A stretch of DNA of 64,000 bases from the NCBI GenBank assembly GCA_947647735.1, contig CANSLJ010000002.1, forward strand, positions 207,147 through 271,146, in the 5' to 3' direction. This DNA is from an uncultured bacterium (lineage in GTDB: Bacteria > Bacillota > Clostridia > Lachnospirales > Lachnospiraceae). Shown here in pieces: positions 1-64,000 of this stretch (position 1 is its first letter; every line of letters starts with the position of its first letter). The notes beneath the pieces were generated by a model, which was not told the DNA's origin, made no database searches, and was given only the letters and a program-made list of their open reading frames with translations. Made by a program: the position numbers and the translations under genes.

Positions 1-1543
1 GCTTCTTATCGCCGCCGTTTTTATCATAGCTTATGCCGACCAGAAGGATCTCACCGCTGTATCCTTCCAATACCTGTGTATAATGCTTCTCCTTTATCTG
101 CTGTATCGCCGTCTCGGCAGTTTTATCATATTTTAGTTCCACCACCAGCGCAGGCTTTCCCGAGGAGGGCAGCGGCAAAAACACAACATCCGCAAAGCCG
201 CGTCCTGTGGGCAGTTCCCTGATCAGCCTGTAATCCTTCCGGGCGCTGTAATAGGCAAGGCTTATGGCGCATCCAAGCGAATTTTCATCATTGTAAGTCA
301 GCACGGAAGCCGCCTCCGTGTGCGCCTGATCAAGCCCTTCGGCAACGCTTTCCGCATCACCCCTGAGGGTATCGTTCAGCAGCTTTTCGGAAGCCTTCAA
401 GATCCGCATCACATCCCCCCAGCCACCTGTGCTCATGGCATTTTCAAACTCCTCCAGAATTTCCCTGTTCGGAATAAAGGCCTCCTTCTTTTCTGCATCA
501 TATCCCAGATAACCCAGATGGATCAGCAGTGTCAGCACATCGTCCTTCGTCTGAAAAGTGCGCATATCATTCTGAAAGCTGAGCGTATTTACCCTGACAT
601 GCCCGCCTCCCATCATTGTTACGATATCTGACCGCAGCCCGTCAAAATCCATGTCCATATAGATTTTCAGCGCCTCATAAGTCTCGGTGGACGTCCAGTA
701 ATTGGAGAAAATACCGTTTCTCATCGCCCCTACGACAGACCTTGGATTGAAAATATGTTTAAACCGTCGCAATACATATCCGTCGTACCAGTTACTAGTC
801 TGTGTGAAATCCATACCATAGCGCTCACACAGTTCCTTCACCTCCGATTCCGTAAAACCGGTATATTCCTCAAAGATATTTTGATCTGTCATGGAATATT
901 CCCAGAACATGTTCAGCGCTGAGTGTTTTCCGTACTTTTTCACCGGCAAAATACCTGTCATATAGGCAAGCGCCACATATCCCCTGTCCTTCAAAAGCGC
1001 CCGCAGATAATCAAGATATTCTTTCTGCAGTTCCTCCGATTCCTGACGCTCACGTATGATGCAGTCCCACTCATCGATCAGGAAAACAAATTTTCTCCCG
1101 GTTTCCGCATAAACTATCTGAAGTGCATCGACAATCCCTATATCCTGTTCTTCCGCCAGCATCTTATACTCTCTGCAAATATCCCTAAGCACACATTTCT
1201 CCAGATATCCGGTCACATCCTGCTTTTTTGCTCCGATCAGAAAATCCTGCATATTCAGATATATGACATCATACTGATTCAAATACTTTTCAAAGCTGTC
1301 ATCCTTTTCAATTTTCAGCCCTGAAAAAAGCTTTCTGGATTCCCATCTGCAGCCATAGTATGCCGCCAGCATTTCAAGCGCCATAGATTTCCCAAAACGC
1401 CGCGGCCTGCTGACGCAGATATATTTTTCCTTTGTATTGAGAAGCCTGTTTGTACAGGCGATCAGTCCCGTTTTATCCACATATATTTCAGAACGGATCG
1501 ACTCCTCAAAGCCGTCATTCCTCGGATTCAGATAAATTCCCAT
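1..1543 (-). CDS. AAA-ATPase-like protein with C-terminal PD-(D/E)XK nuclease-type domain (partial)
   Basis: About 514 codons are visible; the 3' end runs off the left edge. The start is the ATG at 1541-1543, 5 nt after an AGGAG ribosome site supplied by the right end of repeat R1. Visible motifs: a Walker A variant RPRRFGKS near residues 46-53, a Walker B FVFLIDEWD near 152-160, then a C-terminal part with ADVVFL and VVELKY (about 452 and 467-472), the Asp and Glu-x-Lys of a PD-(D/E)XK fold. This is the family annotated as AAA-ATPase-like plus DUF1703/PDDEXK_9, which is very common and often multicopy in Clostridia and Bacteroidetes. Its role is not established; a mobile or defence-related nuclease/ATPase role is an inference. 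It follows nrdD on the same strand. Confidence 0.85.
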   Translation of the reverse strand, partial: MGIYLNPRNDGFEESIRSEIYVDKTGLIACTNRLLNTKEKYICVSRPRRFGKSMALEMLAAYYGCRWESRKLFSGLKIEKDDSFEKYLNQYDVIYLNMQDFLIGAKKQDVTGYLEKCVLRDICREYKMLAEEQDIGIVDALQIVYAETGRKFVFLIDEWDCIIRERQESEELQKEYLDYLRALLKDRGYVALAYMTGILPVKKYGKHSALNMFWEYSMTDQNIFEEYTGFTESEVKELCERYGMDFTQTSNWYDGYVLRRFKHIFNPRSVVGAMRNGIFSNYWTSTETYEALKIYMDMDFDGLRSDIVTMMGGGHVRVNTLSFQNDMRTFQTKDDVLTLLIHLGYLGYDAEKKEAFIPNREILEEFENAMSTGGWGDVMRILKASEKLLNDTLRGDAESVAEGLDQAHTEAASVLTYNDENSLGCAISLAYYSARKDYRLIRELPTGRGFADVVFLPLPSSGKPALVVELKYDKTAETAIQQIKEKHYTQVLEGYSGEILLVGISYDKNGGDKK

Positions 1544-1550
1544 ATTTTCT

Positions 1551-1670
1551 CCTATTCCAGTTCCGCATATGCCCTACCAGTACACCAATAACCTAAGACA
1601 ATTTCCAGCCGTTTCACGTCTGTAGATCGTCTTGTGCACTGTACGGGCATATGCTGTTTTCCAGTTCCGC
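1551..1670 (-). repeat. Intergenic hairpin repeat R1 (family R, full length)
   Basis: Read on the - strand, the element begins with GCGGAACTGGAAAACAGC and ends with GCGGAACTGGAATAGGA, so the same 10-mer flanks both sides. Between them is one long hairpin. The outer arms are 1645-1654 and 1565-1574 (GCATATGCCC / GGGCATATGC, perfectly complementary). An inner stem pairs the CACAAGACGAT side with the AAATTGTCTT side. The right end merges into the AGGAG ribosome site of the downstream AAA-ATPase gene; the left end lies 5 nt after the nrdD stop codon. Confidence 0.85.
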
Positions 1671-1675
1671 AGGCA

Positions 1676-3835
1676 TCACATCGAAACCCGCTCCCCGATC
1701 TCCGCCATCTTCGCATCGCACAGCCTTGTATCCCCGTGCACTCTCGAATAGGCGAGATACCCGTTCATCCGGTCGATCTTCGTCAGATTCCTGCTGCCGC
1801 ATTTCGGACAGACATCCATCTCCAGCTCCTGATGCCCGCAGTCGTCACAGTAAGCCAGCGACAGGTTCACGCCCTCATAAAATCCCATCTCCATCGCCCG
1901 CCGCACCAGCGTGCGGATCGCCTCCAAATTATAATCGATCGGATACTTCACATACTGGATCTTGCCGCCGTTAAACAGCTCCCAGAACCGTTTCTCCAGA
2001 TCCTGTTTCTGGATCGGCGTGATTTGCTCCGTCACATGACAGTGGAAACTGTTGGACACATACTCCCTGTCGGAAACACCCTCAACGATACCGTATTTTG
2101 CCCGAAACTGCTCCACCTGCAGCCCGCAGAGATTTTCCGCCGGCGTGCCGTAGATCGCATAGAGGCGCTTATCTTCCTTCTTAAACTGCCCGATCCTGTC
2201 ATTAATATACCGCATCACTTCCAGCGCAAAGGCTCCGTCCTCCACCAGAGACTTTCCGTTGTAAAGCACCTGCAGTTCATTTAAAGCTGTAATGCCGAAA
2301 CTTGCCGTGGCAGAAGCCAGCACAGGCTTTATCTTGTCATGAAAATCCAGATGCCCGCCGTAAAAGCCGCCCTCACAGTAACCCAGCGGATTGTTGGAAG
2401 CCTTCATCTCTCCCAGATAGGCGTAAGTCCGCAGATGCAGCCGTCTGATCAGTTCCAGATAATAATCCAGCACCTCGTAAAAATCCCGGCTCTCCTGCCT
2501 TGCCTTCGCCAGGATCATCGGCAGATGGAGGGATACCACGCCGATATTAAACCGCCCCACAAACACCGGCTTATCCGCCTCGTCCGCCGGCTCCATGCCG
2601 CCTCTCTCATACCAGGGTGACAAAAAGGCACGGCACCCCATGGGCGAGATCACCCTGCCGTATTTTTTATACATCTCCGCAATATAGCCTTCCCCGGTCA
2701 GCGAAAGCCAGTCGGGATACATGGTCCTGGCAGAACAGGCAATCCCCGCCTCAAACAACTCCTCCAGCTCGCACCCCGGCCCATGCAGATCTTTGTCATA
2801 CAGAAAAACGATCTTCGGAAACAGCACCGGTTTTTTATGTCCCTTTTTGCCCTGTCCGCCCTTCCGCACTTCCAGCAGCGTCCTTGTGGCAAGACGGGCA
2901 AACCGGTCTTTCCCGAGCCCCGCCGTCACCGTGATAAACGGATAGTCCCCGCGGCTTGACGCCACGGTATTAAATTTATATTCCCAGCCCTGAAAGCCCT
3001 GCTCCATCTCCTTACAGAGATCCTTCCACGCCTGATCCTTCGCCTTCTCCTCCGTCAGCCCGAGGGAGAGATATTTTTTCAGATTTCTGTCATAGGACTT
3101 TTCCGCATAGGGCACCAGAAGCTTATCCACCTCCGGCACCGTAAAACCGCCGTACTGCTGGCTCGCCGCCGACAGCACGATATCCCCCATCACATCAAAA
3201 GCGGTGTCCAGCGTCTTCGGCTCATTGTACCAGACATTTCCCATCTCGAAGCCGCCCTGCAGTACCTCCCCGATATTGAACAGGCAGCAGTTCATCGTAT
3301 CACGCCTCGCGGACATATCATGAATATAGATATAACCGTCATGTGCCGCCTGGATCTCTTCCCTCGTGAGGAAAAACTTCTGATACATTTCCCGGTTCAA
3401 CTGATTGAAGATCAGGCTCCGCCTTGTGGAGACAAGAGCGGAATCCGTGTTGGCATTCTCCTTATCCCCGATGTACATGATGGACTGGCTCTTTTTGTAG
3501 ACCTCATCCAGCATCTTTACAAAATCCTGCTTGTAATTCCGGTAATCCCGGTAGCTTTTTGCCACCAGAGGATTGATCTCCTCCAGCGCATACTCCACCA
3601 CATGATGCATCACCTCGATGGGAATATTTGCCATCTGCTCTTCTTCCACTCTGCCGATCACAAGCTCGCAGATCTTTCCCTTCTCCTCCCCAGTCAGTTC
3701 CACCATCACACGATATGCGCTCTTTCCCACCGCGTTGACGACTTTCTGCACCTGAAAGGGTTCCTTGCTGCCGTCTTTTTTTATGATATATACCTGATAT
3801 TTCGGTTGATATAATTCGTTGTAGTTGATTTCCAT
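1676..3835 (-). CDS. nrdD: Anaerobic (class III) ribonucleoside-triphosphate reductase
   Basis: This 719-residue glycyl-radical enzyme reduces ribonucleoside triphosphates to deoxyribonucleotides without oxygen. An ATP-cone allosteric domain occupies about residues 5-100. The active-site region contains DTMNCCLFNIGEV. A zinc site of two CxxC pairs (CDDC and CPKC) sits near residues 663-680, followed by the glycyl-radical motif RMNGYL with the radical glycine near 692. The ATG at 3835 is chosen because GAGGAAA lies just upstream; a frame extension to 3877 has no comparable site. The activase NrdG is not nearby in this window. No NrdR box was recognised in the upstream 130 bp. Confidence 0.95.
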   Translation of the reverse strand: MEINYNELYQPKYQVYIIKKDGSKEPFQVQKVVNAVGKSAYRVMVELTGEEKGKICELVIGRVEEEQMANIPIEVMHHVVEYALEEINPLVAKSYRDYRNYKQDFVKMLDEVYKKSQSIMYIGDKENANTDSALVSTRRSLIFNQLNREMYQKFFLTREEIQAAHDGYIYIHDMSARRDTMNCCLFNIGEVLQGGFEMGNVWYNEPKTLDTAFDVMGDIVLSAASQQYGGFTVPEVDKLLVPYAEKSYDRNLKKYLSLGLTEEKAKDQAWKDLCKEMEQGFQGWEYKFNTVASSRGDYPFITVTAGLGKDRFARLATRTLLEVRKGGQGKKGHKKPVLFPKIVFLYDKDLHGPGCELEELFEAGIACSARTMYPDWLSLTGEGYIAEMYKKYGRVISPMGCRAFLSPWYERGGMEPADEADKPVFVGRFNIGVVSLHLPMILAKARQESRDFYEVLDYYLELIRRLHLRTYAYLGEMKASNNPLGYCEGGFYGGHLDFHDKIKPVLASATASFGITALNELQVLYNGKSLVEDGAFALEVMRYINDRIGQFKKEDKRLYAIYGTPAENLCGLQVEQFRAKYGIVEGVSDREYVSNSFHCHVTEQITPIQKQDLEKRFWELFNGGKIQYVKYPIDYNLEAIRTLVRRAMEMGFYEGVNLSLAYCDDCGHQELEMDVCPKCGSRNLTKIDRMNGYLAYSRVHGDTRLCDAKMAEIGERVSM

Positions 3836-3967
3836 ATATTTTTCCTCACGGCATCTTTCTGTACATTCCGTCAACATCTTCCTTTACTGCACCCTATTCT
3901 GCCACATCTGTGTTATCATGAACTCCCGCTGTTCATGTTTCAAGCCCCGTTCGGTTTCTCTGCCCCA

Positions 3968-4960
3968 TCAGCCATCCATTTCCTCCACGATCTCCCGCAG
4001 ATAGTCCCGATACCCGTCCCGCACGGATTCCGGCGCCGTCACTTTTACTTCCTTCCCGATCCCGGCAAGCCAGCCGTAAAACTGCCTGCTGACCATCACC
4101 TTCACATGCACCGCAAACCGCCCCTCCGGGAGTTTTTGCAGTGAAACATCTTTCCCGAACCGGTCCAGCACGACACCCACCAGAAAATCCGGAAAGCTCA
4201 GTGTCACGATCGTCTCATCCCCGCCGTACATCCCGAAGGTCTTCGCCGAGTACGCCGACAGATCACACTTTTCAAAAACAGCCTCCCCCTCCCGACGCTC
4301 CTTAAGCATCTCGATCGGTCCGATCTTATCCACCCGGAAATGCTTCAGCATCCCCGCCTCCGCGTCATAACCGATCAGATAATAATTCTCATCATTCCAC
4401 ATCAGCGACCAGGGACTGATCCTGTAAGGCTTCCCGCCTTTCCTCGGCACCAGCTTTTTCTGGAGATTCCACTCCAGATACAAGAAGGATATCTGCCTGT
4501 TTTCATGGATCGCCGTATGTATCGCATCCACATGATAGTAAATGCTCTCATTCTCATTCTTGATCTGCCCCGACGTATAGACCTGACGCCGGAGCTGCAC
4601 CGCCTCATGCCTGCTGGCGAGCTTCCCGATCTTCCGGATGAGCTGCTCCGACTTGGATCTTGTGATAAAACGGGAAGCGGAAACCGCATCCGCAAGAAGC
4701 TTTAACTCCGGCAGTTCAAAATCTCTGGACGCCAGATAATACCCGCCGCTGCTTCTGGATGGATCAAAACCGATATCCACACCGAAATCCGCCAGACAAT
4801 CCATATCATGATAGACGCTCTTCCGCTCCGCGCTGATCTCCTCCGCCTTCAGCTTTTCCAGCAAAACCGCCATAGGCATGGGATGCTGTTCGTCTGTCTG
4901 TTCTGTCAGGATCTTCAGGAGATATAATAACTTTAGTTTTTGTTTCTCTGATTTTGGCAT
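3968..4960 (-). CDS. WYL-domain transcriptional regulator
   Basis: A 330-residue protein: N-terminal winged helix-turn-helix (about 1-70, with the ERKSVYHDMDCL region typical of the DeoR-like part), then a WYL domain around residues 150-230 containing PYRISPWSLMWNDENYYLIG, and a C-terminal WCX-like extension. WYL regulators sense ligands (often nucleic-acid related) and are frequently found with phage-defence or stress genes; that link is family knowledge, not seen here. The start ATG at 4960 lies 1 bp past the stop of the 80-residue gene upstream, so it is translationally coupled to the DUF3791-DUF3990 cassette and is probably its regulator or effector partner. Confidence 0.9.
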   Translation of the reverse strand: MPKSEKQKLKLLYLLKILTEQTDEQHPMPMAVLLEKLKAEEISAERKSVYHDMDCLADFGVDIGFDPSRSSGGYYLASRDFELPELKLLADAVSASRFITRSKSEQLIRKIGKLASRHEAVQLRRQVYTSGQIKNENESIYYHVDAIHTAIHENRQISFLYLEWNLQKKLVPRKGGKPYRISPWSLMWNDENYYLIGYDAEAGMLKHFRVDKIGPIEMLKERREGEAVFEKCDLSAYSAKTFGMYGGDETIVTLSFPDFLVGVVLDRFGKDVSLQKLPEGRFAVHVKVMVSRQFYGWLAGIGKEVKVTAPESVRDGYRDYLREIVEEMDG

Positions 4961-4961
4961 G

Positions 4962-5204
4962 TTATCCTCTCATCCACGAAGCAACGTTTCCGCTTTCTTC
5001 ATCCTGTAACATACTCCATACATACTCAAAAGACTCCGCATAAAGCCCAGATTCCCTGTCTTGCAGTAATTCATATGTCATTGTTTTCAACAGTTTTATC
5101 AGCGCCTCCTCCTCTGAACACTGCCGTTCCCTGCTTATACGCTGTACTAAATAAAAGGACAGATTCTGTATTGATTTATTTATATTTACAGTTGTCGCCT
5201 TCAT
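4962..5204 (-). CDS. Small helical protein of the DUF3990 cassette
   Basis: An 80-residue protein of unknown function. It begins MKATTVNINKSIQ and is predicted mostly helical, with EEALIKLLKTMTYELLQD in the middle and a conserved-looking GLYAESFEYVWSML toward the C-terminus. It overlaps the DUF3990 gene upstream by 4 nt (ATGA at 5201-5204) and is followed after 1 bp by the WYL regulator start. The size, acidic and helical character and overlap with a putative toxin would suit an antitoxin or accessory subunit, but this is inference; no DNA-binding motif is obvious. Confidence 0.75.
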   Translation of the reverse strand: MKATTVNINKSIQNLSFYLVQRISRERQCSEEEALIKLLKTMTYELLQDRESGLYAESFEYVWSMLQDEESGNVASWMRG

Positions 5205-5770
5205 CCTACGATCTCCCTTTTTACTCTTTTAAAACGAAGCTTTTGAATCGCCGCATAAGTTCCGAAAAAATATTGTTTCGGCAGATTTTCCGGCTCCAGA
5301 TCCTTTATCAGTTCATCTAATACTTCATCCGCATAACCTGTTCTGATCAAATCTTCTCTATATGAATTTATGATCGTGACAGTGTTCTCATCTGCTGTCG
5401 GTCCTATTACAATATCATAATTGTGTATACTTCTATCAGAATCCCTGTTCTTCAGGATAAAGCGAACCCATTCCCGATCAGCCTCCTTAAAAACCTTTAT
5501 CCTCAAATCCTCCCGCTTCTCAAGACATCTGTCATCAAACTCCAGATTATATCTGTATGCCTGGTACACTCCTGTTTTATACTGTGGATTTCTTCCCTTT
5601 ATCTTTGCTTCCTTTATCTCAATTATACGTTTATTTCTTCTGGCTATATTTTCTGCATGACTTTTTACGGAAGTCGCATAAAATCCCTTTCCAAAATCTT
5701 TATACCCTTTTCCCTGCTCCACATCAATCTCTGTAATATCATATATTGTTCCATGATATAAGTCTTTCAT
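5201..5770 (-). CDS. DUF3990 protein, ADP-ribosyltransferase-like
   Basis: A 189-residue protein matching DUF3990 by motif pattern. An N-terminal LYHGT (residues 4-8) resembles the first strand motif of H-Y-type ADP-ribosyltransferases. DFGKGFYATS (about 25-34) is the second motif, and HNYDIVIGPTADENTV (about 116-131) is the third region. DUF3990 is, to my knowledge, placed in the ADP-ribosyltransferase clan; target and activity are not known for this copy. It overlaps DUF3791 upstream and the 80-residue gene downstream by 4 nt each (ATGA junctions), giving a tightly coupled operon. The base composition is more AT-rich than the neighbouring housekeeping genes, compatible with horizontal gain. 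Confidence 0.85.
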   Translation of the reverse strand: MKDLYHGTIYDITEIDVEQGKGYKDFGKGFYATSVKSHAENIARRNKRIIEIKEAKIKGRNPQYKTGVYQAYRYNLEFDDRCLEKREDLRIKVFKEADREWVRFILKNRDSDRSIHNYDIVIGPTADENTVTIINSYREDLIRTGYADEVLDELIKDLEPENLPKQYFFGTYAAIQKLRFKRVKREIVG

Positions 5771-5991
5771 CTTCCGATATTCTCCTCTATCGCATCCATG
5801 TACGATCTCAAGTCCTGCAATATCCCCTTTATTCCCATGGAATTATATTCCTCATAACAGATATCAATATAGGAAAGCAGGCCATACTTATCCAGAATGT
5901 CACTTACCTTGCAAAAATCAATATTCCATTCCCGCTTCATACAGTTGGCTATGGTTATCTGCATATTCAAAACATTATCCGTTCTGGTCAT
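5767..5991 (-). CDS. DUF3791 protein, first gene of the cassette
   Basis: A 74-residue protein if the ATG at 5991 is used (AAGGA seven bases upstream); a GTG at 6012 with GGGGGA upstream is an alternative giving 81 residues. The pattern fits DUF3791: an N-terminal helix (VLNMQITIANCMKREW), then CKVSDILDKYGLLSYIDICYE and a C-terminal helix. DUF3791 genes are repeatedly seen directly upstream of DUF3990 genes, and here they overlap by 4 nt. A role as immunity or antitoxin partner is inferred from this linkage alone. The AT-rich 57 bp upstream (6013-6069) must hold the promoter, but I cannot assign boxes with confidence. Confidence 0.75.
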   Translation of the reverse strand: MTRTDNVLNMQITIANCMKREWNIDFCKVSDILDKYGLLSYIDICYEEYNSMGIKGILQDLRSYMDAIEENIGR

Positions 5992-6069
5992 CCCCGCTTC
6001 CTTTTCTTTCACAAAATCCCCCTAAAACAATATACTATATACCTTGCAATATTTTATATCCATGTTTTA

Positions 6070-6789
6070 TTATTCTCCTGATGTGACGATCCCAAACAAC
6101 TCCCGCAGATTCCTGATCTCATACTCTACATGCACCGCCCGCTCATCCTCCTGATACGCCGGCAGCGCCTTCCCCTTCGGATTATACCAGCAGGCATCCA
6201 CCCCGGTATTATTTGCCCCGCGCATATCGGAAGTCAGAGAATCCCCCACAAGCAGAGCCCTCTCCTTCCTGAAATCAGAAAGCTCGCTGAACGCAATATC
6301 GAAAAACTCCTTCCGGGGCTTCTCATACCCTATCACATCCGATATAAAAACTTTATCGATCAGTTTGTCAAATCCGGAATTTTTCATCTTGATCTGCTGC
6401 GTGACAAGAATGCCGTTGGTCACAATATGCTGTTTTACGCCCAGCGCATTCAACTCTTTCACGATCTCATAGGAATCGTCCACATAGTAAGTCTTTGTCC
6501 CCAATTCCCGCTCATACTGACTCTGCATCTCCTCCGCGTCAATATGATCGATCCCCTGCTGTCTGAAAAACTCCCGGAATCTCCCCGGCAGCAGCTCCTT
6601 TTTCGTGGTCTCGCCCCGCTCCAGCCTCTCCCAGAACTTTTCATTGATCCCCGAATACAGAGCGAGCATTTCCTCCGTCATCGTAACGCCGTGGGCCTCC
6701 AGGCACACCCCCAGCGCATACCGTTCCGACATTTTAAAATCAAGTAATGTACCGTCCAGATCCCATAAGATCGTATCGTATTTTAACAT
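6070..6789 (-). CDS. yjjG: HAD-family pyrimidine nucleotide phosphatase, YjjG type
   Basis: A 239-residue haloacid-dehalogenase-fold hydrolase. Motif I is DLDGTLLDF (residues 10-18, nucleophile D10 and acid D12), motif II is the Thr of IVTNG, motif III the Lys of YEKPRKEFF, and motif IV GDSLTSD. The helical cap after motif I and overall length fit the YjjG subfamily, which dephosphorylates pyrimidine nucleoside 5'-monophosphates including non-canonical ones (house-cleaning). Substrate here is inferred from family only. GAGGGA lies eight bases before the ATG. Confidence 0.85.
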   Translation of the reverse strand: MLKYDTILWDLDGTLLDFKMSERYALGVCLEAHGVTMTEEMLALYSGINEKFWERLERGETTKKELLPGRFREFFRQQGIDHIDAEEMQSQYERELGTKTYYVDDSYEIVKELNALGVKQHIVTNGILVTQQIKMKNSGFDKLIDKVFISDVIGYEKPRKEFFDIAFSELSDFRKERALLVGDSLTSDMRGANNTGVDACWYNPKGKALPAYQEDERAVHVEYEIRNLRELFGIVTSGE

Positions 6790-6925
6790 AGATCATTTCC
6801 CTCTTATCCTTCGCCGCAAACCCGCGCCGCCGCGCTCTATGCCCGATTCCATCGGACGTTCGCCCGCCGCATAACCGGCAGAAAAGCAAAAAGATGCCCA
6901 TGTTTCCATGAACATCCTTTCCCGG

Positions 6926-7093
6926 TCATATGCCTTCTTCTTCCGCAGTCCCGCTCTCCGGCACTGCCTTTGCATCTTTGCTCTTTCTCCATTTGATCCC
7001 GATAAAGCATGCCGCAACTACCAGAACCGCCACGATCACAAAAACAATAGCATATGCCAGAAAATTGACTCCAAATGATGCTCCAGCACTCAT
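6926..7093 (-). CDS. 55-residue single-pass membrane protein
   Basis: A short frame, ATG at 7093 to TGA at 6926. After MSAGASFGVN comes one strongly hydrophobic segment (about residues 11-32, FLAYAIVFVIVAVLVVAACF), then a basic IKWRKSKD and an acidic tail ending EEEGI. GAAGGA sits seven bases before the start. The layout (short outside N-terminus, one helix, positive-inside tail) is that of a genuine small membrane protein rather than chance. Function unknown; it stands alone between yjjG and rnhA. Confidence 0.65.
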   Translation of the reverse strand: MSAGASFGVNFLAYAIVFVIVAVLVVAACFIGIKWRKSKDAKAVPESGTAEEEGI

Positions 7094-7153
7094 CGTTCAT
7101 TCCTTCTTTCTTTATATAGTACGCACTACTACGCTTACTCTCGAGTATACCAT

Positions 7154-7627
7154 CTACAGGCCTGCATCGTCAAGTAAGTCCTCGCCGTCCGCGGCGCTTG
7201 TGGCGAGCTGGTCACAACGCTCGTTCTCGGGATGCCCGTCATGCCCTTTCACCCAGACAAACTCCACCTCATGAGGCTCCATCGCCTTTAAAAGGCGCTT
7301 CCAGAGATCCACATTTTTTACCGCCCCTCCGTCAGCCTTTTTCCAGTTTTTTTTCAGCCAGCCACCGATCCAGTTCTTCTGGAAAGCATCCACCAGATAC
7401 TTGGAATCCGAGACCAACTTCACCCTACAGGGTTTGATGAGCGCCTCCAGCCCCGCTATCGCCGCCATCAGCTCCATGCGGTTGTTCGTCGTTTTTTTAT
7501 ACCCTGCACTATACTCTCTCTCATGCAGGGTCCCCCTGCCGTCCACATACTGCACCACAGCGCCGTATCCGCCGGGACCGTCCGGGTTTCCCCGCGCCGC
7601 ACCGTCTGTATAGATCGTCACATTCAT
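7154..7627 (-). CDS. rnhA: Ribonuclease HI
   Basis: A 157-residue RNase HI that cleaves RNA in RNA-DNA hybrids (primer and R-loop removal). The catalytic carboxylates are visible: D8 in YTDGAARGNP, the Glu of NNRMELMAA, the Asp of SDSKYLVDA, and the Asp of NERCDQLA near residue 138. The basic handle region WLKKNWKKADGG is present as in E. coli RNase HI, and length is typical. No N-terminal hybrid-binding domain. Confidence 0.95.
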   Translation of the reverse strand: MNVTIYTDGAARGNPDGPGGYGAVVQYVDGRGTLHEREYSAGYKKTTNNRMELMAAIAGLEALIKPCRVKLVSDSKYLVDAFQKNWIGGWLKKNWKKADGGAVKNVDLWKRLLKAMEPHEVEFVWVKGHDGHPENERCDQLATSAADGEDLLDDAGL

Positions 7628-7696
7628 ATTCTCGCCCTGCTTCCTGTCAATCTCTCCAAATCACTTCTACCTATAAACACATAAGCCCTGTATTTC

Positions 7697-9511
7697 TCAT
7701 ACCCTGTCTCCTGCACTCCTGCACATAAGCGTTCCCCACTCTCCGGTCTCCAGAAAGCCCTCCGCCAGCGCCTCCGCCTCCCGGATCACCTGCTCGTCAT
7801 AGCCCATGACCTCCAGCAGCCGGATCGCATTTCTGGACTGCGCCCTGCCCTTTTTCAGCAGATAATTAAAACTGATATCCCCGTCCTCTATGGTCTCCTC
7901 AAAATGATAGTTTTCATAAGTGCCTTCCAACAGATGCGTCAACTCTATATCATGGGTTGCCGCAAAGCAGAGCACTCCTTCCCCGGTCAGGGACTGCAGT
8001 ATCCTGCTGGATGCCGCGATCCGCTCCACGGTGTTCGTTCCCCGCAGCACCTCATCCACAAAGCACAGAACCGCCGGACACCCCGCCGCATCCTGCACCG
8101 CAGGCATTCCTGCACCGCCTCCGTTCACTTCCATCCCGCAGGCGTCCAGGATCCGCTTCAGCGCCCGGATCTCCACCATAAAATAACTCTCCCCGCCGGT
8201 CAGGTCATCCCGCAGCGCCATTGAGCTCATCACCCTGTAAAAAGGCGCAGACCACCTCCCCGCCGGCACGGTACAGACCGTCTGTGCAAGCACCGCCCCC
8301 AGCGCCACAGTCTTCAGAAAAGTGGACTTGCCCGAAGCATTGGAACCCGTGATCAGCACGCCCCTCTCCGTATCAATACTGTTCTTCACCGGATGATCAA
8401 GCAGCGGATGATACAATTCCTCCGCACAAATGCCATGATCCCCCCTTACATCCGGTCTGCAAAAACCATCCAGAGAAGCCCGGAAATATGCGATGGAAAT
8501 GCAGGCATCCAATGTTCCAACAGCGGACACCATCTCCCGGATCACCGCATCCTTCTTCCTGACGATCTTCAACATCTGGTTAAACTTCATCAGATCCAGA
8601 TGCAGCGCCATTTTCAGATAATCAAACAACAGATCCAGAGGCCCGGAACCGCCCACCGGATTCGCCATGGACATCGCCACCCCGGAAAAACTCCTGAAAT
8701 CTCCCAGTTCTTTCACATCCCGCTCCAGGATCTCCTGATATTTTACAAAAACCTCCTCCGCACCGGCAGGGCCCGCCTTCAGGCTTCCGCTCCGGCAGAC
8801 CTTCCCCAGAATGCCCTTTATCTTCTCCGCGCCCCGTATCATGCGCAGAATATAGGCAAAACTGATCAGATAAGGATTGACCTCCCCCTTCTCCTTAAAA
8901 TAGGTCATGATATTGATCATCAGCGCCGCAAACAGTATCGTAACGCCCAGCGCCGGCTCCACAAACAGCAGCCCTATCCCCGGAATATAGAGACAGTCCG
9001 TCAAAATATGCCGGATATTACTCCTCCCGCCAAGATTCTCCAGATAGTCCAGATAATCCTCCAACGCATATTTCCCTGTAAAACCGATCTCATAAAGCGC
9101 CATCGACAACTGCTCCCTCAGGCCGCTTTTCTCCTGCATACAGCCTGCCAGCGCATCCCGCTCCCTCAATATCCCCTCGTCCATAACAGGACACCGAAGC
9201 ATACGGTAAAGCTCTCCTGCCCCCGCAGAAGACCGCACATAATTCATCCGCCAAAAAACAAGCTCCATATCCAGATCATTCCAGGTGATATCATCCAGAA
9301 AGAACTCTCCGGGATCTTTTGCCCGATGAAGATAGCTGCCCTTTACGGCAGCCTCCTCTCTGTGCCGCTCTTTTCCCGGCACAGTTCCATATTCATCTCT
9401 GATCAGTTTTTCCGCCTTCGCTCTCTGCTTTTTCTGCTCCAGCCACCCCCGCCAACCGACAAGGACGGCGCTCGCCAGCACGATCGCGCCGAATACAATC
9501 CATTCTTTCAT
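7697..9511 (-). CDS. Membrane-anchored MutS-like ATPase
   Basis: A 604-residue protein with the MutS core and ATPase domains but not the mismatch-reading N-terminal domains. A hydrophobic helix (residues about 4-20) opens the protein and a second hydrophobic stretch lies at about 170-205. The ATPase has Walker A TGSNASGKST (about 388-397), the signature region DDLTGGESYFMVEI, and Walker B FVDEVLRGTNT. This matches the group annotated as MutS-related or DNA mismatch repair ATPase with a transmembrane start; its role is unclear, and general mismatch repair is unlikely without the mismatch domain. No strong ribosome site precedes the ATG at 9511. Confidence 0.85.
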   Translation of the reverse strand: MKEWIVFGAIVLASAVLVGWRGWLEQKKQRAKAEKLIRDEYGTVPGKERHREEAAVKGSYLHRAKDPGEFFLDDITWNDLDMELVFWRMNYVRSSAGAGELYRMLRCPVMDEGILRERDALAGCMQEKSGLREQLSMALYEIGFTGKYALEDYLDYLENLGGRSNIRHILTDCLYIPGIGLLFVEPALGVTILFAALMINIMTYFKEKGEVNPYLISFAYILRMIRGAEKIKGILGKVCRSGSLKAGPAGAEEVFVKYQEILERDVKELGDFRSFSGVAMSMANPVGGSGPLDLLFDYLKMALHLDLMKFNQMLKIVRKKDAVIREMVSAVGTLDACISIAYFRASLDGFCRPDVRGDHGICAEELYHPLLDHPVKNSIDTERGVLITGSNASGKSTFLKTVALGAVLAQTVCTVPAGRWSAPFYRVMSSMALRDDLTGGESYFMVEIRALKRILDACGMEVNGGGAGMPAVQDAAGCPAVLCFVDEVLRGTNTVERIAASSRILQSLTGEGVLCFAATHDIELTHLLEGTYENYHFEETIEDGDISFNYLLKKGRAQSRNAIRLLEVMGYDEQVIREAEALAEGFLETGEWGTLMCRSAGDRV

Positions 9512-9665
9512 ATACTTATTATACTATTCTGTCCTTTTCTATCATACTGCTCATATCCTGTATCTGCTTACAGCAGGACATCCTGCCATTCTATCGCATA
9601 TCACTATAACAGAATGTCCCGCTGTCATTTCAGAATACATCTCTGTCCAACAGCGTTCCCGCTTC

Positions 9666-10499
9666 TCACAGACACTCTTTCATCTTCAGAACAGATTCTC
9701 TCACCAGCACACGGAATTTCGCCGAAGAAGCGTCCGCTGCCTCTTGCACCTCCGCATGGGTAAGGGGCGTCTTGGAAATACCCGCCGCCAGATTGCAGAC
9801 ACAGGAGATCCCGCAGACCTTCATCCCCATATGGTTTGCCGCGATCGCTTCCACCGCCGTGCTCATGCCAACCGCATCCGCACCGACAATACCTGCCATC
9901 CGCACCTCAGCCGGACTCTCATAGGAAGGACCGGTAAACTGAATATAAACGCCCTCCTTTAAGTCTATCCCGTTTTCCTTCGCCGTAGTACGAATGATCT
10001 CACTCAGATCCTTTTTATAGATTTCCGACATATCCGGGAACCTTGTCCCAAACTCCTCCATGTTCGGTCCGATCAGCGGATTTTGCACAAGCGCCGCAAT
10101 ATGATCTGTGATCAGCATCAGATCCCCCGCCTTGAAATCTTTGTTGATACCGCCGGAAGCGTTTGTCAAAAACAGGATCTTTGCCCCCATCAGCTTCATC
10201 AGCCTTGTGGGCAGCACCACATCCGACATCGCATACCCTTCATAATAGTGAATCCTGCCCTTCATGCATACCACCGGGATATCTCCCAGATAGCCAAAGA
10301 TAAACTTCCCTGCATGTCCCACAACGGTACTCACCGGGAATCCTTCGATCTTCTCATAAGGCAGTTCCGCCTCCACCTTGATCTCATCCGCAAAATCGCC
10401 CAGCCCGGAGCCTAAAACGATCGCCACCTCCGGATGAAAATCCACCTGCGCCTTGAAGCTTTCATAACAACTCATTAATTTTTCGTACACCTGACTCAT
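9666..10499 (-). CDS. punA: Purine-nucleoside phosphorylase (trimeric PNP-II type)
   Basis: A 277-residue enzyme cleaving purine nucleosides with phosphate to base plus ribose-1-phosphate. Family marks: VLGSGLGDFA (phosphate loop), GHAGKFIFGYL, GRIHYYEGY, LTNASGGIN, the GPSYESPAEVRM segment and VGMSTAVEAIAANHMG with the substrate-binding region, then CNLAAGIS. The length and PYEKIEGFP motif fit the low-molecular-mass trimeric class (guanosine/inosine specific). AGGAGG precedes the ATG by eight bases. It follows the amidohydrolase gene at 32 bp, so may share its transcript. Confidence 0.95.
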   Translation of the reverse strand: MSQVYEKLMSCYESFKAQVDFHPEVAIVLGSGLGDFADEIKVEAELPYEKIEGFPVSTVVGHAGKFIFGYLGDIPVVCMKGRIHYYEGYAMSDVVLPTRLMKLMGAKILFLTNASGGINKDFKAGDLMLITDHIAALVQNPLIGPNMEEFGTRFPDMSEIYKKDLSEIIRTTAKENGIDLKEGVYIQFTGPSYESPAEVRMAGIVGADAVGMSTAVEAIAANHMGMKVCGISCVCNLAAGISKTPLTHAEVQEAADASSAKFRVLVRESVLKMKECL

Positions 10500-10531
10500 A
10501 ATAAATAACCTCCTGTTTCTGTATTATATTT

Positions 10532-11326
10532 TTAAAGTTCCAACAACTTCTCCGCATTCCCGCCAAAGATCAATTCCAGCTCCTGCCCCGCCAACGGCAG
10601 ATTCCTGATCCGTTCAATGCTCTCCCTCTGTCCCGACCAGGGACAATCCGTGCCGAACAGGATCCTCTCCGCTCCATGCTTCCGGATGATCCGCACAAGC
10701 TGCTCATCACTGATATACTCCTCCATGAAAGCCGTGTCCAGATAGACATCTTCGCCTGCCAGCAGCTCCTCCACCGCGTCCCACTCCTTCCAGCCTCCGA
10801 GATGCGCCAGCACCAGCTTTCTCGGCGCCGTCTCGCGGATCGCTCTGTCTATCCTCTCCACCGATGCGTAGACCGGCTCCGGCAGTCCGATATCCACCCC
10901 CGCATGCACGGATATGATAAGCCCCTCCTCAGTGGCGGCCTCCAGAATCCTCAGATAGCGGATATCATCCATATATACCTCCTGATAAGCAGGATGTATC
11001 TTGATCCCTCTCAACCCCAGGCTTTTGATCTCCCGCACCTTCTTCCTGATATCGGGACAATCCGGATGGATCCCGCCGAAGGAGATCAGATGCTCCTTCT
11101 CCTCACAGAGCTTTGCCGCCACCCGGTTCACGGTCTCAAACTGAGAAGGCTTTGTCACCACCGGCAGTATCACGGAAAGATCCACGCCGTCTTCTTTCAT
11201 GCTCTCTTCCAGCCCCGCCACCGTCCCATCCGTATGGGGCGTGATCCCGGAACACTTCGACAGGCTCTCGATGCTCGCCCTCGCGATCCTGTCCGGAAAT
11301 GTATGCGTATGAAAATCTATGACCAT
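10532..11326 (-). CDS. Amidohydrolase family TIM-barrel protein
   Basis: A 264-residue protein of the amidohydrolase_2 (ACMSD-like) family: metal-binding HTHTFP at residues 6-11, IKIHPAYQ, SVHAGVD (metal-binding His), LAHLGGWKEWD, and FGTDCPWS with the catalytic Asp. Substrate unknown; relatives act on aromatic or carboxylated intermediates by hydrolysis or decarboxylation. It begins 5 bp after the stop of iorB and has GAGGGG before its ATG, so it is in the iorA-iorB operon. A role in aryl-pyruvate or aromatic amino acid degradation is a context inference only. Confidence 0.85.
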   Translation of the reverse strand: MVIDFHTHTFPDRIARASIESLSKCSGITPHTDGTVAGLEESMKEDGVDLSVILPVVTKPSQFETVNRVAAKLCEEKEHLISFGGIHPDCPDIRKKVREIKSLGLRGIKIHPAYQEVYMDDIRYLRILEAATEEGLIISVHAGVDIGLPEPVYASVERIDRAIRETAPRKLVLAHLGGWKEWDAVEELLAGEDVYLDTAFMEEYISDEQLVRIIRKHGAERILFGTDCPWSGQRESIERIRNLPLAGQELELIFGGNAEKLLEL

Positions 11327-11331
11327 TTTAT

Positions 11332-11898
11332 TTACCCCTCATACCCGATCAGAAACGCCTTCTGATTGATCTCAACCGTTTTCGGCGGCACCGTCTTCGC
11401 GATCACATCCAGCCACTGCTCTTTGGTAAAGTTCATATGCTTTGCCGCAAGCCCCAGCACGATAATGTTAAACACCCTGCTGTTTCCCAGCTCCAGCGCC
11501 TTTTTCTGGGCATCCACCTGATAGATCCTGTGCTCCTTTGCCAGATCTTCCAGAATATTTTCCGGATACTGTGCCGCCCCCATCACGACAGGCATCGGAT
11601 CGATCCGCTGGTCGTTTGCCACGATCACCCCGTCCGGTTTCAGAAAATGCGCATACCGCAGTGCCTCCAGCCGCTCAAAGGCGATCAGGATATCCGCCTG
11701 CCCTTCCTCCACAATGGGTTCCGCCACGTCTTCGCCGTAGCGCACAAAGGTCACCACAGAGCCGCCCCGCTGTGCCATGCCGTGCACCTCGGAAAGCTTC
11801 ACCTGATAACCGCCCTCCACCATAATACCGCCAAGAATCCGGCTTGTGAGCAACGTTCCCTGCCCGCCCACGCCGACGATCATAATATTTTTAGTCAT
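11332..11898 (-). CDS. iorB: Indolepyruvate:ferredoxin oxidoreductase, beta subunit
   Basis: A 188-residue gamma-type 2-oxoacid oxidoreductase domain: IVGVGGQGTLL at the N-terminus (binding loop), SEVHGMAQRGGSV, and PVVMGAAQYP. With IorA it decarboxylates aryl pyruvates, from transamination of Trp, Phe and Tyr, to aryl-acetyl-CoA and reduces ferredoxin. The ATG at 11898 is chosen because GAGGAG lies six bases upstream; an in-frame extension to 11943 would run into repeat R2. IorA lies upstream with R2 between, and the amidohydrolase follows at 5 bp. Confidence 0.92.
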   Translation of the reverse strand: MTKNIMIVGVGGQGTLLTSRILGGIMVEGGYQVKLSEVHGMAQRGGSVVTFVRYGEDVAEPIVEEGQADILIAFERLEALRYAHFLKPDGVIVANDQRIDPMPVVMGAAQYPENILEDLAKEHRIYQVDAQKKALELGNSRVFNIIVLGLAAKHMNFTKEQWLDVIAKTVPPKTVEINQKAFLIGYEG

Positions 11899-11910
11899 CT
11901 CTCGCTCCTC

Positions 11911-12027
11911 TATTCCAGTTCCGCATCTGTGCTCACAGCACACCCGTCCTAAGACAAATTTTCAGCCGCTCTGCGTCTGCAAATTGTCTTGTGCACTGTT
12001 CGCACAGACGCTGTTTTCCAGTTCCGC
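11911..12027 (-). repeat. Intergenic hairpin repeat R2 (family R, full length)
   Basis: Same plan as R1, read on the - strand between the iorA stop and the iorB start: GCGGAACTGGAAAACAGC on the left, GCGGAACTGGAATAGAGG on the right. The outer arms (12002-12011 and 11923-11932) read GCGTCTGTGC and GCACAGATGC, pairing with one G-U wobble; they differ in sequence from R1. The core has ACAAGACAATTT facing AAATTTGTCTT. The right end merges with the iorB ribosome site. Confidence 0.85.
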
Positions 12028-12087
12028 ATGGTCCCTGTTCTTTCCGGAACCCGTGCTTTTTCTATTCTCATCTCACCTGATACAGGC

Positions 12088-13839
12088 TCAGACTTCCTTC
12101 GCATCCCGCACTTCGATGGCCCCGAATTTACACAACTGTGTACACAGCCCGCACCCGTTGCACATCGAAACATCGATCTTCACCGTGCCGTCCTCCTGTT
12201 TTGTCAGCGCAGGGCACCCCGGTTTCAGGCAGGCGCCGCACTTCTTACATTTCTCCGGAACCGCCACACATTTATTCGGGAAGCTCTGCCCCTTGAGCAG
12301 CGCACAGGGAGCAGTCACGATAATAACAGACACGGCATCCCTCGCCACTTCCTCTTTGATCGTCCGCTCCAGCGTATCCACATCAAAGGCATTCACTTCC
12401 GTCACATGCTCAATGCCCATGGACTTACATAAATGATAAATACTGATGGCAGGCACAGTATCGCCCTGCAGCGTCTTTCCTGTCGCCGCATGATCCTGAT
12501 GCCCGGTCATGCCGGTGGTGGAATTATCCAGGATCAGCACCGTGCCGGTTCCCTGATTGTATACCATGTTCATCAGAGAGTTCACACCCGTATGCATAAA
12601 AGTGGAATCCCCGATCACCGCCACCCAGTTCTTTATGTAATCTTTCCCTTTCGCCTTCTCCATGCCGTGCAGCGTGGAGATGCTGGCGCCCATGCATATC
12701 GTCGTCTCAATCACATTCAGCGGCGGCACGGCTCCCAGAGTATAACAGCCGATATCCCCGGCGGCATGAAGTTTTAACTTGTTCAGGATCCAGAATGTAC
12801 TCCTGTGAGGACAGCCCGGGCAAAGGATCGGCGGACGGTTCGGCACCTGTGCAGCCTCCCGGATCTCCAGCTTCTCTTTCAGTACTGCCTCCCGGAGCAT
12901 ATTCGCACTGTACTCGCCCTGTAAAGTAAACAATTCCTTCCCTTCACAGGCAATCCCCCATGACCTGATCTGCTCCTCATAGACAGGCTCCAGTTCCTCG
13001 AAAATGATCAGCCTGTCAACCTTCGATGCAAATTCCTCGATCAGCTTTCTCGGCAACGGATGCACCAGTCCCAGCTTTAACACCGACGCATCAGGGCAGG
13101 CTTCCCTGACATACTGATAAGCGATACCGCTCGCCACAAAACCGATGGAAGTATCACGATACTCAGCACGGTTCACCGCCATATCGCAGCCATCCTCCGC
13201 CAGCTTCTTCATCCGGCTCTCCACATACACATGACGCCCCTTCGCATTGCCGGGCATCATCACATACTTCGCCGGATTTTTCTCATAAGGCTTATCCTCG
13301 ATTTCCATCCTCTCTTCCAAAGCCACAGGCCCCTGAGAATGGGACAGCCTTGTTGTCGTTCTCACTATGACAGGTGTGTCATATTTTTCACTGAGTTCAA
13401 AGGCATACTTCGTAAACTCCTTGGCCTCCTGAGAATCCGAAGGCTCCAGTACCGGCACCTGCGCCGCCCTTGCCACACAACGGGTATCCTGCTCATTCTG
13501 GGAACTGTAAAGCCCCGGATCATCCGCTGCCACCAGCACAAGCCCGCCGTTCACCCCCGCATAGGATGCCGTATAAAGCGGATCACTCGCCACATTCACA
13601 CCCACATGCTTCATGGAGCACATCGCGCGCACTCCGCTGATGGACGCACCGATCGCCACCTCCGCCGCCACCTTCTCATTGGGCGACCATTCCGCATAAA
13701 TGTCTTCCTTATATTTTACGATATTCTCACTGATCTCTGTACTCGGCGTCCCCGGATATGCAGCGGACACTTTTACCCCCGCCTCATAAGCTCCCCGGGC
13801 AATCGCTTCATTCCCAAGCATGATTTTCACTTCTGACAT
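12088..13839 (-). CDS. iorA: Indolepyruvate:ferredoxin oxidoreductase, alpha subunit
   Basis: A 583-residue catalytic subunit. The N-terminal pyruvate-ferredoxin-oxidoreductase-like domain has LGNEAIARGAYEAGV and AAYPGTPSTEI. A thiamine-diphosphate domain carries CPGCPHR, GDIGCYTLGAVPP and IGDSTFMHTGVNSL followed by ILDNSTTGMTGHQDH. The C-terminus has two 4Fe-4S ferredoxin clusters (CKKCGACLKPGCP and CNGCGLCTQLCKFGA). The ATG at 13839 has AAAGGA ten bases upstream. A TATAAT at 13923-13928 with a weak TTATAG 17 bp farther is the best promoter guess. It heads the iorA-iorB-amidohydrolase unit. Confidence 0.93.
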   Translation of the reverse strand: MSEVKIMLGNEAIARGAYEAGVKVSAAYPGTPSTEISENIVKYKEDIYAEWSPNEKVAAEVAIGASISGVRAMCSMKHVGVNVASDPLYTASYAGVNGGLVLVAADDPGLYSSQNEQDTRCVARAAQVPVLEPSDSQEAKEFTKYAFELSEKYDTPVIVRTTTRLSHSQGPVALEERMEIEDKPYEKNPAKYVMMPGNAKGRHVYVESRMKKLAEDGCDMAVNRAEYRDTSIGFVASGIAYQYVREACPDASVLKLGLVHPLPRKLIEEFASKVDRLIIFEELEPVYEEQIRSWGIACEGKELFTLQGEYSANMLREAVLKEKLEIREAAQVPNRPPILCPGCPHRSTFWILNKLKLHAAGDIGCYTLGAVPPLNVIETTICMGASISTLHGMEKAKGKDYIKNWVAVIGDSTFMHTGVNSLMNMVYNQGTGTVLILDNSTTGMTGHQDHAATGKTLQGDTVPAISIYHLCKSMGIEHVTEVNAFDVDTLERTIKEEVARDAVSVIIVTAPCALLKGQSFPNKCVAVPEKCKKCGACLKPGCPALTKQEDGTVKIDVSMCNGCGLCTQLCKFGAIEVRDAKEV

Positions 13840-14318
13840 GTCGATCCCATCCTTTCGTTTCTCTGATGTTTCATTGATGAGGGTTGAAGCTGCGCTAAAC
13901 ATTGTATTGATATGCTTTCCACATTATACTTTCTAAACCCTTCTACTATAATATCTTATTATGCCTTGAATTTCATCTATCTTTTGTTTCCAGTGTGATT
14001 TTTTGGTGATTTTGCACAGAATCTCAATGGGATTTTTAGTAAAAACAGTCAAAGAAATCCCTGTCTTTACTTGTTTTCCTAAACTTGCTTAGACAGGGGA
14101 TATTGATGTGGTAAATTTAGATTTGATTTAGTTTAGAATAATAGAAATCATCGATTTGGTATATCAGGTGTTTCTTATTTAGAAGCGGCGTCGGACGACG
14201 CCGCATTAGATACTATAAAGTATTCTTTAATATATAAATAATATAAAACGATTGATCATTCTGTTTGTAACTTTTTAAACTATTTACTTTGTTTCTTTAA
14301 ATATATAATGTGAACAAA
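13840..14318. other. AT-rich intergenic region with two hairpins
   Basis: No gene is supportable here. It holds the upstream region of iorA and the 3' side of the secreted-protein gene. Two palindromes stand out: CCCTGTCT / AGACAGGG (14059-14066 and 14091-14098, 24-base loop), and a GC-rich GCGGCGTC / GACGCCGC with a four-base loop (14185-14204). The second lies in otherwise very AT-rich sequence and may be a terminator for the - strand gene that ends at 14319, although no clean T-run follows on either strand. Confidence 0.5.
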
Positions 14319-14831
14319 TTAGTATTTTACACCATTTGTGACATTATTAAGCTCATGTCTTACTCCATCTAAGATGGCATAATGGGTACAACTGATACGG
14401 TATAATACGCCTTTTTGAGCAGAAGTAGTACCAATGTTCATTCCATGTGCAATATCATTCGTTGTATAATCCCCAGAATGGGTTCCAACCAATGTCCATT
14501 TTCCATTCACATATTTCTCAATCCTAATATTTTCTACTCCGATTTTGCTTGCTGTCACCGTAGAGCCTGTGGAAATTGATCCTTGTACACCACTAGCATC
14601 AACCGAAATCCCTATGGTACACCCAGTCAATGTAGCAGCATCTATGCTTCTACCCTCAGGTACATCATAAATATCATTTATACCATGCCCTACATTATCT
14701 CCTGCTAATTCCTGGTATTCACCAATAATAAGTTCTTCCATATTCTCCTGTGCAAAAGCAACCATACCACCATTACATACCATTATAATCCCGCATAAAA
14801 TAGCAAGAAATCTTTTCATATTAACTTTCAT
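14319..14831 (-). CDS. Secreted protein of unknown function
   Basis: A 170-residue protein with a clear signal peptide: MKVNMKRF, hydrophobic LAILCGIIMVCNGGMVAF, cleavage near AFA-QE (residues 25-28). The mature part is Gly/Ser/Thr-rich, with repeated short beta-like stretches (TGCTIGISVDASGV, SIDAATL), and no motif that I recognise. It may be one of the small secreted beta-proteins common in gut Clostridia. GAGG is placed before the first ATG. It lies in an AT-rich stretch next to a sigma/anti-sigma pair, so could be one of their targets; that is speculation. Confidence 0.75.
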   Translation of the reverse strand: MKVNMKRFLAILCGIIMVCNGGMVAFAQENMEELIIGEYQELAGDNVGHGINDIYDVPEGRSIDAATLTGCTIGISVDASGVQGSISTGSTVTASKIGVENIRIEKYVNGKWTLVGTHSGDYTTNDIAHGMNIGTTSAQKGVLYRISCTHYAILDGVRHELNNVTNGVKY

Positions 14832-14920
14832 AATTTGCCTCTTTCTTTTGTAACTTAGAATAATTAATCATTTTATATATTTATCTCCCATATAAGAGAA
14901 AACGTAACCACTTTATTTTT

Positions 14921-15874
14921 TTATTTGATATTCTCCAACCCTTCTCTTACCTTTAACATATCTTCCAATAAAATATTTCCACTAATTCGGTAAAAACTAC
15001 TTTCCATAAAACTCATACATATATATTCATCATCATAATGATAATATAAAGTATTTTCATCTGAATATTCTGAAAGTAATGTATATACATTTTCATCTAT
15101 TGCACTTTCTCTATATGTTCTATCCTTGTCTTCCCATAATGTAATTTCCATTAACAAATGACCATTACCCTTATCATAATAATCCGCCACTATTTTTTCT
15201 CTATTACTATAATCATAATACCTTATACCATATAATAAAAATCCATCTGGTATATACCCTGGTACTATTATTTTATTCTTAACTTCACTATCCAACTCTG
15301 TCCATGAATCATAAAAAGTCTTTAACTCATCATTACGACTAAAAACAATTTCTTCCGCTGTCTCATCCTTCACAATCTCCAACAACCCAACCCTCTCCAA
15401 AATCATCGTAAACAACGACTTATCCTCCCTGGCATAAGTCACCATATTCAAAGAAAGCAGTGCTCCTCCAAACACTGCAATAAAGAGTATTGCTGCCCGA
15501 TAACTTGCCTTTTTGCTCTCAAATCTTCTCTTCCTTCTATCGCTCTTCTCGACCTCCTCATTCCTTCCGCTTGCGCCATTTTCGTTGCTCTTTATAACTG
15601 TTTCATCAACTTCTATTACTCTCAGATTTACAGATTCCTCAACATCCCTCCTTACATCTCCGTCACTTCCATCTTCCTCCTCAATCCTCCGCATAATATT
15701 CAGAAAAGCCTCTTCCTGCCCCATATGCGGTTCCTCTATAGGCGAAAGCTTCTGCAGTAAAGTACAGATTGCGTCAACCTCCTCCGCATCAAACTCCTCC
15801 TCCGATGCCTCCTCTCTGTACCAGCGAAGCCGCTCCTCCAGTTCCTCTATTAATTTTTCGTCCTTGCCTGTCAT
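14921..15874 (-). CDS. Anti-sigma-factor-like membrane protein with DUF4367-like C-terminus
   Basis: A 317-residue protein: an acidic, helical cytoplasmic N-terminus (1-110), a basic SDRRKRRFESKK, one membrane helix (about 127-145, AILFIAVFGGALLSLNMV), then an outer domain with VPGYIPDGFLLYGIRYYDY and repeated Tyr/Asp stretches typical of DUF4367. The ATG at 15874 has GGAGG six bases upstream and overlaps the sigma-factor stop (ATGA, 15871-15874). This genetic coupling and topology indicate a membrane-held regulator of that sigma factor. The signal sensed is unknown. Confidence 0.8.
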   Translation of the reverse strand: MTGKDEKLIEELEERLRWYREEASEEEFDAEEVDAICTLLQKLSPIEEPHMGQEEAFLNIMRRIEEEDGSDGDVRRDVEESVNLRVIEVDETVIKSNENGASGRNEEVEKSDRRKRRFESKKASYRAAILFIAVFGGALLSLNMVTYAREDKSLFTMILERVGLLEIVKDETAEEIVFSRNDELKTFYDSWTELDSEVKNKIIVPGYIPDGFLLYGIRYYDYSNREKIVADYYDKGNGHLLMEITLWEDKDRTYRESAIDENVYTLLSEYSDENTLYYHYDDEYICMSFMESSFYRISGNILLEDMLKVREGLENIK

Positions 15875-16401
15875 AAAAACCTCCAAATACAGACCACTAA
15901 GGCCAGCCAGCCTACTACCAGATCCCCTTTCAATTTTCTTTTCAGCCTGCTCATTCTCATCCGAATGACACCTCTGTCCACTCCATATTTATCTGCCACT
16001 TCCACGGAAGAATATCCATTCAGATAATAGTCACGAAGCATTTCATATTCTTTCTCGCTGACAGAAGTCTTGATCGTCTCCGCCAGTTCAAACTCTCCAT
16101 ACTCCTCATCCCCTGTTTTATCACCCTTGAGCTCATCATATTCTACTTCCGACTCCTGAATATCACTTCTCTGTTTTCCAAGTTTCATTCTCTTGTATTT
16201 CGCCGTCTCATACAGCCATCCGATTTGATTAGGATGTTCCAACAATATGTCCATTTTCCGGTATGCTTCATAAAACGTTTCCTGTACTACATCTTCCACA
16301 AACTCTCTGTCGCTACAATTCTTCCCCACAAAAAGATATATCTTATCATACATCTTTCTCATCAGTTCATTAAACTTCTTATCCTTCGTTTCTTTATCCA
16401 T
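15871..16401 (-). CDS. ECF-type RNA polymerase sigma factor
   Basis: A 176-residue sigma-70 family protein: region 2 near residues 15-75 (KNCSDREFVEDVVQETFYEAYRKMD..., promoter -10 recognition) and region 4 near 115-165 (helix-turn-helix YSSVEVADKYGVDRGVIRMRMSRLKRKLK). A variable acidic linker joins them. The C-terminal tail (GWLALVVCIWRFL) is unusually hydrophobic. It is cotranscribed and overlaps by 4 nt with the downstream DUF4367-type membrane protein. Targets unknown. Confidence 0.88.
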   Translation of the reverse strand: MDKETKDKKFNELMRKMYDKIYLFVGKNCSDREFVEDVVQETFYEAYRKMDILLEHPNQIGWLYETAKYKRMKLGKQRSDIQESEVEYDELKGDKTGDEEYGEFELAETIKTSVSEKEYEMLRDYYLNGYSSVEVADKYGVDRGVIRMRMSRLKRKLKGDLVVGWLALVVCIWRFL

Positions 16402-16561
16402 TGAATAACCCGCCCATATAAACCCTTATTATCTGTTCCACGTTTCTGCATATCCCTCTGGAAATATTTTACAATATTATGCAGAACCCAATAAAAGGGC
16501 ATACTTGATAACCATTTTAGCTGGATTATTCTTCCATTTTTCCTCCTGTTTTAACCATTAT

Positions 16562-16589
16562 AAAAAGAGGCTGTCAAAATAACAACCTC
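16562..16589 (-). terminator. Rho-independent terminator after the acyltransferase gene
   Basis: Read on the - strand, GAGGTTGT and ACAGCCTC pair (one G-U) around a short loop and are followed by TTTTT. It lies 35 bp after the stop of the acyltransferase gene at 16624. Confidence 0.75.
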
Positions 16590-16623
16590 CAAATTTCTCC
16601 AGGCTATTATATCGCTTACCTTT

Positions 16624-17754
16624 CTACAAAATACTCCTTTCCTCCTTCCCCTCACTTTCAGTAGGAAAAAGAACCGTTTTCGCTGCCCTGGTCACACGTT
16701 CTATGCTGTTCCAAAAACTTTTTGAAATAAAATATATAATAAGCGCCGCCGCAGTAACACTGACCAGTACAGTAATATTGATCTTCCAGAAACTATACTC
16801 CTCTCTCATCTTTGATATGATCTGCCCGCCCAGCCATTCTTGTATACAGTAAAATTCAAACGTGAATATCCCATAAAAAGAAAGAATACCTGCTGCCATT
16901 TTACCGACCAGTCCCAAAGGTACTTTTTCGCTGAACAGATACAAGATCCCTGCAATCAAAAAGGGCAGCGATACAGCAATCAATATATCCGGAATACAGC
17001 AGTTAGAAACAGGCACGAGGATATACATTCCTCCGATATTACTCAGATAGCTCAAATAAAACCCGAGAATACACATCATTACCAGAAAAACCCATGTCAG
17101 CCTGTCAAATATCATCTCCTTGTTTTTTGACAGCCAGCCCGCCAAAATCCCTAAGATAAAAACAGGAATCCTGTTCGTAAATCCAAACAGATCCTCCCGC
17201 AAAGTCATTCTGACACTCAATGTCCAGATCAACCACAGTATCAGAACACAGCCCGTAAAAATAATCTTATTCGAGGATCTCACCAAAAATCTGTAATACA
17301 ACGGAAACAGAATATAAAATGTCATGATCATCGGCACAAACCACAGAAAAGCATACATATCCTTCAAATAGAAATTAATGCCGGATATATTTTTCCAGAA
17401 TTCTACCGCCGGCCAATGCTCCAGAGCGCATCTTATAAGCGCCACCAGAAGAAAGGGAAGCAGGATGCGCCTTATCCTTTTATAATAAAACGACAACAAA
17501 TTCCGCGACTTATCGATAGAATATACCATTCCCATCCCCGAAAGGAAAAGAAAGATATCAACACCACAAAATCCGATCCTCTGCAAAAAATTTTCCATCA
17601 CGGAAAGCCCCGGATATTTGCCGAAAATCGGAAGCCATAGATGAAACACCAGAATCCAGAGCGCGGCAAATCCCATGACCGCACCCCGGTATCTGTGAAG
17701 TAATAAAAAGCCATTTTTACTGCTGAGCATTCCTGCCGGTTCTTTTGTATTCAA
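16624..17754 (-). CDS. Acyltransferase family 3 membrane protein
   Basis: A 376-residue polytopic membrane protein of the acyltransferase-3 (OafA/NodX-like) family, which O-acetylates or otherwise acylates cell-envelope glycans. Marks: RYRGAVMGFAALWILVFHLW (conserved Arg and His of the family near residues 22-38), GFCGVDIFLFLSGMGMVYS, FYYKRIRRILLPFLLV, and about ten hydrophobic helices. The start is a TTG (GAGGA seven bases upstream); the next ATG, 24 nt downstream, has a badly spaced site. It sits in an AT-rich stretch with no obvious glycan cluster nearby. Confidence 0.85.
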   Translation of the reverse strand: MNTKEPAGMLSSKNGFLLLHRYRGAVMGFAALWILVFHLWLPIFGKYPGLSVMENFLQRIGFCGVDIFLFLSGMGMVYSIDKSRNLLSFYYKRIRRILLPFLLVALIRCALEHWPAVEFWKNISGINFYLKDMYAFLWFVPMIMTFYILFPLYYRFLVRSSNKIIFTGCVLILWLIWTLSVRMTLREDLFGFTNRIPVFILGILAGWLSKNKEMIFDRLTWVFLVMMCILGFYLSYLSNIGGMYILVPVSNCCIPDILIAVSLPFLIAGILYLFSEKVPLGLVGKMAAGILSFYGIFTFEFYCIQEWLGGQIISKMREEYSFWKINITVLVSVTAAALIIYFISKSFWNSIERVTRAAKTVLFPTESEGKEERSIL

Positions 17755-17923
17755 AAATCTATCCTCTGTTCTGTTATTGATTCAGCAATATAGGAACCCA
17801 ATGCAGCTCTCATATTCTTAGAACTGCCTTACTTCCCTCCAAATTCGCAAATAATACCTGCCGATATCATAGCATATTCCTTCTATACCTGCAATCACTT
17901 GAGGCTTTCTTTCCCCGCTTTCT

Positions 17924-19192
17924 TCACGTCCCTGGTTCCGATATCCTCGTCACCGCCACATAGATCGCCGATATCTTATACCACGTGGGATAGTCCACGA
18001 TCCCCGAAGCCGGCAGGCCGAAGATCCTCTGAAAACTCCTCACCGCCTCCGCTGTCCTCGAGCCGAAAATACCGTCCGCCGCTATGGTCGGGATCGCCGG
18101 ATAATTCTGCGCGATACGGTTTAGCTGCTGCTGGATCTGTCTCACCTTATCCCCGCTGGAACCGATGGTCAGATTATAGCCGGGCCAGGAGGAAGGCACA
18201 CCGGATACGCTGGTCGCCGTATTGATATACATATTGCTCCCGTAATAATAACGTATGATCTCTATAGCAGAATATCCCTGATCCCCCAGATACTTGGAAC
18301 CCCACTGGGACAATCCGCTGCAGGTCACCGTCGTACCGTTGCAATAGGATGTGAAGATCGGCTGCTTCACCCCCGGCCTTGACAGAAAATTGGCAAAGAT
18401 CGTATCCACGAGATAACTGATATTGCTGAATATATTTCTCCCCCGCATCCACTTCTGATCGTACGCCGTGGAGGAGGTGATGGTAAAGTTTTTTCCCTGA
18501 TTTCTGTACCACTCAGTATAAACTCTATTCAATGTAAAGGACATGATCGCCAGAATATTGGCATAGATCGTCTGCTCCGGCCAGGTCGCGTAGATCTCCG
18601 AGGATGCCACGTTCTTGATGTAATCCCTGTAACGCACATAATAATTCTGCGCCGAAGTGTCATTCGGCAGCCCGTCATGCACCACGATCGTCTCCGGAAT
18701 CACAACCCTGCTGAGGACGATCTCCCCGTCCTCATCCATCGGTTTAATCTCATCCTCCTCGATCTTCGGCGGATAATCCCCGAACAATGTATGGGGCGGG
18801 ATCAGGATATCCTCCTCCGGAGCCGTCTCTATCTCCTCCGGCGTCATACTGATCGGCTGCACAGACTCCACCTCGGGCAGCACCTGCACGCCCTCCACCA
18901 CGACCGTCTCATAGCCTGGCGCCGTCACAGCGACATCATAATCCGCATAGGGCTGTTCATCCCCCGGCTCCAGCGAGTAGTCAAGAGGCGGCGCGGGCAG
19001 TTCCACCTCCACCGTCTGTCCCGAAATATTGGTATCCAGTTCTTCTATAACTGTATCCGGCTGCCCGGAGAGCGTTATCGTAACTTTTGCATCCGTCACC
19101 GGAAAAAAGCCCAGTGTGGAAGTCACATTTATCTGTAGTTTTCCCTTGTCAGTTAAATCTGCCTGCGCAGCATGCAGCTTATTTTGCGACAT
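17924..19192 (-). CDS. SpoIID-like and peptidoglycan-binding domain protein
   Basis: A 422-residue protein. Residues 18-108 look like a beta-sandwich (carboxypeptidase-regulatory-like) domain. About 180-330 is SpoIID/LytB-like, including YVRYRDYIKNVASSEIYATW and STAYDQKWMRGRNIF. Residues 345-410 form a peptidoglycan-binding type 1 domain (GDKVRQIQQQLNRIA, DGIFGSRTAEAVRSFQ). SpoIID relatives cut glycan strands at sporulation. There is no signal peptide, which is unusual for a wall-active protein but known in this clostridial family. The ATG at 19192 is preferred because GGAGA lies six bases upstream; an in-frame ATG five codons earlier has no site. Confidence 0.82.
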   Translation of the reverse strand: MSQNKLHAAQADLTDKGKLQINVTSTLGFFPVTDAKVTITLSGQPDTVIEELDTNISGQTVEVELPAPPLDYSLEPGDEQPYADYDVAVTAPGYETVVVEGVQVLPEVESVQPISMTPEEIETAPEEDILIPPHTLFGDYPPKIEEDEIKPMDEDGEIVLSRVVIPETIVVHDGLPNDTSAQNYYVRYRDYIKNVASSEIYATWPEQTIYANILAIMSFTLNRVYTEWYRNQGKNFTITSSTAYDQKWMRGRNIFSNISYLVDTIFANFLSRPGVKQPIFTSYCNGTTVTCSGLSQWGSKYLGDQGYSAIEIIRYYYGSNMYINTATSVSGVPSSWPGYNLTIGSSGDKVRQIQQQLNRIAQNYPAIPTIAADGIFGSRTAEAVRSFQRIFGLPASGIVDYPTWYKISAIYVAVTRISEPGT

Positions 19193-19234
19193 AAAAAATC
19201 TCCGCATATACTCTCTTACGAGTAATATATGCGG
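19193..19234 (-). promoter_or_regulatory. Leader hairpin at the start of the SpoIID-like gene
   Basis: On the - strand CCGCATATA (19226-19234) pairs with TATATGCGG (19202-19210). The 3' arm runs into the GGAGA ribosome site and a T6 stretch directly before the ATG. It could act as a terminator of the upstream TIM-barrel gene, or partly mask the ribosome site; the sequence does not decide between these. Confidence 0.5.
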
Positions 19235-19327
19235 AGAAATATTCTTCGTGCATCACAGCGCGTTTTTTGCCGCCCGCCTGTTCTGCCGGCATCTGTCGTG
19301 CAGCAGACAGAATACGCCTCCACTGCT

Positions 19328-20251
19328 TTACCTCTCGATCGACGCCGCCATTCTGTGATAGGTGTGGCGGATGCCCCGGATCGCCGTGGAATAGGCAAGT
19401 ATATTTTCCGGCAGGGACATCCCGCCGTAACCGGCATCCCCCAGATGGTGGATATCCGTTCCCGTCATCTTGCACATCAGCGCCAACCGCTTCATCGTAT
19501 CCGTATCGGCGCCTTCCTGAGAAGTGCCGATGGCGGTGATCGTCATCGCTCCCAGACGATGCGCGCATGCCACAAGCCGTCTCGCGTACTCTACGGTAAT
19601 TCCCGGTACTGTCCCCGGCGCAGGCAGAAGGATGATATCAGCCCCCGCCTTTACAAAACTTATCACATCCCCCTCCGTCATAATATTTTCCGCCGCTTCC
19701 GATAAAATTCCCGCCGCATGCATTTTCCCCGCCGCAAGGATAACTTTATCGCCCACAGCCTCCTTATATCTCTTTAATGTCTCGATGATCGCCGGATTGC
19801 TGACGCCCATCCCCGGATTCCCGGTCAGCAGGATCATATCTACGCCCATTTCTGCTGCCCGCACCGCATTCTCCACCGTGGCGCGCCGCCCCGGGGACAT
19901 CTTCCACATGGGCTCTGTCTCCCCTTCCTCGCCCTCCTCCACGGGCTCCAGATTAATACCGATCGGCCTTCCTGTCAGCCGCTTTAACATTACCACAGTA
20001 TTTTCCGGTTCCACCTCCGGCAGAGCGTTCACCACCGGGTTTATCACATCAAACATATTCAGCAGAAGGATATCCGCCCCCATCGCCGCCACAAACTCCG
20101 CGTTAGTCACATTTCCCAGCATCGGCTGCAGCGTCCCGATCGTCTCGCAGGCAATGATCCTGCCCTCGCTCTTTAAAATGGATTCCAACAGGTCTTCTTT
20201 CGTAAACTTCTGAAAGTCAGAAGCATAACAGTCTAACATTCTCTTTGCCAT
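19328..20251 (-). CDS. TIM-barrel protein of unknown function (DUF7916-like)
   Basis: A 307-residue protein resembling phosphoenolpyruvate-mutase or nicotinate-phosphoribosyl-like (beta/alpha)8 barrels: ETIGTLQPMLG, AAMGADILLLNMFDV, INLEPVEEGEEGE, GVDMILLTGNPGMGVS, ILAAGKMHAAG, GADIILLPAPGTVPG, TGTDIHHLGDAGYGG. The regular strand-loop pattern is clear, but I cannot name the reaction. Such proteins are sometimes annotated as haloacid-dehalogenase-like hydrolases, which the sequence does not support (no DxDxT). The ATG at 20251 is chosen for the GGGGG site just upstream and because the frame upstream runs into repeat R3. Confidence 0.7.
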   Translation of the reverse strand: MAKRMLDCYASDFQKFTKEDLLESILKSEGRIIACETIGTLQPMLGNVTNAEFVAAMGADILLLNMFDVINPVVNALPEVEPENTVVMLKRLTGRPIGINLEPVEEGEEGETEPMWKMSPGRRATVENAVRAAEMGVDMILLTGNPGMGVSNPAIIETLKRYKEAVGDKVILAAGKMHAAGILSEAAENIMTEGDVISFVKAGADIILLPAPGTVPGITVEYARRLVACAHRLGAMTITAIGTSQEGADTDTMKRLALMCKMTGTDIHHLGDAGYGGMSLPENILAYSTAIRGIRHTYHRMAASIER

Positions 20252-20260
20252 AAATCCCCC

Positions 20261-20307
20261 ATTCCAGTTCCGCATCCGCTCCCCCGATATCCAGAACAGA
20301 TGCTGTA
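20261..20307 (-). repeat. Short family-R repeat R3
   Basis: Only the two ends of the element are present: on the - strand ACAGCATCTG on the left and GCGGATGCGGAACTGGAATGGGGG on the right (given here as boundaries 20307 to 20256). GCATC and GATGC still pair. The right end again provides the ribosome site of the next gene (start 20251). It appears to be an internal-deletion derivative of the full repeat. Confidence 0.65.
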
Positions 20308-20709
20308 TCACTTCAATTCCAATGTCATTTGCTCCGCCTCCCCCGGCACGATCACTCCGATCTCCATAAAGATCGGATACAGATAACTCGCCCCGAAGGT
20401 TTTCAGCTTCTTCGGACCGCTCACCGGAAGATGAGCCTTCTGCAGTTCCATCGCATTCCAGAGCGACAGATTTACCGTGGACCGGGTAATGGACTTGTCC
20501 TTCCTGCTGACAAATATTTCATACCCTTTAATAGAATAGCTATAGTCCAGATGCTTTGCCGTCTCGAAGCTTTTCCCTTCCAGCATCACCAGCACATCCC
20601 ACAGCGCGTCCTCCAACAATGTCCGGGAATCGTTTTCTCCCCGGATCTCCTTTTCCACTAATTCCTTCAACTCGCGAAGCTTTTCTTCCTGTTTCGATTC
20701 AGAAGCCAT
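20308..20709 (-). CDS. Conserved hypothetical protein
   Basis: A 133-residue protein that I do not recognise. The first 30 residues are charged and helical (KQEEKLRELKELVEKEIRG), then a compact domain with SITRSTVNLSLWNAMELQ, GPKKLKTFGASYLYPIFMEIGVI and an acidic end. The STV..AL/GP.KL.. pattern has the feel of a small DNA-binding or enzyme-associated fold, but this is not enough to call. Its start overlaps the end of the VanZ-family gene by 43 nt, so the two are cotranscribed. AAAGG lies before the ATG. Confidence 0.7.
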   Translation of the reverse strand: MASESKQEEKLRELKELVEKEIRGENDSRTLLEDALWDVLVMLEGKSFETAKHLDYSYSIKGYEIFVSRKDKSITRSTVNLSLWNAMELQKAHLPVSGPKKLKTFGASYLYPIFMEIGVIVPGEAEQMTLELK

Positions 20710-21158
20710 ATCTTTGCCTTTCCCGTCAGCCAGTATACTGCCAGCATAAACAGCATCCCGCAGATAAATCCAGCCATATCAATACAGACGTCCCCGATAC
20801 CGGGTGACCTTCCCGCAGAAAAAAACTGGATCGATTCGTCTATAACCGCCGTCAAAAAACCGGTCAGAACTACCCCCTTCCAGTATTTTTTCAGCTTTAA
20901 ACAGTATACCATAAACAGAAGTACCGTCAATACGCCTTCCAGTCCGTATTCCGAAAAGTGGGCAAGTTTCCGGACAAAATGTTCTGTTATCACCTCTTTA
21001 CCACCCTGTCCGAAAATTTCATTGATCGCCTCCGTAACCCTGCCGCTCCGCCCGGAAGATACCTCCGCAGTTTCCATAGAATTGTGCCAGATAAACGTAA
21101 TACAGGCAAAAAACAACAGCGTGATGACGATCCGCGCCAGTATCCGTAAACTCTTCAT
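20667..21158 (-). CDS. VanZ-family membrane protein
   Basis: A 163-residue protein with four hydrophobic helices and the VanZ pattern: VRKLAHFSEYGLEGVL (residues 61-76), AVIDESIQFFSAGRSPGIGDVCIDMAGFICG (key residues D, E, Q, GR and D). VanZ proteins give low teicoplanin resistance in enterococci, but most homologues have no known role. It begins 6 bp after the DegV gene and overlaps the downstream hypothetical gene by 43 nt, so these are one operon. Confidence 0.88.
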   Translation of the reverse strand: MKSLRILARIVITLLFFACITFIWHNSMETAEVSSGRSGRVTEAINEIFGQGGKEVITEHFVRKLAHFSEYGLEGVLTVLLFMVYCLKLKKYWKGVVLTGFLTAVIDESIQFFSAGRSPGIGDVCIDMAGFICGMLFMLAVYWLTGKAKIWLLNRNRKKSFAS

Positions 21159-21164
21159 AGCGCT

Positions 21165-22052
21165 TTAATCCTTCCTGTCATCGCCCCAGAAAAACAGCGC
21201 CACCGTGCCTGGTCCTGTATGGCTTCCGATGGTCGTGCCGATATGGTTGATAACAACCTTCTTATCCAGCTTTGGAAACGCCTCCTCCACCAGATCTGCC
21301 ACTTTTCTGGCATCCTCATAACATGCTGACTGGGAAATATAACACTTCCCGTTATAGTCTGCCCCGCCTTCTGCATGTTCTTTCATCTTAGCCACAATTT
21401 CCTGAATGACTTTTTTCTTCGTCCGTATCTTCTGCCTCGGGATCAGCTTCCCCTCATGGTCCACATTGAGCAGCGGGCAGATATTCAGCACCATGCCGAC
21501 AGTCCCCGCTGTTTTGGAGATCCTGCCGCCCTTGATATAAAAAGTCAGGTCCGTGGAGAAAAACCAGTGATGGAGCTTACGCTTATTCTCCTCCAGCCAG
21601 TTCTTTACCTCCTCGATGCTCTTTCCCTCATCTCTCAGATCCGCCGCCTTATCCATCAAAAGCCCGTAACCGGAGGACGCCGCCAGCGAATCCACGATCC
21701 ATATCTTACGGTCAGGATATGCTTCCGCAAGCTCCCCTGCCGCCAGCTTTGCCGAATTATAAACGCCGGAAATACCGGAGGAGAGCGTCACATGGAGAAT
21801 ATCCCTTCCCTCCTTTAAGAAGGGCTCAAAATATTCTTTAAACTCCTCCGCATTGATCTGGGAGGTTCTGGTCTCCGCCCCGTCCTTCATCCTCTGGTAA
21901 AATTCCGCAAATGGAATGGACTGTCCCAGATCGTCCCTGTACTGTTTTCCGTCCAGCTCAAAATGGAAACAGATATATCTGATATCTCTCTTTTCAAAAT
22001 GCTCCTTTTCCAGATCTGCTGTGGAGCAACAGCTAATGATATAATCGCTCAA
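21165..22052 (-). CDS. DegV-family fatty-acid-binding protein
   Basis: A 295-residue DegV protein. In the FakAB system such proteins hold a fatty acid for phosphorylation by FakA; whether this copy does is inferred from family. Visible marks: SCCSTADL at the N-terminus, RTSQINAEEF, HVTLSSGISGVYNSA, WIVDSLAASSGYG and FYIKGGRISKTAG, VLNICPLLNVDHEGKL, and a C-terminal IGTTIGSHTGPGTV. The start is a TTG with AGGAGA six bases upstream. It follows htpG by about 75 bp, with a hairpin and a trace of repeat family R between. Confidence 0.92.
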   Translation of the reverse strand: MSDYIISCCSTADLEKEHFEKRDIRYICFHFELDGKQYRDDLGQSIPFAEFYQRMKDGAETRTSQINAEEFKEYFEPFLKEGRDILHVTLSSGISGVYNSAKLAAGELAEAYPDRKIWIVDSLAASSGYGLLMDKAADLRDEGKSIEEVKNWLEENKRKLHHWFFSTDLTFYIKGGRISKTAGTVGMVLNICPLLNVDHEGKLIPRQKIRTKKKVIQEIVAKMKEHAEGGADYNGKCYISQSACYEDARKVADLVEEAFPKLDKKVVINHIGTTIGSHTGPGTVALFFWGDDRKD

Positions 22053-22059
22053 CCCTCTC

Positions 22060-22109
22060 TCCTATTTCAGTGTTATGCACTTAAGGCAGAGACCGTTTCC
22101 GTCTCTGCC
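22060..22109 (-). repeat. Hairpin plus family-R right-end trace (R4)
   Basis: A perfect stem GGCAGAGAC / GTCTCTGCC (22085-22093 and 22101-22109) follows htpG without a T-run. Just downstream, CACTGAAATAGGAGA resembles the right end of family R and holds the ribosome site of the DegV gene. The assignment to family R is weak by itself. Confidence 0.4.
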
Positions 22110-22127
22110 CAAGTATGGAAATTATAT

Positions 22128-24224
22128 TTACTTGTTCGTGAGAAGCATCATGATCTCATTGCTTCTTGTTATAAATTTCGCCATCTCTTCCGCCGCCAGC
22201 GGTGCGTTCTGGATCTTTGCCAGATCGTAAAGCTGCTCGCAGATCATCTTGGAATCCTTATCCTCCTTGTGTTCCATGACATACTGTACCAGCGGATGGT
22301 TTGCATTCAGGATCAGTGTCTCTCCCTCCTGGCCGAAAGCACCCATATCCATGCCGCCCACTGCATACATCTTCATCATATCCTGCATCCTGCGGCTTTC
22401 TTCGGAGATCGTCAGCATGGAAGAAACCTTCTTGTTTTTCAGCTTCTCCAGTTTCACGGTCAGCTTATCCTTTTTCAGTGCTTTTTTCATCAGCTTGCCG
22501 ATCGCTTCCGCATTCTCCTCCAGCTCCTTCTCAGCCTTCTTGGATGTTTTTGCCTTAAAGTTCTCGGTCAGGTCGGCATCGATACGCATGAACTTAATGC
22601 CCTCGTTTTTGGATTCAAGCTGCTGCACAAAAGGCTGGTCGATATTGTGTGTCAGGATCACAGCATCCATCTTTGCCGCCTTGAACATATTGATATACTG
22701 TCCCTGCTGCTGTTCATCGGTCACATAATAGATAACCTTTTCCTTCTTTTCCTCTTCTTCCGCCTCCGCAGGCTCAACGCTTTCCTCGTCCTCTGTCACG
22801 ATCTCGGCTTCCACCTTCTCGCCGTTCTCATCCACCGCCGTTTCACCTTCGGCGCTTTCGCTCTTCTCCTCTTCCTCGACCTCATCCGGATCGCTCTTTG
22901 CCACTTCCAGGCACTCCGGCAGAGTCAGATATTTTCCATCCAGATTCTTAAAGAGGATATAATCTGTCATCTTCTCACAGAACTTGTCATCCTTGAGGCA
23001 TCCGAACTTGATAAACGGGCTGATATCATCCCAGTATTTATCATACTCTTCCTTGTCTGTCTTGCACATGCCGGAGAGCTTATCCGCCACTTTCTTTGTG
23101 ATATAATCGGATATCTTCTTCACAAAACCGTCATTCTGCAGTGCGCTTCTCGAAACGTTCAGCGGCAGGTCCGGACAGTCGATCACGCCCTTTAACAGAA
23201 GCAGGAATTCCGGAATGACTTCCTTGATATTATCTGCAATAAACACCTGATTATTATATAATTTGATCTTTCCCTCGATGGACTCATATTCCAGATTGAT
23301 CTTCGGGAAATACAGGATACCCTTTAAGTTGAACGGATAGTCCATATTTAAATGGATCCAGAACAACGGCTCCTTGTAATCCTGAAATACCTTGCGGTAA
23401 AATTCCAGATATTCTTCCCTGGTGCACTCATTAGGATGCTTTGCCCAGAGCGGGCTCGTATCGTTTAACAGCTGGGGGCGTCTCTTGATCTTCAGACGCT
23501 GCTTGTCCTCCTCCTTCTCCTTCGGCAGTTCCTCCACCACAACATCGCTCTCTAACTTCTCATCCGCGTCGATGGTCTGTGTCTCATCACTTTCCTCCTT
23601 CGAGAGATAGATCTCGGTCGGCATAAAGGAACAGTATTTCTGAACAACGCTTCTCGCCTCATATTCATTGCAGTATTTCAGGCAGTCCTCATTCAAAAAC
23701 AGCGTGACGGTCGTACCGACCTCCGCCTTGTCCCCCTTGTCCATGGAGAACTCCGTACCGCCGTCACATTCCCAGTGCACCGGCTCCGCGCCCTCTTTCC
23801 ATGACAACGAATCAATGTGCACTTCGTCCGCCACCATAAACGCAGAATAGAAACCGAGGCCGAAATGCCCGATGATCTGGTCTTCGTTCGTTTTATCTTT
23901 ATACTGTGCAATGAAGTCCGTCGCGCCGGAAAAAGCGATCTGGTTGATATACTCTTCCACTTCGTCCGCCGTCATACCGATACCGTTATCAGTGATCTTG
24001 ATGGTCTTTTTCTCAGGATGGATCTGTACGTCTATCCGCGCCTTAAAATCATCGGGCAGAGTATACTCACCCATCATATCCAGTTTTTTCAGTTTTGTGA
24101 TAGCATCACATCCGTTGGAGATCAGCTCCCGATAGAAAATATCCTGATCGGAATACAGCCACTTTTTGATAATAGGAAAAATGTTATCACTGTTGATTGA
24201 TAAGTTTCCGCTTCTTGCTGCCAT
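22128..24224 (-). CDS. htpG: HSP90-family molecular chaperone HtpG
   Basis: A 698-residue chaperone. N-terminal GHKL ATPase: FYRELISNGCDAITKLKK (binding Glu/Asn helix; SNGCDA replaces the more usual SNASDA), ITDNGIGMT, GHFGLGFYSAFMV. A middle domain carries the conserved SRSALQ arginine region. The linker before the C-terminal dimer domain has an unusually long acidic insert (about residues 455-510, many Glu). A CIRCE operator lies 139 bp upstream, so HrcA repression is expected, unlike B. subtilis htpG, which is not CIRCE controlled. Confidence 0.95.
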   Translation of the reverse strand: MAARSGNLSINSDNIFPIIKKWLYSDQDIFYRELISNGCDAITKLKKLDMMGEYTLPDDFKARIDVQIHPEKKTIKITDNGIGMTADEVEEYINQIAFSGATDFIAQYKDKTNEDQIIGHFGLGFYSAFMVADEVHIDSLSWKEGAEPVHWECDGGTEFSMDKGDKAEVGTTVTLFLNEDCLKYCNEYEARSVVQKYCSFMPTEIYLSKEESDETQTIDADEKLESDVVVEELPKEKEEDKQRLKIKRRPQLLNDTSPLWAKHPNECTREEYLEFYRKVFQDYKEPLFWIHLNMDYPFNLKGILYFPKINLEYESIEGKIKLYNNQVFIADNIKEVIPEFLLLLKGVIDCPDLPLNVSRSALQNDGFVKKISDYITKKVADKLSGMCKTDKEEYDKYWDDISPFIKFGCLKDDKFCEKMTDYILFKNLDGKYLTLPECLEVAKSDPDEVEEEEKSESAEGETAVDENGEKVEAEIVTEDEESVEPAEAEEEEKKEKVIYYVTDEQQQGQYINMFKAAKMDAVILTHNIDQPFVQQLESKNEGIKFMRIDADLTENFKAKTSKKAEKELEENAEAIGKLMKKALKKDKLTVKLEKLKNKKVSSMLTISEESRRMQDMMKMYAVGGMDMGAFGQEGETLILNANHPLVQYVMEHKEDKDSKMICEQLYDLAKIQNAPLAAEEMAKFITRSNEIMMLLTNK

Positions 24225-24326
24225 GTCTTATTCGCTCCTTCTTCTATTTTTGCTAATATATGTCTGAGGTTTTGTATTTTCCGCCTTACATCTTTTCAGG
24301 CTTGTAAATACTCTTCACAATAAACA

Positions 24327-24355
24327 AGTTTATCTCGCTCTTTGAAACAAGTCAA
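24327..24355 (-). promoter_or_regulatory. Candidate sigma-A promoter of htpG
   Basis: On the - strand a -35 TTGACT (24350-24355), 17-bp spacer and -10 TAAACT (24327-24332) lie between CIRCE and htpG. An alternative is a TATTAT -10 (24389-24394) abutting CIRCE, which would place the operator at the transcription start as is usual for HrcA targets. Confidence 0.5.
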
Positions 24356-24362
24356 GAAAAAA

Positions 24363-24389
24363 TTAGCACTCGTTTAAACAGAGTGCTAA
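24363..24389. promoter_or_regulatory. CIRCE operator (HrcA binding site)
   Basis: A perfect TTAGCACTC, nine bases, GAGTGCTAA, the exact CIRCE consensus. It lies between the PrsA-like gene (ends 24450) and htpG (starts 24224), and both are - strand, so the controlled gene is htpG. Confidence 0.93.
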
Positions 24390-24449
24390 TAATATCGCTA
24401 AAACCATTGATTTTACTGGGTTTTTTGTATTTCTTAAATTTCTCTAAAA

Positions 24450-25502
24450 TCATTTATTATAGTATTCAGCATACACATCAAAAAAGGTTGAAGTAGTGAT
24501 CTGGGCATCATGCAACAGCGTAATTTCCTGCCAGAGTTCCTCGTTCATATGGCGTGTCAGCGTCTGCACATAGGAGTCATATTCTTTGCTGAACGCCTCT
24601 TTCCGTCTCTCATCCACAATCTTTATCTTATTCATGTCAGTCTCTTCCCTATTCAGCGTACTGACACATTTTAAAATATAATATCCCTCTTCTGTCTCTA
24701 TAATACCACTGACTTCCTCATTGCCGAGTACAAAAGCCGTCTCCTCATAAGCTTCTTCTGTATCACCCTTTCCGATAGAAACTGTACTCTCCGGCGCCTC
24801 GTTATATCTGCTTGCCACCACATCAAAATCCTCTCCGGCCTCCACACACTGCAAAGCTTCCACCGCTGTTGCATAGGCATAGCTTTTTTGCTGCTCAGAA
24901 TAAGGTGTCACAATGCCGTTTCGATCCTTCATCCCGGTTCTTATTAAAATCTGCTGCAAAGTGACAGTTCTCGCCTCATCATCGCTGATCTCCGGATTGA
25001 CATCTTGAATCATATAGTCATAGACCTTATCCGCCAGAGCATACTCCCGGTATAACTGCCGGATCGTATCAGTTGTCACATCAAGCTGCTCCTTTTCCAC
25101 CTCTGTCAGCGAATCAAAATAAATCCCTGCCGCCTCATTCACTGCTTTCTGCTCCGCCTCACTTAGGGAAAGCCCGTAGTTTTCCGCCATCAGGTTCATC
25201 GTTTTAATCTGAGCAAGCTCCGCCAGTACAGATTCCTTTACGCTCTGCTCTATTGTCACACCGTCCTGCTCCCGCTGCCAGATTTCCGTCCCGTAAACCT
25301 GCTCGTACTGATTCTGCAGATTAGTCAGGTATACCATTACTTCCTTCTTATAGCAGGAAGCTGTTTCGATACGGAACACCTCATCCCTTGTAAAACCGGT
25401 GGTCAGAACGATCTTTGTATCCCTGTTGATGCCCTCGCATCCGATCAGGCACAGTGCGATAAAAAGGCTTATGACAAGAGCTTTTAATCGTTTATGCTTC
25501 AT
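24450..25502 (-). CDS. Peptidyl-prolyl isomerase lipoprotein (PrsA/SurA-like)
   Basis: A 350-residue lipoprotein: signal MKHKRLKALVISLFIALCLIGC with lipobox LIGC, cysteine at about residue 22. The middle holds a SurA_N-like helical region. A parvulin-type rotamase domain is at about 180-290 (TLQQILIRTG, EDFDVVASRYNEAP, GYYILKCVS). Such proteins fold exported proteins outside the membrane. The start overlaps the folA gene by 11 nt; an ATG 18 nt earlier (25520) is possible, but the later one gives the cleaner signal peptide. Confidence 0.82.
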   Translation of the reverse strand: MKHKRLKALVISLFIALCLIGCEGINRDTKIVLTTGFTRDEVFRIETASCYKKEVMVYLTNLQNQYEQVYGTEIWQREQDGVTIEQSVKESVLAELAQIKTMNLMAENYGLSLSEAEQKAVNEAAGIYFDSLTEVEKEQLDVTTDTIRQLYREYALADKVYDYMIQDVNPEISDDEARTVTLQQILIRTGMKDRNGIVTPYSEQQKSYAYATAVEALQCVEAGEDFDVVASRYNEAPESTVSIGKGDTEEAYEETAFVLGNEEVSGIIETEEGYYILKCVSTLNREETDMNKIKIVDERRKEAFSKEYDSYVQTLTRHMNEELWQEITLLHDAQITTSTFFDVYAEYYNK

Positions 25503-25995
25503 GATCCTGCTTTCTTTCATACTTTACAAAATGATAGGTAATATCAAAATACACCTGCTCCTCACTGTCTGCTGTGATCTCCCAATCCTCATCCTTATCC
25601 AGATCCGGACAATAGGCATCCGCCGCATAAGACATATCGATCTTTGTCACATGGGCGGTATCACAGTAAGGAAGGAGCTGTCTGTAGATGCTTTCCCCAC
25701 CGATCACGTATAGATCCTTTCCCTCATACTTTTCACATTCTTTCAGCAGTTCTTCTATACTGTGCACCACCACAGCACCTTTTACCTGATAGTCCGGTTT
25801 TCTGGACAAAATAATGTTAGTCCGATTTTTCAAGGGTTGTTTTCCCGGAAAAGTTTCCATGGTCTTTCTGCCAAGTATGACTACTTTTCCGGTTGTTTCC
25901 TGCTGAAACATTTTATGGTCGTTGGGAATGCGGACAAGGAGGTTATCCTTGTTACCAATAGCCCAATTTTGATCAACTGCGACGATTAAATTCAT
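25492..25995 (-). CDS. folA: Dihydrofolate reductase
   Basis: A 167-residue enzyme reducing dihydrofolate to tetrahydrofolate with NADPH. Marks: MNLIVAVDQNWAIGNKDNLL (Trp/Ile/Gly loop), catalytic Asp of RIPNDHKMFQ, GRKTMETFPG (NADPH phosphate site), NIILSR, VIGGESIYRQLLPY. ATG at 25995 with AAAGGG six bases upstream; a TTG five codons earlier is less likely. It follows thyA by 23 bp, the usual thyA-folA pair. Confidence 0.94.
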   Translation of the reverse strand: MNLIVAVDQNWAIGNKDNLLVRIPNDHKMFQQETTGKVVILGRKTMETFPGKQPLKNRTNIILSRKPDYQVKGAVVVHSIEELLKECEKYEGKDLYVIGGESIYRQLLPYCDTAHVTKIDMSYAADAYCPDLDKDEDWEITADSEEQVYFDITYHFVKYERKQDHEA

Positions 25996-26018
25996 GGGAA
26001 TCCCTTTCAAATTTTTCT

Positions 26019-26867
26019 TTATATTGCGACTGGTATATTTTTTATCTGTGGTTCTGTTATATAATTGTCTACCCTCACATCATCTCTCGTAAACTCATAG
26101 AAGTCATGGATTTCTGGGTTCAACCAGAAGGTTGGGGCTTCATGAGCCTCTCTCGTTATGAGTTCCTCCACGATCGGGATGTGACGGTCGTAGATGTGGG
26201 CGTCGGCTATGACATGCATCAGTTCGCCCGGCTGCATGTCGCAGACCTGCGCCAGCATGTGCATTAAAACGGCGTACTGGACAACATTCCAGTTGTTAGC
26301 AGTCAGGACATCCTGAGATCGCTGGTTTAAGACAGCATTCAGGGTTAGTTTTTCCTCTCCTTTCTTCTGAGTAACGTTGAAAGTCATGGAGTAAGCACAG
26401 GGATAAAGGTTCATCTCGTGGAGATCCTGGTGAACGTAAAGGTTGGTCATGATACGACGGCTGAAAGGATTGTTTTTCAGGTCGTAGATGACTCTGTCGA
26501 TCTGATCCATCATACCTTCTTTATATTGGTGTTTAACGCCCATCTGGTAACCATAAGCTTTTCCGATGGAACCGTCCTCATCCGCCCAGGCGTCCCAGAT
26601 ATGACTGTGCAGATCGTGGATATTGTTGGACTTTTTCTGCCATATCCATAACATCTCGTCTGTGGCGCTTTTTAAGGCCGTCTTCCGCAATGTCAGGATT
26701 GGAAACTCTTTCGATAAGTCATAGAGGTTTACCACACCGAATTTTTTAATCGTATAGGCGGGAGTTCCATCCTCCCAGTGAGGACGGACCTTCTCTCCCT
26801 CGGTGCTGGTACCATTCTCCAGAATGTCCCTGCACATGTCAATAAATATTTTATCTGCAACGCTCAT
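26019..26867 (-). CDS. thyA: Thymidylate synthase (ThyA)
   Basis: A 282-residue enzyme methylating dUMP to dTMP with methylene-tetrahydrofolate. The catalytic cysteine is in NLYPCAYSMTFNV; also present are NPFSRRIMTNLY (phosphate arginines), LNQRSQDVLTANNWNVVQY (folate/dUMP site) and the C-terminal HIYDRHIPIVEEL. Length is typical. AGGAGA, supplied by the short repeat R5, precedes the ATG. With folA it forms the dTMP cycle; the folate supplier metF is farther along. Confidence 0.95.
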   Translation of the reverse strand: MSVADKIFIDMCRDILENGTSTEGEKVRPHWEDGTPAYTIKKFGVVNLYDLSKEFPILTLRKTALKSATDEMLWIWQKKSNNIHDLHSHIWDAWADEDGSIGKAYGYQMGVKHQYKEGMMDQIDRVIYDLKNNPFSRRIMTNLYVHQDLHEMNLYPCAYSMTFNVTQKKGEEKLTLNAVLNQRSQDVLTANNWNVVQYAVLMHMLAQVCDMQPGELMHVIADAHIYDRHIPIVEELITREAHEAPTFWLNPEIHDFYEFTRDDVRVDNYITEPQIKNIPVAI

Positions 26868-26874
26868 CTTAATC

Positions 26875-26905
26875 TCCTATTCCAGCTCCGTAGACAATTT
26901 TCTAT
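26875..26905 (-). repeat. Short family-R repeat R5
   Basis: On the - strand GAAAATTGTCT followed by CGGAGCTGGAATAGGAGA: the inner stem remnant and right end of family R. It lies between the beta-CASP nuclease stop and the thyA ribosome site, which it forms. Confidence 0.55.
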
Positions 26906-28500
26906 CTATCATATTTATCACAGAGCGAATTGATCTGATCTGCGAATTTTGACAGTTCTTTGTTTGTACCGCCCCGGTTCTTTTCGATGACAGCCAGCAG
27001 CCGTTTACCTGCCGCCACCAGCCTATTGTAAACATCAGATACAATAGAAACTTTCTTCTTAACAGGTACAGGCGATGCTTCAAAGAGCAATTTGTCGGTG
27101 GCAAGGTCAAATTCTGTGCCGCTGTACGGCGCATATGTATGATGGCCGTATTCCACTTTCAAACACTCTGCAAATTCCTTGCAGACGGAATCTTCACCAT
27201 GGACGATAAATACCCTTCTTGGTTTTTCCTTAAAACCCTCAATCCATGCAATCAAGCCATTCTTATCTGCATGTCCGGACATGCCCACGAGAGTTCTTAT
27301 CTCCGCGCGAATTGCAACGCTCTCTCCAAAAAGCTTCACCATTTCCGCCCCTTCTACGATAGCTCTCCCCAATGTACCGATCGCCTGGAAACCCACAAAT
27401 AATATAGTACATTCTTCCCGCCACAGATTATGCTTCAGGTGATGGCGGATACGTCCCGCCTCACACATACCAGAAGCAGAAATAATCACCTTCGGCTCAC
27501 TGTCAAAGTTGATCATCTTCGACTCTTCACTGGTAATGGAACGCTTCAGTCCCGGGAAAGAAATCGGATTGATCCCCTGTTTTACCAGCGCCATCGCCTC
27601 CTCGTCAAAACAGGATTCAATATTCCTGTTAAAGATCTCCGTTGCATCCACCGCCAGCGGACTATCCACATATACTGGAAAGTTCGGATGCCCTTTTATC
27701 ATCTCATCCGCCTTAATCTGCCGGATGAAGTAAAGCAGCTCCTGGGTTCTGCCCACCGCAAAGGATGGAATCACCACATTGCCACCCCTGTCAAAAGTTT
27801 CCTGAATGATCTGAGCCAGCTCTCCCACATAATCCGGTTTGGTGTCAGAATGAATTCTGTTGCCGTAGGTGGATTCCATCACCACATAATCCGCCTCCTC
27901 GGTATAAGCCGGATCACAGATCAGCGGCTGGTCCAGATTTCCGATATCACCGGAAAATACGATCTTTTTCGAGACGTTTCCCTCCGTAAGCCAAACTTCG
28001 ATGCTGGCGGAGCCCAACAGGTGCCCGATATCTGTAAACCGAATCTCTATGCCCTCGCAAATCTCCACCTTCTGTCCATAGACGCAGGGCACAAGACATC
28101 TGATCGTACCGTCCGCATCTTCCATTGTATACGCAGGTTCCACAGGCTCCATATGAGAACTTCTTTTTGCTTTTCTATTTTTCCACTCTGCCTCCTGTTG
28201 CTGAATATGAGCGCAATCACGAAGCATAATGCTGCAAAGGTCCGCCGTCGCCTCTGTTGTAAATATCCGCCCCCGAAATCCTCTTGCATACAGCGCCGGC
28301 AACATGCCGGAATGGTCGATATGAGCATGTGTCAGCAGTACATAGTCGATCAATGACTCCTGTACCGGCAGTTCCACATTTTCAAAGACATTCACCCCTT
28401 GCTCCATACCATAATCGATCAGAATCCGCTTTCCACAGGCCTCCAGATAGTGGCAGCTCCCCGTCACTTCATGATCAGCCCCAATAAACATTAGTTTCAT
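26902..28500 (-). CDS. Beta-CASP metallo-beta-lactamase-fold ribonuclease
   Basis: A 532-residue protein: metallo-beta-lactamase core with THAHIDHSG (zinc HxHxDH, residues 57-65), FTDIGHLLGSASIE, FSGDIGN, and the beta-CASP part with VVMESTYGNR, VIPSFAVGRTQE, SASGMCEAGRIRHH and GMSGHADKNGL. This is the RNA-specificity-domain group (YSH1/CPSF73-like), acting as endo- or exoribonucleases; targets unknown. The C-terminal 70 residues are extra. AGGAGG precedes the ATG. It is distinct from RNase J in motif order and length. Confidence 0.88.
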   Translation of the reverse strand: MKLMFIGADHEVTGSCHYLEACGKRILIDYGMEQGVNVFENVELPVQESLIDYVLLTHAHIDHSGMLPALYARGFRGRIFTTEATADLCSIMLRDCAHIQQQEAEWKNRKAKRSSHMEPVEPAYTMEDADGTIRCLVPCVYGQKVEICEGIEIRFTDIGHLLGSASIEVWLTEGNVSKKIVFSGDIGNLDQPLICDPAYTEEADYVVMESTYGNRIHSDTKPDYVGELAQIIQETFDRGGNVVIPSFAVGRTQELLYFIRQIKADEMIKGHPNFPVYVDSPLAVDATEIFNRNIESCFDEEAMALVKQGINPISFPGLKRSITSEESKMINFDSEPKVIISASGMCEAGRIRHHLKHNLWREECTILFVGFQAIGTLGRAIVEGAEMVKLFGESVAIRAEIRTLVGMSGHADKNGLIAWIEGFKEKPRRVFIVHGEDSVCKEFAECLKVEYGHHTYAPYSGTEFDLATDKLLFEASPVPVKKKVSIVSDVYNRLVAAGKRLLAVIEKNRGGTNKELSKFADQINSLCDKYDR

Positions 28501-28510
28501 GCCTCTACCT

Positions 28511-28546
28511 CCTATTTCAGTTCGGTCTTATGCTGTTTTCCAGTTG
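28511..28546 (-). repeat. Short family-R repeat R6
   Basis: On the - strand AACTGGAAAACAGCATAAG joined directly to ACCGAACTGAAATAGGAGG. This keeps both ends of family R with the core removed, and its right end again provides the ribosome site (beta-CASP gene). The remaining 28547-28597 shows nothing recognisable. Confidence 0.6.
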
Positions 28547-28597
28547 TATCCAGTATACCATTAACCGTGCAAAAAAGCCACCCTGATCGGCACCTTA

Positions 28598-31024
28598 CTA
28601 AATTCTTTTCAGCTTAGCAAACCCCGCATACATACTCCGCTGTCCCACCGAGTCAAACTTCACCGTCACCTGATAGTCCTTCGTTCCTTTCTCCAGCGAA
28701 ACTACCGTCCCCTCTCCGTATTTGGTATGCAGCACCCGATCACCCACGCCGTAATCCGGCGCACCGCCGGGCGCCTGTGCCCCCTTGGAGAGCCCATTTA
28801 TATTCTGAAGTCCTGAAACCCCTTTTGCAATAAAAGGCTTGTTTTCCTCCGCAGTCCGCGTCACTTTTTTCAGGCCGCCGTTTCCGAAGGTATGCATGGA
28901 ACTGCTCCCGTAACCGCTTTTTGCCGCGCCTCCTGAATATCCCGGCTGCGCCTTCGCAAAGCCCCCGGCATTTCTTCCTGCACCCCCGAAGCTATTTCCC
29001 TGCCGTCTCTCCCCGTCACTGTAAAAAGGCAGCGGCGCATCACTCCTGAAACTAATGGCATCTCCATCCTCGTCCTGCCATCTCCTCAATGGCGGAACAT
29101 ATCCATCGATCAGTTCCTTCGGAATCTCCCTGACAAACCGGCTCACCGCGTTATACTGTGTCTCCCCCCGCACCATCCTCTGCCTTGCGCAGGTCAGCAT
29201 CAGCTCCTGCATCGCCCTTGTGATCCCCACATAGGCAAGACGCCGCTCCTCCTCGATATCCTCCATATCATCCGAAATGATCGACATATAACTCGGAAAC
29301 AGCCCGTCCTCCAGACCGGCAAGATAAACATAGGGAAATTCCAGTCCCTTTGCCGAGTGGAGCGTCATCAGCAGAACCCTGCCGTCGCCCCCTTCCACAT
29401 TATCGATATCGCTGACCAGTGCCACTTCCTCCAGAAACTCATTGAGCGAAGGCTCCTCCGCCCCCTCTTCATAGGAAGCGATCTTACTGATCAGTTCCTC
29501 CACATTGTCGATCCTGTCATCCGCGTCCTCCTCATCGGACGCACGCAATTCCTCCAGATACCCTGTCTGTTCCAGAATATCCTCCAGCAGGTCTTTCAGA
29601 GAGTAAAATTCCATCTTCCCGCGAAAAGCCTGTATCATCGTCACAAAAGAAGCAAGCTTTGACACCCCTCTGCCGATTCCCGGAATTTCTTCCGCCTTCC
29701 GCAGGGCATTGTAAAAACTGATACCCTTTGCATCCGCATAGTCCTGTACCCGCTGGATCGTCGTCGCACCGATTCCCCTCTTGGGAATATTGATGATACG
29801 CTTCACCGCCACATCGTCCGCCCCGTTGTCAATGGTCTTTAAATAGGCGAGCATATCCTTGATCTCCCGGCGGGCATAAAAGTTCGTGCCTCCCACCACA
29901 TTGTAGGGAATCCCCTCCATGACCATCCGCTCCTCCAGAATACGTGCCTGTGCATTGGTCCGGTACAGAATGGCAAAGTCGGAAAAACTGCCACCGCCGT
30001 TTCTGTATTTTCTCGCGATGTCGTCAGCTATCATCTCCGCCTCCTCATAGGCGGTATCAAACTGCTGAAACCGCACCCGCTTCCCGGCACCCTTGTCCGT
30101 CCAGAGGCTCTTGCTCTTCCTGCCCTGATTATTGCTGATCACAGCATTGGCGGCATCTAAAATGCTCTGGGTGGAACGGTAATTCTGTTCCAGCCTGACC
30201 ACCTTCGCCTCCGGGTATACCTTTTCAAAATCCAGAATATTCCGGATATTCGCCCCCCGGAATTTATAGATGGACTGATCGTCATCCCCCACCACACAAA
30301 GGTTCCTGCTGCCCTCCGCCAGAAGGCGTACCAGCTCAAACTGTGCTGTATTGGTATCCTGATACTCATCCACCATAATATAAGTAAAACGGTTCTGGTA
30401 ATTCTGCAAAACCTCCGGCTTTGTCTTAAACAACTCCACCGTCAGCATGATCAGATCGTCAAAATCCAGCGCATTGTTCTTCTTCAATGTCTGCTGGTAC
30501 TCCATATACGCCGACGCGATTTTTTTCTGGGTAAAGTCCCATGAAACATTCTGCGCAAACTTCTCCGCACCGATCAGTTCATTTTTTGCGTTGGAGATCG
30601 CATTCAGGATAGCCCGCTCCTTCAACTGCTTTGTATCGATCTGCAGCTTCTTGCAGATCTCCCTCATCACAGTTTTCTGATCGTCTGTATCGTATATCGT
30701 AAAATTGGTATCATACCCCAAAAGATCGATATGCCGGTGCAGGATCCTCACGCAGGCGGAATGGAATGTGGAAACCCAGATGCTCTCCGAGCCGAAACCC
30801 ACCAGATTATCCACCCTTTCCCGCATCTCTCCCGCCGCCTTGTTGGTAAAAGTGATGGCAAGAATATGCCAGGGATTCACGCCCAGCCGGTCTATCAGAT
30901 AAGCGATCCGATGCGTCAGCACTCTTGTTTTTCCGCTGCCCGCCCCTGCCAATATCAGAAGCGGCCCTTCTGTACAAAAGACCGCCTCCTTCTGTTTATC
31001 ATTCAATGTATCATATATACTCAT
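28598..31024 (-). CDS. pcrA: ATP-dependent DNA helicase PcrA (UvrD/Rep family)
   Basis: An 808-residue superfamily 1A helicase unwinding DNA 3' to 5' in repair and replication. Motifs in order: Q-motif LNDKQKEAV, Walker A LAGAGSGKTRVL (about 30-41), ITFTNKAAGEMRER, DEYQDTN, GDDDQSIYKFRGA, LEQNYRST, TLHSAKGLEFPYV, YVGITRA. The C-terminal 60 residues (VGDRVLHTKYGEGTVVSLE) form the PcrA Tudor-like RNA-polymerase-contact domain after a Gly/Ala/Ser-rich linker. The ATG at 31024 has GGAGA five bases upstream. Confidence 0.95.
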   Translation of the reverse strand: MSIYDTLNDKQKEAVFCTEGPLLILAGAGSGKTRVLTHRIAYLIDRLGVNPWHILAITFTNKAAGEMRERVDNLVGFGSESIWVSTFHSACVRILHRHIDLLGYDTNFTIYDTDDQKTVMREICKKLQIDTKQLKERAILNAISNAKNELIGAEKFAQNVSWDFTQKKIASAYMEYQQTLKKNNALDFDDLIMLTVELFKTKPEVLQNYQNRFTYIMVDEYQDTNTAQFELVRLLAEGSRNLCVVGDDDQSIYKFRGANIRNILDFEKVYPEAKVVRLEQNYRSTQSILDAANAVISNNQGRKSKSLWTDKGAGKRVRFQQFDTAYEEAEMIADDIARKYRNGGGSFSDFAILYRTNAQARILEERMVMEGIPYNVVGGTNFYARREIKDMLAYLKTIDNGADDVAVKRIINIPKRGIGATTIQRVQDYADAKGISFYNALRKAEEIPGIGRGVSKLASFVTMIQAFRGKMEFYSLKDLLEDILEQTGYLEELRASDEEDADDRIDNVEELISKIASYEEGAEEPSLNEFLEEVALVSDIDNVEGGDGRVLLMTLHSAKGLEFPYVYLAGLEDGLFPSYMSIISDDMEDIEEERRLAYVGITRAMQELMLTCARQRMVRGETQYNAVSRFVREIPKELIDGYVPPLRRWQDEDGDAISFRSDAPLPFYSDGERRQGNSFGGAGRNAGGFAKAQPGYSGGAAKSGYGSSSMHTFGNGGLKKVTRTAEENKPFIAKGVSGLQNINGLSKGAQAPGGAPDYGVGDRVLHTKYGEGTVVSLEKGTKDYQVTVKFDSVGQRSMYAGFAKLKRI

Positions 31025-31038
31025 ATATTTCTCCATCT

Positions 31039-32076
31039 CTATAGAAAAAGCTGGCACCCGCAGTTCCCGCAGAACTTCATCCCCGTAGTCGGCGTACCAC
31101 AGTTCGGACAGAATTTCGGCGAAACCGCCGGAATGGGCGCTCCTCCCGCCGGCACAGCCTGATTCTGATGCATCACGCCTTGCTGCACTGCTCCCTGCGG
31201 GTTCACCATGCCCTGATGCATTACCCCCTGCTGGTTCATCATACCCTGCACCATCTGCTGCCCCATAGCCATTCCCATCTGTAACTGTACCATATCCGAA
31301 GCAACGCCGCTGCCGCCATTCCCGCCTTTTCCAATGGCATCCGCCGCTGCGATCTGTTGATACTTGTTCACATCCGAAAGCAGAGACTGCGCCGCCGCCT
31401 TCTCCTGCATCTTCCGGATCTCCTCCGGATAGGAGAAACTCTCGATATTGAAATCCGTGATGGAGATACCGATCTTCTGCATATCCCTGTCCAGATCAGC
31501 CGCGATCCCCTTCGCAATATTTCCGGCATCCATCTGCAGGTTGAAGATATCCCGTCCTTCCTTACCGATCCAGCTCATCAAAAGCTGATCCAGATTGGCA
31601 ATGATACGTCCCTTGACATCATCCACCGTATAACCCGTTTTCACGCCGGCAAGTTTCTCGATCAGCACCTTCGCACTCTCCACCTTGCAGCTGAATGTAC
31701 CAAAGGCTCTAATCGGCATCCCGCCGGGCAGTCCCTGCGCAGGCAGATTGATGGCGCTCTTCGTGCCCCACTTCACAAGCTGTTCCTTCGTATTGATAAA
31801 CAGCACCTCCGCCCGCAGCGGCGTATTAAATCCAAATTTAAAACTGGCGAGCGTCGTCAAAAAGGGAATGATATCCGACTCAATATCATACCGTCCCTCC
31901 CTCTCAAAAATACCCTCTATCACACCATTATACATAAAAATGGCATCCTGCCCCATCCTGATGATCAGCTTGGAACCCTTCTTGATCTCATCATTTGGCC
32001 ACTTCCACAGGAGCACCCCCTCCTGACTCTCATTCCACTCAATGACATTAGAAAGCTGTGTCGCAAAAATCCCCAT
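31039..32076 (-). CDS. SPFH-domain protein with C-terminal zinc ribbon
   Basis: A 345-residue protein of the YdjI-like SPFH (band 7) group. The core (about 20-260) has GVLLWKWPNDEIKKGSKLIIR and FGTFSCKVE... with a helical stretch YPEEIRKMQEKAAAQSL. A Met/Gln/Gly-rich linker (about 265-320) with repeated GVMHQG/GMVNPQG follows, then a zinc ribbon CPNCGTPTTGMKFCGNCGC. In B. subtilis a homologue localises with the phage-shock protein system at the membrane. Some databases name it virion core protein, without support here. AGGAGG precedes the ATG at 32076; pcrA follows at 14 bp. Confidence 0.85.
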   Translation of the reverse strand: MGIFATQLSNVIEWNESQEGVLLWKWPNDEIKKGSKLIIRMGQDAIFMYNGVIEGIFEREGRYDIESDIIPFLTTLASFKFGFNTPLRAEVLFINTKEQLVKWGTKSAINLPAQGLPGGMPIRAFGTFSCKVESAKVLIEKLAGVKTGYTVDDVKGRIIANLDQLLMSWIGKEGRDIFNLQMDAGNIAKGIAADLDRDMQKIGISITDFNIESFSYPEEIRKMQEKAAAQSLLSDVNKYQQIAAADAIGKGGNGGSGVASDMVQLQMGMAMGQQMVQGMMNQQGVMHQGMVNPQGAVQQGVMHQNQAVPAGGAPIPAVSPKFCPNCGTPTTGMKFCGNCGCQLFL

Positions 32077-32209
32077 TATTTTCCCTCCTGCTAATTTCAC
32101 AGTTATCCTTCCACTACTCTTTATCCATCACACAATTTACGCCCACACCACATTTATTGTTTCCAACCATATGTTATCCTGTATCCACTTTTAATTTATT
32201 CCAGGCTCA

Positions 32210-32349
32210 GCCCGAACAGGGCATATATATCCTGTGAAGACTGTAGAAAAACGTCGGCACTTAGCGAGGTCCCTCACGAGCTTAGTGTCCGCTACGTTTT
32301 TCTCCAAGCGAGAGCGCGTCTGAACAGGATATATATGCCCTGTTCGGGC
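32210..32349. repeat. Large palindromic element H1 (family H)
   Basis: A 140-bp three-tier hairpin. The outer arms (32210-32235 and 32324-32349) are perfect complements of 26 bases, including CAGGGCATATATATCCTG. An inner stem pairs AGAAAAACGT (32245-32254) with ACGTTTTTCT (32294-32303), continuing as GGCACTTAG against CTTAGTGTC. A conserved unpaired stretch CCAAGCGAGAGCG (32304-32316) follows. It lies 20 bp after the stop of the second isopropylmalate-dehydratase-type large subunit, upstream of the SPFH gene. Confidence 0.85.
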
Positions 32350-32369
32350 GTCCGCTATATACAACATCC

Positions 32370-33617
32370 CTATTCCATCGCAATAACCCCAGCCACCGCC
32401 GAAGCCGCCGCCGTCGCCGGCGAACCGAGGAAGATCTCCACCTTGGAAGTCCCCATACGCCCGAGGAAATTCCTGTTATTGGTCGCAAGCACCCTCTCGC
32501 CGTCCGTCAAAATGCCGCAGGCCCTTCCGCAGCACAGCCCGCATCCCGGATGCGTAACGATCGCGCCCGCCTCCGCCAGTATGCCGATATACCCTGCCTT
32601 TACCGCCTCCTGATAAATACTCCTGCTGGCAGGCGTAACGATCAGCTTCACAAAAGGCGCAACCTTTTTCCCCTTCAGGATCTTTGCCGCCACTGCCAGA
32701 TCCTCCAGCCGCCCGTTGGTACAGGAACCGATAAACACCTGATCCAGCTTTGTTCCCGCCAGTTCCGCCACATCATGGATATTATCCACCTGAGAAGGAC
32801 AGGCAAGAACAGGCACAAGCTCCTCCGCCTTATATTCCATCACCTGACAGTACTCGGCATCCTCATCCGCATACAGCCAATCCACATCTTCCATCTTCAC
32901 GCCGGAATACGCACAGGTCTTCTCATCCGGTGCAAACAATGCCGCCTTCGCACCCGCTTCGATTGCCATATTGGAGATCGTCATACGGGAAGAAACACTC
33001 ATCTCATCCACCGTACTCCCGGAAAACTCCAGCACCTTGTAGGTTGCCCCGTCAGCCCTCAGATCCCCGATCAGGCGCAGTATAATATCCTTCGCATACA
33101 CGCCCTCAGGCAGCTTCCCGTTGATCACAACCTTTATGGTCTCCGGCACCCTGATCCACATCTCTCCCGTTCCCAGCACCGCCGCCATCTCCGTGTAGCC
33201 GATACCCGAAGAAAAGCACCCCACACAGCCGTAAGTCGTGGTATGGGAATCCGTTCCGAATACAATATTGCCGGGCTTCGCGTAACCCATCTCCGGCATA
33301 AGCTGATGACAGATCCCGTCCGCCCTGTGGAAATGTGTTAAACCCTGCTCCTTCACGAACGCATCCCCGATCTTGAAGTGCCGCACATCCTCCACCGCGC
33401 TGGTGGGTACCAGATGGTCATAGATCAGCACAACCTTATCCTGATCCCAAACTTTCTGAAATCCCATCTCGCGAAACTTATCCACCACAAAAGGGATAAA
33501 AATATCATGGATCATCACCCGATCCACTTTAACTGTCTTGATCTCCCCGGGCGATACGGAGACGTCTCCGGTATTTTTCATCACAATCTTCTCAATCAAT
33601 GTATGCCCCATACTCAC
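32370..33617 (-). CDS. leuC: 3-isopropylmalate dehydratase-type large subunit (second copy)
   Basis: A 415-residue aconitase-superfamily large subunit of the short (LeuC2/homoaconitase) type. The iron-sulfur ligands are the cysteine of GSCTNGR and the two of HPGCGLCCG. Other marks: VFGTDSHTTTYG, GIGYTEMAAVLGTG, RVPETIKVVINGKLPEGVYAKD. It isomerises a hydroxy-dicarboxylate by dehydration and rehydration; 3-isopropylmalate is the default guess, but citramalate or dimethylmalate-type substrates are possible. The start GTG at 33617 overlaps the small-subunit stop (GTGA), with AAGG eight bases upstream; ATG at 33611 is an alternative. Confidence 0.85.
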   Translation of the reverse strand: MSMGHTLIEKIVMKNTGDVSVSPGEIKTVKVDRVMIHDIFIPFVVDKFREMGFQKVWDQDKVVLIYDHLVPTSAVEDVRHFKIGDAFVKEQGLTHFHRADGICHQLMPEMGYAKPGNIVFGTDSHTTTYGCVGCFSSGIGYTEMAAVLGTGEMWIRVPETIKVVINGKLPEGVYAKDIILRLIGDLRADGATYKVLEFSGSTVDEMSVSSRMTISNMAIEAGAKAALFAPDEKTCAYSGVKMEDVDWLYADEDAEYCQVMEYKAEELVPVLACPSQVDNIHDVAELAGTKLDQVFIGSCTNGRLEDLAVAAKILKGKKVAPFVKLIVTPASRSIYQEAVKAGYIGILAEAGAIVTHPGCGLCCGRACGILTDGERVLATNNRNFLGRMGTSKVEIFLGSPATAAASAVAGVIAME

Positions 33618-34102
33618 ACCCCGTTCCTTGCCTGCATCGCCTTCACCAGACCGCCCGCATTCAAAATATCCATCAGATTCTCCGGCAACGGCGTGATAGG
33701 ATAGTCCTTACCGCCCGCATGTATCTTCTCACCTATTGTCACAGTGATCACATCCCCTTCCGCCACATCATCCGAAAGTTCCTTATTTTCAATCAGCAAA
33801 AGTCCGTTATTGATCGCATTCCTGAAAAAAATCCTCGCAAAAGACTTTGCGATCACACACCGCACGCCAAGCTGCTTAATGATCTCCGGCGCCTGCTCCC
33901 GGGAAGATCCGCACCCGAAATTCTTCCCCGCCACAATAATGTCGCCCTTCTCGATCTGCCCCGCAAGCTCCTCCCGAAGCGGTGAAAACGCATATTTTTT
34001 CATATCCTCCACGCTCGGCAGCGCCAGATACTCCGTGGGGATAATGATATCCGTATCGATATCATCCCCGAGAAGCCAAACCTTACCTTTAAACTGTTCC
34101 AT
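33614..34102 (-). CDS. leuD: 3-isopropylmalate dehydratase-type small subunit (second copy)
   Basis: A 162-residue swivel-domain subunit: DDIDTDIIIPTEYLALPS (substrate-loop motif YLAL), KNFGCGSSREQAPEIIK and AKSFARIFFRNAINNGLLL. The YLxx loop governs substrate choice in this family; archaeal homoaconitase has YLRT, so the hydrophobic YLAL speaks against homoaconitase and is compatible with isopropylmalate-like substrates. Of the TTG-ATG-ATG codons at the start, the last (34102) has the best distance (seven bases) from AGGAG. It is separated from the first leuC by palindrome H2. Confidence 0.85.
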   Translation of the reverse strand: MEQFKGKVWLLGDDIDTDIIIPTEYLALPSVEDMKKYAFSPLREELAGQIEKGDIIVAGKNFGCGSSREQAPEIIKQLGVRCVIAKSFARIFFRNAINNGLLLIENKELSDDVAEGDVITVTIGEKIHAGGKDYPITPLPENLMDILNAGGLVKAMQARNGV

Positions 34103-34213
34103 CATCAATCTCCTATTGTTCTCTCCAAATTTTGTCCAATCACCATTAATTTAAATTTCATATTTATGGATAACCAAAATCAGGTGTTTTCTAAAATATT
34201 TAATCACAATCCA

Positions 34214-34351
34214 GTCCGTGCAGGGCATATATATCCTGTGAAGACTGTAGAAAAACGTCAGTACTTAGCGAGGTATTTTCGAGCTTAGTACTGCTACGTT
34301 TTTCTCCAAGCGAGAGCGTGTCTGAACAGGATATATATGCCCTGCACGGAC
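34214..34351. repeat. Large palindromic element H2 (family H)
   Basis: Same build as H1. The outer arms (34214-34239 and 34326-34351) are perfect complements over 26 bases, but the tip differs from H1 (CCGTGCAGGG against CCGAACAGGG) with matching changes in the other arm. The inner stem AGTACTTAG / CTTAGTACT likewise covaries with H1. The conserved CCAAGCGAGAGCG is present. It lies 8 bp after the stop of the first leuC and before the second leuD. Confidence 0.85.
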
Positions 34352-34359
34352 GTCCGCAT

Positions 34360-35610
34360 TTACAATCTTTCCACTCCCACTATCTTCCCCGCCACAGCCG
34401 ACGCCGCCACCGTCGCCGCCGATGCCAGATAAACCTTTGAATCCTTATGGCCCGCACGCCCTTTAAAGTTCCTCGTGCCTGTGGAGATCAGCACCTCTCC
34501 CTCTCCGATCACACCCTGGCAGCTTCCCCAGCAGACAGAGCAGTTCGGGTTCATCATCATCGCCCCGGCCTCTAAGAAGATATCCACAAGCCCTTCCTCC
34601 AGCGCCTGCAGATAAACACTGTTGGACGCCGGCGTGATCAGAAACCTCACATCCGGATGCACTTTTCTCCCCTTCAGGATAGCAGCCGCCACCCGCAGTT
34701 CATCAATACGGCCGTTATTGCAGGAGCCGAGGAACGCCTCATCGATCTTCACCTCGCCCACCTCGGACAAAGGCTTCACATTGTCCACAAAATGAGGCTC
34801 CGCGACCACCGGTTCTATCTTCGACAGATCATAATCATACACCTGCAGGAAAGAAGCATCCGCATCACTGGCATAAAGATGCTCATAACTTCTTCCATGC
34901 TCCTTCATAAATTCCACTACCTTTTCATCCGGCTCCACGATACCTGTCTTCGCACCGGCCTCCACCGCCAGATTACAGAGCACAAACCTGTCGTTCACAC
35001 TGAGCCCGTGAGCTCCCTCGCCCGCAAACTCCATGATCTTATAATTGCAGCCGTTAGCGCCGATATCTCCGATGATCGTCAAAATAAGATCCCTCGGATA
35101 AACGCCCTCTCTCAGTTTTCCCGTCAGATTAAAACGGATCGTCTCCGGCACAAGCACCCATGACTTTCCGGTAACCATAGCATATAAAAAGTCCGTACAG
35201 CCGATCCCCGTACCGAAAGCGCCCACCGCCCCGTAGGAACAGGTATGTGAATCCGCCCCCATGATAAACTGCCCCGGCTCCACAAAGTCCTCCAGCATGA
35301 TCTGATGGCAGACGCCCTTGCCCTCATAAAACGCAATATCATACTTCTTCGCAAACTCCCGCATCTTCTTATGCGCCGCCGCGGTCTTCGGATTCTCCGC
35401 AGGAATATTGTGGTCAATGATAAAGACCAGTTTGTCTTTGTCCGCGATCCGCGGATTCTTCAACTGATTATAAAACATATCGATGGTCAGATGCGTCGTA
35501 CCGTCATTGCTCATCAGATAATCCACATCTATTGTATGTATCTCACCGGGCTTTACTGACGATACACCCGCCGCCCGTGCTATGATCTTCTCACCTATTG
35601 TCATACCCAT
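34360..35610 (-). CDS. leuC: 3-isopropylmalate dehydratase-type large subunit (first copy)
   Basis: A 416-residue paralogue of the gene at 32370, with clear divergence (cluster ligands GSCNNGR and NPNCSVCWG; MGADSHTCSYG; VPETIRFNLTGKLREGVYPRD). GGGGAGG precedes the ATG at 35610. It starts 4 bp after its small subunit. Two such pairs in tandem imply either duplicate leucine-pathway enzymes or two substrates. No leuA or leuB lies in this window to decide. Confidence 0.87.
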   Translation of the reverse strand: MGMTIGEKIIARAAGVSSVKPGEIHTIDVDYLMSNDGTTHLTIDMFYNQLKNPRIADKDKLVFIIDHNIPAENPKTAAAHKKMREFAKKYDIAFYEGKGVCHQIMLEDFVEPGQFIMGADSHTCSYGAVGAFGTGIGCTDFLYAMVTGKSWVLVPETIRFNLTGKLREGVYPRDLILTIIGDIGANGCNYKIMEFAGEGAHGLSVNDRFVLCNLAVEAGAKTGIVEPDEKVVEFMKEHGRSYEHLYASDADASFLQVYDYDLSKIEPVVAEPHFVDNVKPLSEVGEVKIDEAFLGSCNNGRIDELRVAAAILKGRKVHPDVRFLITPASNSVYLQALEEGLVDIFLEAGAMMMNPNCSVCWGSCQGVIGEGEVLISTGTRNFKGRAGHKDSKVYLASAATVAASAVAGKIVGVERL

Positions 35611-35614
35611 AAGA

Positions 35615-36091
35615 CTACACCTCCCCTTTATTCAACGATGCAATCAGCCCGCCCTGATTCAGTATATTCTGCATGTAGGGCGGCAGTTTCGTGCAGGTAT
35701 AGGTGACGCCGTCCGCCTCTATCGTTCCCTCCGACAGATCCAGCTTTGCCTCATCGCCCGCCTTCGCCACATCATAAAAATCCCTGCTCACAAGCACAGG
35801 CAGCCCGATATTGATCGCATTCCGGTAAAAGATCCGGGCAAAAGACTTTGCCACAACCGCCTTGACGCCGAGCGCTTTCAGCACGCTGGGCGCCTGCTCC
35901 CGGGAAGATCCGCAGCCGAAATTCTCTCCCGCCACAATAATATCGCCGGCTTTTACATTTCTGGCAAACTCCCCGTCCAGCGATTCAAAGGTATACCCTT
36001 TCATATCCTCAACACTTGGCAAAAGCAAATACTGTGATGCAATGATCTGATCCGTATCCACATCATTATGAAATTTAAAAATTTTACTCAT
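35615..36091 (-). CDS. leuD: 3-isopropylmalate dehydratase-type small subunit (first copy)
   Basis: A 158-residue small subunit: NDVDTDQIIASQYLLLPSVEDM (substrate loop YLLL), ENFGCGSSREQAPSVLKA, VAKSFARIFYRNAINIGLPVL. It heads the leuD-leuC-leuD-leuC series on the - strand, divergent from metF across a 229-bp region. The hydrophobic substrate loop again argues against homoaconitase. Exact substrate is undetermined. Confidence 0.87.
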   Translation of the reverse strand: MSKIFKFHNDVDTDQIIASQYLLLPSVEDMKGYTFESLDGEFARNVKAGDIIVAGENFGCGSSREQAPSVLKALGVKAVVAKSFARIFYRNAINIGLPVLVSRDFYDVAKAGDEAKLDLSEGTIEADGVTYTCTKLPPYMQNILNQGGLIASLNKGEV

Positions 36092-36246
36092 AGCTTCTCC
36101 CTTCCTGTGATTTTATCATTATTTTATTTACAGCGCCGTTTGCCCTGTCAAAACTGCCCGCAAACAGTTATCCGGCTCTCTTTTTGTCCGGCACCTCCCA
36201 TAGTCTAACATATTTTTCCCGGCTTGAAAAGAGTGCCCGCAATTCC

Positions 36247-36275
36247 TTGTCCTCAAAATTATTATGTGCTAAAAT
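36247..36275 (+). promoter_or_regulatory. Candidate sigma-A promoter of metF
   Basis: TTGTCC (36247-36252), 17-bp spacer, TAAAAT (36270-36275), 45 bp before the metF ATG. I see no T-box or SAM riboswitch structure in the 36092-36320 region. Confidence 0.55.
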
Positions 36276-36320
36276 AGACAGGAATCATCAGAAAAACGAA
36301 CGACGAAAGGAACATCACCT

Positions 36321-37160
36321 ATGAATAAAATACAGATTTCCATGGAAATATTCCCCCCGAAGAAGGACAGCGAATTTTCATCCGCCTTTCGCGTTGCCGG
36401 GGAACTTGCGGAAATTGATCCTGATTTTATCAGTGTTACCTACGGAGCCGGCGGAAGCCGTTCCAAAAGTACGATCGAGATCGCTTCCCATATCCAGAAT
36501 GAACTGCACATTCCCGCTATGGCACACCTGACCTGTGTGGGCAGTACCCGGGAAGATATCAGGGCGCTGTGCGGCGAATTCAAAAAGCACAATATCTCCA
36601 ATGTTCTTGCGCTCCGGGGCGACCGGCCGAAGGATATGTCCGATGAACAGTATGACGGCAGAGAATTCACCTACGCCTCCAACCTCATAGATTTCCTGAA
36701 AGAACATACAGACCTCACAATATGGGGCGCCTGCTATCCTGAAAAACATTTTGAATCTTTCAGTAAGGAAGCTGACCTGATGCACATGAAAGAAAAACAG
36801 GACAGAGGCGTAACACAGTTCATCACCCAAATGTTCTTTGACAACGACTTTTTCTACGAATTCCGGGATAAAGCCGCCGGAAAAGGCATCACCGCCCCGA
36901 TCCACGCCGGCATCATGCCGATCACAAGCGCAGGGCAGATTGGACGTTCCATCTCCCTCTCCGGTTCCTCCGTACCGAAAGCGCTGTCTGATATCATTGC
37001 CACCTATGGCGACAGTCCTGAAGATATGTACAAAGCCGGGATCGACTACGCTATCCGCCAGTGCAACGACCTGCTGCTGGGCGGCGTGGACGGAATTCAT
37101 ATTTATACTATGAACAAACCTGCTGTCGCAAAGGAAATCGTTAAAAACCTTGCTCTGTAA
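36321..37160 (+). CDS. metF: 5,10-methylenetetrahydrofolate reductase
   Basis: A 279-residue FAD TIM-barrel enzyme reducing methylene-tetrahydrofolate to methyl-tetrahydrofolate for methionine synthesis or acetyl-CoA metabolism. Marks: SMEIFPPKKD (catalytic Glu), FISVTYGAGGS, MAHLTCVG, NVLALRGDRP, GACYPEKH, ITQMFFDND, GIMPITSAGQI. Length matches bacterial MetF. AAAGGA lies nine bases before the ATG. It stands alone on the + strand, divergent from the leuDC genes. Confidence 0.95.
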   Translation: MNKIQISMEIFPPKKDSEFSSAFRVAGELAEIDPDFISVTYGAGGSRSKSTIEIASHIQNELHIPAMAHLTCVGSTREDIRALCGEFKKHNISNVLALRGDRPKDMSDEQYDGREFTYASNLIDFLKEHTDLTIWGACYPEKHFESFSKEADLMHMKEKQDRGVTQFITQMFFDNDFFYEFRDKAAGKGITAPIHAGIMPITSAGQIGRSISLSGSSVPKALSDIIATYGDSPEDMYKAGIDYAIRQCNDLLLGGVDGIHIYTMNKPAVAKEIVKNLAL

Positions 37161-37324
37161 AACCGGAGCACTTTCCTGTAAGTTCACAAAACATTCACAA
37201 AACTTTTAGGGCGAATGACCTTGCGCTAATTTCCGGGCAGACTTATACTGAGTATAATAACTGCCAAAAAACAGGCAGCTGCAGATCGGACAGAACACAA
37301 AACCAGAAAGGCGGCAATATCACA

Positions 37325-38299
37325 ATGAGTGAAATGAACAATAACAACCAGAACGCAGAATCCGGACCGGAAATACAAAATTCCGAAAACAATATGGTTC
37401 AAAATGAAAACAACCAGCAATACTATGGATATCCGCAATATAATAACGATCAACAATATAATGGATACCCGCAGTACGATAACAACCAGCAAGGCTATCC
37501 GAACCAACCCTATGCAAACGGACAGCAAAACTACAATAATCCCTATTATACTGACGGACAACAGAACTATAACGGACAGCAATACTATAACAACGGACAA
37601 CAGAATTACAATAATCAGCAATATTACAATAACGGCCAGAATACCGCTTATAATGATCAGCAGTATTACGGACAAAATACCGGTTATAACAACCAACCGT
37701 ATTATGGACAAAATACCGCTTACAATAACCAGCAATATTACGGACAGAACGCAGGCTATAACAACCAGCAATACTACGGCTACGGACAGCAGCCCTATGC
37801 AAATCCGCAGGCGGCTTTCCGTCCGGCGGAGCCTGTGCGGGAACCGGTGACCAACACCTTCTGCTACCTTTTAATGGCGCTCACCGCCATCTCCGCGATC
37901 ATCGGCATCATTGCGGCAAAAGGACTCATTACCAACATGTTCTCCTCCATCGACTTTAATTCCATAGCGGGAGAAGACTTTGCCTCCGTATATTCCTCCA
38001 TGATGTATTCCTTCGCCAACGCTCCCGGCTATTCGGCATATTCTGTGCTGAGCTCGCTCCTTGGATTTGCAGGCATCATCGTTGCGATCATAGATATCGT
38101 ACATGTCCACAAGAATGGATATCCGATCCTCGGACTGATACTTTTCACCATATTCTGCAGGCCTGCCTACTTTATCTGGCGCGCTTATGTATTAAAACAG
38201 AAGAAAACGATCCCCGTACTGTACCTGGTCGGTTATATAGTACTTTATCTTGTATATTTCTTCTGGAGCTTCTTCTTTATGTTGAGCATAATGGCATGA
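37325..38299 (+). CDS. Membrane protein with long Q/N/Y-rich prion-like N-terminus
   Basis: A 324-residue protein. Residues 1-160 are almost only Asn, Gln, Tyr and Gly, with imperfect 12-residue repeats of the type YYGQNTAYNNQQ. There follow four membrane helices (about 178-202, 240-260, 268-287 and 297-320). No catalytic motif seen. The N-terminus is probably cytoplasmic. Similar Q/N/Y-rich tails on small membrane proteins occur in gut Firmicutes and are usually left uncharacterised. A TATAAT lies at about 37253 with a poor -35. A bidirectional terminator follows the stop. Confidence 0.85.
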   Translation: MSEMNNNNQNAESGPEIQNSENNMVQNENNQQYYGYPQYNNDQQYNGYPQYDNNQQGYPNQPYANGQQNYNNPYYTDGQQNYNGQQYYNNGQQNYNNQQYYNNGQNTAYNDQQYYGQNTGYNNQPYYGQNTAYNNQQYYGQNAGYNNQQYYGYGQQPYANPQAAFRPAEPVREPVTNTFCYLLMALTAISAIIGIIAAKGLITNMFSSIDFNSIAGEDFASVYSSMMYSFANAPGYSAYSVLSSLLGFAGIIVAIIDIVHVHKNGYPILGLILFTIFCRPAYFIWRAYVLKQKKTIPVLYLVGYIVLYLVYFFWSFFFMLSIMA

Positions 38300-38313
38300 T
38301 ATCTCAAAAAGTC

Positions 38314-38343
38314 GGGCCTGCATATGCGCAGGCCTCATTTTTA
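38314..38343. terminator. Bidirectional terminator between convergent genes
   Basis: GGCCTGC (38315-38321) and GCAGGCC (38328-38334) pair with a six-base loop. On the + strand TCATTTTTATT follows; on the - strand CGACTTTTTG follows. It serves the + strand membrane protein (stop 38299) and can serve the - strand glycosyltransferase transcript. Confidence 0.8.
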
Positions 38344-38420
38344 TTACAGATCTTTGATCAGCTGCCGCTCCACCGGGATGGCGGACACATTCTTCCCGCT
38401 GACGATCAATGCCCTTCTCA
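38344..38420 (-). pseudogene. Possible coding remnant after the glycosyltransferase
   Basis: On the - strand, directly after and out of frame with the glycosyltransferase stop, a short open frame reads RRALIVSGKNVSAIPVERQL and ends IKDL-stop near 38347. Amino acid composition looks coding, but there is no start or ribosome site. It could be the displaced tail of the glycosyltransferase (frameshift) or the end of a deleted gene. Confidence 0.3.
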
Positions 38421-39443
38421 ATTAAACTTAAAAAATCTCCTGCACAGCTTATACCCGTCTATGGATATCCGGCGTCCTCCCCGCCCCGGCAGATTCGTAT
38501 AACCGCACATCAGCCCGTAACGCAGCCTGTGAAACAGCCTGTAATTCTTCTCCTTAAAATACCGCCACAGTTCCTTCCTCTTCTCCAGATCCTCCGGCGT
38601 ACCCGAGATTGCCAGCATGATCGTGGAAACCACCGTGATGATCTCCAGATAATTATACATATACTGCCGCCTGTGTTTTTCCCCGTGAATCTCGGAAAGA
38701 TGCTCATGATAAAAATCGAACATCATCTTATTCACCCTGATCTGCTGGTCGATCCTGGAGATCATAACGGATTCATTTACAGACTGGTCCTCCCTGCCTA
38801 TATAGTAACGGTAAAAGTTCACGTCCAGATAATACATGTTCTCCACCTGCAAAAGCGGTTCAAACACATAGATATTATCCACATAGAAAGTTTTTTTCGG
38901 AAGCTCCAAGCCGCATTCTTTCAGCAGTTTCGTCCGGAATATGACAGAATGCATCAGGATATACTGCCCCTTCATAAAATGCCGTACATCTTTCCATGTG
39001 AAAAGTTCGTTCTTCGGCAAGGCATGGCGGTAGCGCATCACCTTATTGCGCTTCTCGCCCTCCTTCTCATAGACAAAATTACTGATCAGCATATCCAGCA
39101 CTTCCCGGGAACCGGCAAAACGGCGCAGCGTATCCAGAATCTCCAGATAAGCATCCTCCCTCACCCAGTCGTCGCTGTCCACCACCTTAAAATACAGTCC
39201 TTTTGCCTCCCTGATGCCGGTGTTGACCGCCGCTCCGTGCCCGCCGTTCTCCTGATCGATCAGCCGCACCATATTCGGATATTTTTCCTCGTACTCTTTT
39301 GCGATCTTGGGCGTTTCATCCACAGAACCGTCGTTGACCACCAGAATCTCCACATCCTCCCCGCCGGGCAGCAAAGACTCGATGCATTTCCTCATATACG
39401 CCGCCGAATTATAACAAGGTATAGCCACTGATAATAATTTCAT
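38418..39443 (-). CDS. Family 2 glycosyltransferase
   Basis: A 341-residue GT-A type transferase: LLSVAIPCYNSAAYMRKCIESL at the N-terminus (nucleotide-sugar site), VVNDGSVDET, NGGHGAAVNTGI, and DxD-type VVDSDDWV (about residues 88-95). The C-terminal half is helical with no membrane segment. It likely builds a surface glycan; donor and acceptor unknown. AGAGG precedes the ATG at 39443, which lies 1 bp past the stop of the SfsA-MutY gene, so the two are cotranslated. Confidence 0.88.
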   Translation of the reverse strand: MKLLSVAIPCYNSAAYMRKCIESLLPGGEDVEILVVNDGSVDETPKIAKEYEEKYPNMVRLIDQENGGHGAAVNTGIREAKGLYFKVVDSDDWVREDAYLEILDTLRRFAGSREVLDMLISNFVYEKEGEKRNKVMRYRHALPKNELFTWKDVRHFMKGQYILMHSVIFRTKLLKECGLELPKKTFYVDNIYVFEPLLQVENMYYLDVNFYRYYIGREDQSVNESVMISRIDQQIRVNKMMFDFYHEHLSEIHGEKHRRQYMYNYLEIITVVSTIMLAISGTPEDLEKRKELWRYFKEKNYRLFHRLRYGLMCGYTNLPGRGGRRISIDGYKLCRRFFKFN

Positions 39444-39444
39444 A

Positions 39445-41232
39445 TTAAACCTCTTTTTTAAACACATCCGCCCCCTGTGTGATATCCAGATACTTCGCGT
39501 AAGCCGCATAAGCGGAGGGCAGCGGATAATCTTTCTCTATCTCCTCTTTCTCCGCAAAGATAAAACCGGCACGCTCCGCCGCCTCCGTCTGGCTTGTCAG
39601 CTCATCCGTCCTGATCAGATAGCCCGCCATATGCCACTCCTTATGGGTAAAGATATGCTTTGCCTCCCCGATCTTTCTGATATGCAGGGACACGAAACCC
39701 AGTTTTCTCAGATATTCCAACACTTCGGCCTCTGTCTTTTTTCCGGGCAGACATGGAAATTCATAAAAGCCCGCCAGCAGTCCCCTGTCCCCCCGCTTTG
39801 CCAGCGCCGCCCTCTCTGCATCCTGCAAAACGAGCACCGTCTTTTCTTCTATCTTCCTCGCCTTCTTCGGTGCCTTTTTCGGATAATCCGTCATACACCC
39901 CTGCCGGTACGCACCGCAGAATTCCAGAAGCGGACATTCCTCACACTTCGGCTTCCCGTTTGGCAGACAGACCATGGCTCCCAATTCCATCATCGCCTGA
40001 TTAAAATCCCCGGGGCGCTGATCCGGTATCACACAAAGCAGTTCCTGCTCCACAGATTTTTTTACTTTGGCGTCCAGAATATTCCGCTCATCCAGCATCA
40101 CCCGTGAGAGCACCCGCAATACATTCCCGTCCACCGCGGGAGCCTTCTTCCCATAGGCGATGGACGAAATCGCCCCCGCCGTGTAGCTGCCTATCCCCGG
40201 CAGAGAGCAAAGCTCCTGCCAGTCCCCCGGCATCTTCCCGCTGTACTCGCTCATGATCTGTTTTGCCGCCTTTTGCAGATTGCGAACTCTATTATAATAT
40301 CCCAGCCCCTCCCAGAGCTTCAACAGGCTCTCCTCCTCCGCCTCCGATAACGCCTTTATATCGGGCAAAGCCTTTAAAAACCTGTCATAGTAGGGTTTCA
40401 CCGCCTCCACCCGCGTCTGTTGCAGCATGATCTCCGAAAGCCATACATGATAGGGGGTCGGCTCCTCTCTCCAGGGAAGGATACGCCGCCCCTTATCATA
40501 CCAGGAAAGAAGCGGCGCCGGTATGCGGTCCATCTCCGAAAGATATACCGGAAGAGGATTCCTGATCTCCATAGAGTCCTCTGTCACAAGGCAGTCCCTT
40601 GCGATGATCTGAACCCCCGCTCTTCTTGCATCCAGTAATACTTCCGCAAATTCCGGCTGCGTCCTTCTGTTAGGCACCACATAGTCCACCCGGTCCATCT
40701 GTACCACAAAGAGGAGGTACGCTTCATAACCGGCTTCCTTCGCCTTTATCAGTTCTTTTACATGCCTCACAGCTCTCTCGGAGGGCGCATCGGGAAAACT
40801 CCCCACACCGTCCTCCTCCAGCGTGCAGCCTTTTACTTCCATATATATTTTCCGGATACCGCCCTTTTTATCTGCTGTCTCTATATAAAAATCAAACCGG
40901 GAATCCCCGAATGTCGTTTCCGGTTTCAGATAAGTTATGTCCGAAAACAAACCTCCCGCGCTCAGCCATTCCAGAGTTGCCTTATTGGGCGCCTGAGAGT
41001 CCATATTGACGATCCTGCCGTCCTTTTCCACAGCCACAAGGTCATAAGCGGTGGAACGCCCCTCATTTTCCACCTGCTCCAGATAGACAACCGCTCCTTC
41101 TTTCAGCAGTTCTCTACATCTGCCGGTATTTTTCACATGTACTTTTTCTTCTTTTCCATCCACCTCTACATAAGCGATAAAACGATTGGGTCTGGACAGA
41201 AAAGTTCCCTGTCTGATATGTTGGTACTTCAT
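39445..41232 (-). CDS. mutY: SfsA-MutY fusion: SfsA nuclease-like domain joined to A/G-specific adenine glycosylase
   Basis: A 595-residue two-part protein. Residues 1-225 are a complete SfsA: FIAYVEVDGKEEKVHVKNTG, GRCRELL, SRFDFYIE, MEVKGCTLEE, FPDAPSERAVRHVKEL and LLFVVQ. From about 238, WYDKGRRILPWREEPTPY begins a full MutY: EIMLQQTRVEAV (catalytic Glu), HhH LPGIGSYTAGAISS with Asp in APAVDGNVLRV, a 4Fe-4S loop C-x7-C-x2-C-x5-C (CLPNGKPKC..C.....C), and a NUDIX-like C-terminal domain (GLLAGFYEFPCLPG) reading 8-oxoG. One continuous frame with no internal stop or restart signal is seen. MutY removes A opposite 8-oxoG; SfsA is a DNA-binding/nuclease-like protein of uncertain role. Confidence 0.92.
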   Translation of the reverse strand: MKYQHIRQGTFLSRPNRFIAYVEVDGKEEKVHVKNTGRCRELLKEGAVVYLEQVENEGRSTAYDLVAVEKDGRIVNMDSQAPNKATLEWLSAGGLFSDITYLKPETTFGDSRFDFYIETADKKGGIRKIYMEVKGCTLEEDGVGSFPDAPSERAVRHVKELIKAKEAGYEAYLLFVVQMDRVDYVVPNRRTQPEFAEVLLDARRAGVQIIARDCLVTEDSMEIRNPLPVYLSEMDRIPAPLLSWYDKGRRILPWREEPTPYHVWLSEIMLQQTRVEAVKPYYDRFLKALPDIKALSEAEEESLLKLWEGLGYYNRVRNLQKAAKQIMSEYSGKMPGDWQELCSLPGIGSYTAGAISSIAYGKKAPAVDGNVLRVLSRVMLDERNILDAKVKKSVEQELLCVIPDQRPGDFNQAMMELGAMVCLPNGKPKCEECPLLEFCGAYRQGCMTDYPKKAPKKARKIEEKTVLVLQDAERAALAKRGDRGLLAGFYEFPCLPGKKTEAEVLEYLRKLGFVSLHIRKIGEAKHIFTHKEWHMAGYLIRTDELTSQTEAAERAGFIFAEKEEIEKDYPLPSAYAAYAKYLDITQGADVFKKEV

Positions 41233-41340
41233 TTATATTTGTATCCCTTTGTTTCTTAAATAATTCAGTTTTTCTGCACTGCAGACTGCTAAATAATGTC
41301 TCATGTACCTCTGCTCCCGCACCGCAAATTCCCCGGTGCC

Positions 41341-42258
41341 TCACGGATCTCTGCTCCCATGCCGCAGAGGCACTCTAGCCGCCGGAACCACCTCGGACGC
41401 CGGTCCGGTATGTACCGCCTGATCGTCAAAGAAGATATGCGCTCCAAAAGCCTTCAGAATATCCTTTTTCTGAATCCCTCCCAGAAAAAAAGCTTCGTCT
41501 ATCCTGACACCCCAGGCGCGCAAAGTACGGATCACCCGCTCATGGGCGGGCGCGCTCCTCGCAGTCACGAGCGCCGTCCTGATCGGCGCCTGCTCCTGAG
41601 GAAATTCTTTCTGCAACTCCGAGAGCGTCTTCAAAAACTTGGCAAAAGGTCCCGCCTGCAGCGGATTTTTTGCATTTTCTTGTTCATTCCTCTCGAAAGC
41701 TTCCAACCCCTTTTCCTGAAAGATCCGCTCTGATTCATCGGAAAAAAGCACCGCATCTCCGTCAAAAGCAATCCTGATCTGACTGATATCCCCGTCACAG
41801 TTATAAGTATGGATTCCCTCACCACAGATGATCCCCGCCGCAATGCCGCTGTCAATGGCACCCTGTACGTCCTCCTCATAAGCCGATAAAAACAGGTCTG
41901 TTTTAAAAGCCGCCAGATATGGTGCGAGGGAAACTCCACTGACCAGTGCAGCCCTTGTAATATCAAGCCCATATTCCTGAATCGCGTTAAACACCCTGAG
42001 CGATGTATCCGGACTGTTTCGGGACATGACAATGACTTCCACACGTCCTTCCTGCCCGGGTATCTTATTCAGATTCAACAGCGCCCTGATCAGCGCAAAC
42101 CCGGGGCCCGGCTTTAACAGTTCCTGTTCATGCTCCACCTGATAGCTGCAATAGGCGTCCACACCCTCCCGCTCAAAAAGTTCGTTTTCCTTCGACAGGT
42201 CAAAAAGCGCCCTCGAAGACACACCGATCACCAGCCTGCTGCCCAGATCAAATGCCAT
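41341..42258 (-). CDS. Cytosolic 5'-nucleotidase (IMP/GMP type family)
   Basis: A 305-residue protein of the 5'-nucleotidase family PF06189 (NT5C1-like): LVIGVSSRALFDL at the N-terminus, VIVMSRNSPDTSLRVFNAI, FLSAYEEDVQ, IRIAFDGDAVLFSDESE (HAD-like acidic motif) and IFFDDQAVH. It dephosphorylates nucleoside monophosphates; substrate not resolved. AAAGGAG lies five bases before the ATG. The region after the stop (41250-41340) holds an imperfect direct repeat of the gene's 3' end (GCGG..GGGAGCAGAG.T). Confidence 0.85.
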   Translation of the reverse strand: MAFDLGSRLVIGVSSRALFDLSKENELFEREGVDAYCSYQVEHEQELLKPGPGFALIRALLNLNKIPGQEGRVEVIVMSRNSPDTSLRVFNAIQEYGLDITRAALVSGVSLAPYLAAFKTDLFLSAYEEDVQGAIDSGIAAGIICGEGIHTYNCDGDISQIRIAFDGDAVLFSDESERIFQEKGLEAFERNEQENAKNPLQAGPFAKFLKTLSELQKEFPQEQAPIRTALVTARSAPAHERVIRTLRAWGVRIDEAFFLGGIQKKDILKAFGAHIFFDDQAVHTGPASEVVPAARVPLRHGSRDP

Positions 42259-42288
42259 ATCCGCTCCTTTCCGCCGGTTATCCCGGCA

Positions 42289-42909
42289 CTAACGGAGCCT
42301 TCTGCACTCAAACCTCTCTCTGGTGGCAAGACAGTATTTCAGTTCTTCATACCGCTCCGTGATATCTCCCGGCTTCACTTCCACATCTATCGCGATCGCC
42401 ATCGTATTGATCATCTCGTCGGTCAGCCTGTCTTTCATGGTCGTCAGTATCTGCAGCTTTTCTTTACAGGTATCGGCATCCAGATATGCCAGTACCATGG
42501 GATCTATTCCCGGCTCCGTATTTTTTTCAGGGGACTGCTTCCGCCAGGCCTGCCCCGGCTTTTCAGCATTACTGTCCGTTTCGTATGACGCAGAATTTTC
42601 CGGTTTCCTTTCCGCATCATTCTCTGTCTGCGATATTGGCATGCTGGCTGTTTCCTGCCCTACAAGACCTGCGGCACCGCTCTCCACCAGTTCAAACCGC
42701 TTTTTCTGCATTACATGAGGATATTTCTCTTTGTCCACAGGACCTGCAAACATGGAAAGTTCCCTCGCATATACCCCGTAATCTCCGTAAAGTGCCTGAT
42801 AGACAACCAGTTTTTCACCGGTTTCCGTATGCTCCGCCACTGTTATGACGCGATAGCAGTTCCCCTTAAAATGTTTATAAATTTCCCCCGGTTTTGGAAG
42901 CTGTCTCAT
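42289..42909 (-). CDS. DUF1653-domain protein
   Basis: A 206-residue protein. Residues 1-75 are DUF1653: PKPGEIYKHFKGNCYRVITVAEHTETGE, VVYQALYGDYGVYARELSMF. A Ser/Glu/Asn-rich linker (about 80-130) follows, then a helical C-terminus (DADTCKEKLQILTTMKDRLTD..). DUF1653 is a small beta-domain of unknown function. AGAGGA precedes the ATG; the 5'-nucleotidase begins 30 bp after its stop. Confidence 0.82.
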   Translation of the reverse strand: MRQLPKPGEIYKHFKGNCYRVITVAEHTETGEKLVVYQALYGDYGVYARELSMFAGPVDKEKYPHVMQKKRFELVESGAAGLVGQETASMPISQTENDAERKPENSASYETDSNAEKPGQAWRKQSPEKNTEPGIDPMVLAYLDADTCKEKLQILTTMKDRLTDEMINTMAIAIDVEVKPGDITERYEELKYCLATRERFECRRLR

Positions 42910-43033
42910 ACAAATCCTCTTTCTGTCTGCCGCTTCTTCCTGATCTTCTTCCGACAGACATTATTAGTATACCCCCAAAAACCATTTTTGTCATGCCTAA
43001 TATACCAGAAGAAGTGTCCCATAATCAGGACTC

Positions 43034-43071
43034 AAAAAAGACATGGGACTTTTTTTAAAAGCCCCACATCT
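43034..43071 (-). terminator. Terminator after the anti-sigma-like gene
   Basis: On the - strand AGATGTGGGGC and GTCCCATGTCT pair over 11 positions (three G-U) and are followed by TTTTT. It lies 18 bp past the stop at 43089. Confidence 0.65.
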
Positions 43072-43088
43072 TTCTTTTAAACCTTATA

Positions 43089-44309
43089 TCATCCCTGCCT
43101 CACCAGTTCAAACGTCCCGTAAACCTCCTTCGTCTCCGCATTATAAGCCTCCAGTTCGATCCTGTCCCCGAGCTCCATCTTTGTCAGGCTGAGTTTCCAC
43201 AGATTCTCATTTTCATTCAGTATTTCCGTGCCGGACGCCATTCTGATTCTGTGCTCCTCCCCTGCGCCCGCTCCGGCAAGGCGGAAGCACGGCATTTTTG
43301 ACCAGTCTTCACTGTTATATTTAAACAGTATTTCCAGATAAGTCCCGAGCTCCGTCTGCGTAACCTGCGCGCTTTCAATAACAGCCTCTGTTCCCGGGAT
43401 CTGTGCCGCGCCCGACGGTGCGTAGGCTGCTGCCACGGAATTGCTGATATCTGTCAGCGTAAACCTGATCTCCGTTCTCATGATATCCTCCATATCCGTC
43501 ATCGTCTCATCCCAGAGGATTCCCGTGCAGACCACATCCAGCGTCTGCTCTTTCACTGTTTTTCCACACTCGACCATAATATCCATCACATCATCGCTGA
43601 CGTACTGGAAATAGATGGTTGACACGGCGATCCCCAGTTCATCTGTATTCTGAATGGCAGCATTCACATGTTTTATCTCAAGATTTTTGGAAGCCGCATA
43701 TTCCCCGGCACTGAGGTCACTGTCCAGTCCCCAGTCGCGCACAGGATCCTCCAGCATCGCATCCTCCGGTACAAAGAAATAGCGCCCCTCTTCTTTCGCC
43801 TTCGCCTCGATCACGACATAGATGCTCTCACTGTCGCACATCGCCTCTTTCACCGTATAATCCGCGAGCATGCCGTCCGTGATCTCCTTCTTTTCCTGCT
43901 CCTGTTCCGTCACCGGCACGATCAGATCCTCCGCCTCCACGGGAGGTACCGCATTTTCATTTCCTCCTCTCAGAAAGTCCAATATGCCAAAGTGCTTCCC
44001 CACCGCATAGGCGCTTGTTCCGAGCAAAGTAACCGATACGAGGATAAACGCCGCCGCTTTCAAAACAGAGATTCCCCCTGCCGCCTTCCTTCTTCCCCCG
44101 TCTCTTCTGTTGCTATTCCTGCTGCCCATGCCATCGCTTCCCCTTCCGCCATTTTTATTTTTACTCCCGCTGATCCTTCCGTTATCCTTATTATGATATC
44201 CGCCCCTCTCCGGCAGATCCTCCAGTGTCTGTACATACCCTCTCCACACGCTCTCCGGAATATCCATTTCGTCCCTCAGTCCGTTTACCATATCATCAAA
44301 TCTGCTCAT
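43089..44309 (-). CDS. Anti-sigma-factor-like membrane protein (second locus)
   Basis: A 406-residue protein: cytoplasmic N-terminus (1-80) with an Asn/Gly/Arg-rich stretch (SGSKNKNGGRGSDGMGSRNS), one membrane helix (about 82-103), and a large outer region of beta character, including FVPEDAMLEDPVRDWGLDSD. This is the layout of DUF4179-type anti-sigma proteins. It begins 14 bp after the sigma-factor gene stop. The outer domain would sense an unknown envelope signal. Confidence 0.78.
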   Translation of the reverse strand: MSRFDDMVNGLRDEMDIPESVWRGYVQTLEDLPERGGYHNKDNGRISGSKNKNGGRGSDGMGSRNSNRRDGGRRKAAGGISVLKAAAFILVSVTLLGTSAYAVGKHFGILDFLRGGNENAVPPVEAEDLIVPVTEQEQEKKEITDGMLADYTVKEAMCDSESIYVVIEAKAKEEGRYFFVPEDAMLEDPVRDWGLDSDLSAGEYAASKNLEIKHVNAAIQNTDELGIAVSTIYFQYVSDDVMDIMVECGKTVKEQTLDVVCTGILWDETMTDMEDIMRTEIRFTLTDISNSVAAAYAPSGAAQIPGTEAVIESAQVTQTELGTYLEILFKYNSEDWSKMPCFRLAGAGAGEEHRIRMASGTEILNENENLWKLSLTKMELGDRIELEAYNAETKEVYGTFELVRQG

Positions 44310-44323
44310 AGATCATTCCTCCT

Positions 44324-44857
44324 TTATGCTCTCGCCCCGAATCTTCTGCTGCTCACCATACTGCTTTTTTCGTACATGCGCTCCATCTTTTCCCTTGCTG
44401 CCGCAAGCCTGCTCCGCACCGTACTCTCATTGACTTTCAGCATCTCTGCCACTTCCCTCGTCTTAAACCCCTGCACGTAATATAAAATAACTACTGTGCG
44501 GTGCTTCTGATCCAGACAGTTCAGAAAGTCCTCCCATTCCACATTGATATAACTCTCATCCTGGGAGCCTCTCTCTATGATCTCCCCGCCTGATACCATA
44601 TTTTTTCTCTGTCTGCAGATCTCATTACAGTGATTGATCAAGATCTTCGTCATCCATGTCTTAAAATAGCGGTCCTGCTTTAATGTCCCAATCTTTTCCC
44701 AGCATGTCAGAGCGGTCTCCTGCATGGCGTCCAGCACATCCTCGTCATTTCTGAGGATAGCCTTCGCCACCTTATACATATTCTGTGCCTGCCCCTGCAT
44801 CAGATCCTCAAACGCTTCTTTATTATGTTTTTTAGCTCTTTTCACTAACTGTTCCAT
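44324..44857 (-). CDS. ECF-type RNA polymerase sigma factor (second locus)
   Basis: A 177-residue sigma factor: region 2 (KHNKEAFEDLMQGQAQNMYKVAKAILRN, DVLDAMQETALTCWEKI) and region 4 (HRTVVILYYVQGFKTREVAEMLKVNESTVRSRLAAAREKME). The frame is open back to 45064, but residues before MEQLVKRAKKHN do not fit the family, so the ATG at 44857 is preferred; GGGAGA lies somewhat far upstream (12 bases). It is coupled to the membrane regulator downstream. The C-terminus is basic. Confidence 0.87.
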   Translation of the reverse strand: MEQLVKRAKKHNKEAFEDLMQGQAQNMYKVAKAILRNDEDVLDAMQETALTCWEKIGTLKQDRYFKTWMTKILINHCNEICRQRKNMVSGGEIIERGSQDESYINVEWEDFLNCLDQKHRTVVILYYVQGFKTREVAEMLKVNESTVRSRLAAAREKMERMYEKSSMVSSRRFGARA

Positions 44858-45049
44858 CCGTATTTTCTTTCTCCCTTCTGTCAGTCCCGGGAACTTACTT
44901 TTCAGATTTGCAAATCCTGTCAACAGACCTGTTTTCAACTCTCCTGTCTGTTTTATACTCATTAGATGGAGATATCCGGTTTTTTGTCCAAAAAAAATTA
45001 TTATAAATAAAAAAACGCTGCCACGCTTTACAAAACAGCTTAACCTCAC

Positions 45050-45077
45050 AAAAAGCACCCGCACGAATGCAGATGCT
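45050..45077 (-). terminator. Terminator after holA
   Basis: On the - strand AGCATC / GGTGCT and an inner GCA / TGC closing a TTCG loop are followed by TTTTT. It ends the holA transcript (stop 45104) before the sigma-factor gene. A second weaker GCTG / CAGC plus T7 lies at about 45010-45040. Confidence 0.6.
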
Positions 45078-45103
45078 CTCCGATAGTTTTTTCCTGTTTT
45101 TCA

Positions 45104-46093
45104 TTATTTCTGATCTCTACTGCTGTATTTTACGATAAGAAGTTCCACGCTGAGCCGCTCCCCTATCTTCCCCGATTTAAAAGCATATTCCGTCTCCGCG
45201 CAGTCCTCCAGCGCCTGTTTCAGAAATGCGCTCTTAAATCCTGAAGCCTGCCTCATGTATTTTCCGGCAACAAAACCGGGCAGTCCTGCCTTCTCGCCTA
45301 TCACCGCCTGTGGATATCCTTTTTTCGCCAGTTCCTTCACCTGTAGAAGCTGGTTAAACTGCCTGCTGATCAGATACAGGATACGCATGGGCGGCTCCCG
45401 CAGGGCGAGGAGATCATAGTACAGTTTCAGCGCCTGCTCCCCTCTGCCGTTTGCGATGGCAGTTATCATATCAAAAATATGATTTTGTACCTGGGGCACA
45501 CAGATCTCCCCCACATCCTCCGATGTGATAACGTCCCGATCCAGCGTATAACAGAGCAGCTTTTCCAGTTCTTTCCTGATATTTTCCATATCGTCGCCTG
45601 TCCCCTCCAGAAAAAACTGAAGTGTCTGAGGCGAGATCTGCTTTCCCTCCTTTTTCAGAATGCCGCACACCCACCTTTGCAGGGTCTTTGCATCCTGCCT
45701 GCCGAACTGCGCCGCATAGCCCAGTTTTTTTACGGCTTTGTAAAGCCCGCTCCGCTTATCCACTTCTCTCTCCACAAAAACAAAGCTGCTGCTCTCCGCC
45801 GGATTTTTCAGATACTCCGCCAGTTTTTCTCCGCCGGATTTCATCAACTCCGTATTTTCCAGTATTATGACACGCCTGTCAGCAAAGAAAGGCAGCGTCT
45901 CCGCCATATCGATGATCTGAGGTACGGAAACGCCTTTTCCTTCAAACCGATTTATATTCATATCGCTGCCGCCATTTAACAATGCATCCCGGAGCTTGTC
46001 CCGGTACTGCCTGATCAAATAGGCTTCCTCGCCGTAGAGCAGATAGATCTGCTTTAATTGTCCTGATTTAATATCTTCTGCGATCCTTTGCAT
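45104..46093 (-). CDS. holA: DNA polymerase III delta subunit
   Basis: A 329-residue clamp-loader subunit: QIYLLYGEEAYLIRQYRDKL at the N-terminus, ETLPFFADRRVIILEN, an AAA+-like fold without a working Walker A, and a C-terminal helical collar domain (LREPPMRILYLISRQFNQLLQVKEL). It opens the beta clamp in the clamp-loader complex. The ATG at 46093 is chosen because AAAGGA lies nine bases upstream; an in-frame start at 46123 has weaker support. comEC and holA are usually neighbours; here hicAB lies between them. Confidence 0.92.
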   Translation of the reverse strand: MQRIAEDIKSGQLKQIYLLYGEEAYLIRQYRDKLRDALLNGGSDMNINRFEGKGVSVPQIIDMAETLPFFADRRVIILENTELMKSGGEKLAEYLKNPAESSSFVFVEREVDKRSGLYKAVKKLGYAAQFGRQDAKTLQRWVCGILKKEGKQISPQTLQFFLEGTGDDMENIRKELEKLLCYTLDRDVITSEDVGEICVPQVQNHIFDMITAIANGRGEQALKLYYDLLALREPPMRILYLISRQFNQLLQVKELAKKGYPQAVIGEKAGLPGFVAGKYMRQASGFKSAFLKQALEDCAETEYAFKSGKIGERLSVELLIVKYSSRDQK

Positions 46094-46138
46094 GTATGGG
46101 TGTCCTTTCCTGTTTTCTATCACAAATATAGTATCCTT

Positions 46139-46561
46139 TTAGTGTATCAGGCTGATCTTTTCCAAAAGCGCCTCCTGAAGCACTTTTGATACATTAATTT
46201 TTTCTTTCTCTGCAGCCTTATTCATCCAGTTAGGTATCGTAACATTTTTCCGCACCATTTTATTATCTGCCTTTTTACGGTACTTTACAAAATCTACATC
46301 CACCAGGGAAATATAACTTTTTCCTGCAGATGCAAATTCTGATTTATCCAGATCAATTTCATCTATTTCACTCGGCTCAGGAATAGGACGATTCATATCT
46401 TCCAGCGTAATACCCGATATGCCGATAGCATCTCTTGCCATTTCTATAGAGTCCGCCACCCCAAATCCTTCCGTCAGGATTTCCAGGTCCGGTACTTCAA
46501 TTAAAATTGTATTCTTTTCATCACTCGTTTTCGTAAATATAACAGGATATGCGTACTTCAT
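46139..46561 (-). CDS. hicB: HicB-family antitoxin
   Basis: A 140-residue antitoxin: partial RNase-H-like fold (MKYAYPVIFTKTSDEKNTILIEVPDLEI, EGFGVADSIEMARDAIGI), then a ribbon-helix-helix or helix-turn-helix-like C-terminus (KMVRKNVTIPNWMNKAAEKEKINVSKVLQEAL). It neutralises HicA and binds the operon promoter. Starts at ATG 46561 (GGAGG five bases before), 21 bp after the hicA stop. The RHH-like tail (NVTIPNWMNKAAEK) is typical of DNA-binding HicB forms. Confidence 0.9.
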   Translation of the reverse strand: MKYAYPVIFTKTSDEKNTILIEVPDLEILTEGFGVADSIEMARDAIGISGITLEDMNRPIPEPSEIDEIDLDKSEFASAGKSYISLVDVDFVKYRKKADNKMVRKNVTIPNWMNKAAEKEKINVSKVLQEALLEKISLIH

Positions 46562-46582
46562 TTTATCCTCCTTCTCCACTCT

Positions 46583-46753
46583 TTATAGTCCCCATCTTTT
46601 GAGTATTGCTCTTGCCAATTGTTCATTAATCTCTCTATGCCTGGGAATCTTTTCTATCTGTTCATTGCGGATATAAATATCATGATTTCCCCCATGCCGA
46701 TAAAATGTAAATCCAACAGTCTCTAATTTTTTTATTAGCTCCCTTTGCCTCAT
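46583..46753 (-). CDS. hicA: HicA-family mRNA interferase toxin
   Basis: A 56-residue dsRBD-fold toxin: RELIKKLETVGFTFYRHGGN, catalytic His24 in GGNHDIYIR, and IPRHREINEQLARAILK. AGGAG lies eight bases before the ATG at 46753. HicA cleaves mRNA; HicB encoded just downstream is the antidote. All key residues look intact, so this is a probably active pair. Confidence 0.9.
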   Translation of the reverse strand: MRQRELIKKLETVGFTFYRHGGNHDIYIRNEQIEKIPRHREINEQLARAILKRWGL

Positions 46754-46770
46754 CTGTATTTCTCCTCTAT

Positions 46771-46799
46771 ACTATACGCATCAATGCGTATTGTGTCAA
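46771..46799 (-). promoter_or_regulatory. hicAB promoter with palindromic operator in the spacer
   Basis: A consensus -35 TTGACA (46794-46799), 17-bp spacer and -10 TATAGT (46771-46776). The spacer contains ATACGCA TTGA TGCGTAT (46774-46791), a perfect 7-bp inverted repeat, a fitting site for HicB autorepression. It starts 5 bp from the comEC stop-side boundary (46805). Confidence 0.88.
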
Positions 46800-46804
46800 G
46801 ATTT

Positions 46805-49255
46805 TTACTTTCTCTTCTGCCTTAAAAACTCCTCCACCCGGATTCTCCCGTTCTGAACCCGTATTGTGACAGCCCCGCCTTCCGGCGTCTGGTATACATG
46901 ACATCCCTGTCGTTCCAACCTCTCCATCAGTTCTCCATGAGGATGACCATAGCGATTATCCTTTCCGGCAGATATGATCGCATAGACCGGATCAGTCATT
47001 TCCAGAAACTCCTGCGGCGTAGAATATTTTGAACCATGATGTGCCACCTTTAAAACCGTGAGGGGCTCTCTTTCTTCCAACTCCGAAAGCAGTTCCTTCT
47101 CAGGTGTCCCGGTCACATCCCCGGTCAGCAGCATGCGGAATTCTTCATATTCTGCATAAAGCACTATGGATATTTCATTGACTTCATCAGTCATAATCCC
47201 CCTCTCAGGCCCGAGACAAGTGAACCTCAGATTTTTATCCCGCAAGACATCTCCTCTTCCGATATAATAGACAGGAATGTCATATTCTGACGCCCTGCTT
47301 CGCAGTTCGAACAGTTTTTCATCTTTTATTTCCTGTGAAGCATCCGGCAGGATCAGACTTTTTATCCTGACACCATAGCCTGCCTGTTCCATAAGTTCCA
47401 TAACGCCGGATATATGATCTTCATCCGGATGGGTCAGAAAGACCGTCTCCAGTTCCCCGATTCCCTCGCTTTCCAGAAAGGGCAGTATCTGGTACTTTCC
47501 CACTTTGGATCTGCTGGTGGAACCGCCGTCCACCATGTAGCAGTTTCCATTATCTCCCCGCATCACGATACAGTCTCCCTGCCCCACATCCAGAAAGGTA
47601 ACTGTAAAACCGCCGACGGGACGCAGTGTGAGCAGCCATATCATTCCCAAAAGCATCAACCCCTGCACAAGCGCAGGGATCCGGGCAAATTTCACGCCCT
47701 CTTTCGTTTTTTTGCGTTTTTTTCCAATCCTTCCATCTATCTTTTCCTGTCCGCTTCCCCTTCTGTCATGTACTGCCTCCCTGCGGCTTTCGCGCCCTCT
47801 CTCCTCCGCAAGCTCCTGCCAGAGGATCATAGAAAATAAAACGCCATAATACAAGATGATCTGCCAGATTTCCGGCCTCCCTGCTATTATAATCCCGCCC
47901 GGCAGTCTCAGTGCCGCCCGGCAGGAACTCTCATAGAGCCATAATATTGCCCTGTCCGGTATTCCCAGAAAGGACGCCGCTTCCGGCACCAGAAACCCCG
48001 CTGCCATAGAAATCATGCCAAACGCCAGCACAAGGCTCATCAGTGGAATCACATATAAATTTAATATCAGGGAATAAAGAGGATATACATAATAGAAATA
48101 AAACAGGATCGGCAGAGTTGTGATCGCGATCGCGGTACTCAGACAAAGTCCCTCCATGACCAGACCGGTCATTCCTTTTTTCACTTCTTTTTCAGCTATC
48201 CTGAACAGATCAACAACGCTTCGCTCCTTTTTCTTATCACCAGATTCCCCTTTTGCTCCATGCTTTTGATCAAGCGTCCTGTGCACATCCGTCAAATCAC
48301 TTCCCGTCAACCTCCCCAGCACTTCTTTCCACCAGGGAAGCACCACCCCGATCCCGAGCACTGCTCCGAAAGACAGCAGAAACCCGCTATGCCTGACATA
48401 GAGCGGCTGCTCCGCCAGCATCAGGATCGCCGCAAGTGACAGAGCTGTCAGCATATCATAAGTCCTGCCAAAAAGCTCTGCCGCCAGATGCATCGCAAAC
48501 ATAAAGACCGCCCGCCAGGTGGATACTCCCATCCCCGTCATCAGGCCATAACACCACATAACACCAATCGCCGCAGGCGCTCTCAGCCAGAGAGGTATCC
48601 TGCATCTTTTCAAAAATCCGGAAACCGCCATGCCGAGAAGCGATATGTGAAGTCCCGATATCGATAAAATATGGATCAGCCCGTTTAACTGATACAGTTC
48701 CTTGACCTCTTCCTCCAGACCGTTTTTCTCTCCGAGAAGCATGGCTTTCAAAACCGAAGCTTCCTTTTCCGGATATATTTTTTCCAGTATTTCCGAGTAA
48801 TCACATTTAAGCTGAAACAATTTTTCTTTTAAGGGAAAACCGGAGCCTGACCGCTCCTGAATTTCTGCCTGATTTAATTTATAAGAAATGTTTAAGATCT
48901 GATAATACTCTTTAAGATCGAACTCTCCCGGGTTACTCGCCTCCCGAAAGAGAGATACTTTTCCCGAAACCCTGACGGTCTCTCCTATGTGCGGAAGCGA
49001 TTCACCGCTGTCCGCCTCTGTCATATAACACATGACTTGTCTGTCATTCTTATTTTCTGTACTGCTGACATATAAAACAGGTACCCTGCTGCCATACATG
49101 ACACGGTATTCTTTATTAATGACTCTTCCGGTCAATATAGTTTCTTCCCCGTCTTCGGGGCGAACCCACTCTCCGGGCTCCCTACTGTATACACAGCACA
49201 TCACCAGCAGTACAAAAAGCAGAGAGACCAGACAAAGTGGTCTTCTTATCTGCAT
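46805..49255 (-). CDS. comEC: DNA-uptake channel ComEC/Rec2
   Basis: An 816-residue protein with all three expected parts: an N-terminal OB-like outer domain (DUF4131, about 30-150), the competence membrane domain (about 190-500, LLGEKNGLEEEVKELYQLNGLIHILSISGLHISLLG region and many helices), and a C-terminal metallo-beta-lactamase domain (FLDVGQGDCIVMRG, THPDEDHISG, TGDVTG, VAHHGSKYS). It moves single-stranded DNA through the membrane. A basic insert (about 490-530) separates parts two and three. AGGAGG from repeat R7 precedes the ATG. ComEA is encoded upstream in the same strand series. Confidence 0.94.
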   Translation of the reverse strand: MQIRRPLCLVSLLFVLLVMCCVYSREPGEWVRPEDGEETILTGRVINKEYRVMYGSRVPVLYVSSTENKNDRQVMCYMTEADSGESLPHIGETVRVSGKVSLFREASNPGEFDLKEYYQILNISYKLNQAEIQERSGSGFPLKEKLFQLKCDYSEILEKIYPEKEASVLKAMLLGEKNGLEEEVKELYQLNGLIHILSISGLHISLLGMAVSGFLKRCRIPLWLRAPAAIGVMWCYGLMTGMGVSTWRAVFMFAMHLAAELFGRTYDMLTALSLAAILMLAEQPLYVRHSGFLLSFGAVLGIGVVLPWWKEVLGRLTGSDLTDVHRTLDQKHGAKGESGDKKKERSVVDLFRIAEKEVKKGMTGLVMEGLCLSTAIAITTLPILFYFYYVYPLYSLILNLYVIPLMSLVLAFGMISMAAGFLVPEAASFLGIPDRAILWLYESSCRAALRLPGGIIIAGRPEIWQIILYYGVLFSMILWQELAEERGRESRREAVHDRRGSGQEKIDGRIGKKRKKTKEGVKFARIPALVQGLMLLGMIWLLTLRPVGGFTVTFLDVGQGDCIVMRGDNGNCYMVDGGSTSRSKVGKYQILPFLESEGIGELETVFLTHPDEDHISGVMELMEQAGYGVRIKSLILPDASQEIKDEKLFELRSRASEYDIPVYYIGRGDVLRDKNLRFTCLGPERGIMTDEVNEISIVLYAEYEEFRMLLTGDVTGTPEKELLSELEEREPLTVLKVAHHGSKYSTPQEFLEMTDPVYAIISAGKDNRYGHPHGELMERLERQGCHVYQTPEGGAVTIRVQNGRIRVEEFLRQKRK

Positions 49256-49263
49256 TTGTCCCT

Positions 49264-49411
49264 CCTATTCCAGTTCCGCAGATTCCTCTTCCAGCACACA
49301 CTGCCGAAAACAATACGCAGCCGTCTTACGTCTGCATATTGTTTTGTGCGCTGTTCGGGTATCTGCTGATTCCAGTTCCGCATCTGCGCTCCCAGTGCCA
49401 ATAACCGCAGA
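49264..49411 (-). repeat. Family-R repeat R7, full copy plus truncated second copy
   Basis: A full copy covers 49264-49381. The outer arms GCAGATACC / GGAATCTGC pair with one mismatch; the core ACAAAACAATATG faces TATTGTTTT. On the - strand its right end is GCGGAACTGGAATAGGAGGG, which is the comEC ribosome site. A second, truncated copy overlaps its left boundary (49369-49411, matching the right-hand part of R9), so this site holds a tandem arrangement. Confidence 0.8.
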
Positions 49412-49420
49412 TCCGCAAAA

Positions 49421-50356
49421 CTATCCCTCAACCAGGTCCAGATTCCTCTCAAACACCGTCGTAAGGCTGACACTGTCCCTGAACGTGACATCCGTATTCC
49501 CGTCAACGGAAATCTGCACCTTATTTACTCCCGGCAGTTCCACCAGCGAATTCACGATCGAATACAACGTCACCTGAGACGTCACCTCACGGACCGGCGT
49601 CAGGAACTCCTCACTCAGATTCACGTAGCAGACCCGGTCTCTCACCGTTACGCTGAGTATCGTCACTGCCGGATTGACGGTCGGATATCCCGCCACGTTT
49701 TCCATCTGTCCGTCTTTTGCCGGGCCCTTGATCAGCTCCTCTACCACCTGCTGTTCCATGGAGATGTTACTGTTATAGATCACATTCCGGCTCACCTCAG
49801 TCAGGGCATCCCCCGCTTCATTGGCAAAGTAAAGCAAAAATTCCGTATCCACATAAGCATTGATCTCCGTCCCCGCATTATCGATGAAGGAATCTGCCGT
49901 CATTGCCCCCACCGGCACACCGATCGCATCCGTCAGTGTCTCGCCCAGTACGGAAAAGGTAACCGTATCGATACCGTCTATCTGTGTCAGCGTCCGTACT
50001 ACCGCCGCCCTTGCAAGCACCTCCACTATAGGCTCCTGCTTCATATACCCTTCGCTAAAATCCAGATTTATCTGTCCTTCGTTTAATGTAAAACTCTGAA
50101 ACGCATCCGCCAGCGGCGAAAGATATTCCGGCTTCTCCGCCGTATCCTGCAGCTGCGCAAACAACTCCTGCAGCAGCTCCTCCTTATCCGCCAACGGAGT
50201 ATCTGTCACATATTCTTCCGAGACCACCCGGGTTCCCTCTTTATTAACATAGTATATATCATAACTGTAACTGCCCTCCTTCTCCTTTCTGCCACAACCT
50301 GACAGAACTGTCACAAAAAGCAGCAGCATAACAGCCGACGCTATTCTCTTCCTCAT
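49421..50356 (-). CDS. GerMN-domain lipoprotein
   Basis: A 311-residue lipoprotein: signal MRKRIASAVMLLLFVTVLSGC with lipobox LSGC, then two GerMN repeats (about 45-165 and 170-295), with DIYYVNKEGTRVVSE, LLQELFAQL, INLDFSEGYM and VNLSEEFL. GerM is a sporulation/germination-linked lipoprotein in B. subtilis; the role here is likely envelope related. The ATG at 50356 has GAGG five bases upstream. It sits between the WalK-like kinase and comEC, in the arrangement common in Lachnospiraceae. Confidence 0.88.
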   Translation of the reverse strand: MRKRIASAVMLLLFVTVLSGCGRKEKEGSYSYDIYYVNKEGTRVVSEEYVTDTPLADKEELLQELFAQLQDTAEKPEYLSPLADAFQSFTLNEGQINLDFSEGYMKQEPIVEVLARAAVVRTLTQIDGIDTVTFSVLGETLTDAIGVPVGAMTADSFIDNAGTEINAYVDTEFLLYFANEAGDALTEVSRNVIYNSNISMEQQVVEELIKGPAKDGQMENVAGYPTVNPAVTILSVTVRDRVCYVNLSEEFLTPVREVTSQVTLYSIVNSLVELPGVNKVQISVDGNTDVTFRDSVSLTTVFERNLDLVEG

Positions 50357-50423
50357 AACTTCCTCATTTCCACGCACCTGCACTTATCTGCGCATATCTT
50401 CCGGCACCGATCACAACATCTTT

Positions 50424-51902
50424 TTACCCCTTGTATGTAAGCGGTATCTTTACCATAAACGTGGTTCCCTCCCCGAGCGTACTCTCCACTCTGATAGAGC
50501 CCCTGTGCATCAGCACCGCGCTTCTTGTGATTGCAAGCCCGAGCCCGGTTCCGCCGATCTCCCGGGAATGAGACTTATCCACCCGGTAAAATCTCTCGTA
50601 AATATGATCGATCTCCTCCTGCGGGATTCCGATGCCCGAATCGCTGACAGCCAGCGTAAAGAACTGATGATCCGCATCCAGCACCACTTTCACCCAGCCG
50701 TTTTCCTTATTATATTTCACCGCATTCTCCACCAGATTGGAGATCACAAGGGAAATCTTCACTTCATCCACAGTCGCCTTCACAGGACGGATACTCTCGA
50801 ACGTCACCTCAATATCCCGTTTTCTCGCAATGGGACGCAGGCGCTTTAATATCACTTCCGTCAGCTCGTTCATGCTGACTTCCGTAATATTCATGTCTGT
50901 CACTTTTTTGTCCATCTTCACCAGAGACAACAGATCTGTGATGATCTTGTTTTCCCGGTCGATCTCCTTCGCGATATCCTCCATAAACTCCCGATACAGT
51001 TCCACCGGAACATCCCCCTGCGCCAGCAGGGAATCCGCCAGCACCTTCATGGATGTGATCGGCGTCTTTAATTCATGGGAGACGTTCGATACAAACTCCT
51101 GCCGCGAATCATCCAGCACTTTCATCCTGCCGAGCAGTTTGTTAAAGGCATCAATGATATGCACCGTCTCCGCATAATCCGGCACATTAATCGCCTTATC
51201 GGAAAACCCTTCCGACACCTCATTGATCGCCAGTGTAACCTTATTTAACGGATTTACCATAAAATTGGCGAGTAGCAGGGCAAACCCCAGTATGATCAGC
51301 AGCATGATCAGCAGCAGGATATTCGCCTTATTGCTCAGAATATCCATGGTCTTATGGATCGTATCACAGGAAACGCCTATCAGCATCACACCCCTGACAA
51401 CTTCCTTTACCTCCTCCGTTCCCGCCTCCGCAGACGGAAGGGCAGCTTTTTCCGAAATAGGTATCGTCATTTCAATATAGCCCAGGTCTGCATCATAATT
51501 GGACATGCTTTCCCCCCGGAAGCACTTTACCACCTCCTCGGAAATGATCGTCTTTCCCTCACTGATTCCATAGGTATCTTTTACTACCTTCAGATTTCCC
51601 GAGATGATCAGCACACGCCCTCCATACAGATTGGAAAGCTGTTCCAATTCCGCATTGATAACAGGAGATGAGGTATCCTGCAGATAATTGTAGGTGATCA
51701 GATGATTGGCTAATATCTTGAGCTGCGCCTGAACTTCCGAGGTCCGCACGGAGATCGCACGGTCCTCATAATTCTGTAAAATACCATACTGCATGCAGTA
51801 ACTCGGAATCAGGCCTACCAGCAATACCAGTATGAAAATCCTTGTCTTCAGGCTCCTTAAAGATTTGATTTTTGATTTGAAATCGTCCCAACGATAAAAC
51901 AT
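50424..51902 (-). CDS. Membrane sensor histidine kinase (WalK/PhoR-like)
   Basis: A 492-residue kinase: TM1 (about 22-40), an outer sensing region (about 42-185), TM2 (ILLLIMLLIILGFALLLANFMV), HAMP linker, HisKA with phospho-His in SNVSHELKTPITSM, and HATPase with NLVENAVKYN, DSGIGIPQEE and GGTGLGLAI. The ATG at 51902 fits the 13-bp distance from the response-regulator stop; a longer frame to 51959 overlaps that gene. The signal is unknown, and no PAS domain is evident. Confidence 0.9.
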   Translation of the reverse strand: MFYRWDDFKSKIKSLRSLKTRIFILVLLVGLIPSYCMQYGILQNYEDRAISVRTSEVQAQLKILANHLITYNYLQDTSSPVINAELEQLSNLYGGRVLIISGNLKVVKDTYGISEGKTIISEEVVKCFRGESMSNYDADLGYIEMTIPISEKAALPSAEAGTEEVKEVVRGVMLIGVSCDTIHKTMDILSNKANILLLIMLLIILGFALLLANFMVNPLNKVTLAINEVSEGFSDKAINVPDYAETVHIIDAFNKLLGRMKVLDDSRQEFVSNVSHELKTPITSMKVLADSLLAQGDVPVELYREFMEDIAKEIDRENKIITDLLSLVKMDKKVTDMNITEVSMNELTEVILKRLRPIARKRDIEVTFESIRPVKATVDEVKISLVISNLVENAVKYNKENGWVKVVLDADHQFFTLAVSDSGIGIPQEEIDHIYERFYRVDKSHSREIGGTGLGLAITRSAVLMHRGSIRVESTLGEGTTFMVKIPLTYKG

Positions 51903-51915
51903 CCGCCTGCTTTCC

Positions 51916-52605
51916 CTACCCTTTAAAATAATAGCCCGTTCCCCATTTGGTCTGGACATACTTGGGCTCGCTCGGACTGCTCTCGACCTTCTCGCGCAGA
52001 CGCCTCACATGAACGTCCACCGTCCGCACATCCCCCGGATAATCCACACCCCAGACGCTCTTCAGCAGATTCTCCCTGCTGTACACCTTGCCGGGATTCG
52101 ACATCAAAAGTTCAAGCACCTCAAATTCTTTCGATGTCAGGTTGATCTCCCTGTCAGAAATATATACCCGGCGGTCCTCCCGGTCCAGACGCATTTCCCC
52201 GCTCTCCAGCATCGTACTTTTATCTTCTTTATTCTCCTTCGGCGCGGTCCGGCGCATAATGGCCTTCAGCCTTGCCTTGACTTCCAGAATATTAAAAGGC
52301 TTTGTGATATAATCATCCGCACCGTATTCCAGCCCGAGGATCTTATCCATATCATCGCCCTTTGCGGTCAGCATCACCACCGGCACACTGGAAAACTCCC
52401 GGATCTGCTGGCAGACCTCAAATCCCGTCAGCTTCGGCAGCATCACATCCAGCAATATGATATCATATGTATTATTCTTCGCCTTTTCCAGCGCTTCCTC
52501 CCCGTCGTATGCACAATCCACTTCCATTCCGTCCTGTTCCAGACTGAACCGGATTCCCTTTACGATCAATTTCTCGTCGTCCACGACCAAAACCTTTTTC
52601 GCCAT
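51916..52605 (-). CDS. OmpR/PhoB-type response regulator
   Basis: A 229-residue regulator: receiver domain (1-120) with phospho-Asp in ILLDVMLPKLTGFE (about D53), conserved TKPF lysine, and a winged-helix DNA-binding domain (about 130-228, LTSKEFEVLELLMSNPGKVYSREN and RTVDVHVRRLREKVE). It partners with the kinase gene 13 bp downstream. Resembles WalR, but essential-regulator status is inferred only. Confidence 0.92.
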   Translation of the reverse strand: MAKKVLVVDDEKLIVKGIRFSLEQDGMEVDCAYDGEEALEKAKNNTYDIILLDVMLPKLTGFEVCQQIREFSSVPVVMLTAKGDDMDKILGLEYGADDYITKPFNILEVKARLKAIMRRTAPKENKEDKSTMLESGEMRLDREDRRVYISDREINLTSKEFEVLELLMSNPGKVYSRENLLKSVWGVDYPGDVRTVDVHVRRLREKVESSPSEPKYVQTKWGTGYYFKG

Positions 52606-52707
52606 ATACTACCTCGCACTCCTTTATGCCTGCCAGAACAGCCCGAAAACCGCTCAGGGCACAATACTCTCCCGGGCGGTATCTGCATCTGTCCCAGACA
52701 TTGCTGC

Positions 52708-53535
52708 CTACTCTATGCACAGATAACCTTCCATCCTTGCGTACATCTTCTCACCGATGCCGGAAACCTGCATGATATCTTCCTTTTTCTGAAAGCCCCC
52801 CTGCTTCTCCCGGTATTCAATGATCGCCTTGGCGCGCCCCTCACCAATACCCGGCAGAGCACAGAGCCCCGCTATATCCGCCGTATTGATATTCACAAGT
52901 CCTTCTGCGGAAACTCCCGGACTGTTGGTATTTCCGGCTTCCGCGCTCCCTGCGTCTGTCGCAGGTTCTTCTTTTACCGTATAATAATTATACTTTTCTT
53001 TATCATCCTCCGCGTCAGATCCATCCCTTTGATCTTCCGCCTTTTCTCTCTCCCGTATCTCTTCCAGCGCCGGTATTTCCAGCCTGCTGCCATCTGCAAG
53101 AGGCGCCGCCATATTCAGATAATCCCGGCAGGCATCCTCCGCAAAGCCGCCCGCCATATCGACAGCCTCATAAAAACGACTTCCTTCCGGCATCCCGTAA
53201 ACCCCCGGACTGGCTACCGCCCCGCAGACATGGACATAGATCGTCCCTGTTTCCCGGCTTGCGCCTGCATCTGCAATGTTTCCGCTCTCAGTCTCCTGCC
53301 CGGCTCTTTCACCTGCACCGACATCAACACTCTGCCCGGCTCCTTCGCCCTCTTCCGCTTCCCCGGCATTTCCCGGCGCATCAAGACCGACGCTCTCCTC
53401 CTGCCGCAGCTCCAAAAGCAGTTTATCCTCCGCTCCACAGCCTGCCAGAAGACATATTCCTGCCAGAAAGCCCATCATTAATAAGCCTGTCCGCAGGCCT
53501 TGTCCATATCGCACTGTTTTTTCATATAATTTCAT
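52708..53535 (-). CDS. comEA: ComEA-type DNA-binding lipoprotein
   Basis: A 275-residue protein: signal ending LAGICLLAGC (lipobox, Cys about 33), a low-complexity Glu/Gly/Ala-rich linker, a SLBB-like domain (GTIYVHVCGAVASPGVYGMPEGSRFYEAV), a second charged linker, and a C-terminal helix-hairpin-helix pair (VNINTADIAGLCALPGIGEGRAKAI, IMQVSGIGEKMYARM) that grips incoming DNA. It hands DNA to ComEC. AAAGGA precedes the ATG. Membrane attachment by lipid rather than a helix differs from B. subtilis ComEA. Confidence 0.9.
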   Translation of the reverse strand: MKLYEKTVRYGQGLRTGLLMMGFLAGICLLAGCGAEDKLLLELRQEESVGLDAPGNAGEAEEGEGAGQSVDVGAGERAGQETESGNIADAGASRETGTIYVHVCGAVASPGVYGMPEGSRFYEAVDMAGGFAEDACRDYLNMAAPLADGSRLEIPALEEIREREKAEDQRDGSDAEDDKEKYNYYTVKEEPATDAGSAEAGNTNSPGVSAEGLVNINTADIAGLCALPGIGEGRAKAIIEYREKQGGFQKKEDIMQVSGIGEKMYARMEGYLCIE

Positions 53536-53662
53536 TTTCTATTCCTTTCCGCATCTGCTGCCGCACATCTTCCGTGCGGTCATCCTGTTCCTTTGCGAAC
53601 ATCCGAATCGCTGTGCGAAAAAGAAGCCCCTCCGCCGCAGCCAAAACTGCAGCATAAATCAA
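53522..53662 (-). CDS. Possible small ORF upstream of comEA
   Basis: A 46-codon frame from TTG at 53662: a hydrophobic N-terminus (IYAAVLAAAEGLLF) and a charged end (AKEQDDRTEDVRQQMRKGIEN), overlapping the comEA start by 14 nt. The composition looks coding, but no ribosome site is visible, so it may be a remnant. Confidence 0.25.
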   Translation of the reverse strand: MIYAAVLAAAEGLLFRTAIRMFAKEQDDRTEDVRQQMRKGIENEII

Positions 53663-53695
53663 TTGTATGCCAAAGCCCGCTTTTTTACAAGTGGT

Positions 53696-54124
53696 TTATT
53701 CCCATTTAAAAATAATAATTCCGACAATGGCAAGCGCCATTCCTATCATCTTTTTCCATTCAAACGCCTGCTTTTCAGCACCGAAGATCCCGAACAGCTC
53801 GATCAGATACGCCACCAAAATCTGCGCTACCACGATAAACAATACCGCCTTCGCTGGTCCCAGACTTTTCATACTCTGGATAACAGTCCATGTGATCGCC
53901 GCACCCATCACACCGCCAAGCAGCATATATTTTGGTTCCACCTTCGCCAATTCCATGAAAGAGTGCCTCTCCACCGCTGCCCAGGCGCCAAGGCAGACTA
54001 AAAGCGCCGTAAACTGCACAAAGGCATTTGCTGTCCAAACACCTGTCTGATCCGTCACTTTCGTATTAAAAACGCCCTGAATACTCATCAGGGCGCCGGA
54101 AACAATCGCAATGATCATACCCAT
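53696..54124 (-). CDS. DMT-superfamily transporter (YdcZ/DUF606 type)
   Basis: A 142-residue protein with five hydrophobic helices: MGMIIAIVSGALMSIQGVFNTKV, AFVQFTALLVCLGAWAAV, YMLLGGVMGAAITWTVIQS, AVLFIVVAQILVAYLIELFG and MIGMALAIVGIIIF. YdcZ proteins are half-size drug/metabolite-type transporters, usually in pairs or dimers. Substrate unknown. GGAGG precedes the ATG. Confidence 0.85.
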   Translation of the reverse strand: MGMIIAIVSGALMSIQGVFNTKVTDQTGVWTANAFVQFTALLVCLGAWAAVERHSFMELAKVEPKYMLLGGVMGAAITWTVIQSMKSLGPAKAVLFIVVAQILVAYLIELFGIFGAEKQAFEWKKMIGMALAIVGIIIFKWE

Positions 54125-54240
54125 ACTGAAATCCTCCCTGCTGTTTTATGGTTATTTTCAGTATGGACTGTTTTTATGATTCTATACGATTCCGTCAATG
54201 ATCGTGAGTTTAAAATCTCCGATCAGTTATAAATTCAAGG

Positions 54241-55743
54241 TTACTCTTCTTCCGTATACTCCTCCTCGATCACTTCCTCCACCGGCAGTTCAATATACTC
54301 CTCCGTATATTCCTCACCTGTCACCTGGCTCATCACCTGCTCGGCAAGGCTCTTGAGCAGGGCATTGACGTCTCCGCCTTCCCAGATCTCCGTGAAAGCG
54401 ATCTCCATCTGCACCCAGAAATTCCCGGTGGTCATCATCTTCGGGATCGGCATGGACTCATTGTAGGACGCGGCAAAAGTATGATTTTCATCATAGTTCG
54501 GGAAACCGTAAACCGGCATCTTTCCGGTACTTTCCTGCAGGTTCAGCCCGTTTGTCCAGTCATTGACCAAAAACCATGCCAGCTCGTTCGCCTCCTCCTT
54601 GAACTCCGTATAACCATTCACCGCAATACCGGTTGTGATGGACAAAGAACGGCTTTTCAGATCCTCCGTCATGTCCGGCATACTGTAAAACCCGTACTCA
54701 TAAGGGAAACTCCCATCCGCCTGCGCTCTCGCCATACGGTTCACCGCCTCCGTGCCCGCCACGGTAAACACGATCTTCCCGTCCAGAAAATCCTGCATAA
54801 CGCTGTCATAACTTACCTCTCTTGTCTCAATAGAGAAAAACTGGTTCAGCTCCTGAAACGTTGTCAGACACTGCAGCGTTTCCAGATTATAGATATCGAT
54901 CTGATCCGGGTCATCCCCGTTTTCGCCTCCCACGATCAGATGGTCACCGGAAAAACTGTAATTATACAAAATATCCGAGACATCCCACTTAAAGACGGCC
55001 TCCACCTGTTCAGGCGCATTGTAGGAATCCGCAAAAATCTCCAGCTCCTCTATCGTATCCGGCAGGCACTCCCAGGCGCGACGGGCAATCTCCTCCTCCG
55101 AAAACGCATGAGATGCCTCTTCGCCGGAAGCCTCTTCCTCCACGTTTCCCTCATCCGCCTCAGCCTGCGCCGCTTCTCCCGCCACCTGATCAGCCTCAGC
55201 CTCGAGCTGCAGCCTCGCATAATCCTCCAGATAGGTCTTATTATACAACAGCGCACAGGCTTCATAATAAAACGGATAGGCGGCAACCTTCCTGTCATAA
55301 GTCACCGCGGCTTCAGCGCCCCTGTTTTCATACTCATCGATCCGGAACATGTCCCGATGCGTGATCTCCGTAGCAAGCCCCGCCAGATAAGCCTTCTCCA
55401 GACAGTCATTGGTGATCAGGTACAGATCCGGTCCCGGCCTGTCGCTCCGCCCTAAAGACGCCTCATTGATGGCTTCCACATACTCGCTGTCATCCACCAG
55501 CACTGTCTCCACCCGGATATCATTCTGCTCACTGTAGGTAACCGCCGCCGCATTCAGGTAATCCGTCAGGCTCTCATCCGTATACCAGAGTCGAAGGGTA
55601 TCCTTCTTTCTTCTCAAAAAGCTCTCCTGCTGTGCCTGTTCCTGCTGCGCCTTCATCTGCATACCGCTCTTTCCGATCACAAACACACCTGCCACAAGGC
55701 AGATCATCAAAAGCGCCGCATAAACTCTTTTTTTATAACTCAT
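54241..55743 (-). CDS. Extracellular solute-binding protein (family 1-like)
   Basis: A 500-residue exported protein: N-terminal helix MSYKKRVYAALLMICLVAGVFVIG (no lipobox Cys, so a signal anchor or cleaved signal), then a periplasmic-binding fold with LRLWYTDESLTDYLNAAAVTY, YEACALLYNKTYLEDY, FTVAGTEAVNRMARAQ and NELAWFLVNDWTNGL. An acidic low-complexity insert (about 190-225) and a Glu-rich C-terminus (EEVIEEEYTEEE) are present. No permease genes adjoin, so it is an orphan. The true start is ATG 55743 (AGAGAGG upstream); upstream frame lies inside repeat R8 and is not coding. Confidence 0.8.
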   Translation of the reverse strand: MSYKKRVYAALLMICLVAGVFVIGKSGMQMKAQQEQAQQESFLRRKKDTLRLWYTDESLTDYLNAAAVTYSEQNDIRVETVLVDDSEYVEAINEASLGRSDRPGPDLYLITNDCLEKAYLAGLATEITHRDMFRIDEYENRGAEAAVTYDRKVAAYPFYYEACALLYNKTYLEDYARLQLEAEADQVAGEAAQAEADEGNVEEEASGEEASHAFSEEEIARRAWECLPDTIEELEIFADSYNAPEQVEAVFKWDVSDILYNYSFSGDHLIVGGENGDDPDQIDIYNLETLQCLTTFQELNQFFSIETREVSYDSVMQDFLDGKIVFTVAGTEAVNRMARAQADGSFPYEYGFYSMPDMTEDLKSRSLSITTGIAVNGYTEFKEEANELAWFLVNDWTNGLNLQESTGKMPVYGFPNYDENHTFAASYNESMPIPKMMTTGNFWVQMEIAFTEIWEGGDVNALLKSLAEQVMSQVTGEEYTEEYIELPVEEVIEEEYTEEE

Positions 55744-55754
55744 AAAATCCTCTC

Positions 55755-55876
55755 TTATTCCAGTTCTGATTCCAGTTCCGCATAAGTCCTCCCAGTACAC
55801 ATAACCCGAAGACAAATTTCCAGCCGCTCTGCGTCTGTAAATTGTCTTGTGCACTGTCCGGACTTATGCTGTTTTT
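55755..55876 (-). repeat. Family-R repeat R8, overlapping the argD 3' end
   Basis: The outer arms GCATAAGTCC (55860-55869 read on -) and GGACTTATGC (55780-55789) pair perfectly and differ from R1, R2 and R9. The core ACAAGACAATTT faces AAATTTGTCTT. The left end is inside argD: the element's AAAACAGCATAA encodes the last residues Lys-Thr-Ala-stop. The right end is doubled (AACTGGAATCAGAACTGGAATAAGAG) before the solute-binding-protein ribosome site. Confidence 0.83.
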
Positions 55877-57054
55877 AGGGCTTCCTGCAGGATCGAAACC
55901 ATCTCATCCACATGTGCCTTCGTGATCACAAGAGGCGGCACAAACCGTAGAATGTTGCTGCCCGCATTGATCAGCACAAGCCCCTTCTCCAGACATTTGC
56001 TGATGATGCTGCCAACCGGCACACTGCACTCCAGTCCCTGCATCAGCCCCAGGCCGCGCCGTGCCAGAACGACATCCGACTCCGCGGCAAGCGCATCCAG
56101 CTTCTCCTCCAGATAAGATGCGATCTCCTGCACATGCCCTATTATATCATTTTCCTCGAATAAGTCCAACATTTTTGAAACCGCCTGGCAGGCAAACGGA
56201 TTTCCGCCGTAGGTGCTGCCGTGGTCTCCCGCTGTGAGGGACTTCTCCGCCACACGCTCCGTCATCAGGAACGCCCCCACCGGCACGCCGCCGCCGATCG
56301 CCTTGGCACACGCCATGATATCCGGCTTCACACCATAATGCTGCCATGCAAACATCTTTCCGGTACGTCCCATACCGCACTGGATCTCATCCAGTATGAG
56401 CAGGATATCCCTTTCCTCGCAGAGTGCCTTTATCTGCTCCAGAAATTTCTTTTTCGCCGGATAGATACCGCCTTCACCCTGCAGCGTCTCCAGCAGGATC
56501 GCACAGGTCTTTTCCGTCACCTGCTTCTTCACGGAATCAAAGTCATTCATATCGGCAAACCGGATATTGCCGATCAGAGGCTCAAAAGCCTCCCGGTAAT
56601 GAGGATTCCCCGTCACGGAAAGAGCTCCCATCGTACGCCCGTGAAAAGAATGGTTCATGGCAATGATCTCATGATCCGCATGCCCGTCCCTTGTATAGGC
56701 ATACTTCCTCGCCGCCTTCACTGCGCCCTCGATGGCCTCCGCGCCACTGTTTGTAAAAAACACCCGATCCATGCTGGATGCCTTTTTCAGCTTCCCCGCC
56801 GCCTGTATCGCCGGTTCATTATAAAAATAATTGGAAATATGAAGCAGCTTATCGATCTGCTCCTTCAGCGCCTCGTCAAAATCCTGATAATGGTACCCCA
56901 AGGCATTTACCGCGATCCCGGAAAAGAAATCAAGGTACTTCTTCCCCGCCTTATCATAAAGATACACGCCCTCGCCCCTGTCAAATACGATCCCGTAACG
57001 ATTATAAGTATGCAGCAGATCCTGCTCTGCCTGTGTGATATATTCCTGCATCAT
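55864..57054 (-). CDS. argD: Acetylornithine aminotransferase
   Basis: A 396-residue class III PLP aminotransferase: FFTNSGAEAIEGAVKAARKY, MNHSFHGRTMGALSVTGN, ILDEIQCGMGRTGKMFA, the PLP lysine in ACAKAIGGGVPVGAF, and HGSTYGGNPFACQA. It converts N-acetylglutamate semialdehyde to N-acetylornithine. ATG-ATG at 57054/57051; the first has GGGGAGG nine bases upstream. It starts 4 bp after argB. The last three codons are contributed by repeat R8. Confidence 0.93.
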   Translation of the reverse strand: MMQEYITQAEQDLLHTYNRYGIVFDRGEGVYLYDKAGKKYLDFFSGIAVNALGYHYQDFDEALKEQIDKLLHISNYFYNEPAIQAAGKLKKASSMDRVFFTNSGAEAIEGAVKAARKYAYTRDGHADHEIIAMNHSFHGRTMGALSVTGNPHYREAFEPLIGNIRFADMNDFDSVKKQVTEKTCAILLETLQGEGGIYPAKKKFLEQIKALCEERDILLILDEIQCGMGRTGKMFAWQHYGVKPDIMACAKAIGGGVPVGAFLMTERVAEKSLTAGDHGSTYGGNPFACQAVSKMLDLFEENDIIGHVQEIASYLEEKLDALAAESDVVLARRGLGLMQGLECSVPVGSIISKCLEKGLVLINAGSNILRFVPPLVITKAHVDEMVSILQEALKTA

Positions 57055-57058
57055 AGCA

Positions 57059-57952
57059 TCATTCCTCCCCTTCCCGCACAATAGCCGTTCCGATACCCTG
57101 ATTCGTAAAGATCTCCAGCAGCAGGCAGTGTGGAATCCGTCCGTCCAGAATATGCACCCTGTTCACCCCGTTCTGGATCGCTGATGTGCAGTTGCTCAGC
57201 TTCGGCAACATCCCGCCGCCGATAAAACCGCCGCCGATCAGTTCCTCCGCCTGTCCTGCGGTCAGCCTGCTGATGAAGCTGGACTTGTCATTCACATCTT
57301 TATACAGCCCTTCTATGTCCGTCAAAAATACCAGCTTATCCGCTCCCACTGCCTTTGCGATCGCACAGGCGGCATCATCCGCATTGATATTATAAGTCTG
57401 GAAATCCTCATCCAGCCCCACCGGCGCCACGATCGGCAGAAAATCCTTCTCCAGAAGATCATAGAGCACCTTCGGGTTTACCTCTCTGATATTTCCCACA
57501 AAACCGATATCCTGTCCGTCCGCATACTTTTTATCCACAGTCAGAAGTCCGCCGTCCTTACCGCTGACGCCCACGGCGCGGACACCCAGTTCCTGCACCA
57601 TGGTCACAAGGCTCTTGTTCACCTTGTTAAGCACCATCTCCGCGATCTCCATCGTCTCCGCATCTGTGACACGAAGCCCGTTCACAAACTGGGACTCCTT
57701 CCCGACCTTGCCGACCCACCTGCTGATCTCCTTGCCGCCGCCGTGAACGATGATCGGCTTAAATCCCACCAGTTTCAACAGCGTCACATCCTTGATGACA
57801 TTTTTCTGTAACTCCTCGTCGCTCATGGCGGAACCGCCGTATTTCACCACAATGATCTTTCTGTTAAATTTCTGAATATAAGGCAGCGCCTCGATCAGCA
57901 CCTCCGCCTTTTTTAAAACTTCCTCCATATTTTCCGGTCTGTTATTCTGCAT
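57059..57952 (-). CDS. argB: Acetylglutamate kinase
   Basis: A 297-residue kinase of the arginine pathway: [16 protein letters not shown] (phosphate loop), [12 protein letters not shown] (substrate loop), [30 protein letters not shown] and [11 protein letters not shown]. Length and the N-terminal helix ([20 protein letters not shown]) fit the arginine-inhibited hexameric class. The ATG at 57952 has GGAGG nine bases upstream, contributed by repeat R9. argD follows by 4 bp. Confidence 0.95.
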
Positions 57953-57964
57953 TTTATCTTTCCT

Positions 57965-58082
57965 CCATTCCAGTTCCGCATCTGCGCTCTCAGTACCAAT
58001 AACCGCAGAAAGATTTCCAGCCGCCTGTGCGTCTGTAAATCTTCTGGGCACTGCCCGCGCAGATGCTGTTTACCAGTTCCGC
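57965..58082 (-). repeat. Family-R repeat R9 (full length)
   Basis: On the - strand GCGGAACTGGTAAACAGC at the left and GCGGAACTGGAATGGAGG at the right. The outer arms GCATCTGCGC (58057-58066) and GCGCAGATGC (57978-57987) are perfect complements. The core reads CAGAAGATTTACAGACGC against GCGGCTGGAAATCTTTCTG. Compared with R1 and R8, both sides of the inner stem have changed together. It lies between the GNAT gene stop (58084) and argB start, inside the arg operon. Confidence 0.85.
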
Positions 58083-58083
58083 T

Positions 58084-58536
58084 TTATTTTATAAACGCCG
58101 TAATATTCTCCTCATTCAACACAAAATCATAATAATTCAGGTCTTCCCGCTTTGTCCAGCCTATCTGTTTCCAGAAGGCATTTCCCACATCATTTCGGGT
58201 AAACGCGATCAGCGAGACTTTGTTGATCTGCTCCTTTTTCAGAGCCTCCATGCAAAAGACCACCATCGCTTTTCCGATGCCCTGCATCCGATAATCCTCC
58301 CTCACACAGACATGATAAAGACACCCCCTTCTGCCGTCGTGTCCGCAGAGAATGGCTCCCACGATCTTTCCATCCTGCTCTGCCACAACGCTGATGCCCG
58401 GATTTCTTGCAAGGAAACGCCTCACACCTTCCTCCGAATCATCAATGCTGCGAATACCGAACCCCCGGATGCTCCGCCATAATGCCTGTACCTTCGGATA
58501 GTCTTCTATTGTCATTGAACGTATTATTGTCTCCAT
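58084..58536 (-). CDS. GNAT N-acetyltransferase in the arg operon (candidate short N-acetylglutamate synthase)
   Basis: A 150-residue GNAT: IIRSMTIEDYPKVQALWRSI at the N-terminus, VAEQDGKIVGAILCGHDG (beta4), YHVCVREDYRMQGIGKAMV (acetyl-CoA loop R/QxxGxG/A), and FWKQIGWTKREDLNYYDF at the C-terminus. It lies between argC and argB in the place where argJ is often found; no argJ or argA is in the window. N-acetylglutamate synthesis by a stand-alone GNAT is known in other bacteria (for example Mycobacterium). The role here is an inference from position; a generic acetyltransferase is the alternative. Confidence 0.8.
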   Translation of the reverse strand: METIIRSMTIEDYPKVQALWRSIRGFGIRSIDDSEEGVRRFLARNPGISVVAEQDGKIVGAILCGHDGRRGCLYHVCVREDYRMQGIGKAMVVFCMEALKKEQINKVSLIAFTRNDVGNAFWKQIGWTKREDLNYYDFVLNEENITAFIK

Positions 58537-58559
58537 CCTGCATTTTCTCTCCTTATGTT

Positions 58560-59618
58560 TTACGGAAACATCGGCATCATCATAAGCCCAGTCTCCTCCG
58601 GCAGCCCGAACAGCAGGTTCATATTCTGCACCGCCTGGCCTGCCGCGCCCTTCACGAGATTATCCAGCGCTCCCATCATGATGATCCTGCCGGTGCGCTC
58701 ATCGATCACAAACCCGATATCCACAAAATTACTGCCTTCCACCCATTTTGTCTCAGGACACTCCCCCTGAGGCAGCAGGCGGATAAACCTTTCCTTCCCG
58801 TAATATTTCTCATAAACAGCCCGCACTTTCTCCGCATCCATACCCTCCGGCTTCAGATCCGCATAGGCAGTCACCAGAATCCCCCTGTTCATCGGTACAA
58901 GATGAGGCGTAAAATTCAGCACGATCTCTTTTCCCGCCGCATACCCCAACTGTTCCTCGATCTCCGGCGTGTGCCTGTGGCTCGCCACACCGTAAGCCTT
59001 GATATTTTCATTCACTTCACAGTACAGATTCGGCAGCTTCGCTCCCCTTCCTGCCCCGGAAGTTCCGCTCTTTGCATCGATGATCAGGCTCCCCGCATCG
59101 ATCAGCCCCTCCTTCACAAAGGGATATGCCGTCAGAATAGAACAGGTCGTATAGCAGCCCGGATTGGCAACCAGCCTTGCCCCTTTCACATCCTCCCTGT
59201 TGATCTCGCAGAGCCCGTAAACCGCCTCGGACAGAAACTGCGGCGCCTTGTGTTCGATGCCATACCATTTTTCGTAAACCGCCACATCCTTCAGACGGAA
59301 ATCCGCACTCAGATCCACGACCTTCACCTTCTGTAATATCTCCTCCGAGATCACCGAAGCCAGAAATCCCTGGGGCGTCGCCGTAAAAATCACATCCACC
59401 TGCTCTGCGAGCTCATCCAGATCATCCCCCTGACAGATATCCTCCACAACCTGAAAGAAATTTCTGTAAACGGAAGCATACTCCTTCTCTATATAACTTC
59501 TTGAACCATACCACTTTACCTGAGCCGCCGGATGTCCCTGTAAGATCCTGACGATCTCCGCTCCCGCATATCCGGTGGCCCCGATGATACCAACCCTGAT
59601 CTTCCTGTTCTCTTCCAT
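58560..59618 (-). CDS. argC: N-acetyl-gamma-glutamyl-phosphate reductase
   Basis: A 352-residue NADPH enzyme: RVGIIGATGYAGAEIVRIL (cofactor site), FTATPQGF, the catalytic Cys in VANPGCYTTCSILT, SGAGRGAKLPNLYCEVNEN and SHRHTPEIEEQLG. It reduces N-acetylglutamyl phosphate to the semialdehyde. AGGAGG before ATG 59618. First gene of argC-GNAT-argB-argD, with an ArgR-like box 60 bp upstream. Confidence 0.94.
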   Translation of the reverse strand: MEENRKIRVGIIGATGYAGAEIVRILQGHPAAQVKWYGSRSYIEKEYASVYRNFFQVVEDICQGDDLDELAEQVDVIFTATPQGFLASVISEEILQKVKVVDLSADFRLKDVAVYEKWYGIEHKAPQFLSEAVYGLCEINREDVKGARLVANPGCYTTCSILTAYPFVKEGLIDAGSLIIDAKSGTSGAGRGAKLPNLYCEVNENIKAYGVASHRHTPEIEEQLGYAAGKEIVLNFTPHLVPMNRGILVTAYADLKPEGMDAEKVRAVYEKYYGKERFIRLLPQGECPETKWVEGSNFVDIGFVIDERTGRIIMMGALDNLVKGAAGQAVQNMNLLFGLPEETGLMMMPMFP

Positions 59619-59677
59619 ACTTGTTCACTCCTCCTGCTAAATTCCGTTTTTGCCATCTAAGCCAACCCGTGATTTTT

Positions 59678-59691
59678 TGCATAATTATGTA
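59678..59691. promoter_or_regulatory. ArgR-type box upstream of argC
   Basis: TGCATAATTATGTA, a near-perfect palindrome with the length and AT-rich centre of ARG boxes. It lies next to a TATAAA (59696-59701 on the - strand), so a repressor here would block the argC promoter. Confidence 0.6.
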
Positions 59692-59701
59692 ACATTTTAT
59701 A

Positions 59702-60034
59702 TCATTGGAATTCCTTCCGCAAAACCTCATGCGGCGCCTCTATCTCATTCGCTATCGTATGTTCCGTCAACTCCGACAACACTTTGATCTTCGCATTGAT
59801 GATCGGCCTCATACAATTCGGCACATGCTCCTGATGCGCTCTGTGGATCGCCACACACTCCCTGCAGTTCCCATGATATCTGCACGCCTTCTTACAGGGA
59901 CAATGATCTTTATCCTTATATGCCTCCCTGAACTCGGCAGCAAATTCTTCCTGCAGCTCCAGCCCTTTCTGACGATTCCCCTTATGAAATTCTTTCATTG
60001 CATCTTTTTCTTTCTGGTTTCCCTCGATGATCAT
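59702..60034 (-). CDS. Small cysteine-rich protein, possible metal-binding
   Basis: A 110-residue protein. The N-terminal half is charged and helical (QKEKDAMKEFHKGNRQKGLELQ). A cysteine/histidine cluster follows: CPCKKACRYHGNCRECVAIH and, about ten residues on, PNCMRPI. The C-x-C-x3-C-x5-C-x2-C spacing suggests a metal (zinc) knuckle. Relatives are sometimes misnamed LPS biosynthesis proteins. ATG at 60034 with AGGAGA five bases upstream; function unknown. Confidence 0.72.
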   Translation of the reverse strand: MIIEGNQKEKDAMKEFHKGNRQKGLELQEEFAAEFREAYKDKDHCPCKKACRYHGNCRECVAIHRAHQEHVPNCMRPIINAKIKVLSELTEHTIANEIEAPHEVLRKEFQ

Positions 60035-60139
60035 CCGAATCTCCTCTGTATTTCTTAAATGAAACTGTCTCCCAACTGTCCTTATCCGTATTTTCCGACC
60101 ACATATCCGCTTTGCCACAAATATCCCGCCTTATCAGCC

Positions 60140-61381
60140 TCACATCAAAAGCCGGTACACATCGTCCGGTGAGATCCTGCCCTCCGGCGTATAGATCAGC
60201 CAGTCCGTCACATCCTCCGGTCCGTATTCCCCCTCAAATCCCTCGTGGATGTCTTTAATATAGTAGGGTTCCTGCGTAAGCTTTGCACGGAACCGGTTTC
60301 CCGATACCTCCAGTACCTCAAACCAGATATGCTCTCTCTCATTGTCCTGGGTTTTATATTCCTCATCCACTATAAGCCCCAGCTTCACCAGAAGATGATT
60401 CTCCTTATTCTCAAACGCGTCAAACAGATAGGATATCCGCTCCACCGCCAATTCCCGCATACGGGCAGTCTCATCGACGGAGATCAGATAGACCGGATTT
60501 TCCTTCAACAGACTGTCATAGATATCAAGCGGATAAAACTCTCTCTTATCCACACTTTCCTGCGAAGGGTAGACAAAGATGGCGCAGGTATCCTGATCAT
60601 GCCCGTTCTTTCTGTCATTTTTTCCACCCAGCATTTCCGGCTCATACAGTTCCATGGCTTCCTCCCAGTCAATGATCGTCACCACGAGAGGAACCTTCTG
60701 TGCCACATACGCCAAAAAGTAAGGGCTTCCGAAATCAGGAACGGACTCATCCTCCAGCAGCCGGTTTGCCAGAGTCTCCAGCACATTGTAATGCTGTTGG
60801 TAGTTTTCCCTGGTGGAGTCAAGGATCTCCAGCTCCGGCACACCGCAACGGTTCAGCCCATGCGTGTGAAGCCACACACAGGCCTCTTCCTCCTCCCCTC
60901 CTGACACAGCCTGTGCCGTGTAGAGATAACGGGGCGCCGGCGCCACTTTAGATTCAGCCGCCAGCGCGACCCAACGCCCGGATAGTATCTTTTCCGAACT
61001 GTCGTCTATCACCGCCAGAGCATCCGTAAGCATCGTATGTATCAGTTTAAGCTGAACATGATAAGAGAACAGCGCGTTTTCCCCGAACACCATCTCCACC
61101 GCCAGGCCGCACTGCACTTTCTGTAACGCTTCTATATCCAGATCCGGGAAAAAATGCTGACAGCGGTACAGCTCCGGTATCTCAAACCCCGTGGGATACA
61201 CTTCCACCGAAAACGTCTCTTCCCCACAGACGATCACGATCCGCAGCACGTCCTCCACCATCTTCACGGATTCCACCTGAAACTCCTCCGCCTCACATAA
61301 ACGTTCCACCAGAACTTTCGGCTCCTCCAGATCACCATCGTCAACCGGGATCGCCAGCATCTGAGATTTTGTTTTTTCCAT
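60140..61381 (-). CDS. DUF4026/DUF2314-type protein
   Basis: A 413-residue protein of unknown function. Residues 1-280 match a DUF4026-like region (YLYTAQAVSGGEEEEACVWLHTHGLNRCG, ELEILDSTRENYQQHYNVLETLANRLL). The last 80 (HIWFEVLEVSGNRFRAKLTQEPYYIKDIHEGF and DVTDWLIYTPEGR) match DUF2314-like domains. No catalytic motif recognised. AAGGAGA precedes the ATG. Usually described as cytoplasmic, sometimes linked to immunity proteins against polymorphic toxins; no such toxin lies next to it here. Confidence 0.75.
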   Translation of the reverse strand: MEKTKSQMLAIPVDDGDLEEPKVLVERLCEAEEFQVESVKMVEDVLRIVIVCGEETFSVEVYPTGFEIPELYRCQHFFPDLDIEALQKVQCGLAVEMVFGENALFSYHVQLKLIHTMLTDALAVIDDSSEKILSGRWVALAAESKVAPAPRYLYTAQAVSGGEEEEACVWLHTHGLNRCGVPELEILDSTRENYQQHYNVLETLANRLLEDESVPDFGSPYFLAYVAQKVPLVVTIIDWEEAMELYEPEMLGGKNDRKNGHDQDTCAIFVYPSQESVDKREFYPLDIYDSLLKENPVYLISVDETARMRELAVERISYLFDAFENKENHLLVKLGLIVDEEYKTQDNEREHIWFEVLEVSGNRFRAKLTQEPYYIKDIHEGFEGEYGPEDVTDWLIYTPEGRISPDDVYRLLM

Positions 61382-61585
61382 AATGATATTTCTCCTTGTA
61401 TGATAATATAGTGAGATTCGCCAACTCGAAAATCCGAAACACCTTCCTATGCAATAAACATTAATTCCCGATTGATTATACTATGCTTCCCTCAACTTCT
61501 CAATCCATTTTCTCAGATATGTTTTATCTTGATACAAGCATGTTTGTTTTCCACATGTTTACTTTCCATAAGAAGTCTTATCGCA

Positions 61586-61721
61586 GCTCAGAGAGAACAT
61601 AATATCTTAAGGAGCCTCTTGAAAAGCGTCGGTACTTGGTGAGGTATCTCACGAACCTAGTACCGCTACGCTTTTCACGAAGCGAGAGCGCGGCGACGAA
61701 GATATTATGTTCTCTCTGAGC
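61586..61721. repeat. Large palindromic element H3 (family H)
   Basis: Third copy of family H between the divergent DUF4026 gene and argG. The outer arms (61586-61608 and 61699-61721) are perfect complements of 23 bases (GCTCAGAGAGAACATAATAT...) and share no sequence with H1 or H2. The inner GGTACTTGG / CCTAGTACC stem and the conserved ACGAAGCGAGAGCG remain. The rest of 61382-62021 holds the two promoters and AT-rich sequence with nothing else recognised. Confidence 0.82.
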
Positions 61722-61921
61722 GGACTCCTTAGACAACTTACCTCCCTCATCAACACACCCCGGAATATTTATTCACCTCATCCCCGGCCTTCCCGTCCAT
61801 CAAAACACAATTATCCTCGCCTTTCAATGCATATCTCCTCTTTAAACTGTATAATAATACATCATTTATGAATATTATGCAACACTTTTTACACTTTTCC
61901 AGAGAATATTTGTTTTAAAAA

Positions 61922-61965
61922 TGTATATTTTTACACTTGCATTTCCTTTTAACATGTTGTATATT
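61922..61965 (+). promoter_or_regulatory. argG promoter with ArgR-like box
   Basis: TGTATATTTTTACA (61922-61935), an imperfect ARG-type palindrome, directly precedes -35 TTGCAT (61937-61942), a 17-bp spacer and -10 TATATT (61960-61965). A half-matching TATGAATATTATGCAAC lies upstream near 61867. Both resemble the argC box. Confidence 0.55.
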
Positions 61966-62021
61966 GTTTCAGGTAAGGTTCTTTGATATCATATTTCATA
62001 AAGAAAGGTTTGGTACATATC

Positions 62022-63242
62022 ATGAAAGAAAAAGTGATCTTAGCCTACTCCGGCGGACTTGATACAACCGCTATCATCCCCTGGCTTCAGGAAAATTTTG
62101 ACTACGAAGTGATCTGCGTCTGCGCTGACTGCGGACAGGGCAACGAACTGGATGGACTGGAAGAACGTGCAAAACTCTGCGGCGCTTCCAAATTATATAT
62201 AGAAGATATCACAGATGATTTCTGTGACAACTATGTTGTTCCCTGCGTACAGGCACACGCCGTATACGAGGACAAATATCTGCTCGGCACCTCCATGGCG
62301 CGTCCCGCCATCGCAAAACGACTTGTGGAGATTGCCCGCAAGGAAGGCGCAACCGCGATCTGCCACGGTGCGACAGGCAAGGGAAACGACCAGATCCGTT
62401 TTGAACTGGGCATCAAGGCTCTCGCTCCCGCTCTGAAGATCATTGCTCCCTGGAGAAATGACAAATGGACACTGCAGTCCCGTGAGGACGAGATCGAATA
62501 CTGCAAACAGCATGGTATTGACCTTCCGTTCTCCGCTGACAACAGCTACAGCCGCGACCGCAATATCTGGCACATCAGTCACGAAGGCCTGGAACTGGAA
62601 GATCCTGGGAGCGAACCCAACTACGACCATCTGCTGGTGCTGGGCGTAAGCCCCGAGAAGGCTCCCGATGAGGGCGAATATGTGACCATGACTTTTGAGA
62701 AGGGTGTTCCCACCTCCGTCAACGGCAAGAAGATGAAGGTCTCCGATATCATCCGCACCCTGAACGAGCTGGGCGGCAAACACGGCATCGGCATCATCGA
62801 CATCGTGGAAAACCGTGTGGTAGGCATGAAGTCCCGCGGCGTTTATGAAACCCCCGGCGGCACCATCCTCTATGAGGCACACCAGCAGCTCGAGGAGCTG
62901 ATCCTGGACCGAGACACCTATGCATTAAAGCTGAATATGGGCAATAAATTCGCGCAGATCGTATATGAAGGAAAATGGTTCACACCCCTGCGGGAAGCTG
63001 TGCAGGCATTCATCGAAAGCACCCAGCAGTACGTGACCGGAGAAGTGAAATTCAAACTGTATAAAGGCAATATCATCAAGGCGGGAACCACTTCCCCGTA
63101 CTCCCTTTACAATGAGAGCATCGCCTCCTTCACCACCGGCGACCTGTACGACCACCATGACGCAAACGGCTTCATCAACCTCTTTGGACTTTCCTCCAAA
63201 GTGCGGGCTATGAAGATGCAGTCACTGGAAGAGAACAAATAA
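62022..63242 (+). CDS. argG: Argininosuccinate synthase
   Basis: A 406-residue ATP-dependent ligase joining citrulline and aspartate: LAYSGGLDTTAIIPWL (PP-loop), GQGNELDGLEERA, SMARPAIAKRLVEIA, HGATGKGNDQIRFELG, APWRNDKW, NIWHISHEGLELEDP. Length is typical for type I. ATG at 62022; an upstream in-frame extension lacks a site. argH is not within the window. Expression should follow arginine through the box upstream. Confidence 0.96.
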   Translation: MKEKVILAYSGGLDTTAIIPWLQENFDYEVICVCADCGQGNELDGLEERAKLCGASKLYIEDITDDFCDNYVVPCVQAHAVYEDKYLLGTSMARPAIAKRLVEIARKEGATAICHGATGKGNDQIRFELGIKALAPALKIIAPWRNDKWTLQSREDEIEYCKQHGIDLPFSADNSYSRDRNIWHISHEGLELEDPGSEPNYDHLLVLGVSPEKAPDEGEYVTMTFEKGVPTSVNGKKMKVSDIIRTLNELGGKHGIGIIDIVENRVVGMKSRGVYETPGGTILYEAHQQLEELILDRDTYALKLNMGNKFAQIVYEGKWFTPLREAVQAFIESTQQYVTGEVKFKLYKGNIIKAGTTSPYSLYNESIASFTTGDLYDHHDANGFINLFGLSSKVRAMKMQSLEENK

Positions 63243-63247
63243 TCTCA

Positions 63248-64000
63248 CTATTTTCTTGCAGTTTGGAGAATCCGTTCCACTGCTGCCTCAGCGTGAACAG
63301 GTAAATTTTCGGATGTCTGGTCGATCAAACCGGCATCCGATTTATTTATGTCCGCATAAAAGACCTGCATGGCATATCTGGCCAGTAATTCCGAAACACG
63401 CCCGCGCTCTATGGAATCCTCTGCCCCCAGCACAACCACGACTAAATCATGCTCCATAACCCCGTCATCCACACGTAAAGATGTCACCAGACAGGCGCCG
63501 GATTTGTTTGTCGTACCGGTCTTTAAACCAGTGGCCTCGGGCAGATTGCGCAGCAGCGGATTTGTATTTTTGACCTCAAGATCAAGAGATTCCAATGTGG
63601 CACTCTCCAGAGAAGTGATGTCCGTGATCTGTGGATAAACTTTCAAAAGGTAAGATACCAACCGGAACATATCTTCCGCACTCATGCGATTCTGGCGCTT
63701 TGCAGGAACAGATTCCTCCGTATAACAGGGCAGACCGTTACAATTATAAAAAACTGCCTGAGAAAGTCCCAGTTCCTGCGCCCTCTGATTCATCCTCTGC
63801 ACAAAAGCTTCCTCTGAGCCAGCAATGGCCTCCGCAAGACATAATGCACATTCATTGCTGGACGGCAGAAGGGTACCCAGCAAAAGCTCTTCCACAGTGA
63901 TCTGTGCTCCTGCCTCCAGAGGGATCACCCCATCGTCGGATTCGGCAAGCAGTCGGACCGATTCGGAAATAGTGACCTCGCTCTGAGGATCGATCTGTCC
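63248..64000 (-). CDS. D-alanyl-D-alanine carboxypeptidase (partial, 5' end missing)
   Basis: 251 codons are visible; the N-terminus with the nucleophile SxxK lies beyond the right edge. Present are the SxN motif in LLLGTLLPSSNECA and the KTG triad in EATGLKTGTTNKSGA, with QELGLSQAVFYNCNGLP between them. This is the peptidase S11 (DacF/PBP5-like) family, trimming pentapeptides of peptidoglycan. It is convergent with argG, with 5 bp between stops. No C-terminal amphipathic anchor is obvious. Confidence 0.88.
   Translation of the reverse strand, partial: GQIDPQSEVTISESVRLLAESDDGVIPLEAGAQITVEELLLGTLLPSSNECALCLAEAIAGSEEAFVQRMNQRAQELGLSQAVFYNCNGLPCYTEESVPAKRQNRMSAEDMFRLVSYLLKVYPQITDITSLESATLESLDLEVKNTNPLLRNLPEATGLKTGTTNKSGACLVTSLRVDDGVMEHDLVVVVLGAEDSIERGRVSELLARYAMQVFYADINKSDAGLIDQTSENLPVHAEAAVERILQTARK

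Follow-up and report, generated by a model that had tools for sequence, protein, structure and literature searches.

Small interspersed repeats of bacteria are usually regarded as tolerated at places of low harm, such as 3' ends. ERIC, Correia (CE), and BIME/REP are not known to be limited to one orientation 5' of Shine-Dalgarno sequences (SDs), and the mobility of REP is attributed to Y1 (RAYT) transposases. Such repeats can affect mRNA cleavage or transcription (PMC3049150). BOX, RUP, and SPRITE of Streptococcus pneumoniae are small interspersed repeats that fold extensively and are probably non-autonomous; about half of their insertions vary between strains, and their neighbours show no clear functional class (PMC3049150). 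In marine Beggiatoaceae, TAACTGA direct repeats of 7 nt lie mostly in one orientation, a few nt from start codons (PMC4679880). Family R of Lachnospiraceae contrasts with the usual picture of small repeats, occupying many sites in one orientation and with one spacing, all at ribosome-binding regions.

The five near-full copies of the original prediction are real in the window (the whole 64-kb stretch of DNA analysed), judging from model matches of 99.6–121.9 bits, sequence reading, and folds far better than those of shuffles (z -5.2 to -6.0; Table 1). Three of the four short derivatives predicted with them, at 20256-20309, 26874-26891, and 28509-28543, are convincing, and the one at about 22060-22080 is a degraded tail only. 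Full or mini copies occupy the r6 junction in orthologues, and full copies the orthologous site of r7 in genomes G003 and G006. The right-end 18-mer (up to 3 mismatches) matched ten times in the window, always on the minus strand, where 0.09 matches are expected by chance; two of these lie within copy 4 and one (22002) corresponds to no reported copy. Left flanks often hold a copy of the right end, which we read as the remnant of a tandem unit; the left boundary of the element is blurred because these remnants are common, and the one at 1661..1670 is probably the trace of a lost upstream unit. Since 53 of the 56 called genes in the window are on the minus strand, the window by itself cannot show an orientation lock.

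Table 1. Family R copies and derivatives in the window; the model coordinates of the five full copies take in part of the host SD.
Feature	Position	Strand	Model match (bits)	Fold z	Next ATG	Remarks
R copy 1	1549..1660	-	120.8	-5.98	1543	sequence read; 5' AAAACAG, three-part hairpin, tail GGAACTGGAAT, then host SD AGGAG
left remnant	1661..1670	-				GCGGAACTGG, direct repeat of right end
R copy 2	11907..12017	-	108.3	-5.35	11898	orthologous junctions compared; next gene presumably indolepyruvate-oxidoreductase-beta-like (named from its sequence)
r6, short derivative	20256..20309	-	35.7			partial hairpin and tail GGAACTGGAATGGGGG, directly 5' of next ATG
r7, degraded tail	22059..22080	-				CACTGAAATAGGAG; doubtful by itself
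r8, solo right end	26874..26891	-				ACGGAGCTGGAATAGGAG; 2 mismatches; orthologous junction compared
r9, deletion derivative	28509..28543	-				CTGGAAAACAGCATAAG joined to ACCGAACTGAAATAGGAG; right-end matching, sequence read
R copy 3	49262..49372	-	99.6	-5.51	49255	
5'-truncated upstream unit	49373..49408	-	21.8			GCGGTTATTGGCACTGGGAGCGCAGATGCGGAACTG; weak model match, tandem with copy 3
R copy 4	55764..55875	-	121.9	-5.99	55743	tail micro-duplicated: GGAACTGGAATCAGAACTGGAATAAGAG
R copy 5	57962..58072	-	110.5	-5.24	57952	next gene amino-acid kinase (PF00696)

The lock was borne out by the genome as a whole. With a home-made gene finder that was trained on the window and misses very short genes, and with model matches below 24.5 bits excluded (24 of the 100 matches listed), the genome has 66 arrays, 36 on the minus and 30 on the plus strand of the contigs, and all 66 run in the direction of the next gene. 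The upstream gene is co-directional in 63 of 65 arrays. The hairpin base lies a median of 24 nt from the start codon in the 49 of 66 arrays measured (20–28 nt in 42 of the 49); SD letters are part of both the model and the 20-mer, which favours SD-adjacent copies. Among the 17 arrays missed by the spacing script, an SD and a start can be recognised by eye in 7, a further repeat intervenes in 2, and 8 (e.g., C4:176292 and C45:19802) are without a clear SD. The predicted position between co-directional genes, close to the next start, thus holds, and nothing in the genome-wide check for mixed orientations, start-distant copies, or convergent sites spoke against it.

About 120 more arrays were found in >30 relatives, four other genera included, and their orientation agrees wherever it can be evaluated. 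It matched in 81 of 81 evaluable arrays (of 85) in named relatives, in 18 of 19 in syntenic stretches, a set repeated by at least three of the named arrays, and in 19 of 19 evaluable arrays (of 20) in the four other genera; the one exception reflects a missed 45-codon gene that has the correct direction. The upstream gene was co-directional at 169 of 173 counted arrays, against a divergent baseline of 9.4%, and the distance from hairpin base to start in other genera was 22–27 nt in 14 of 18 cases. Weak model matches in G002 and G035 were dismissed as chance, as they overlap called genes and are without the form of the element. The distribution of family R is confined to one cluster of genera within the Lachnospiraceae.

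An ordinary MITE, REP, or BOX-like repeat could insert anywhere and owe this pattern to purifying selection on a compact genome, and family R looks like a typical repeat of this kind in its size and hairpin, its tandem copies, its restriction to one lineage, and its variable presence (cf. PMC3049150). We nevertheless consider this explanation improbable. None of ~185 evaluable arrays (one settled by eye) faces an opposing downstream gene, though 34 of 376 junctions in the sampled DNA are convergent, the arrangement in which BOX, RUP, and SPRITE are enriched (PMC3049150), and reverse orientation was never seen among evaluable arrays. Furthermore, ~35–41% of the non-element AGGAGG/AGGAG motifs that lie outside called genes or serve as SDs are intergenic non-SDs according to a crude caller (28 vs 51 SDs and 93 vs 134 SDs), and no array was found at any of these.

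Copies of family R differ in presence, number, and length at orthologous junctions whose proteins are 86–90% identical, indicating fast turnover of the element; gain and loss were seen between species, and no insertion was caught within one species. In these bacteria, the DNA between cistrons changes much more rapidly than the genes do. While this turnover upholds the part of the original prediction that proposed a mobile element, the other part, that the element travels with a ribosome site, is not supported in its original wording by the SDs of apgM, cmk, iorB, and a 4-hydroxybutyryl-CoA-dehydratase-like (4HBD) gene. At three of the eight junctions compared, and in one paralogous pair, it is the host gene that owns the SD region. 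At apgM and cmk, the orthologous sites without the element retain a similar SD and spacer (for apgM, AGGAGGTCTGTGGCTTCAATG in the empty site of G005, from which G008 differs by one base, vs AGGAGGTCTGTGGCTTCATG in the filled site of G006), as does the 4HBD paralogue, and in G003, beneath other inserts, the SD region of iorB is similar to that of the filled G000. The remaining compared junctions are ambiguous as to the ownership of the SD. Judging from these sequences, family R adjoins a ribosome-binding site (RBS) rather than carrying one. That the element takes an RBS of its own from place to place is extremely unlikely in view of these sites, although the eight own-genome arrays without a clear SD would fit it, and some of them may use the purine-rich tail. 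No target-site duplication and no clean empty/filled site pair were found among the compared junctions; local tandem duplication and internal deletion were observed, and the left arm is identical in 19 of 24 tandem pairs.

Family R is a structured element of ~100 nt, a three-part hairpin preceded by AACAG and followed by a tail of ~11 nt that adjoins the pre-existing SD. The hairpin shows strong covariation, with 25 of 30 pairs changed on both sides, which was matched by 0 of 500 shuffles; paired arms could also be obtained by template-switch repair of palindromes. The sense strand folds better than the antisense strand in 26 of 26 cases, and the 28 pairs predicted on both strands comprise 20 G-U against 8 A-C; after dinucleotide correction the advantage of the sense strand is modest (mean z -6.85 vs -5.75; 21 of 26). 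In 83 of 115 elements, a simple finder picked up a mismatch of two purines (A-G or G-A). The CGGAACU tail is conserved, other genera included, where the part after CGGAACT varies in sequence, mostly not in length. Within this genus, GGA recurs in the tail at 6-nt intervals; tails of other genera, such as CGGAACTAATATAGGAGG, lack the second GGA. Twenty weaker, mostly shorter matches keep the orientation, and most of them, by eye, the outer stem pairing and the tail. Family R is probably under constraint at the mRNA level.

The strand-biased structure, the conserved tail and mismatch, the fixed spacing of ~24 nt, and the mostly well-paired stems of the short forms would suit a cis-acting host RNA that works at each site and is kept as useful in processing the mRNA (e.g., through cleavage by RNase III or RNase Y), in stabilizing the 5' end of the downstream cistron, or in enhancing or coupling translation. 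This is possible but on the whole rather unlikely, since presence per gene is not conserved between species with such similar proteins, the downstream genes have no common function, and a host role leaves the arrival of the element at new sites unexplained. Of the downstream proteins, 20 were scanned (that of copy 4 and 19 from the 22 extracted); 18 belong to largely unrelated Pfam families and 2 to none. A regulon RNA, that is, a riboswitch or an operator with GGA motifs at the RBS that a single RNA-binding protein (e.g., CsrA) recognises, is very unlikely: while a structured RNA beside the SD and the regular GGA in this genus agree with it, the genes behind are unrelated and there is no per-gene conservation. 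A CsrA operator in particular was rejected, as the second GGA is not kept across genera.

Our searches revealed no mobilising enzyme or autonomous relative of family R. Among 228 strict right ends, 102 were without a near stem partner, a number that includes left remnants and imperfect or lost hairpins, and no far-upstream partner for them was found in the retrieved loci that were searched. An autonomous version with cargo likewise found no support in these loci: with a loose pattern, 242 of 389 tails were unpartnered and one weak far candidate emerged, and the strict pattern gave no far partner. In the 30 genomes searched, the Y1 transposase PF01797 was not found in G001, G005, and G021 (58, 20, and 62 element matches) and was found in many repeat-free genomes; RAYT-type mobilisation was discarded because the presence of the transposase does not correlate with family R. 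REP/REPIN sequences are defined by a palindrome of ~20–40 nt next to a GTAG-like tetranucleotide, which is not the form of the three-part hairpin described here. The variable outer stem was considered as a guide to the flanking target, an idea that was dropped because the apparent significance of a first test came from full-length matches to neighbouring tandem copies. Searches of phages, plasmids, and viral contigs gave no match to family R; such records from these hosts are expected to be few. Rfam gave no match at gathering level in the window and none up to E=5 for 1500-1720. Nothing describing family R was found in the open literature, with subscription journals and preprints outside this scope, and the main text of a survey of structured RNAs in 26 genomes does not mention Lachnospiraceae (PMC8632094).

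On balance, we consider it somewhat probable that family R is a lineage-restricted mobile (SINE/MITE-like) non-coding element that colonises RBSs and stays folded in mRNA. It would enter or survive directly 5' of the SD region, with a single orientation and chiefly at tight junctions within operons. In the mRNA, we infer, the ~100 nt would stay folded with one foot ~7 nt past the stop of the upstream gene and the second ~24 nt ahead of the next start codon, about where the edge of a bound 30S subunit lies. Folding in this way would leave the SD free and keep the two cistrons close in space, so that insertion would be cheap. If this fold is selected for, both the compensatory changes and the good pairing of the stems in the short forms would be accounted for. 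The restriction to start-proximal sites suggests either a target choice linked to mRNA or the ribosome, or strong retention only there. A SINE-like element that moves via RNA, targets ribosome-bound or ribosome-bindable mRNA in sense at the 5' edge of the 30S subunit, and is then fixed into DNA would explain the transcribed sense junctions, the start-proximal sites, and the single spacing; we regard this as a speculation of low probability. The pattern implies either that the choice of target is tied to translation or that the hairpin is built so as to make an insertion between two cistrons almost harmless, and it raises the questions of what a folded insert of ~100 nt does to re-initiation, to transcript ends, and to the stoichiometry of operons, and which machinery finds the sites.

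Among known systems, BOX resembles family R in its modular tandem units of varying number (PMC3049150). Family R differs from BOX, RUP, and SPRITE in that its copies lie exclusively upstream of start codons and in sense orientation, and section 6 of the paper that describes their enrichment between convergent genes reports no RBS-adjacent orientation lock for them (PMC3049150). The TAACTGA repeats share with family R the absence of a gene-function pattern and a proposed post-transcriptional role, but they form no hairpin, most genes behind them are without an obvious SD, ten sets are reversed inside ORFs, and some head toward stop codons (PMC4679880). ERIC, Correia, and BIME/REP are, like family R, hairpin repeats that can occur in transcribed regions (PMC3049150). 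Family R is unlike REP in that it is not tracked by Y1 (RAYT) presence, and it is set apart from ERIC, Correia, and BIME by their descriptions. Translational-coupling junctions also have a stop and the next start close together, with an RNA structure at the junction that influences coupling (PMC12548453); these are arrangements of host genes, whereas family R is a dispersed repeat.

The five near-full copies of family R, a hairpin repeat of ~100 nt, are present in the window as originally described, and so are three of the four short derivatives; the fourth, near 22060, proved to be a degraded tail only. Because 53 of the 56 called genes of the window lie on its minus strand, an orientation lock is not demonstrable from the window alone, and copies from the whole genome were therefore aligned, modelled and searched for. 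A similarity search of the genome gave at least 44 matches, 30 of which were fetched and 26 aligned (four odd or overlapping copies were omitted); the consensus fold of this alignment was turned into a covariance model, with which the genome was searched. Among the 100 matches listed, we inspected the 76 scoring ≥24.5 bits: three of these are antisense shadows, which leaves 73 matches in 66 arrays. The downstream gene runs in the direction of the array in all 66, and the arrays are split 36 to 30 between the two contig strands, so that the predicted uniform orientation relative to the genes holds genome-wide. The upstream gene is co-directional at 63/65 arrays and divergent at 2/65. The 5' end of R lies a median of 7 nt from the upstream stop, and the base of the hairpin a median of 24 nt from the start codon (49 arrays measurable by script; 20-28 nt in 42). 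Reading the remaining 17 by eye revealed seven with a Shine-Dalgarno (SD) site and start that the patterns had missed, two with a further repeat before the start, and eight without a clear SD. The covariance model and the 20-mer query used below both include SD letters, and the SD-adjacent finding of arrays should be read with this caution.

The same arrangement was found in relatives. Thirty-three assemblies (counted by record prefix) were picked by the exact right end plus AGGAG, a selection biased toward the SD but not toward orientation; orientation agrees in 81/81 evaluable arrays of 85, and an ATG lies ≤45 nt away in 79/85. In syntenic stretches of four relatives, selected independently of R, agreement is 18/19, and the sole disagreeing array is, on reading, followed by a correctly directed 45-codon gene; these two sets overlap by at least three arrays counted twice (L160/L248, L128/L249, L148/L254). 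Four other genera gave 19/19 evaluable arrays of 20, with a spacing of 22-27 nt in 14/18. Baseline junctions in the sampled DNA are 310 co-directional, 34 convergent and 32 divergent. A divergent upstream gene accompanies 4 of 173 counted arrays, below the expected 9.4% (p 2e-4; p 0.05 for the own genome alone). Copies between convergent genes, which the original prediction had named as evidence against itself, were looked for across the arrays; none was found in convergent or 3' regions. Recognition of AGGAGG as DNA is therefore insufficient on its own for this pattern. Outside the elements, in the window and the relatives' stretches, AGGAGG occurs as the SD of called genes 51 times, at 28 intergenic non-SD sites and at 336 sites inside genes (AGGAG: 134, 93 and 1142), as counted with a crude gene caller prone to overlook short genes.

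Homologous junctions were compared among genus members, whose reciprocal-best proteins have a median identity of 86-90% (Table).

Table. Parts of the R RNA, state of homologous junctions, and neighbouring features (G000, own genome; other G-numbers, relatives; C, contigs; L, fetched stretches; filled/empty, with/without an R copy)
Feature	Location	Observation
R 5' start		AAAACAG
R outer stem		~10 bp; sequence varies between sites, pairing kept
R short internal loop		between outer and second stem
R second stem		CAGTGCAC paired with GTGTACTG
R third stem		8-9 nt bulge on 3' side
R apical hairpin		contains purine-purine mismatch
R 3' tail		CGGAACT + ~5 nt, then SD
iorB junction		G000 full copy; G006 divergent full copy; G001 short forms; G003 remnants + another hairpin; G005/G008 solo-like tail; G007 nothing recognisable; G002/G004 (more distant) nearly no intergenic room
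apgM junction		R in G000, G006; other hairpin in G003; no R copy in G001, G002, G004, G005, G007, G008
cmk junction		full copy in G000 only
4HBD junction	G000 C12:68504 (L278); C38:17702 (L285)	filled at C12 gene start; empty in C38 paralogue and readable relatives
W10500 junction		G000 empty; G003 one full copy; G006 two; a shortened copy with each
Further repeat	G000 C8:35628 (L012/L034); C10:71845 (L226)	core GAGCAAAAAGCGGAGCGTTTGCGAGT, between R element and start codon
Other, larger nested hairpin repeats	G003:C134 L240-L244; G003 apgM L273	e.g. CGCCGGGAGGAAAATC...GATTTTCCTCCCGGC
GA-rich tandem repeat	G006 L245-L249, orthologous to window 7628-7696	GGAGACCGGTGAGAGGAAAAAGAAGAATTGTCAGAGAAATTTTC; fills junction
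Terminator-like stem	window 22085-22125 and orthologues	GGCAGAGAC..GTCTCTGCC; 3' of upstream gene, 5/5 genomes
Gene downstream of R copy 1	window 1-1543	predicted AAA-ATPase-like protein (PF09820)

At apgM, cmk and 4HBD, homologues with and without an R copy have similar SDs and spacers; the 4HBD comparison is a paralogous one in that the relatives may, by their upstream gene, be orthologous to C38, and the loci of two relatives are incomplete. At iorB, the SD and spacer of G003 resemble those of filled G000. Judging from this likeness, the SD is host sequence at these four junctions, the others being ambiguous, and the idea that the element travels with its own ribosome site was not upheld there. 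The 4HBD genes, which we take to be 4-hydroxybutyryl-CoA-dehydratase-like, offer a natural within-genome control for expression. Tandem pairs are divisible into parts in 24/25 cases; the left arm is identical in 19/24, and arm likeness in the other five (0.40-0.70) is about random (random mean 0.61). Twenty weaker matches (36-112 nt) all keep the orientation; in most, inspection by eye also shows a tail and a still-paired outer stem. The fetched loci contain 228 strict right ends: for 126 a close stem partner lies no more than 135 nt away, and the 102 without one include left remnants and imperfect hairpins.

Other repeats occur at such places. The nested hairpins of G003 occupy the same junction type, 5' of the same host SD, and several repeat families may share R-type junctions as a hot spot. 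The GA-rich repeat was seen in one genome only among those compared, and the R copy beside the terminator-like stem is variably present among the five genomes.

The fold itself appears to be maintained. In alignment A2, 96.4% of cells are paired, both sides change in 25/30 pairs (12.9 in shuffles), and the covariation score is 0.497 (0.205 in shuffles); none of 500 shuffles equals any measure, and slid versions score far lower. Template-switch palindrome repair might also create pairing, but it is expected neither to prefer a strand nor to retain a mismatch. The apical mismatch is A-G or G-A in 83/115 elements (simple finder), and folding is better for the mRNA strand than for the complementary one in 26/26, less strongly after dinucleotide correction (21/26; mean z -6.85 vs -5.75). 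Among the 28 pairs predicted for sense and antisense strand alike, G-U occurs 20 times and A-C eight times; in the union of pairs the ratio is 53 to 9, with 33 of the 53 G-U coming from two pairs predicted on the sense strand only. A constraint at the mRNA level is therefore likely, though not proven.

Real copies were found in the own genome, in 6/8 other same-genus genomes with 20 to at least 62 matches each, and in G021 of another genus; weak model matches in G002 and G035 were interpreted as chance. Under strict filters, the family-level search matched 9/397 genomes (8/334 genera) at E 1e-6, and the order-level search only the own genome among 392. An exact 20-mer of R hit at least 113 stretches of genome_contigs, in records titled Lachnospiraceae, Clostridia, or uncultured or unplaced bacteria, including one assembly each labelled Acetatifactor, Lachnoclostridium and [Clostridium] symbiosum; many R-carrying records are presumably from mouse gut. 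No match was found in viral contigs, phages or plasmids, nor in Rfam. Pfam scanning of 20 downstream proteins (19 of 22 extracted, plus that after R copy 4) assigned families to 18 and none to two: among them PfkB, phosphoglycerate mutase, DeoC, Rnf-Nqr, aldo/keto reductase (twice), amino-acid kinase, aminotransferase, cytidine deaminase, class II tRNA synthetase, semialdehyde dehydrogenase and AIR synthase. No shared regulon was seen among these 20.

We favour the view that R is a structured mobile element whose arrival and retention are both limited to sites adjacent to a ribosome-binding site. A Y1 transposase does not stand out as its driver. Movement through RNA, with the ribosome as guide, is the boldest reading and a rather improbable one. 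Once folded, R may keep the SD free and would hold the upstream stop and next start close together. According to one review, translational coupling becomes weaker the greater the distance and is influenced by RNA structure; work cited there found that structure right after the upstream stop reduced coupling, which counts against a helpful role of R (PMC12548453). Placement could also reflect tolerance alone, but the BOX, RUP and SPRITE repeats of pneumococcus prefer convergent regions, where no R array was found, and tolerance alone therefore predicts a picture other than that of R (PMC3049150). Orientation-biased, start-proximal repeats do exist: the TAACTGA repeats of Beggiatoaceae resemble R in both respects, although they are 7-mers, unlike R (PMC4679880).
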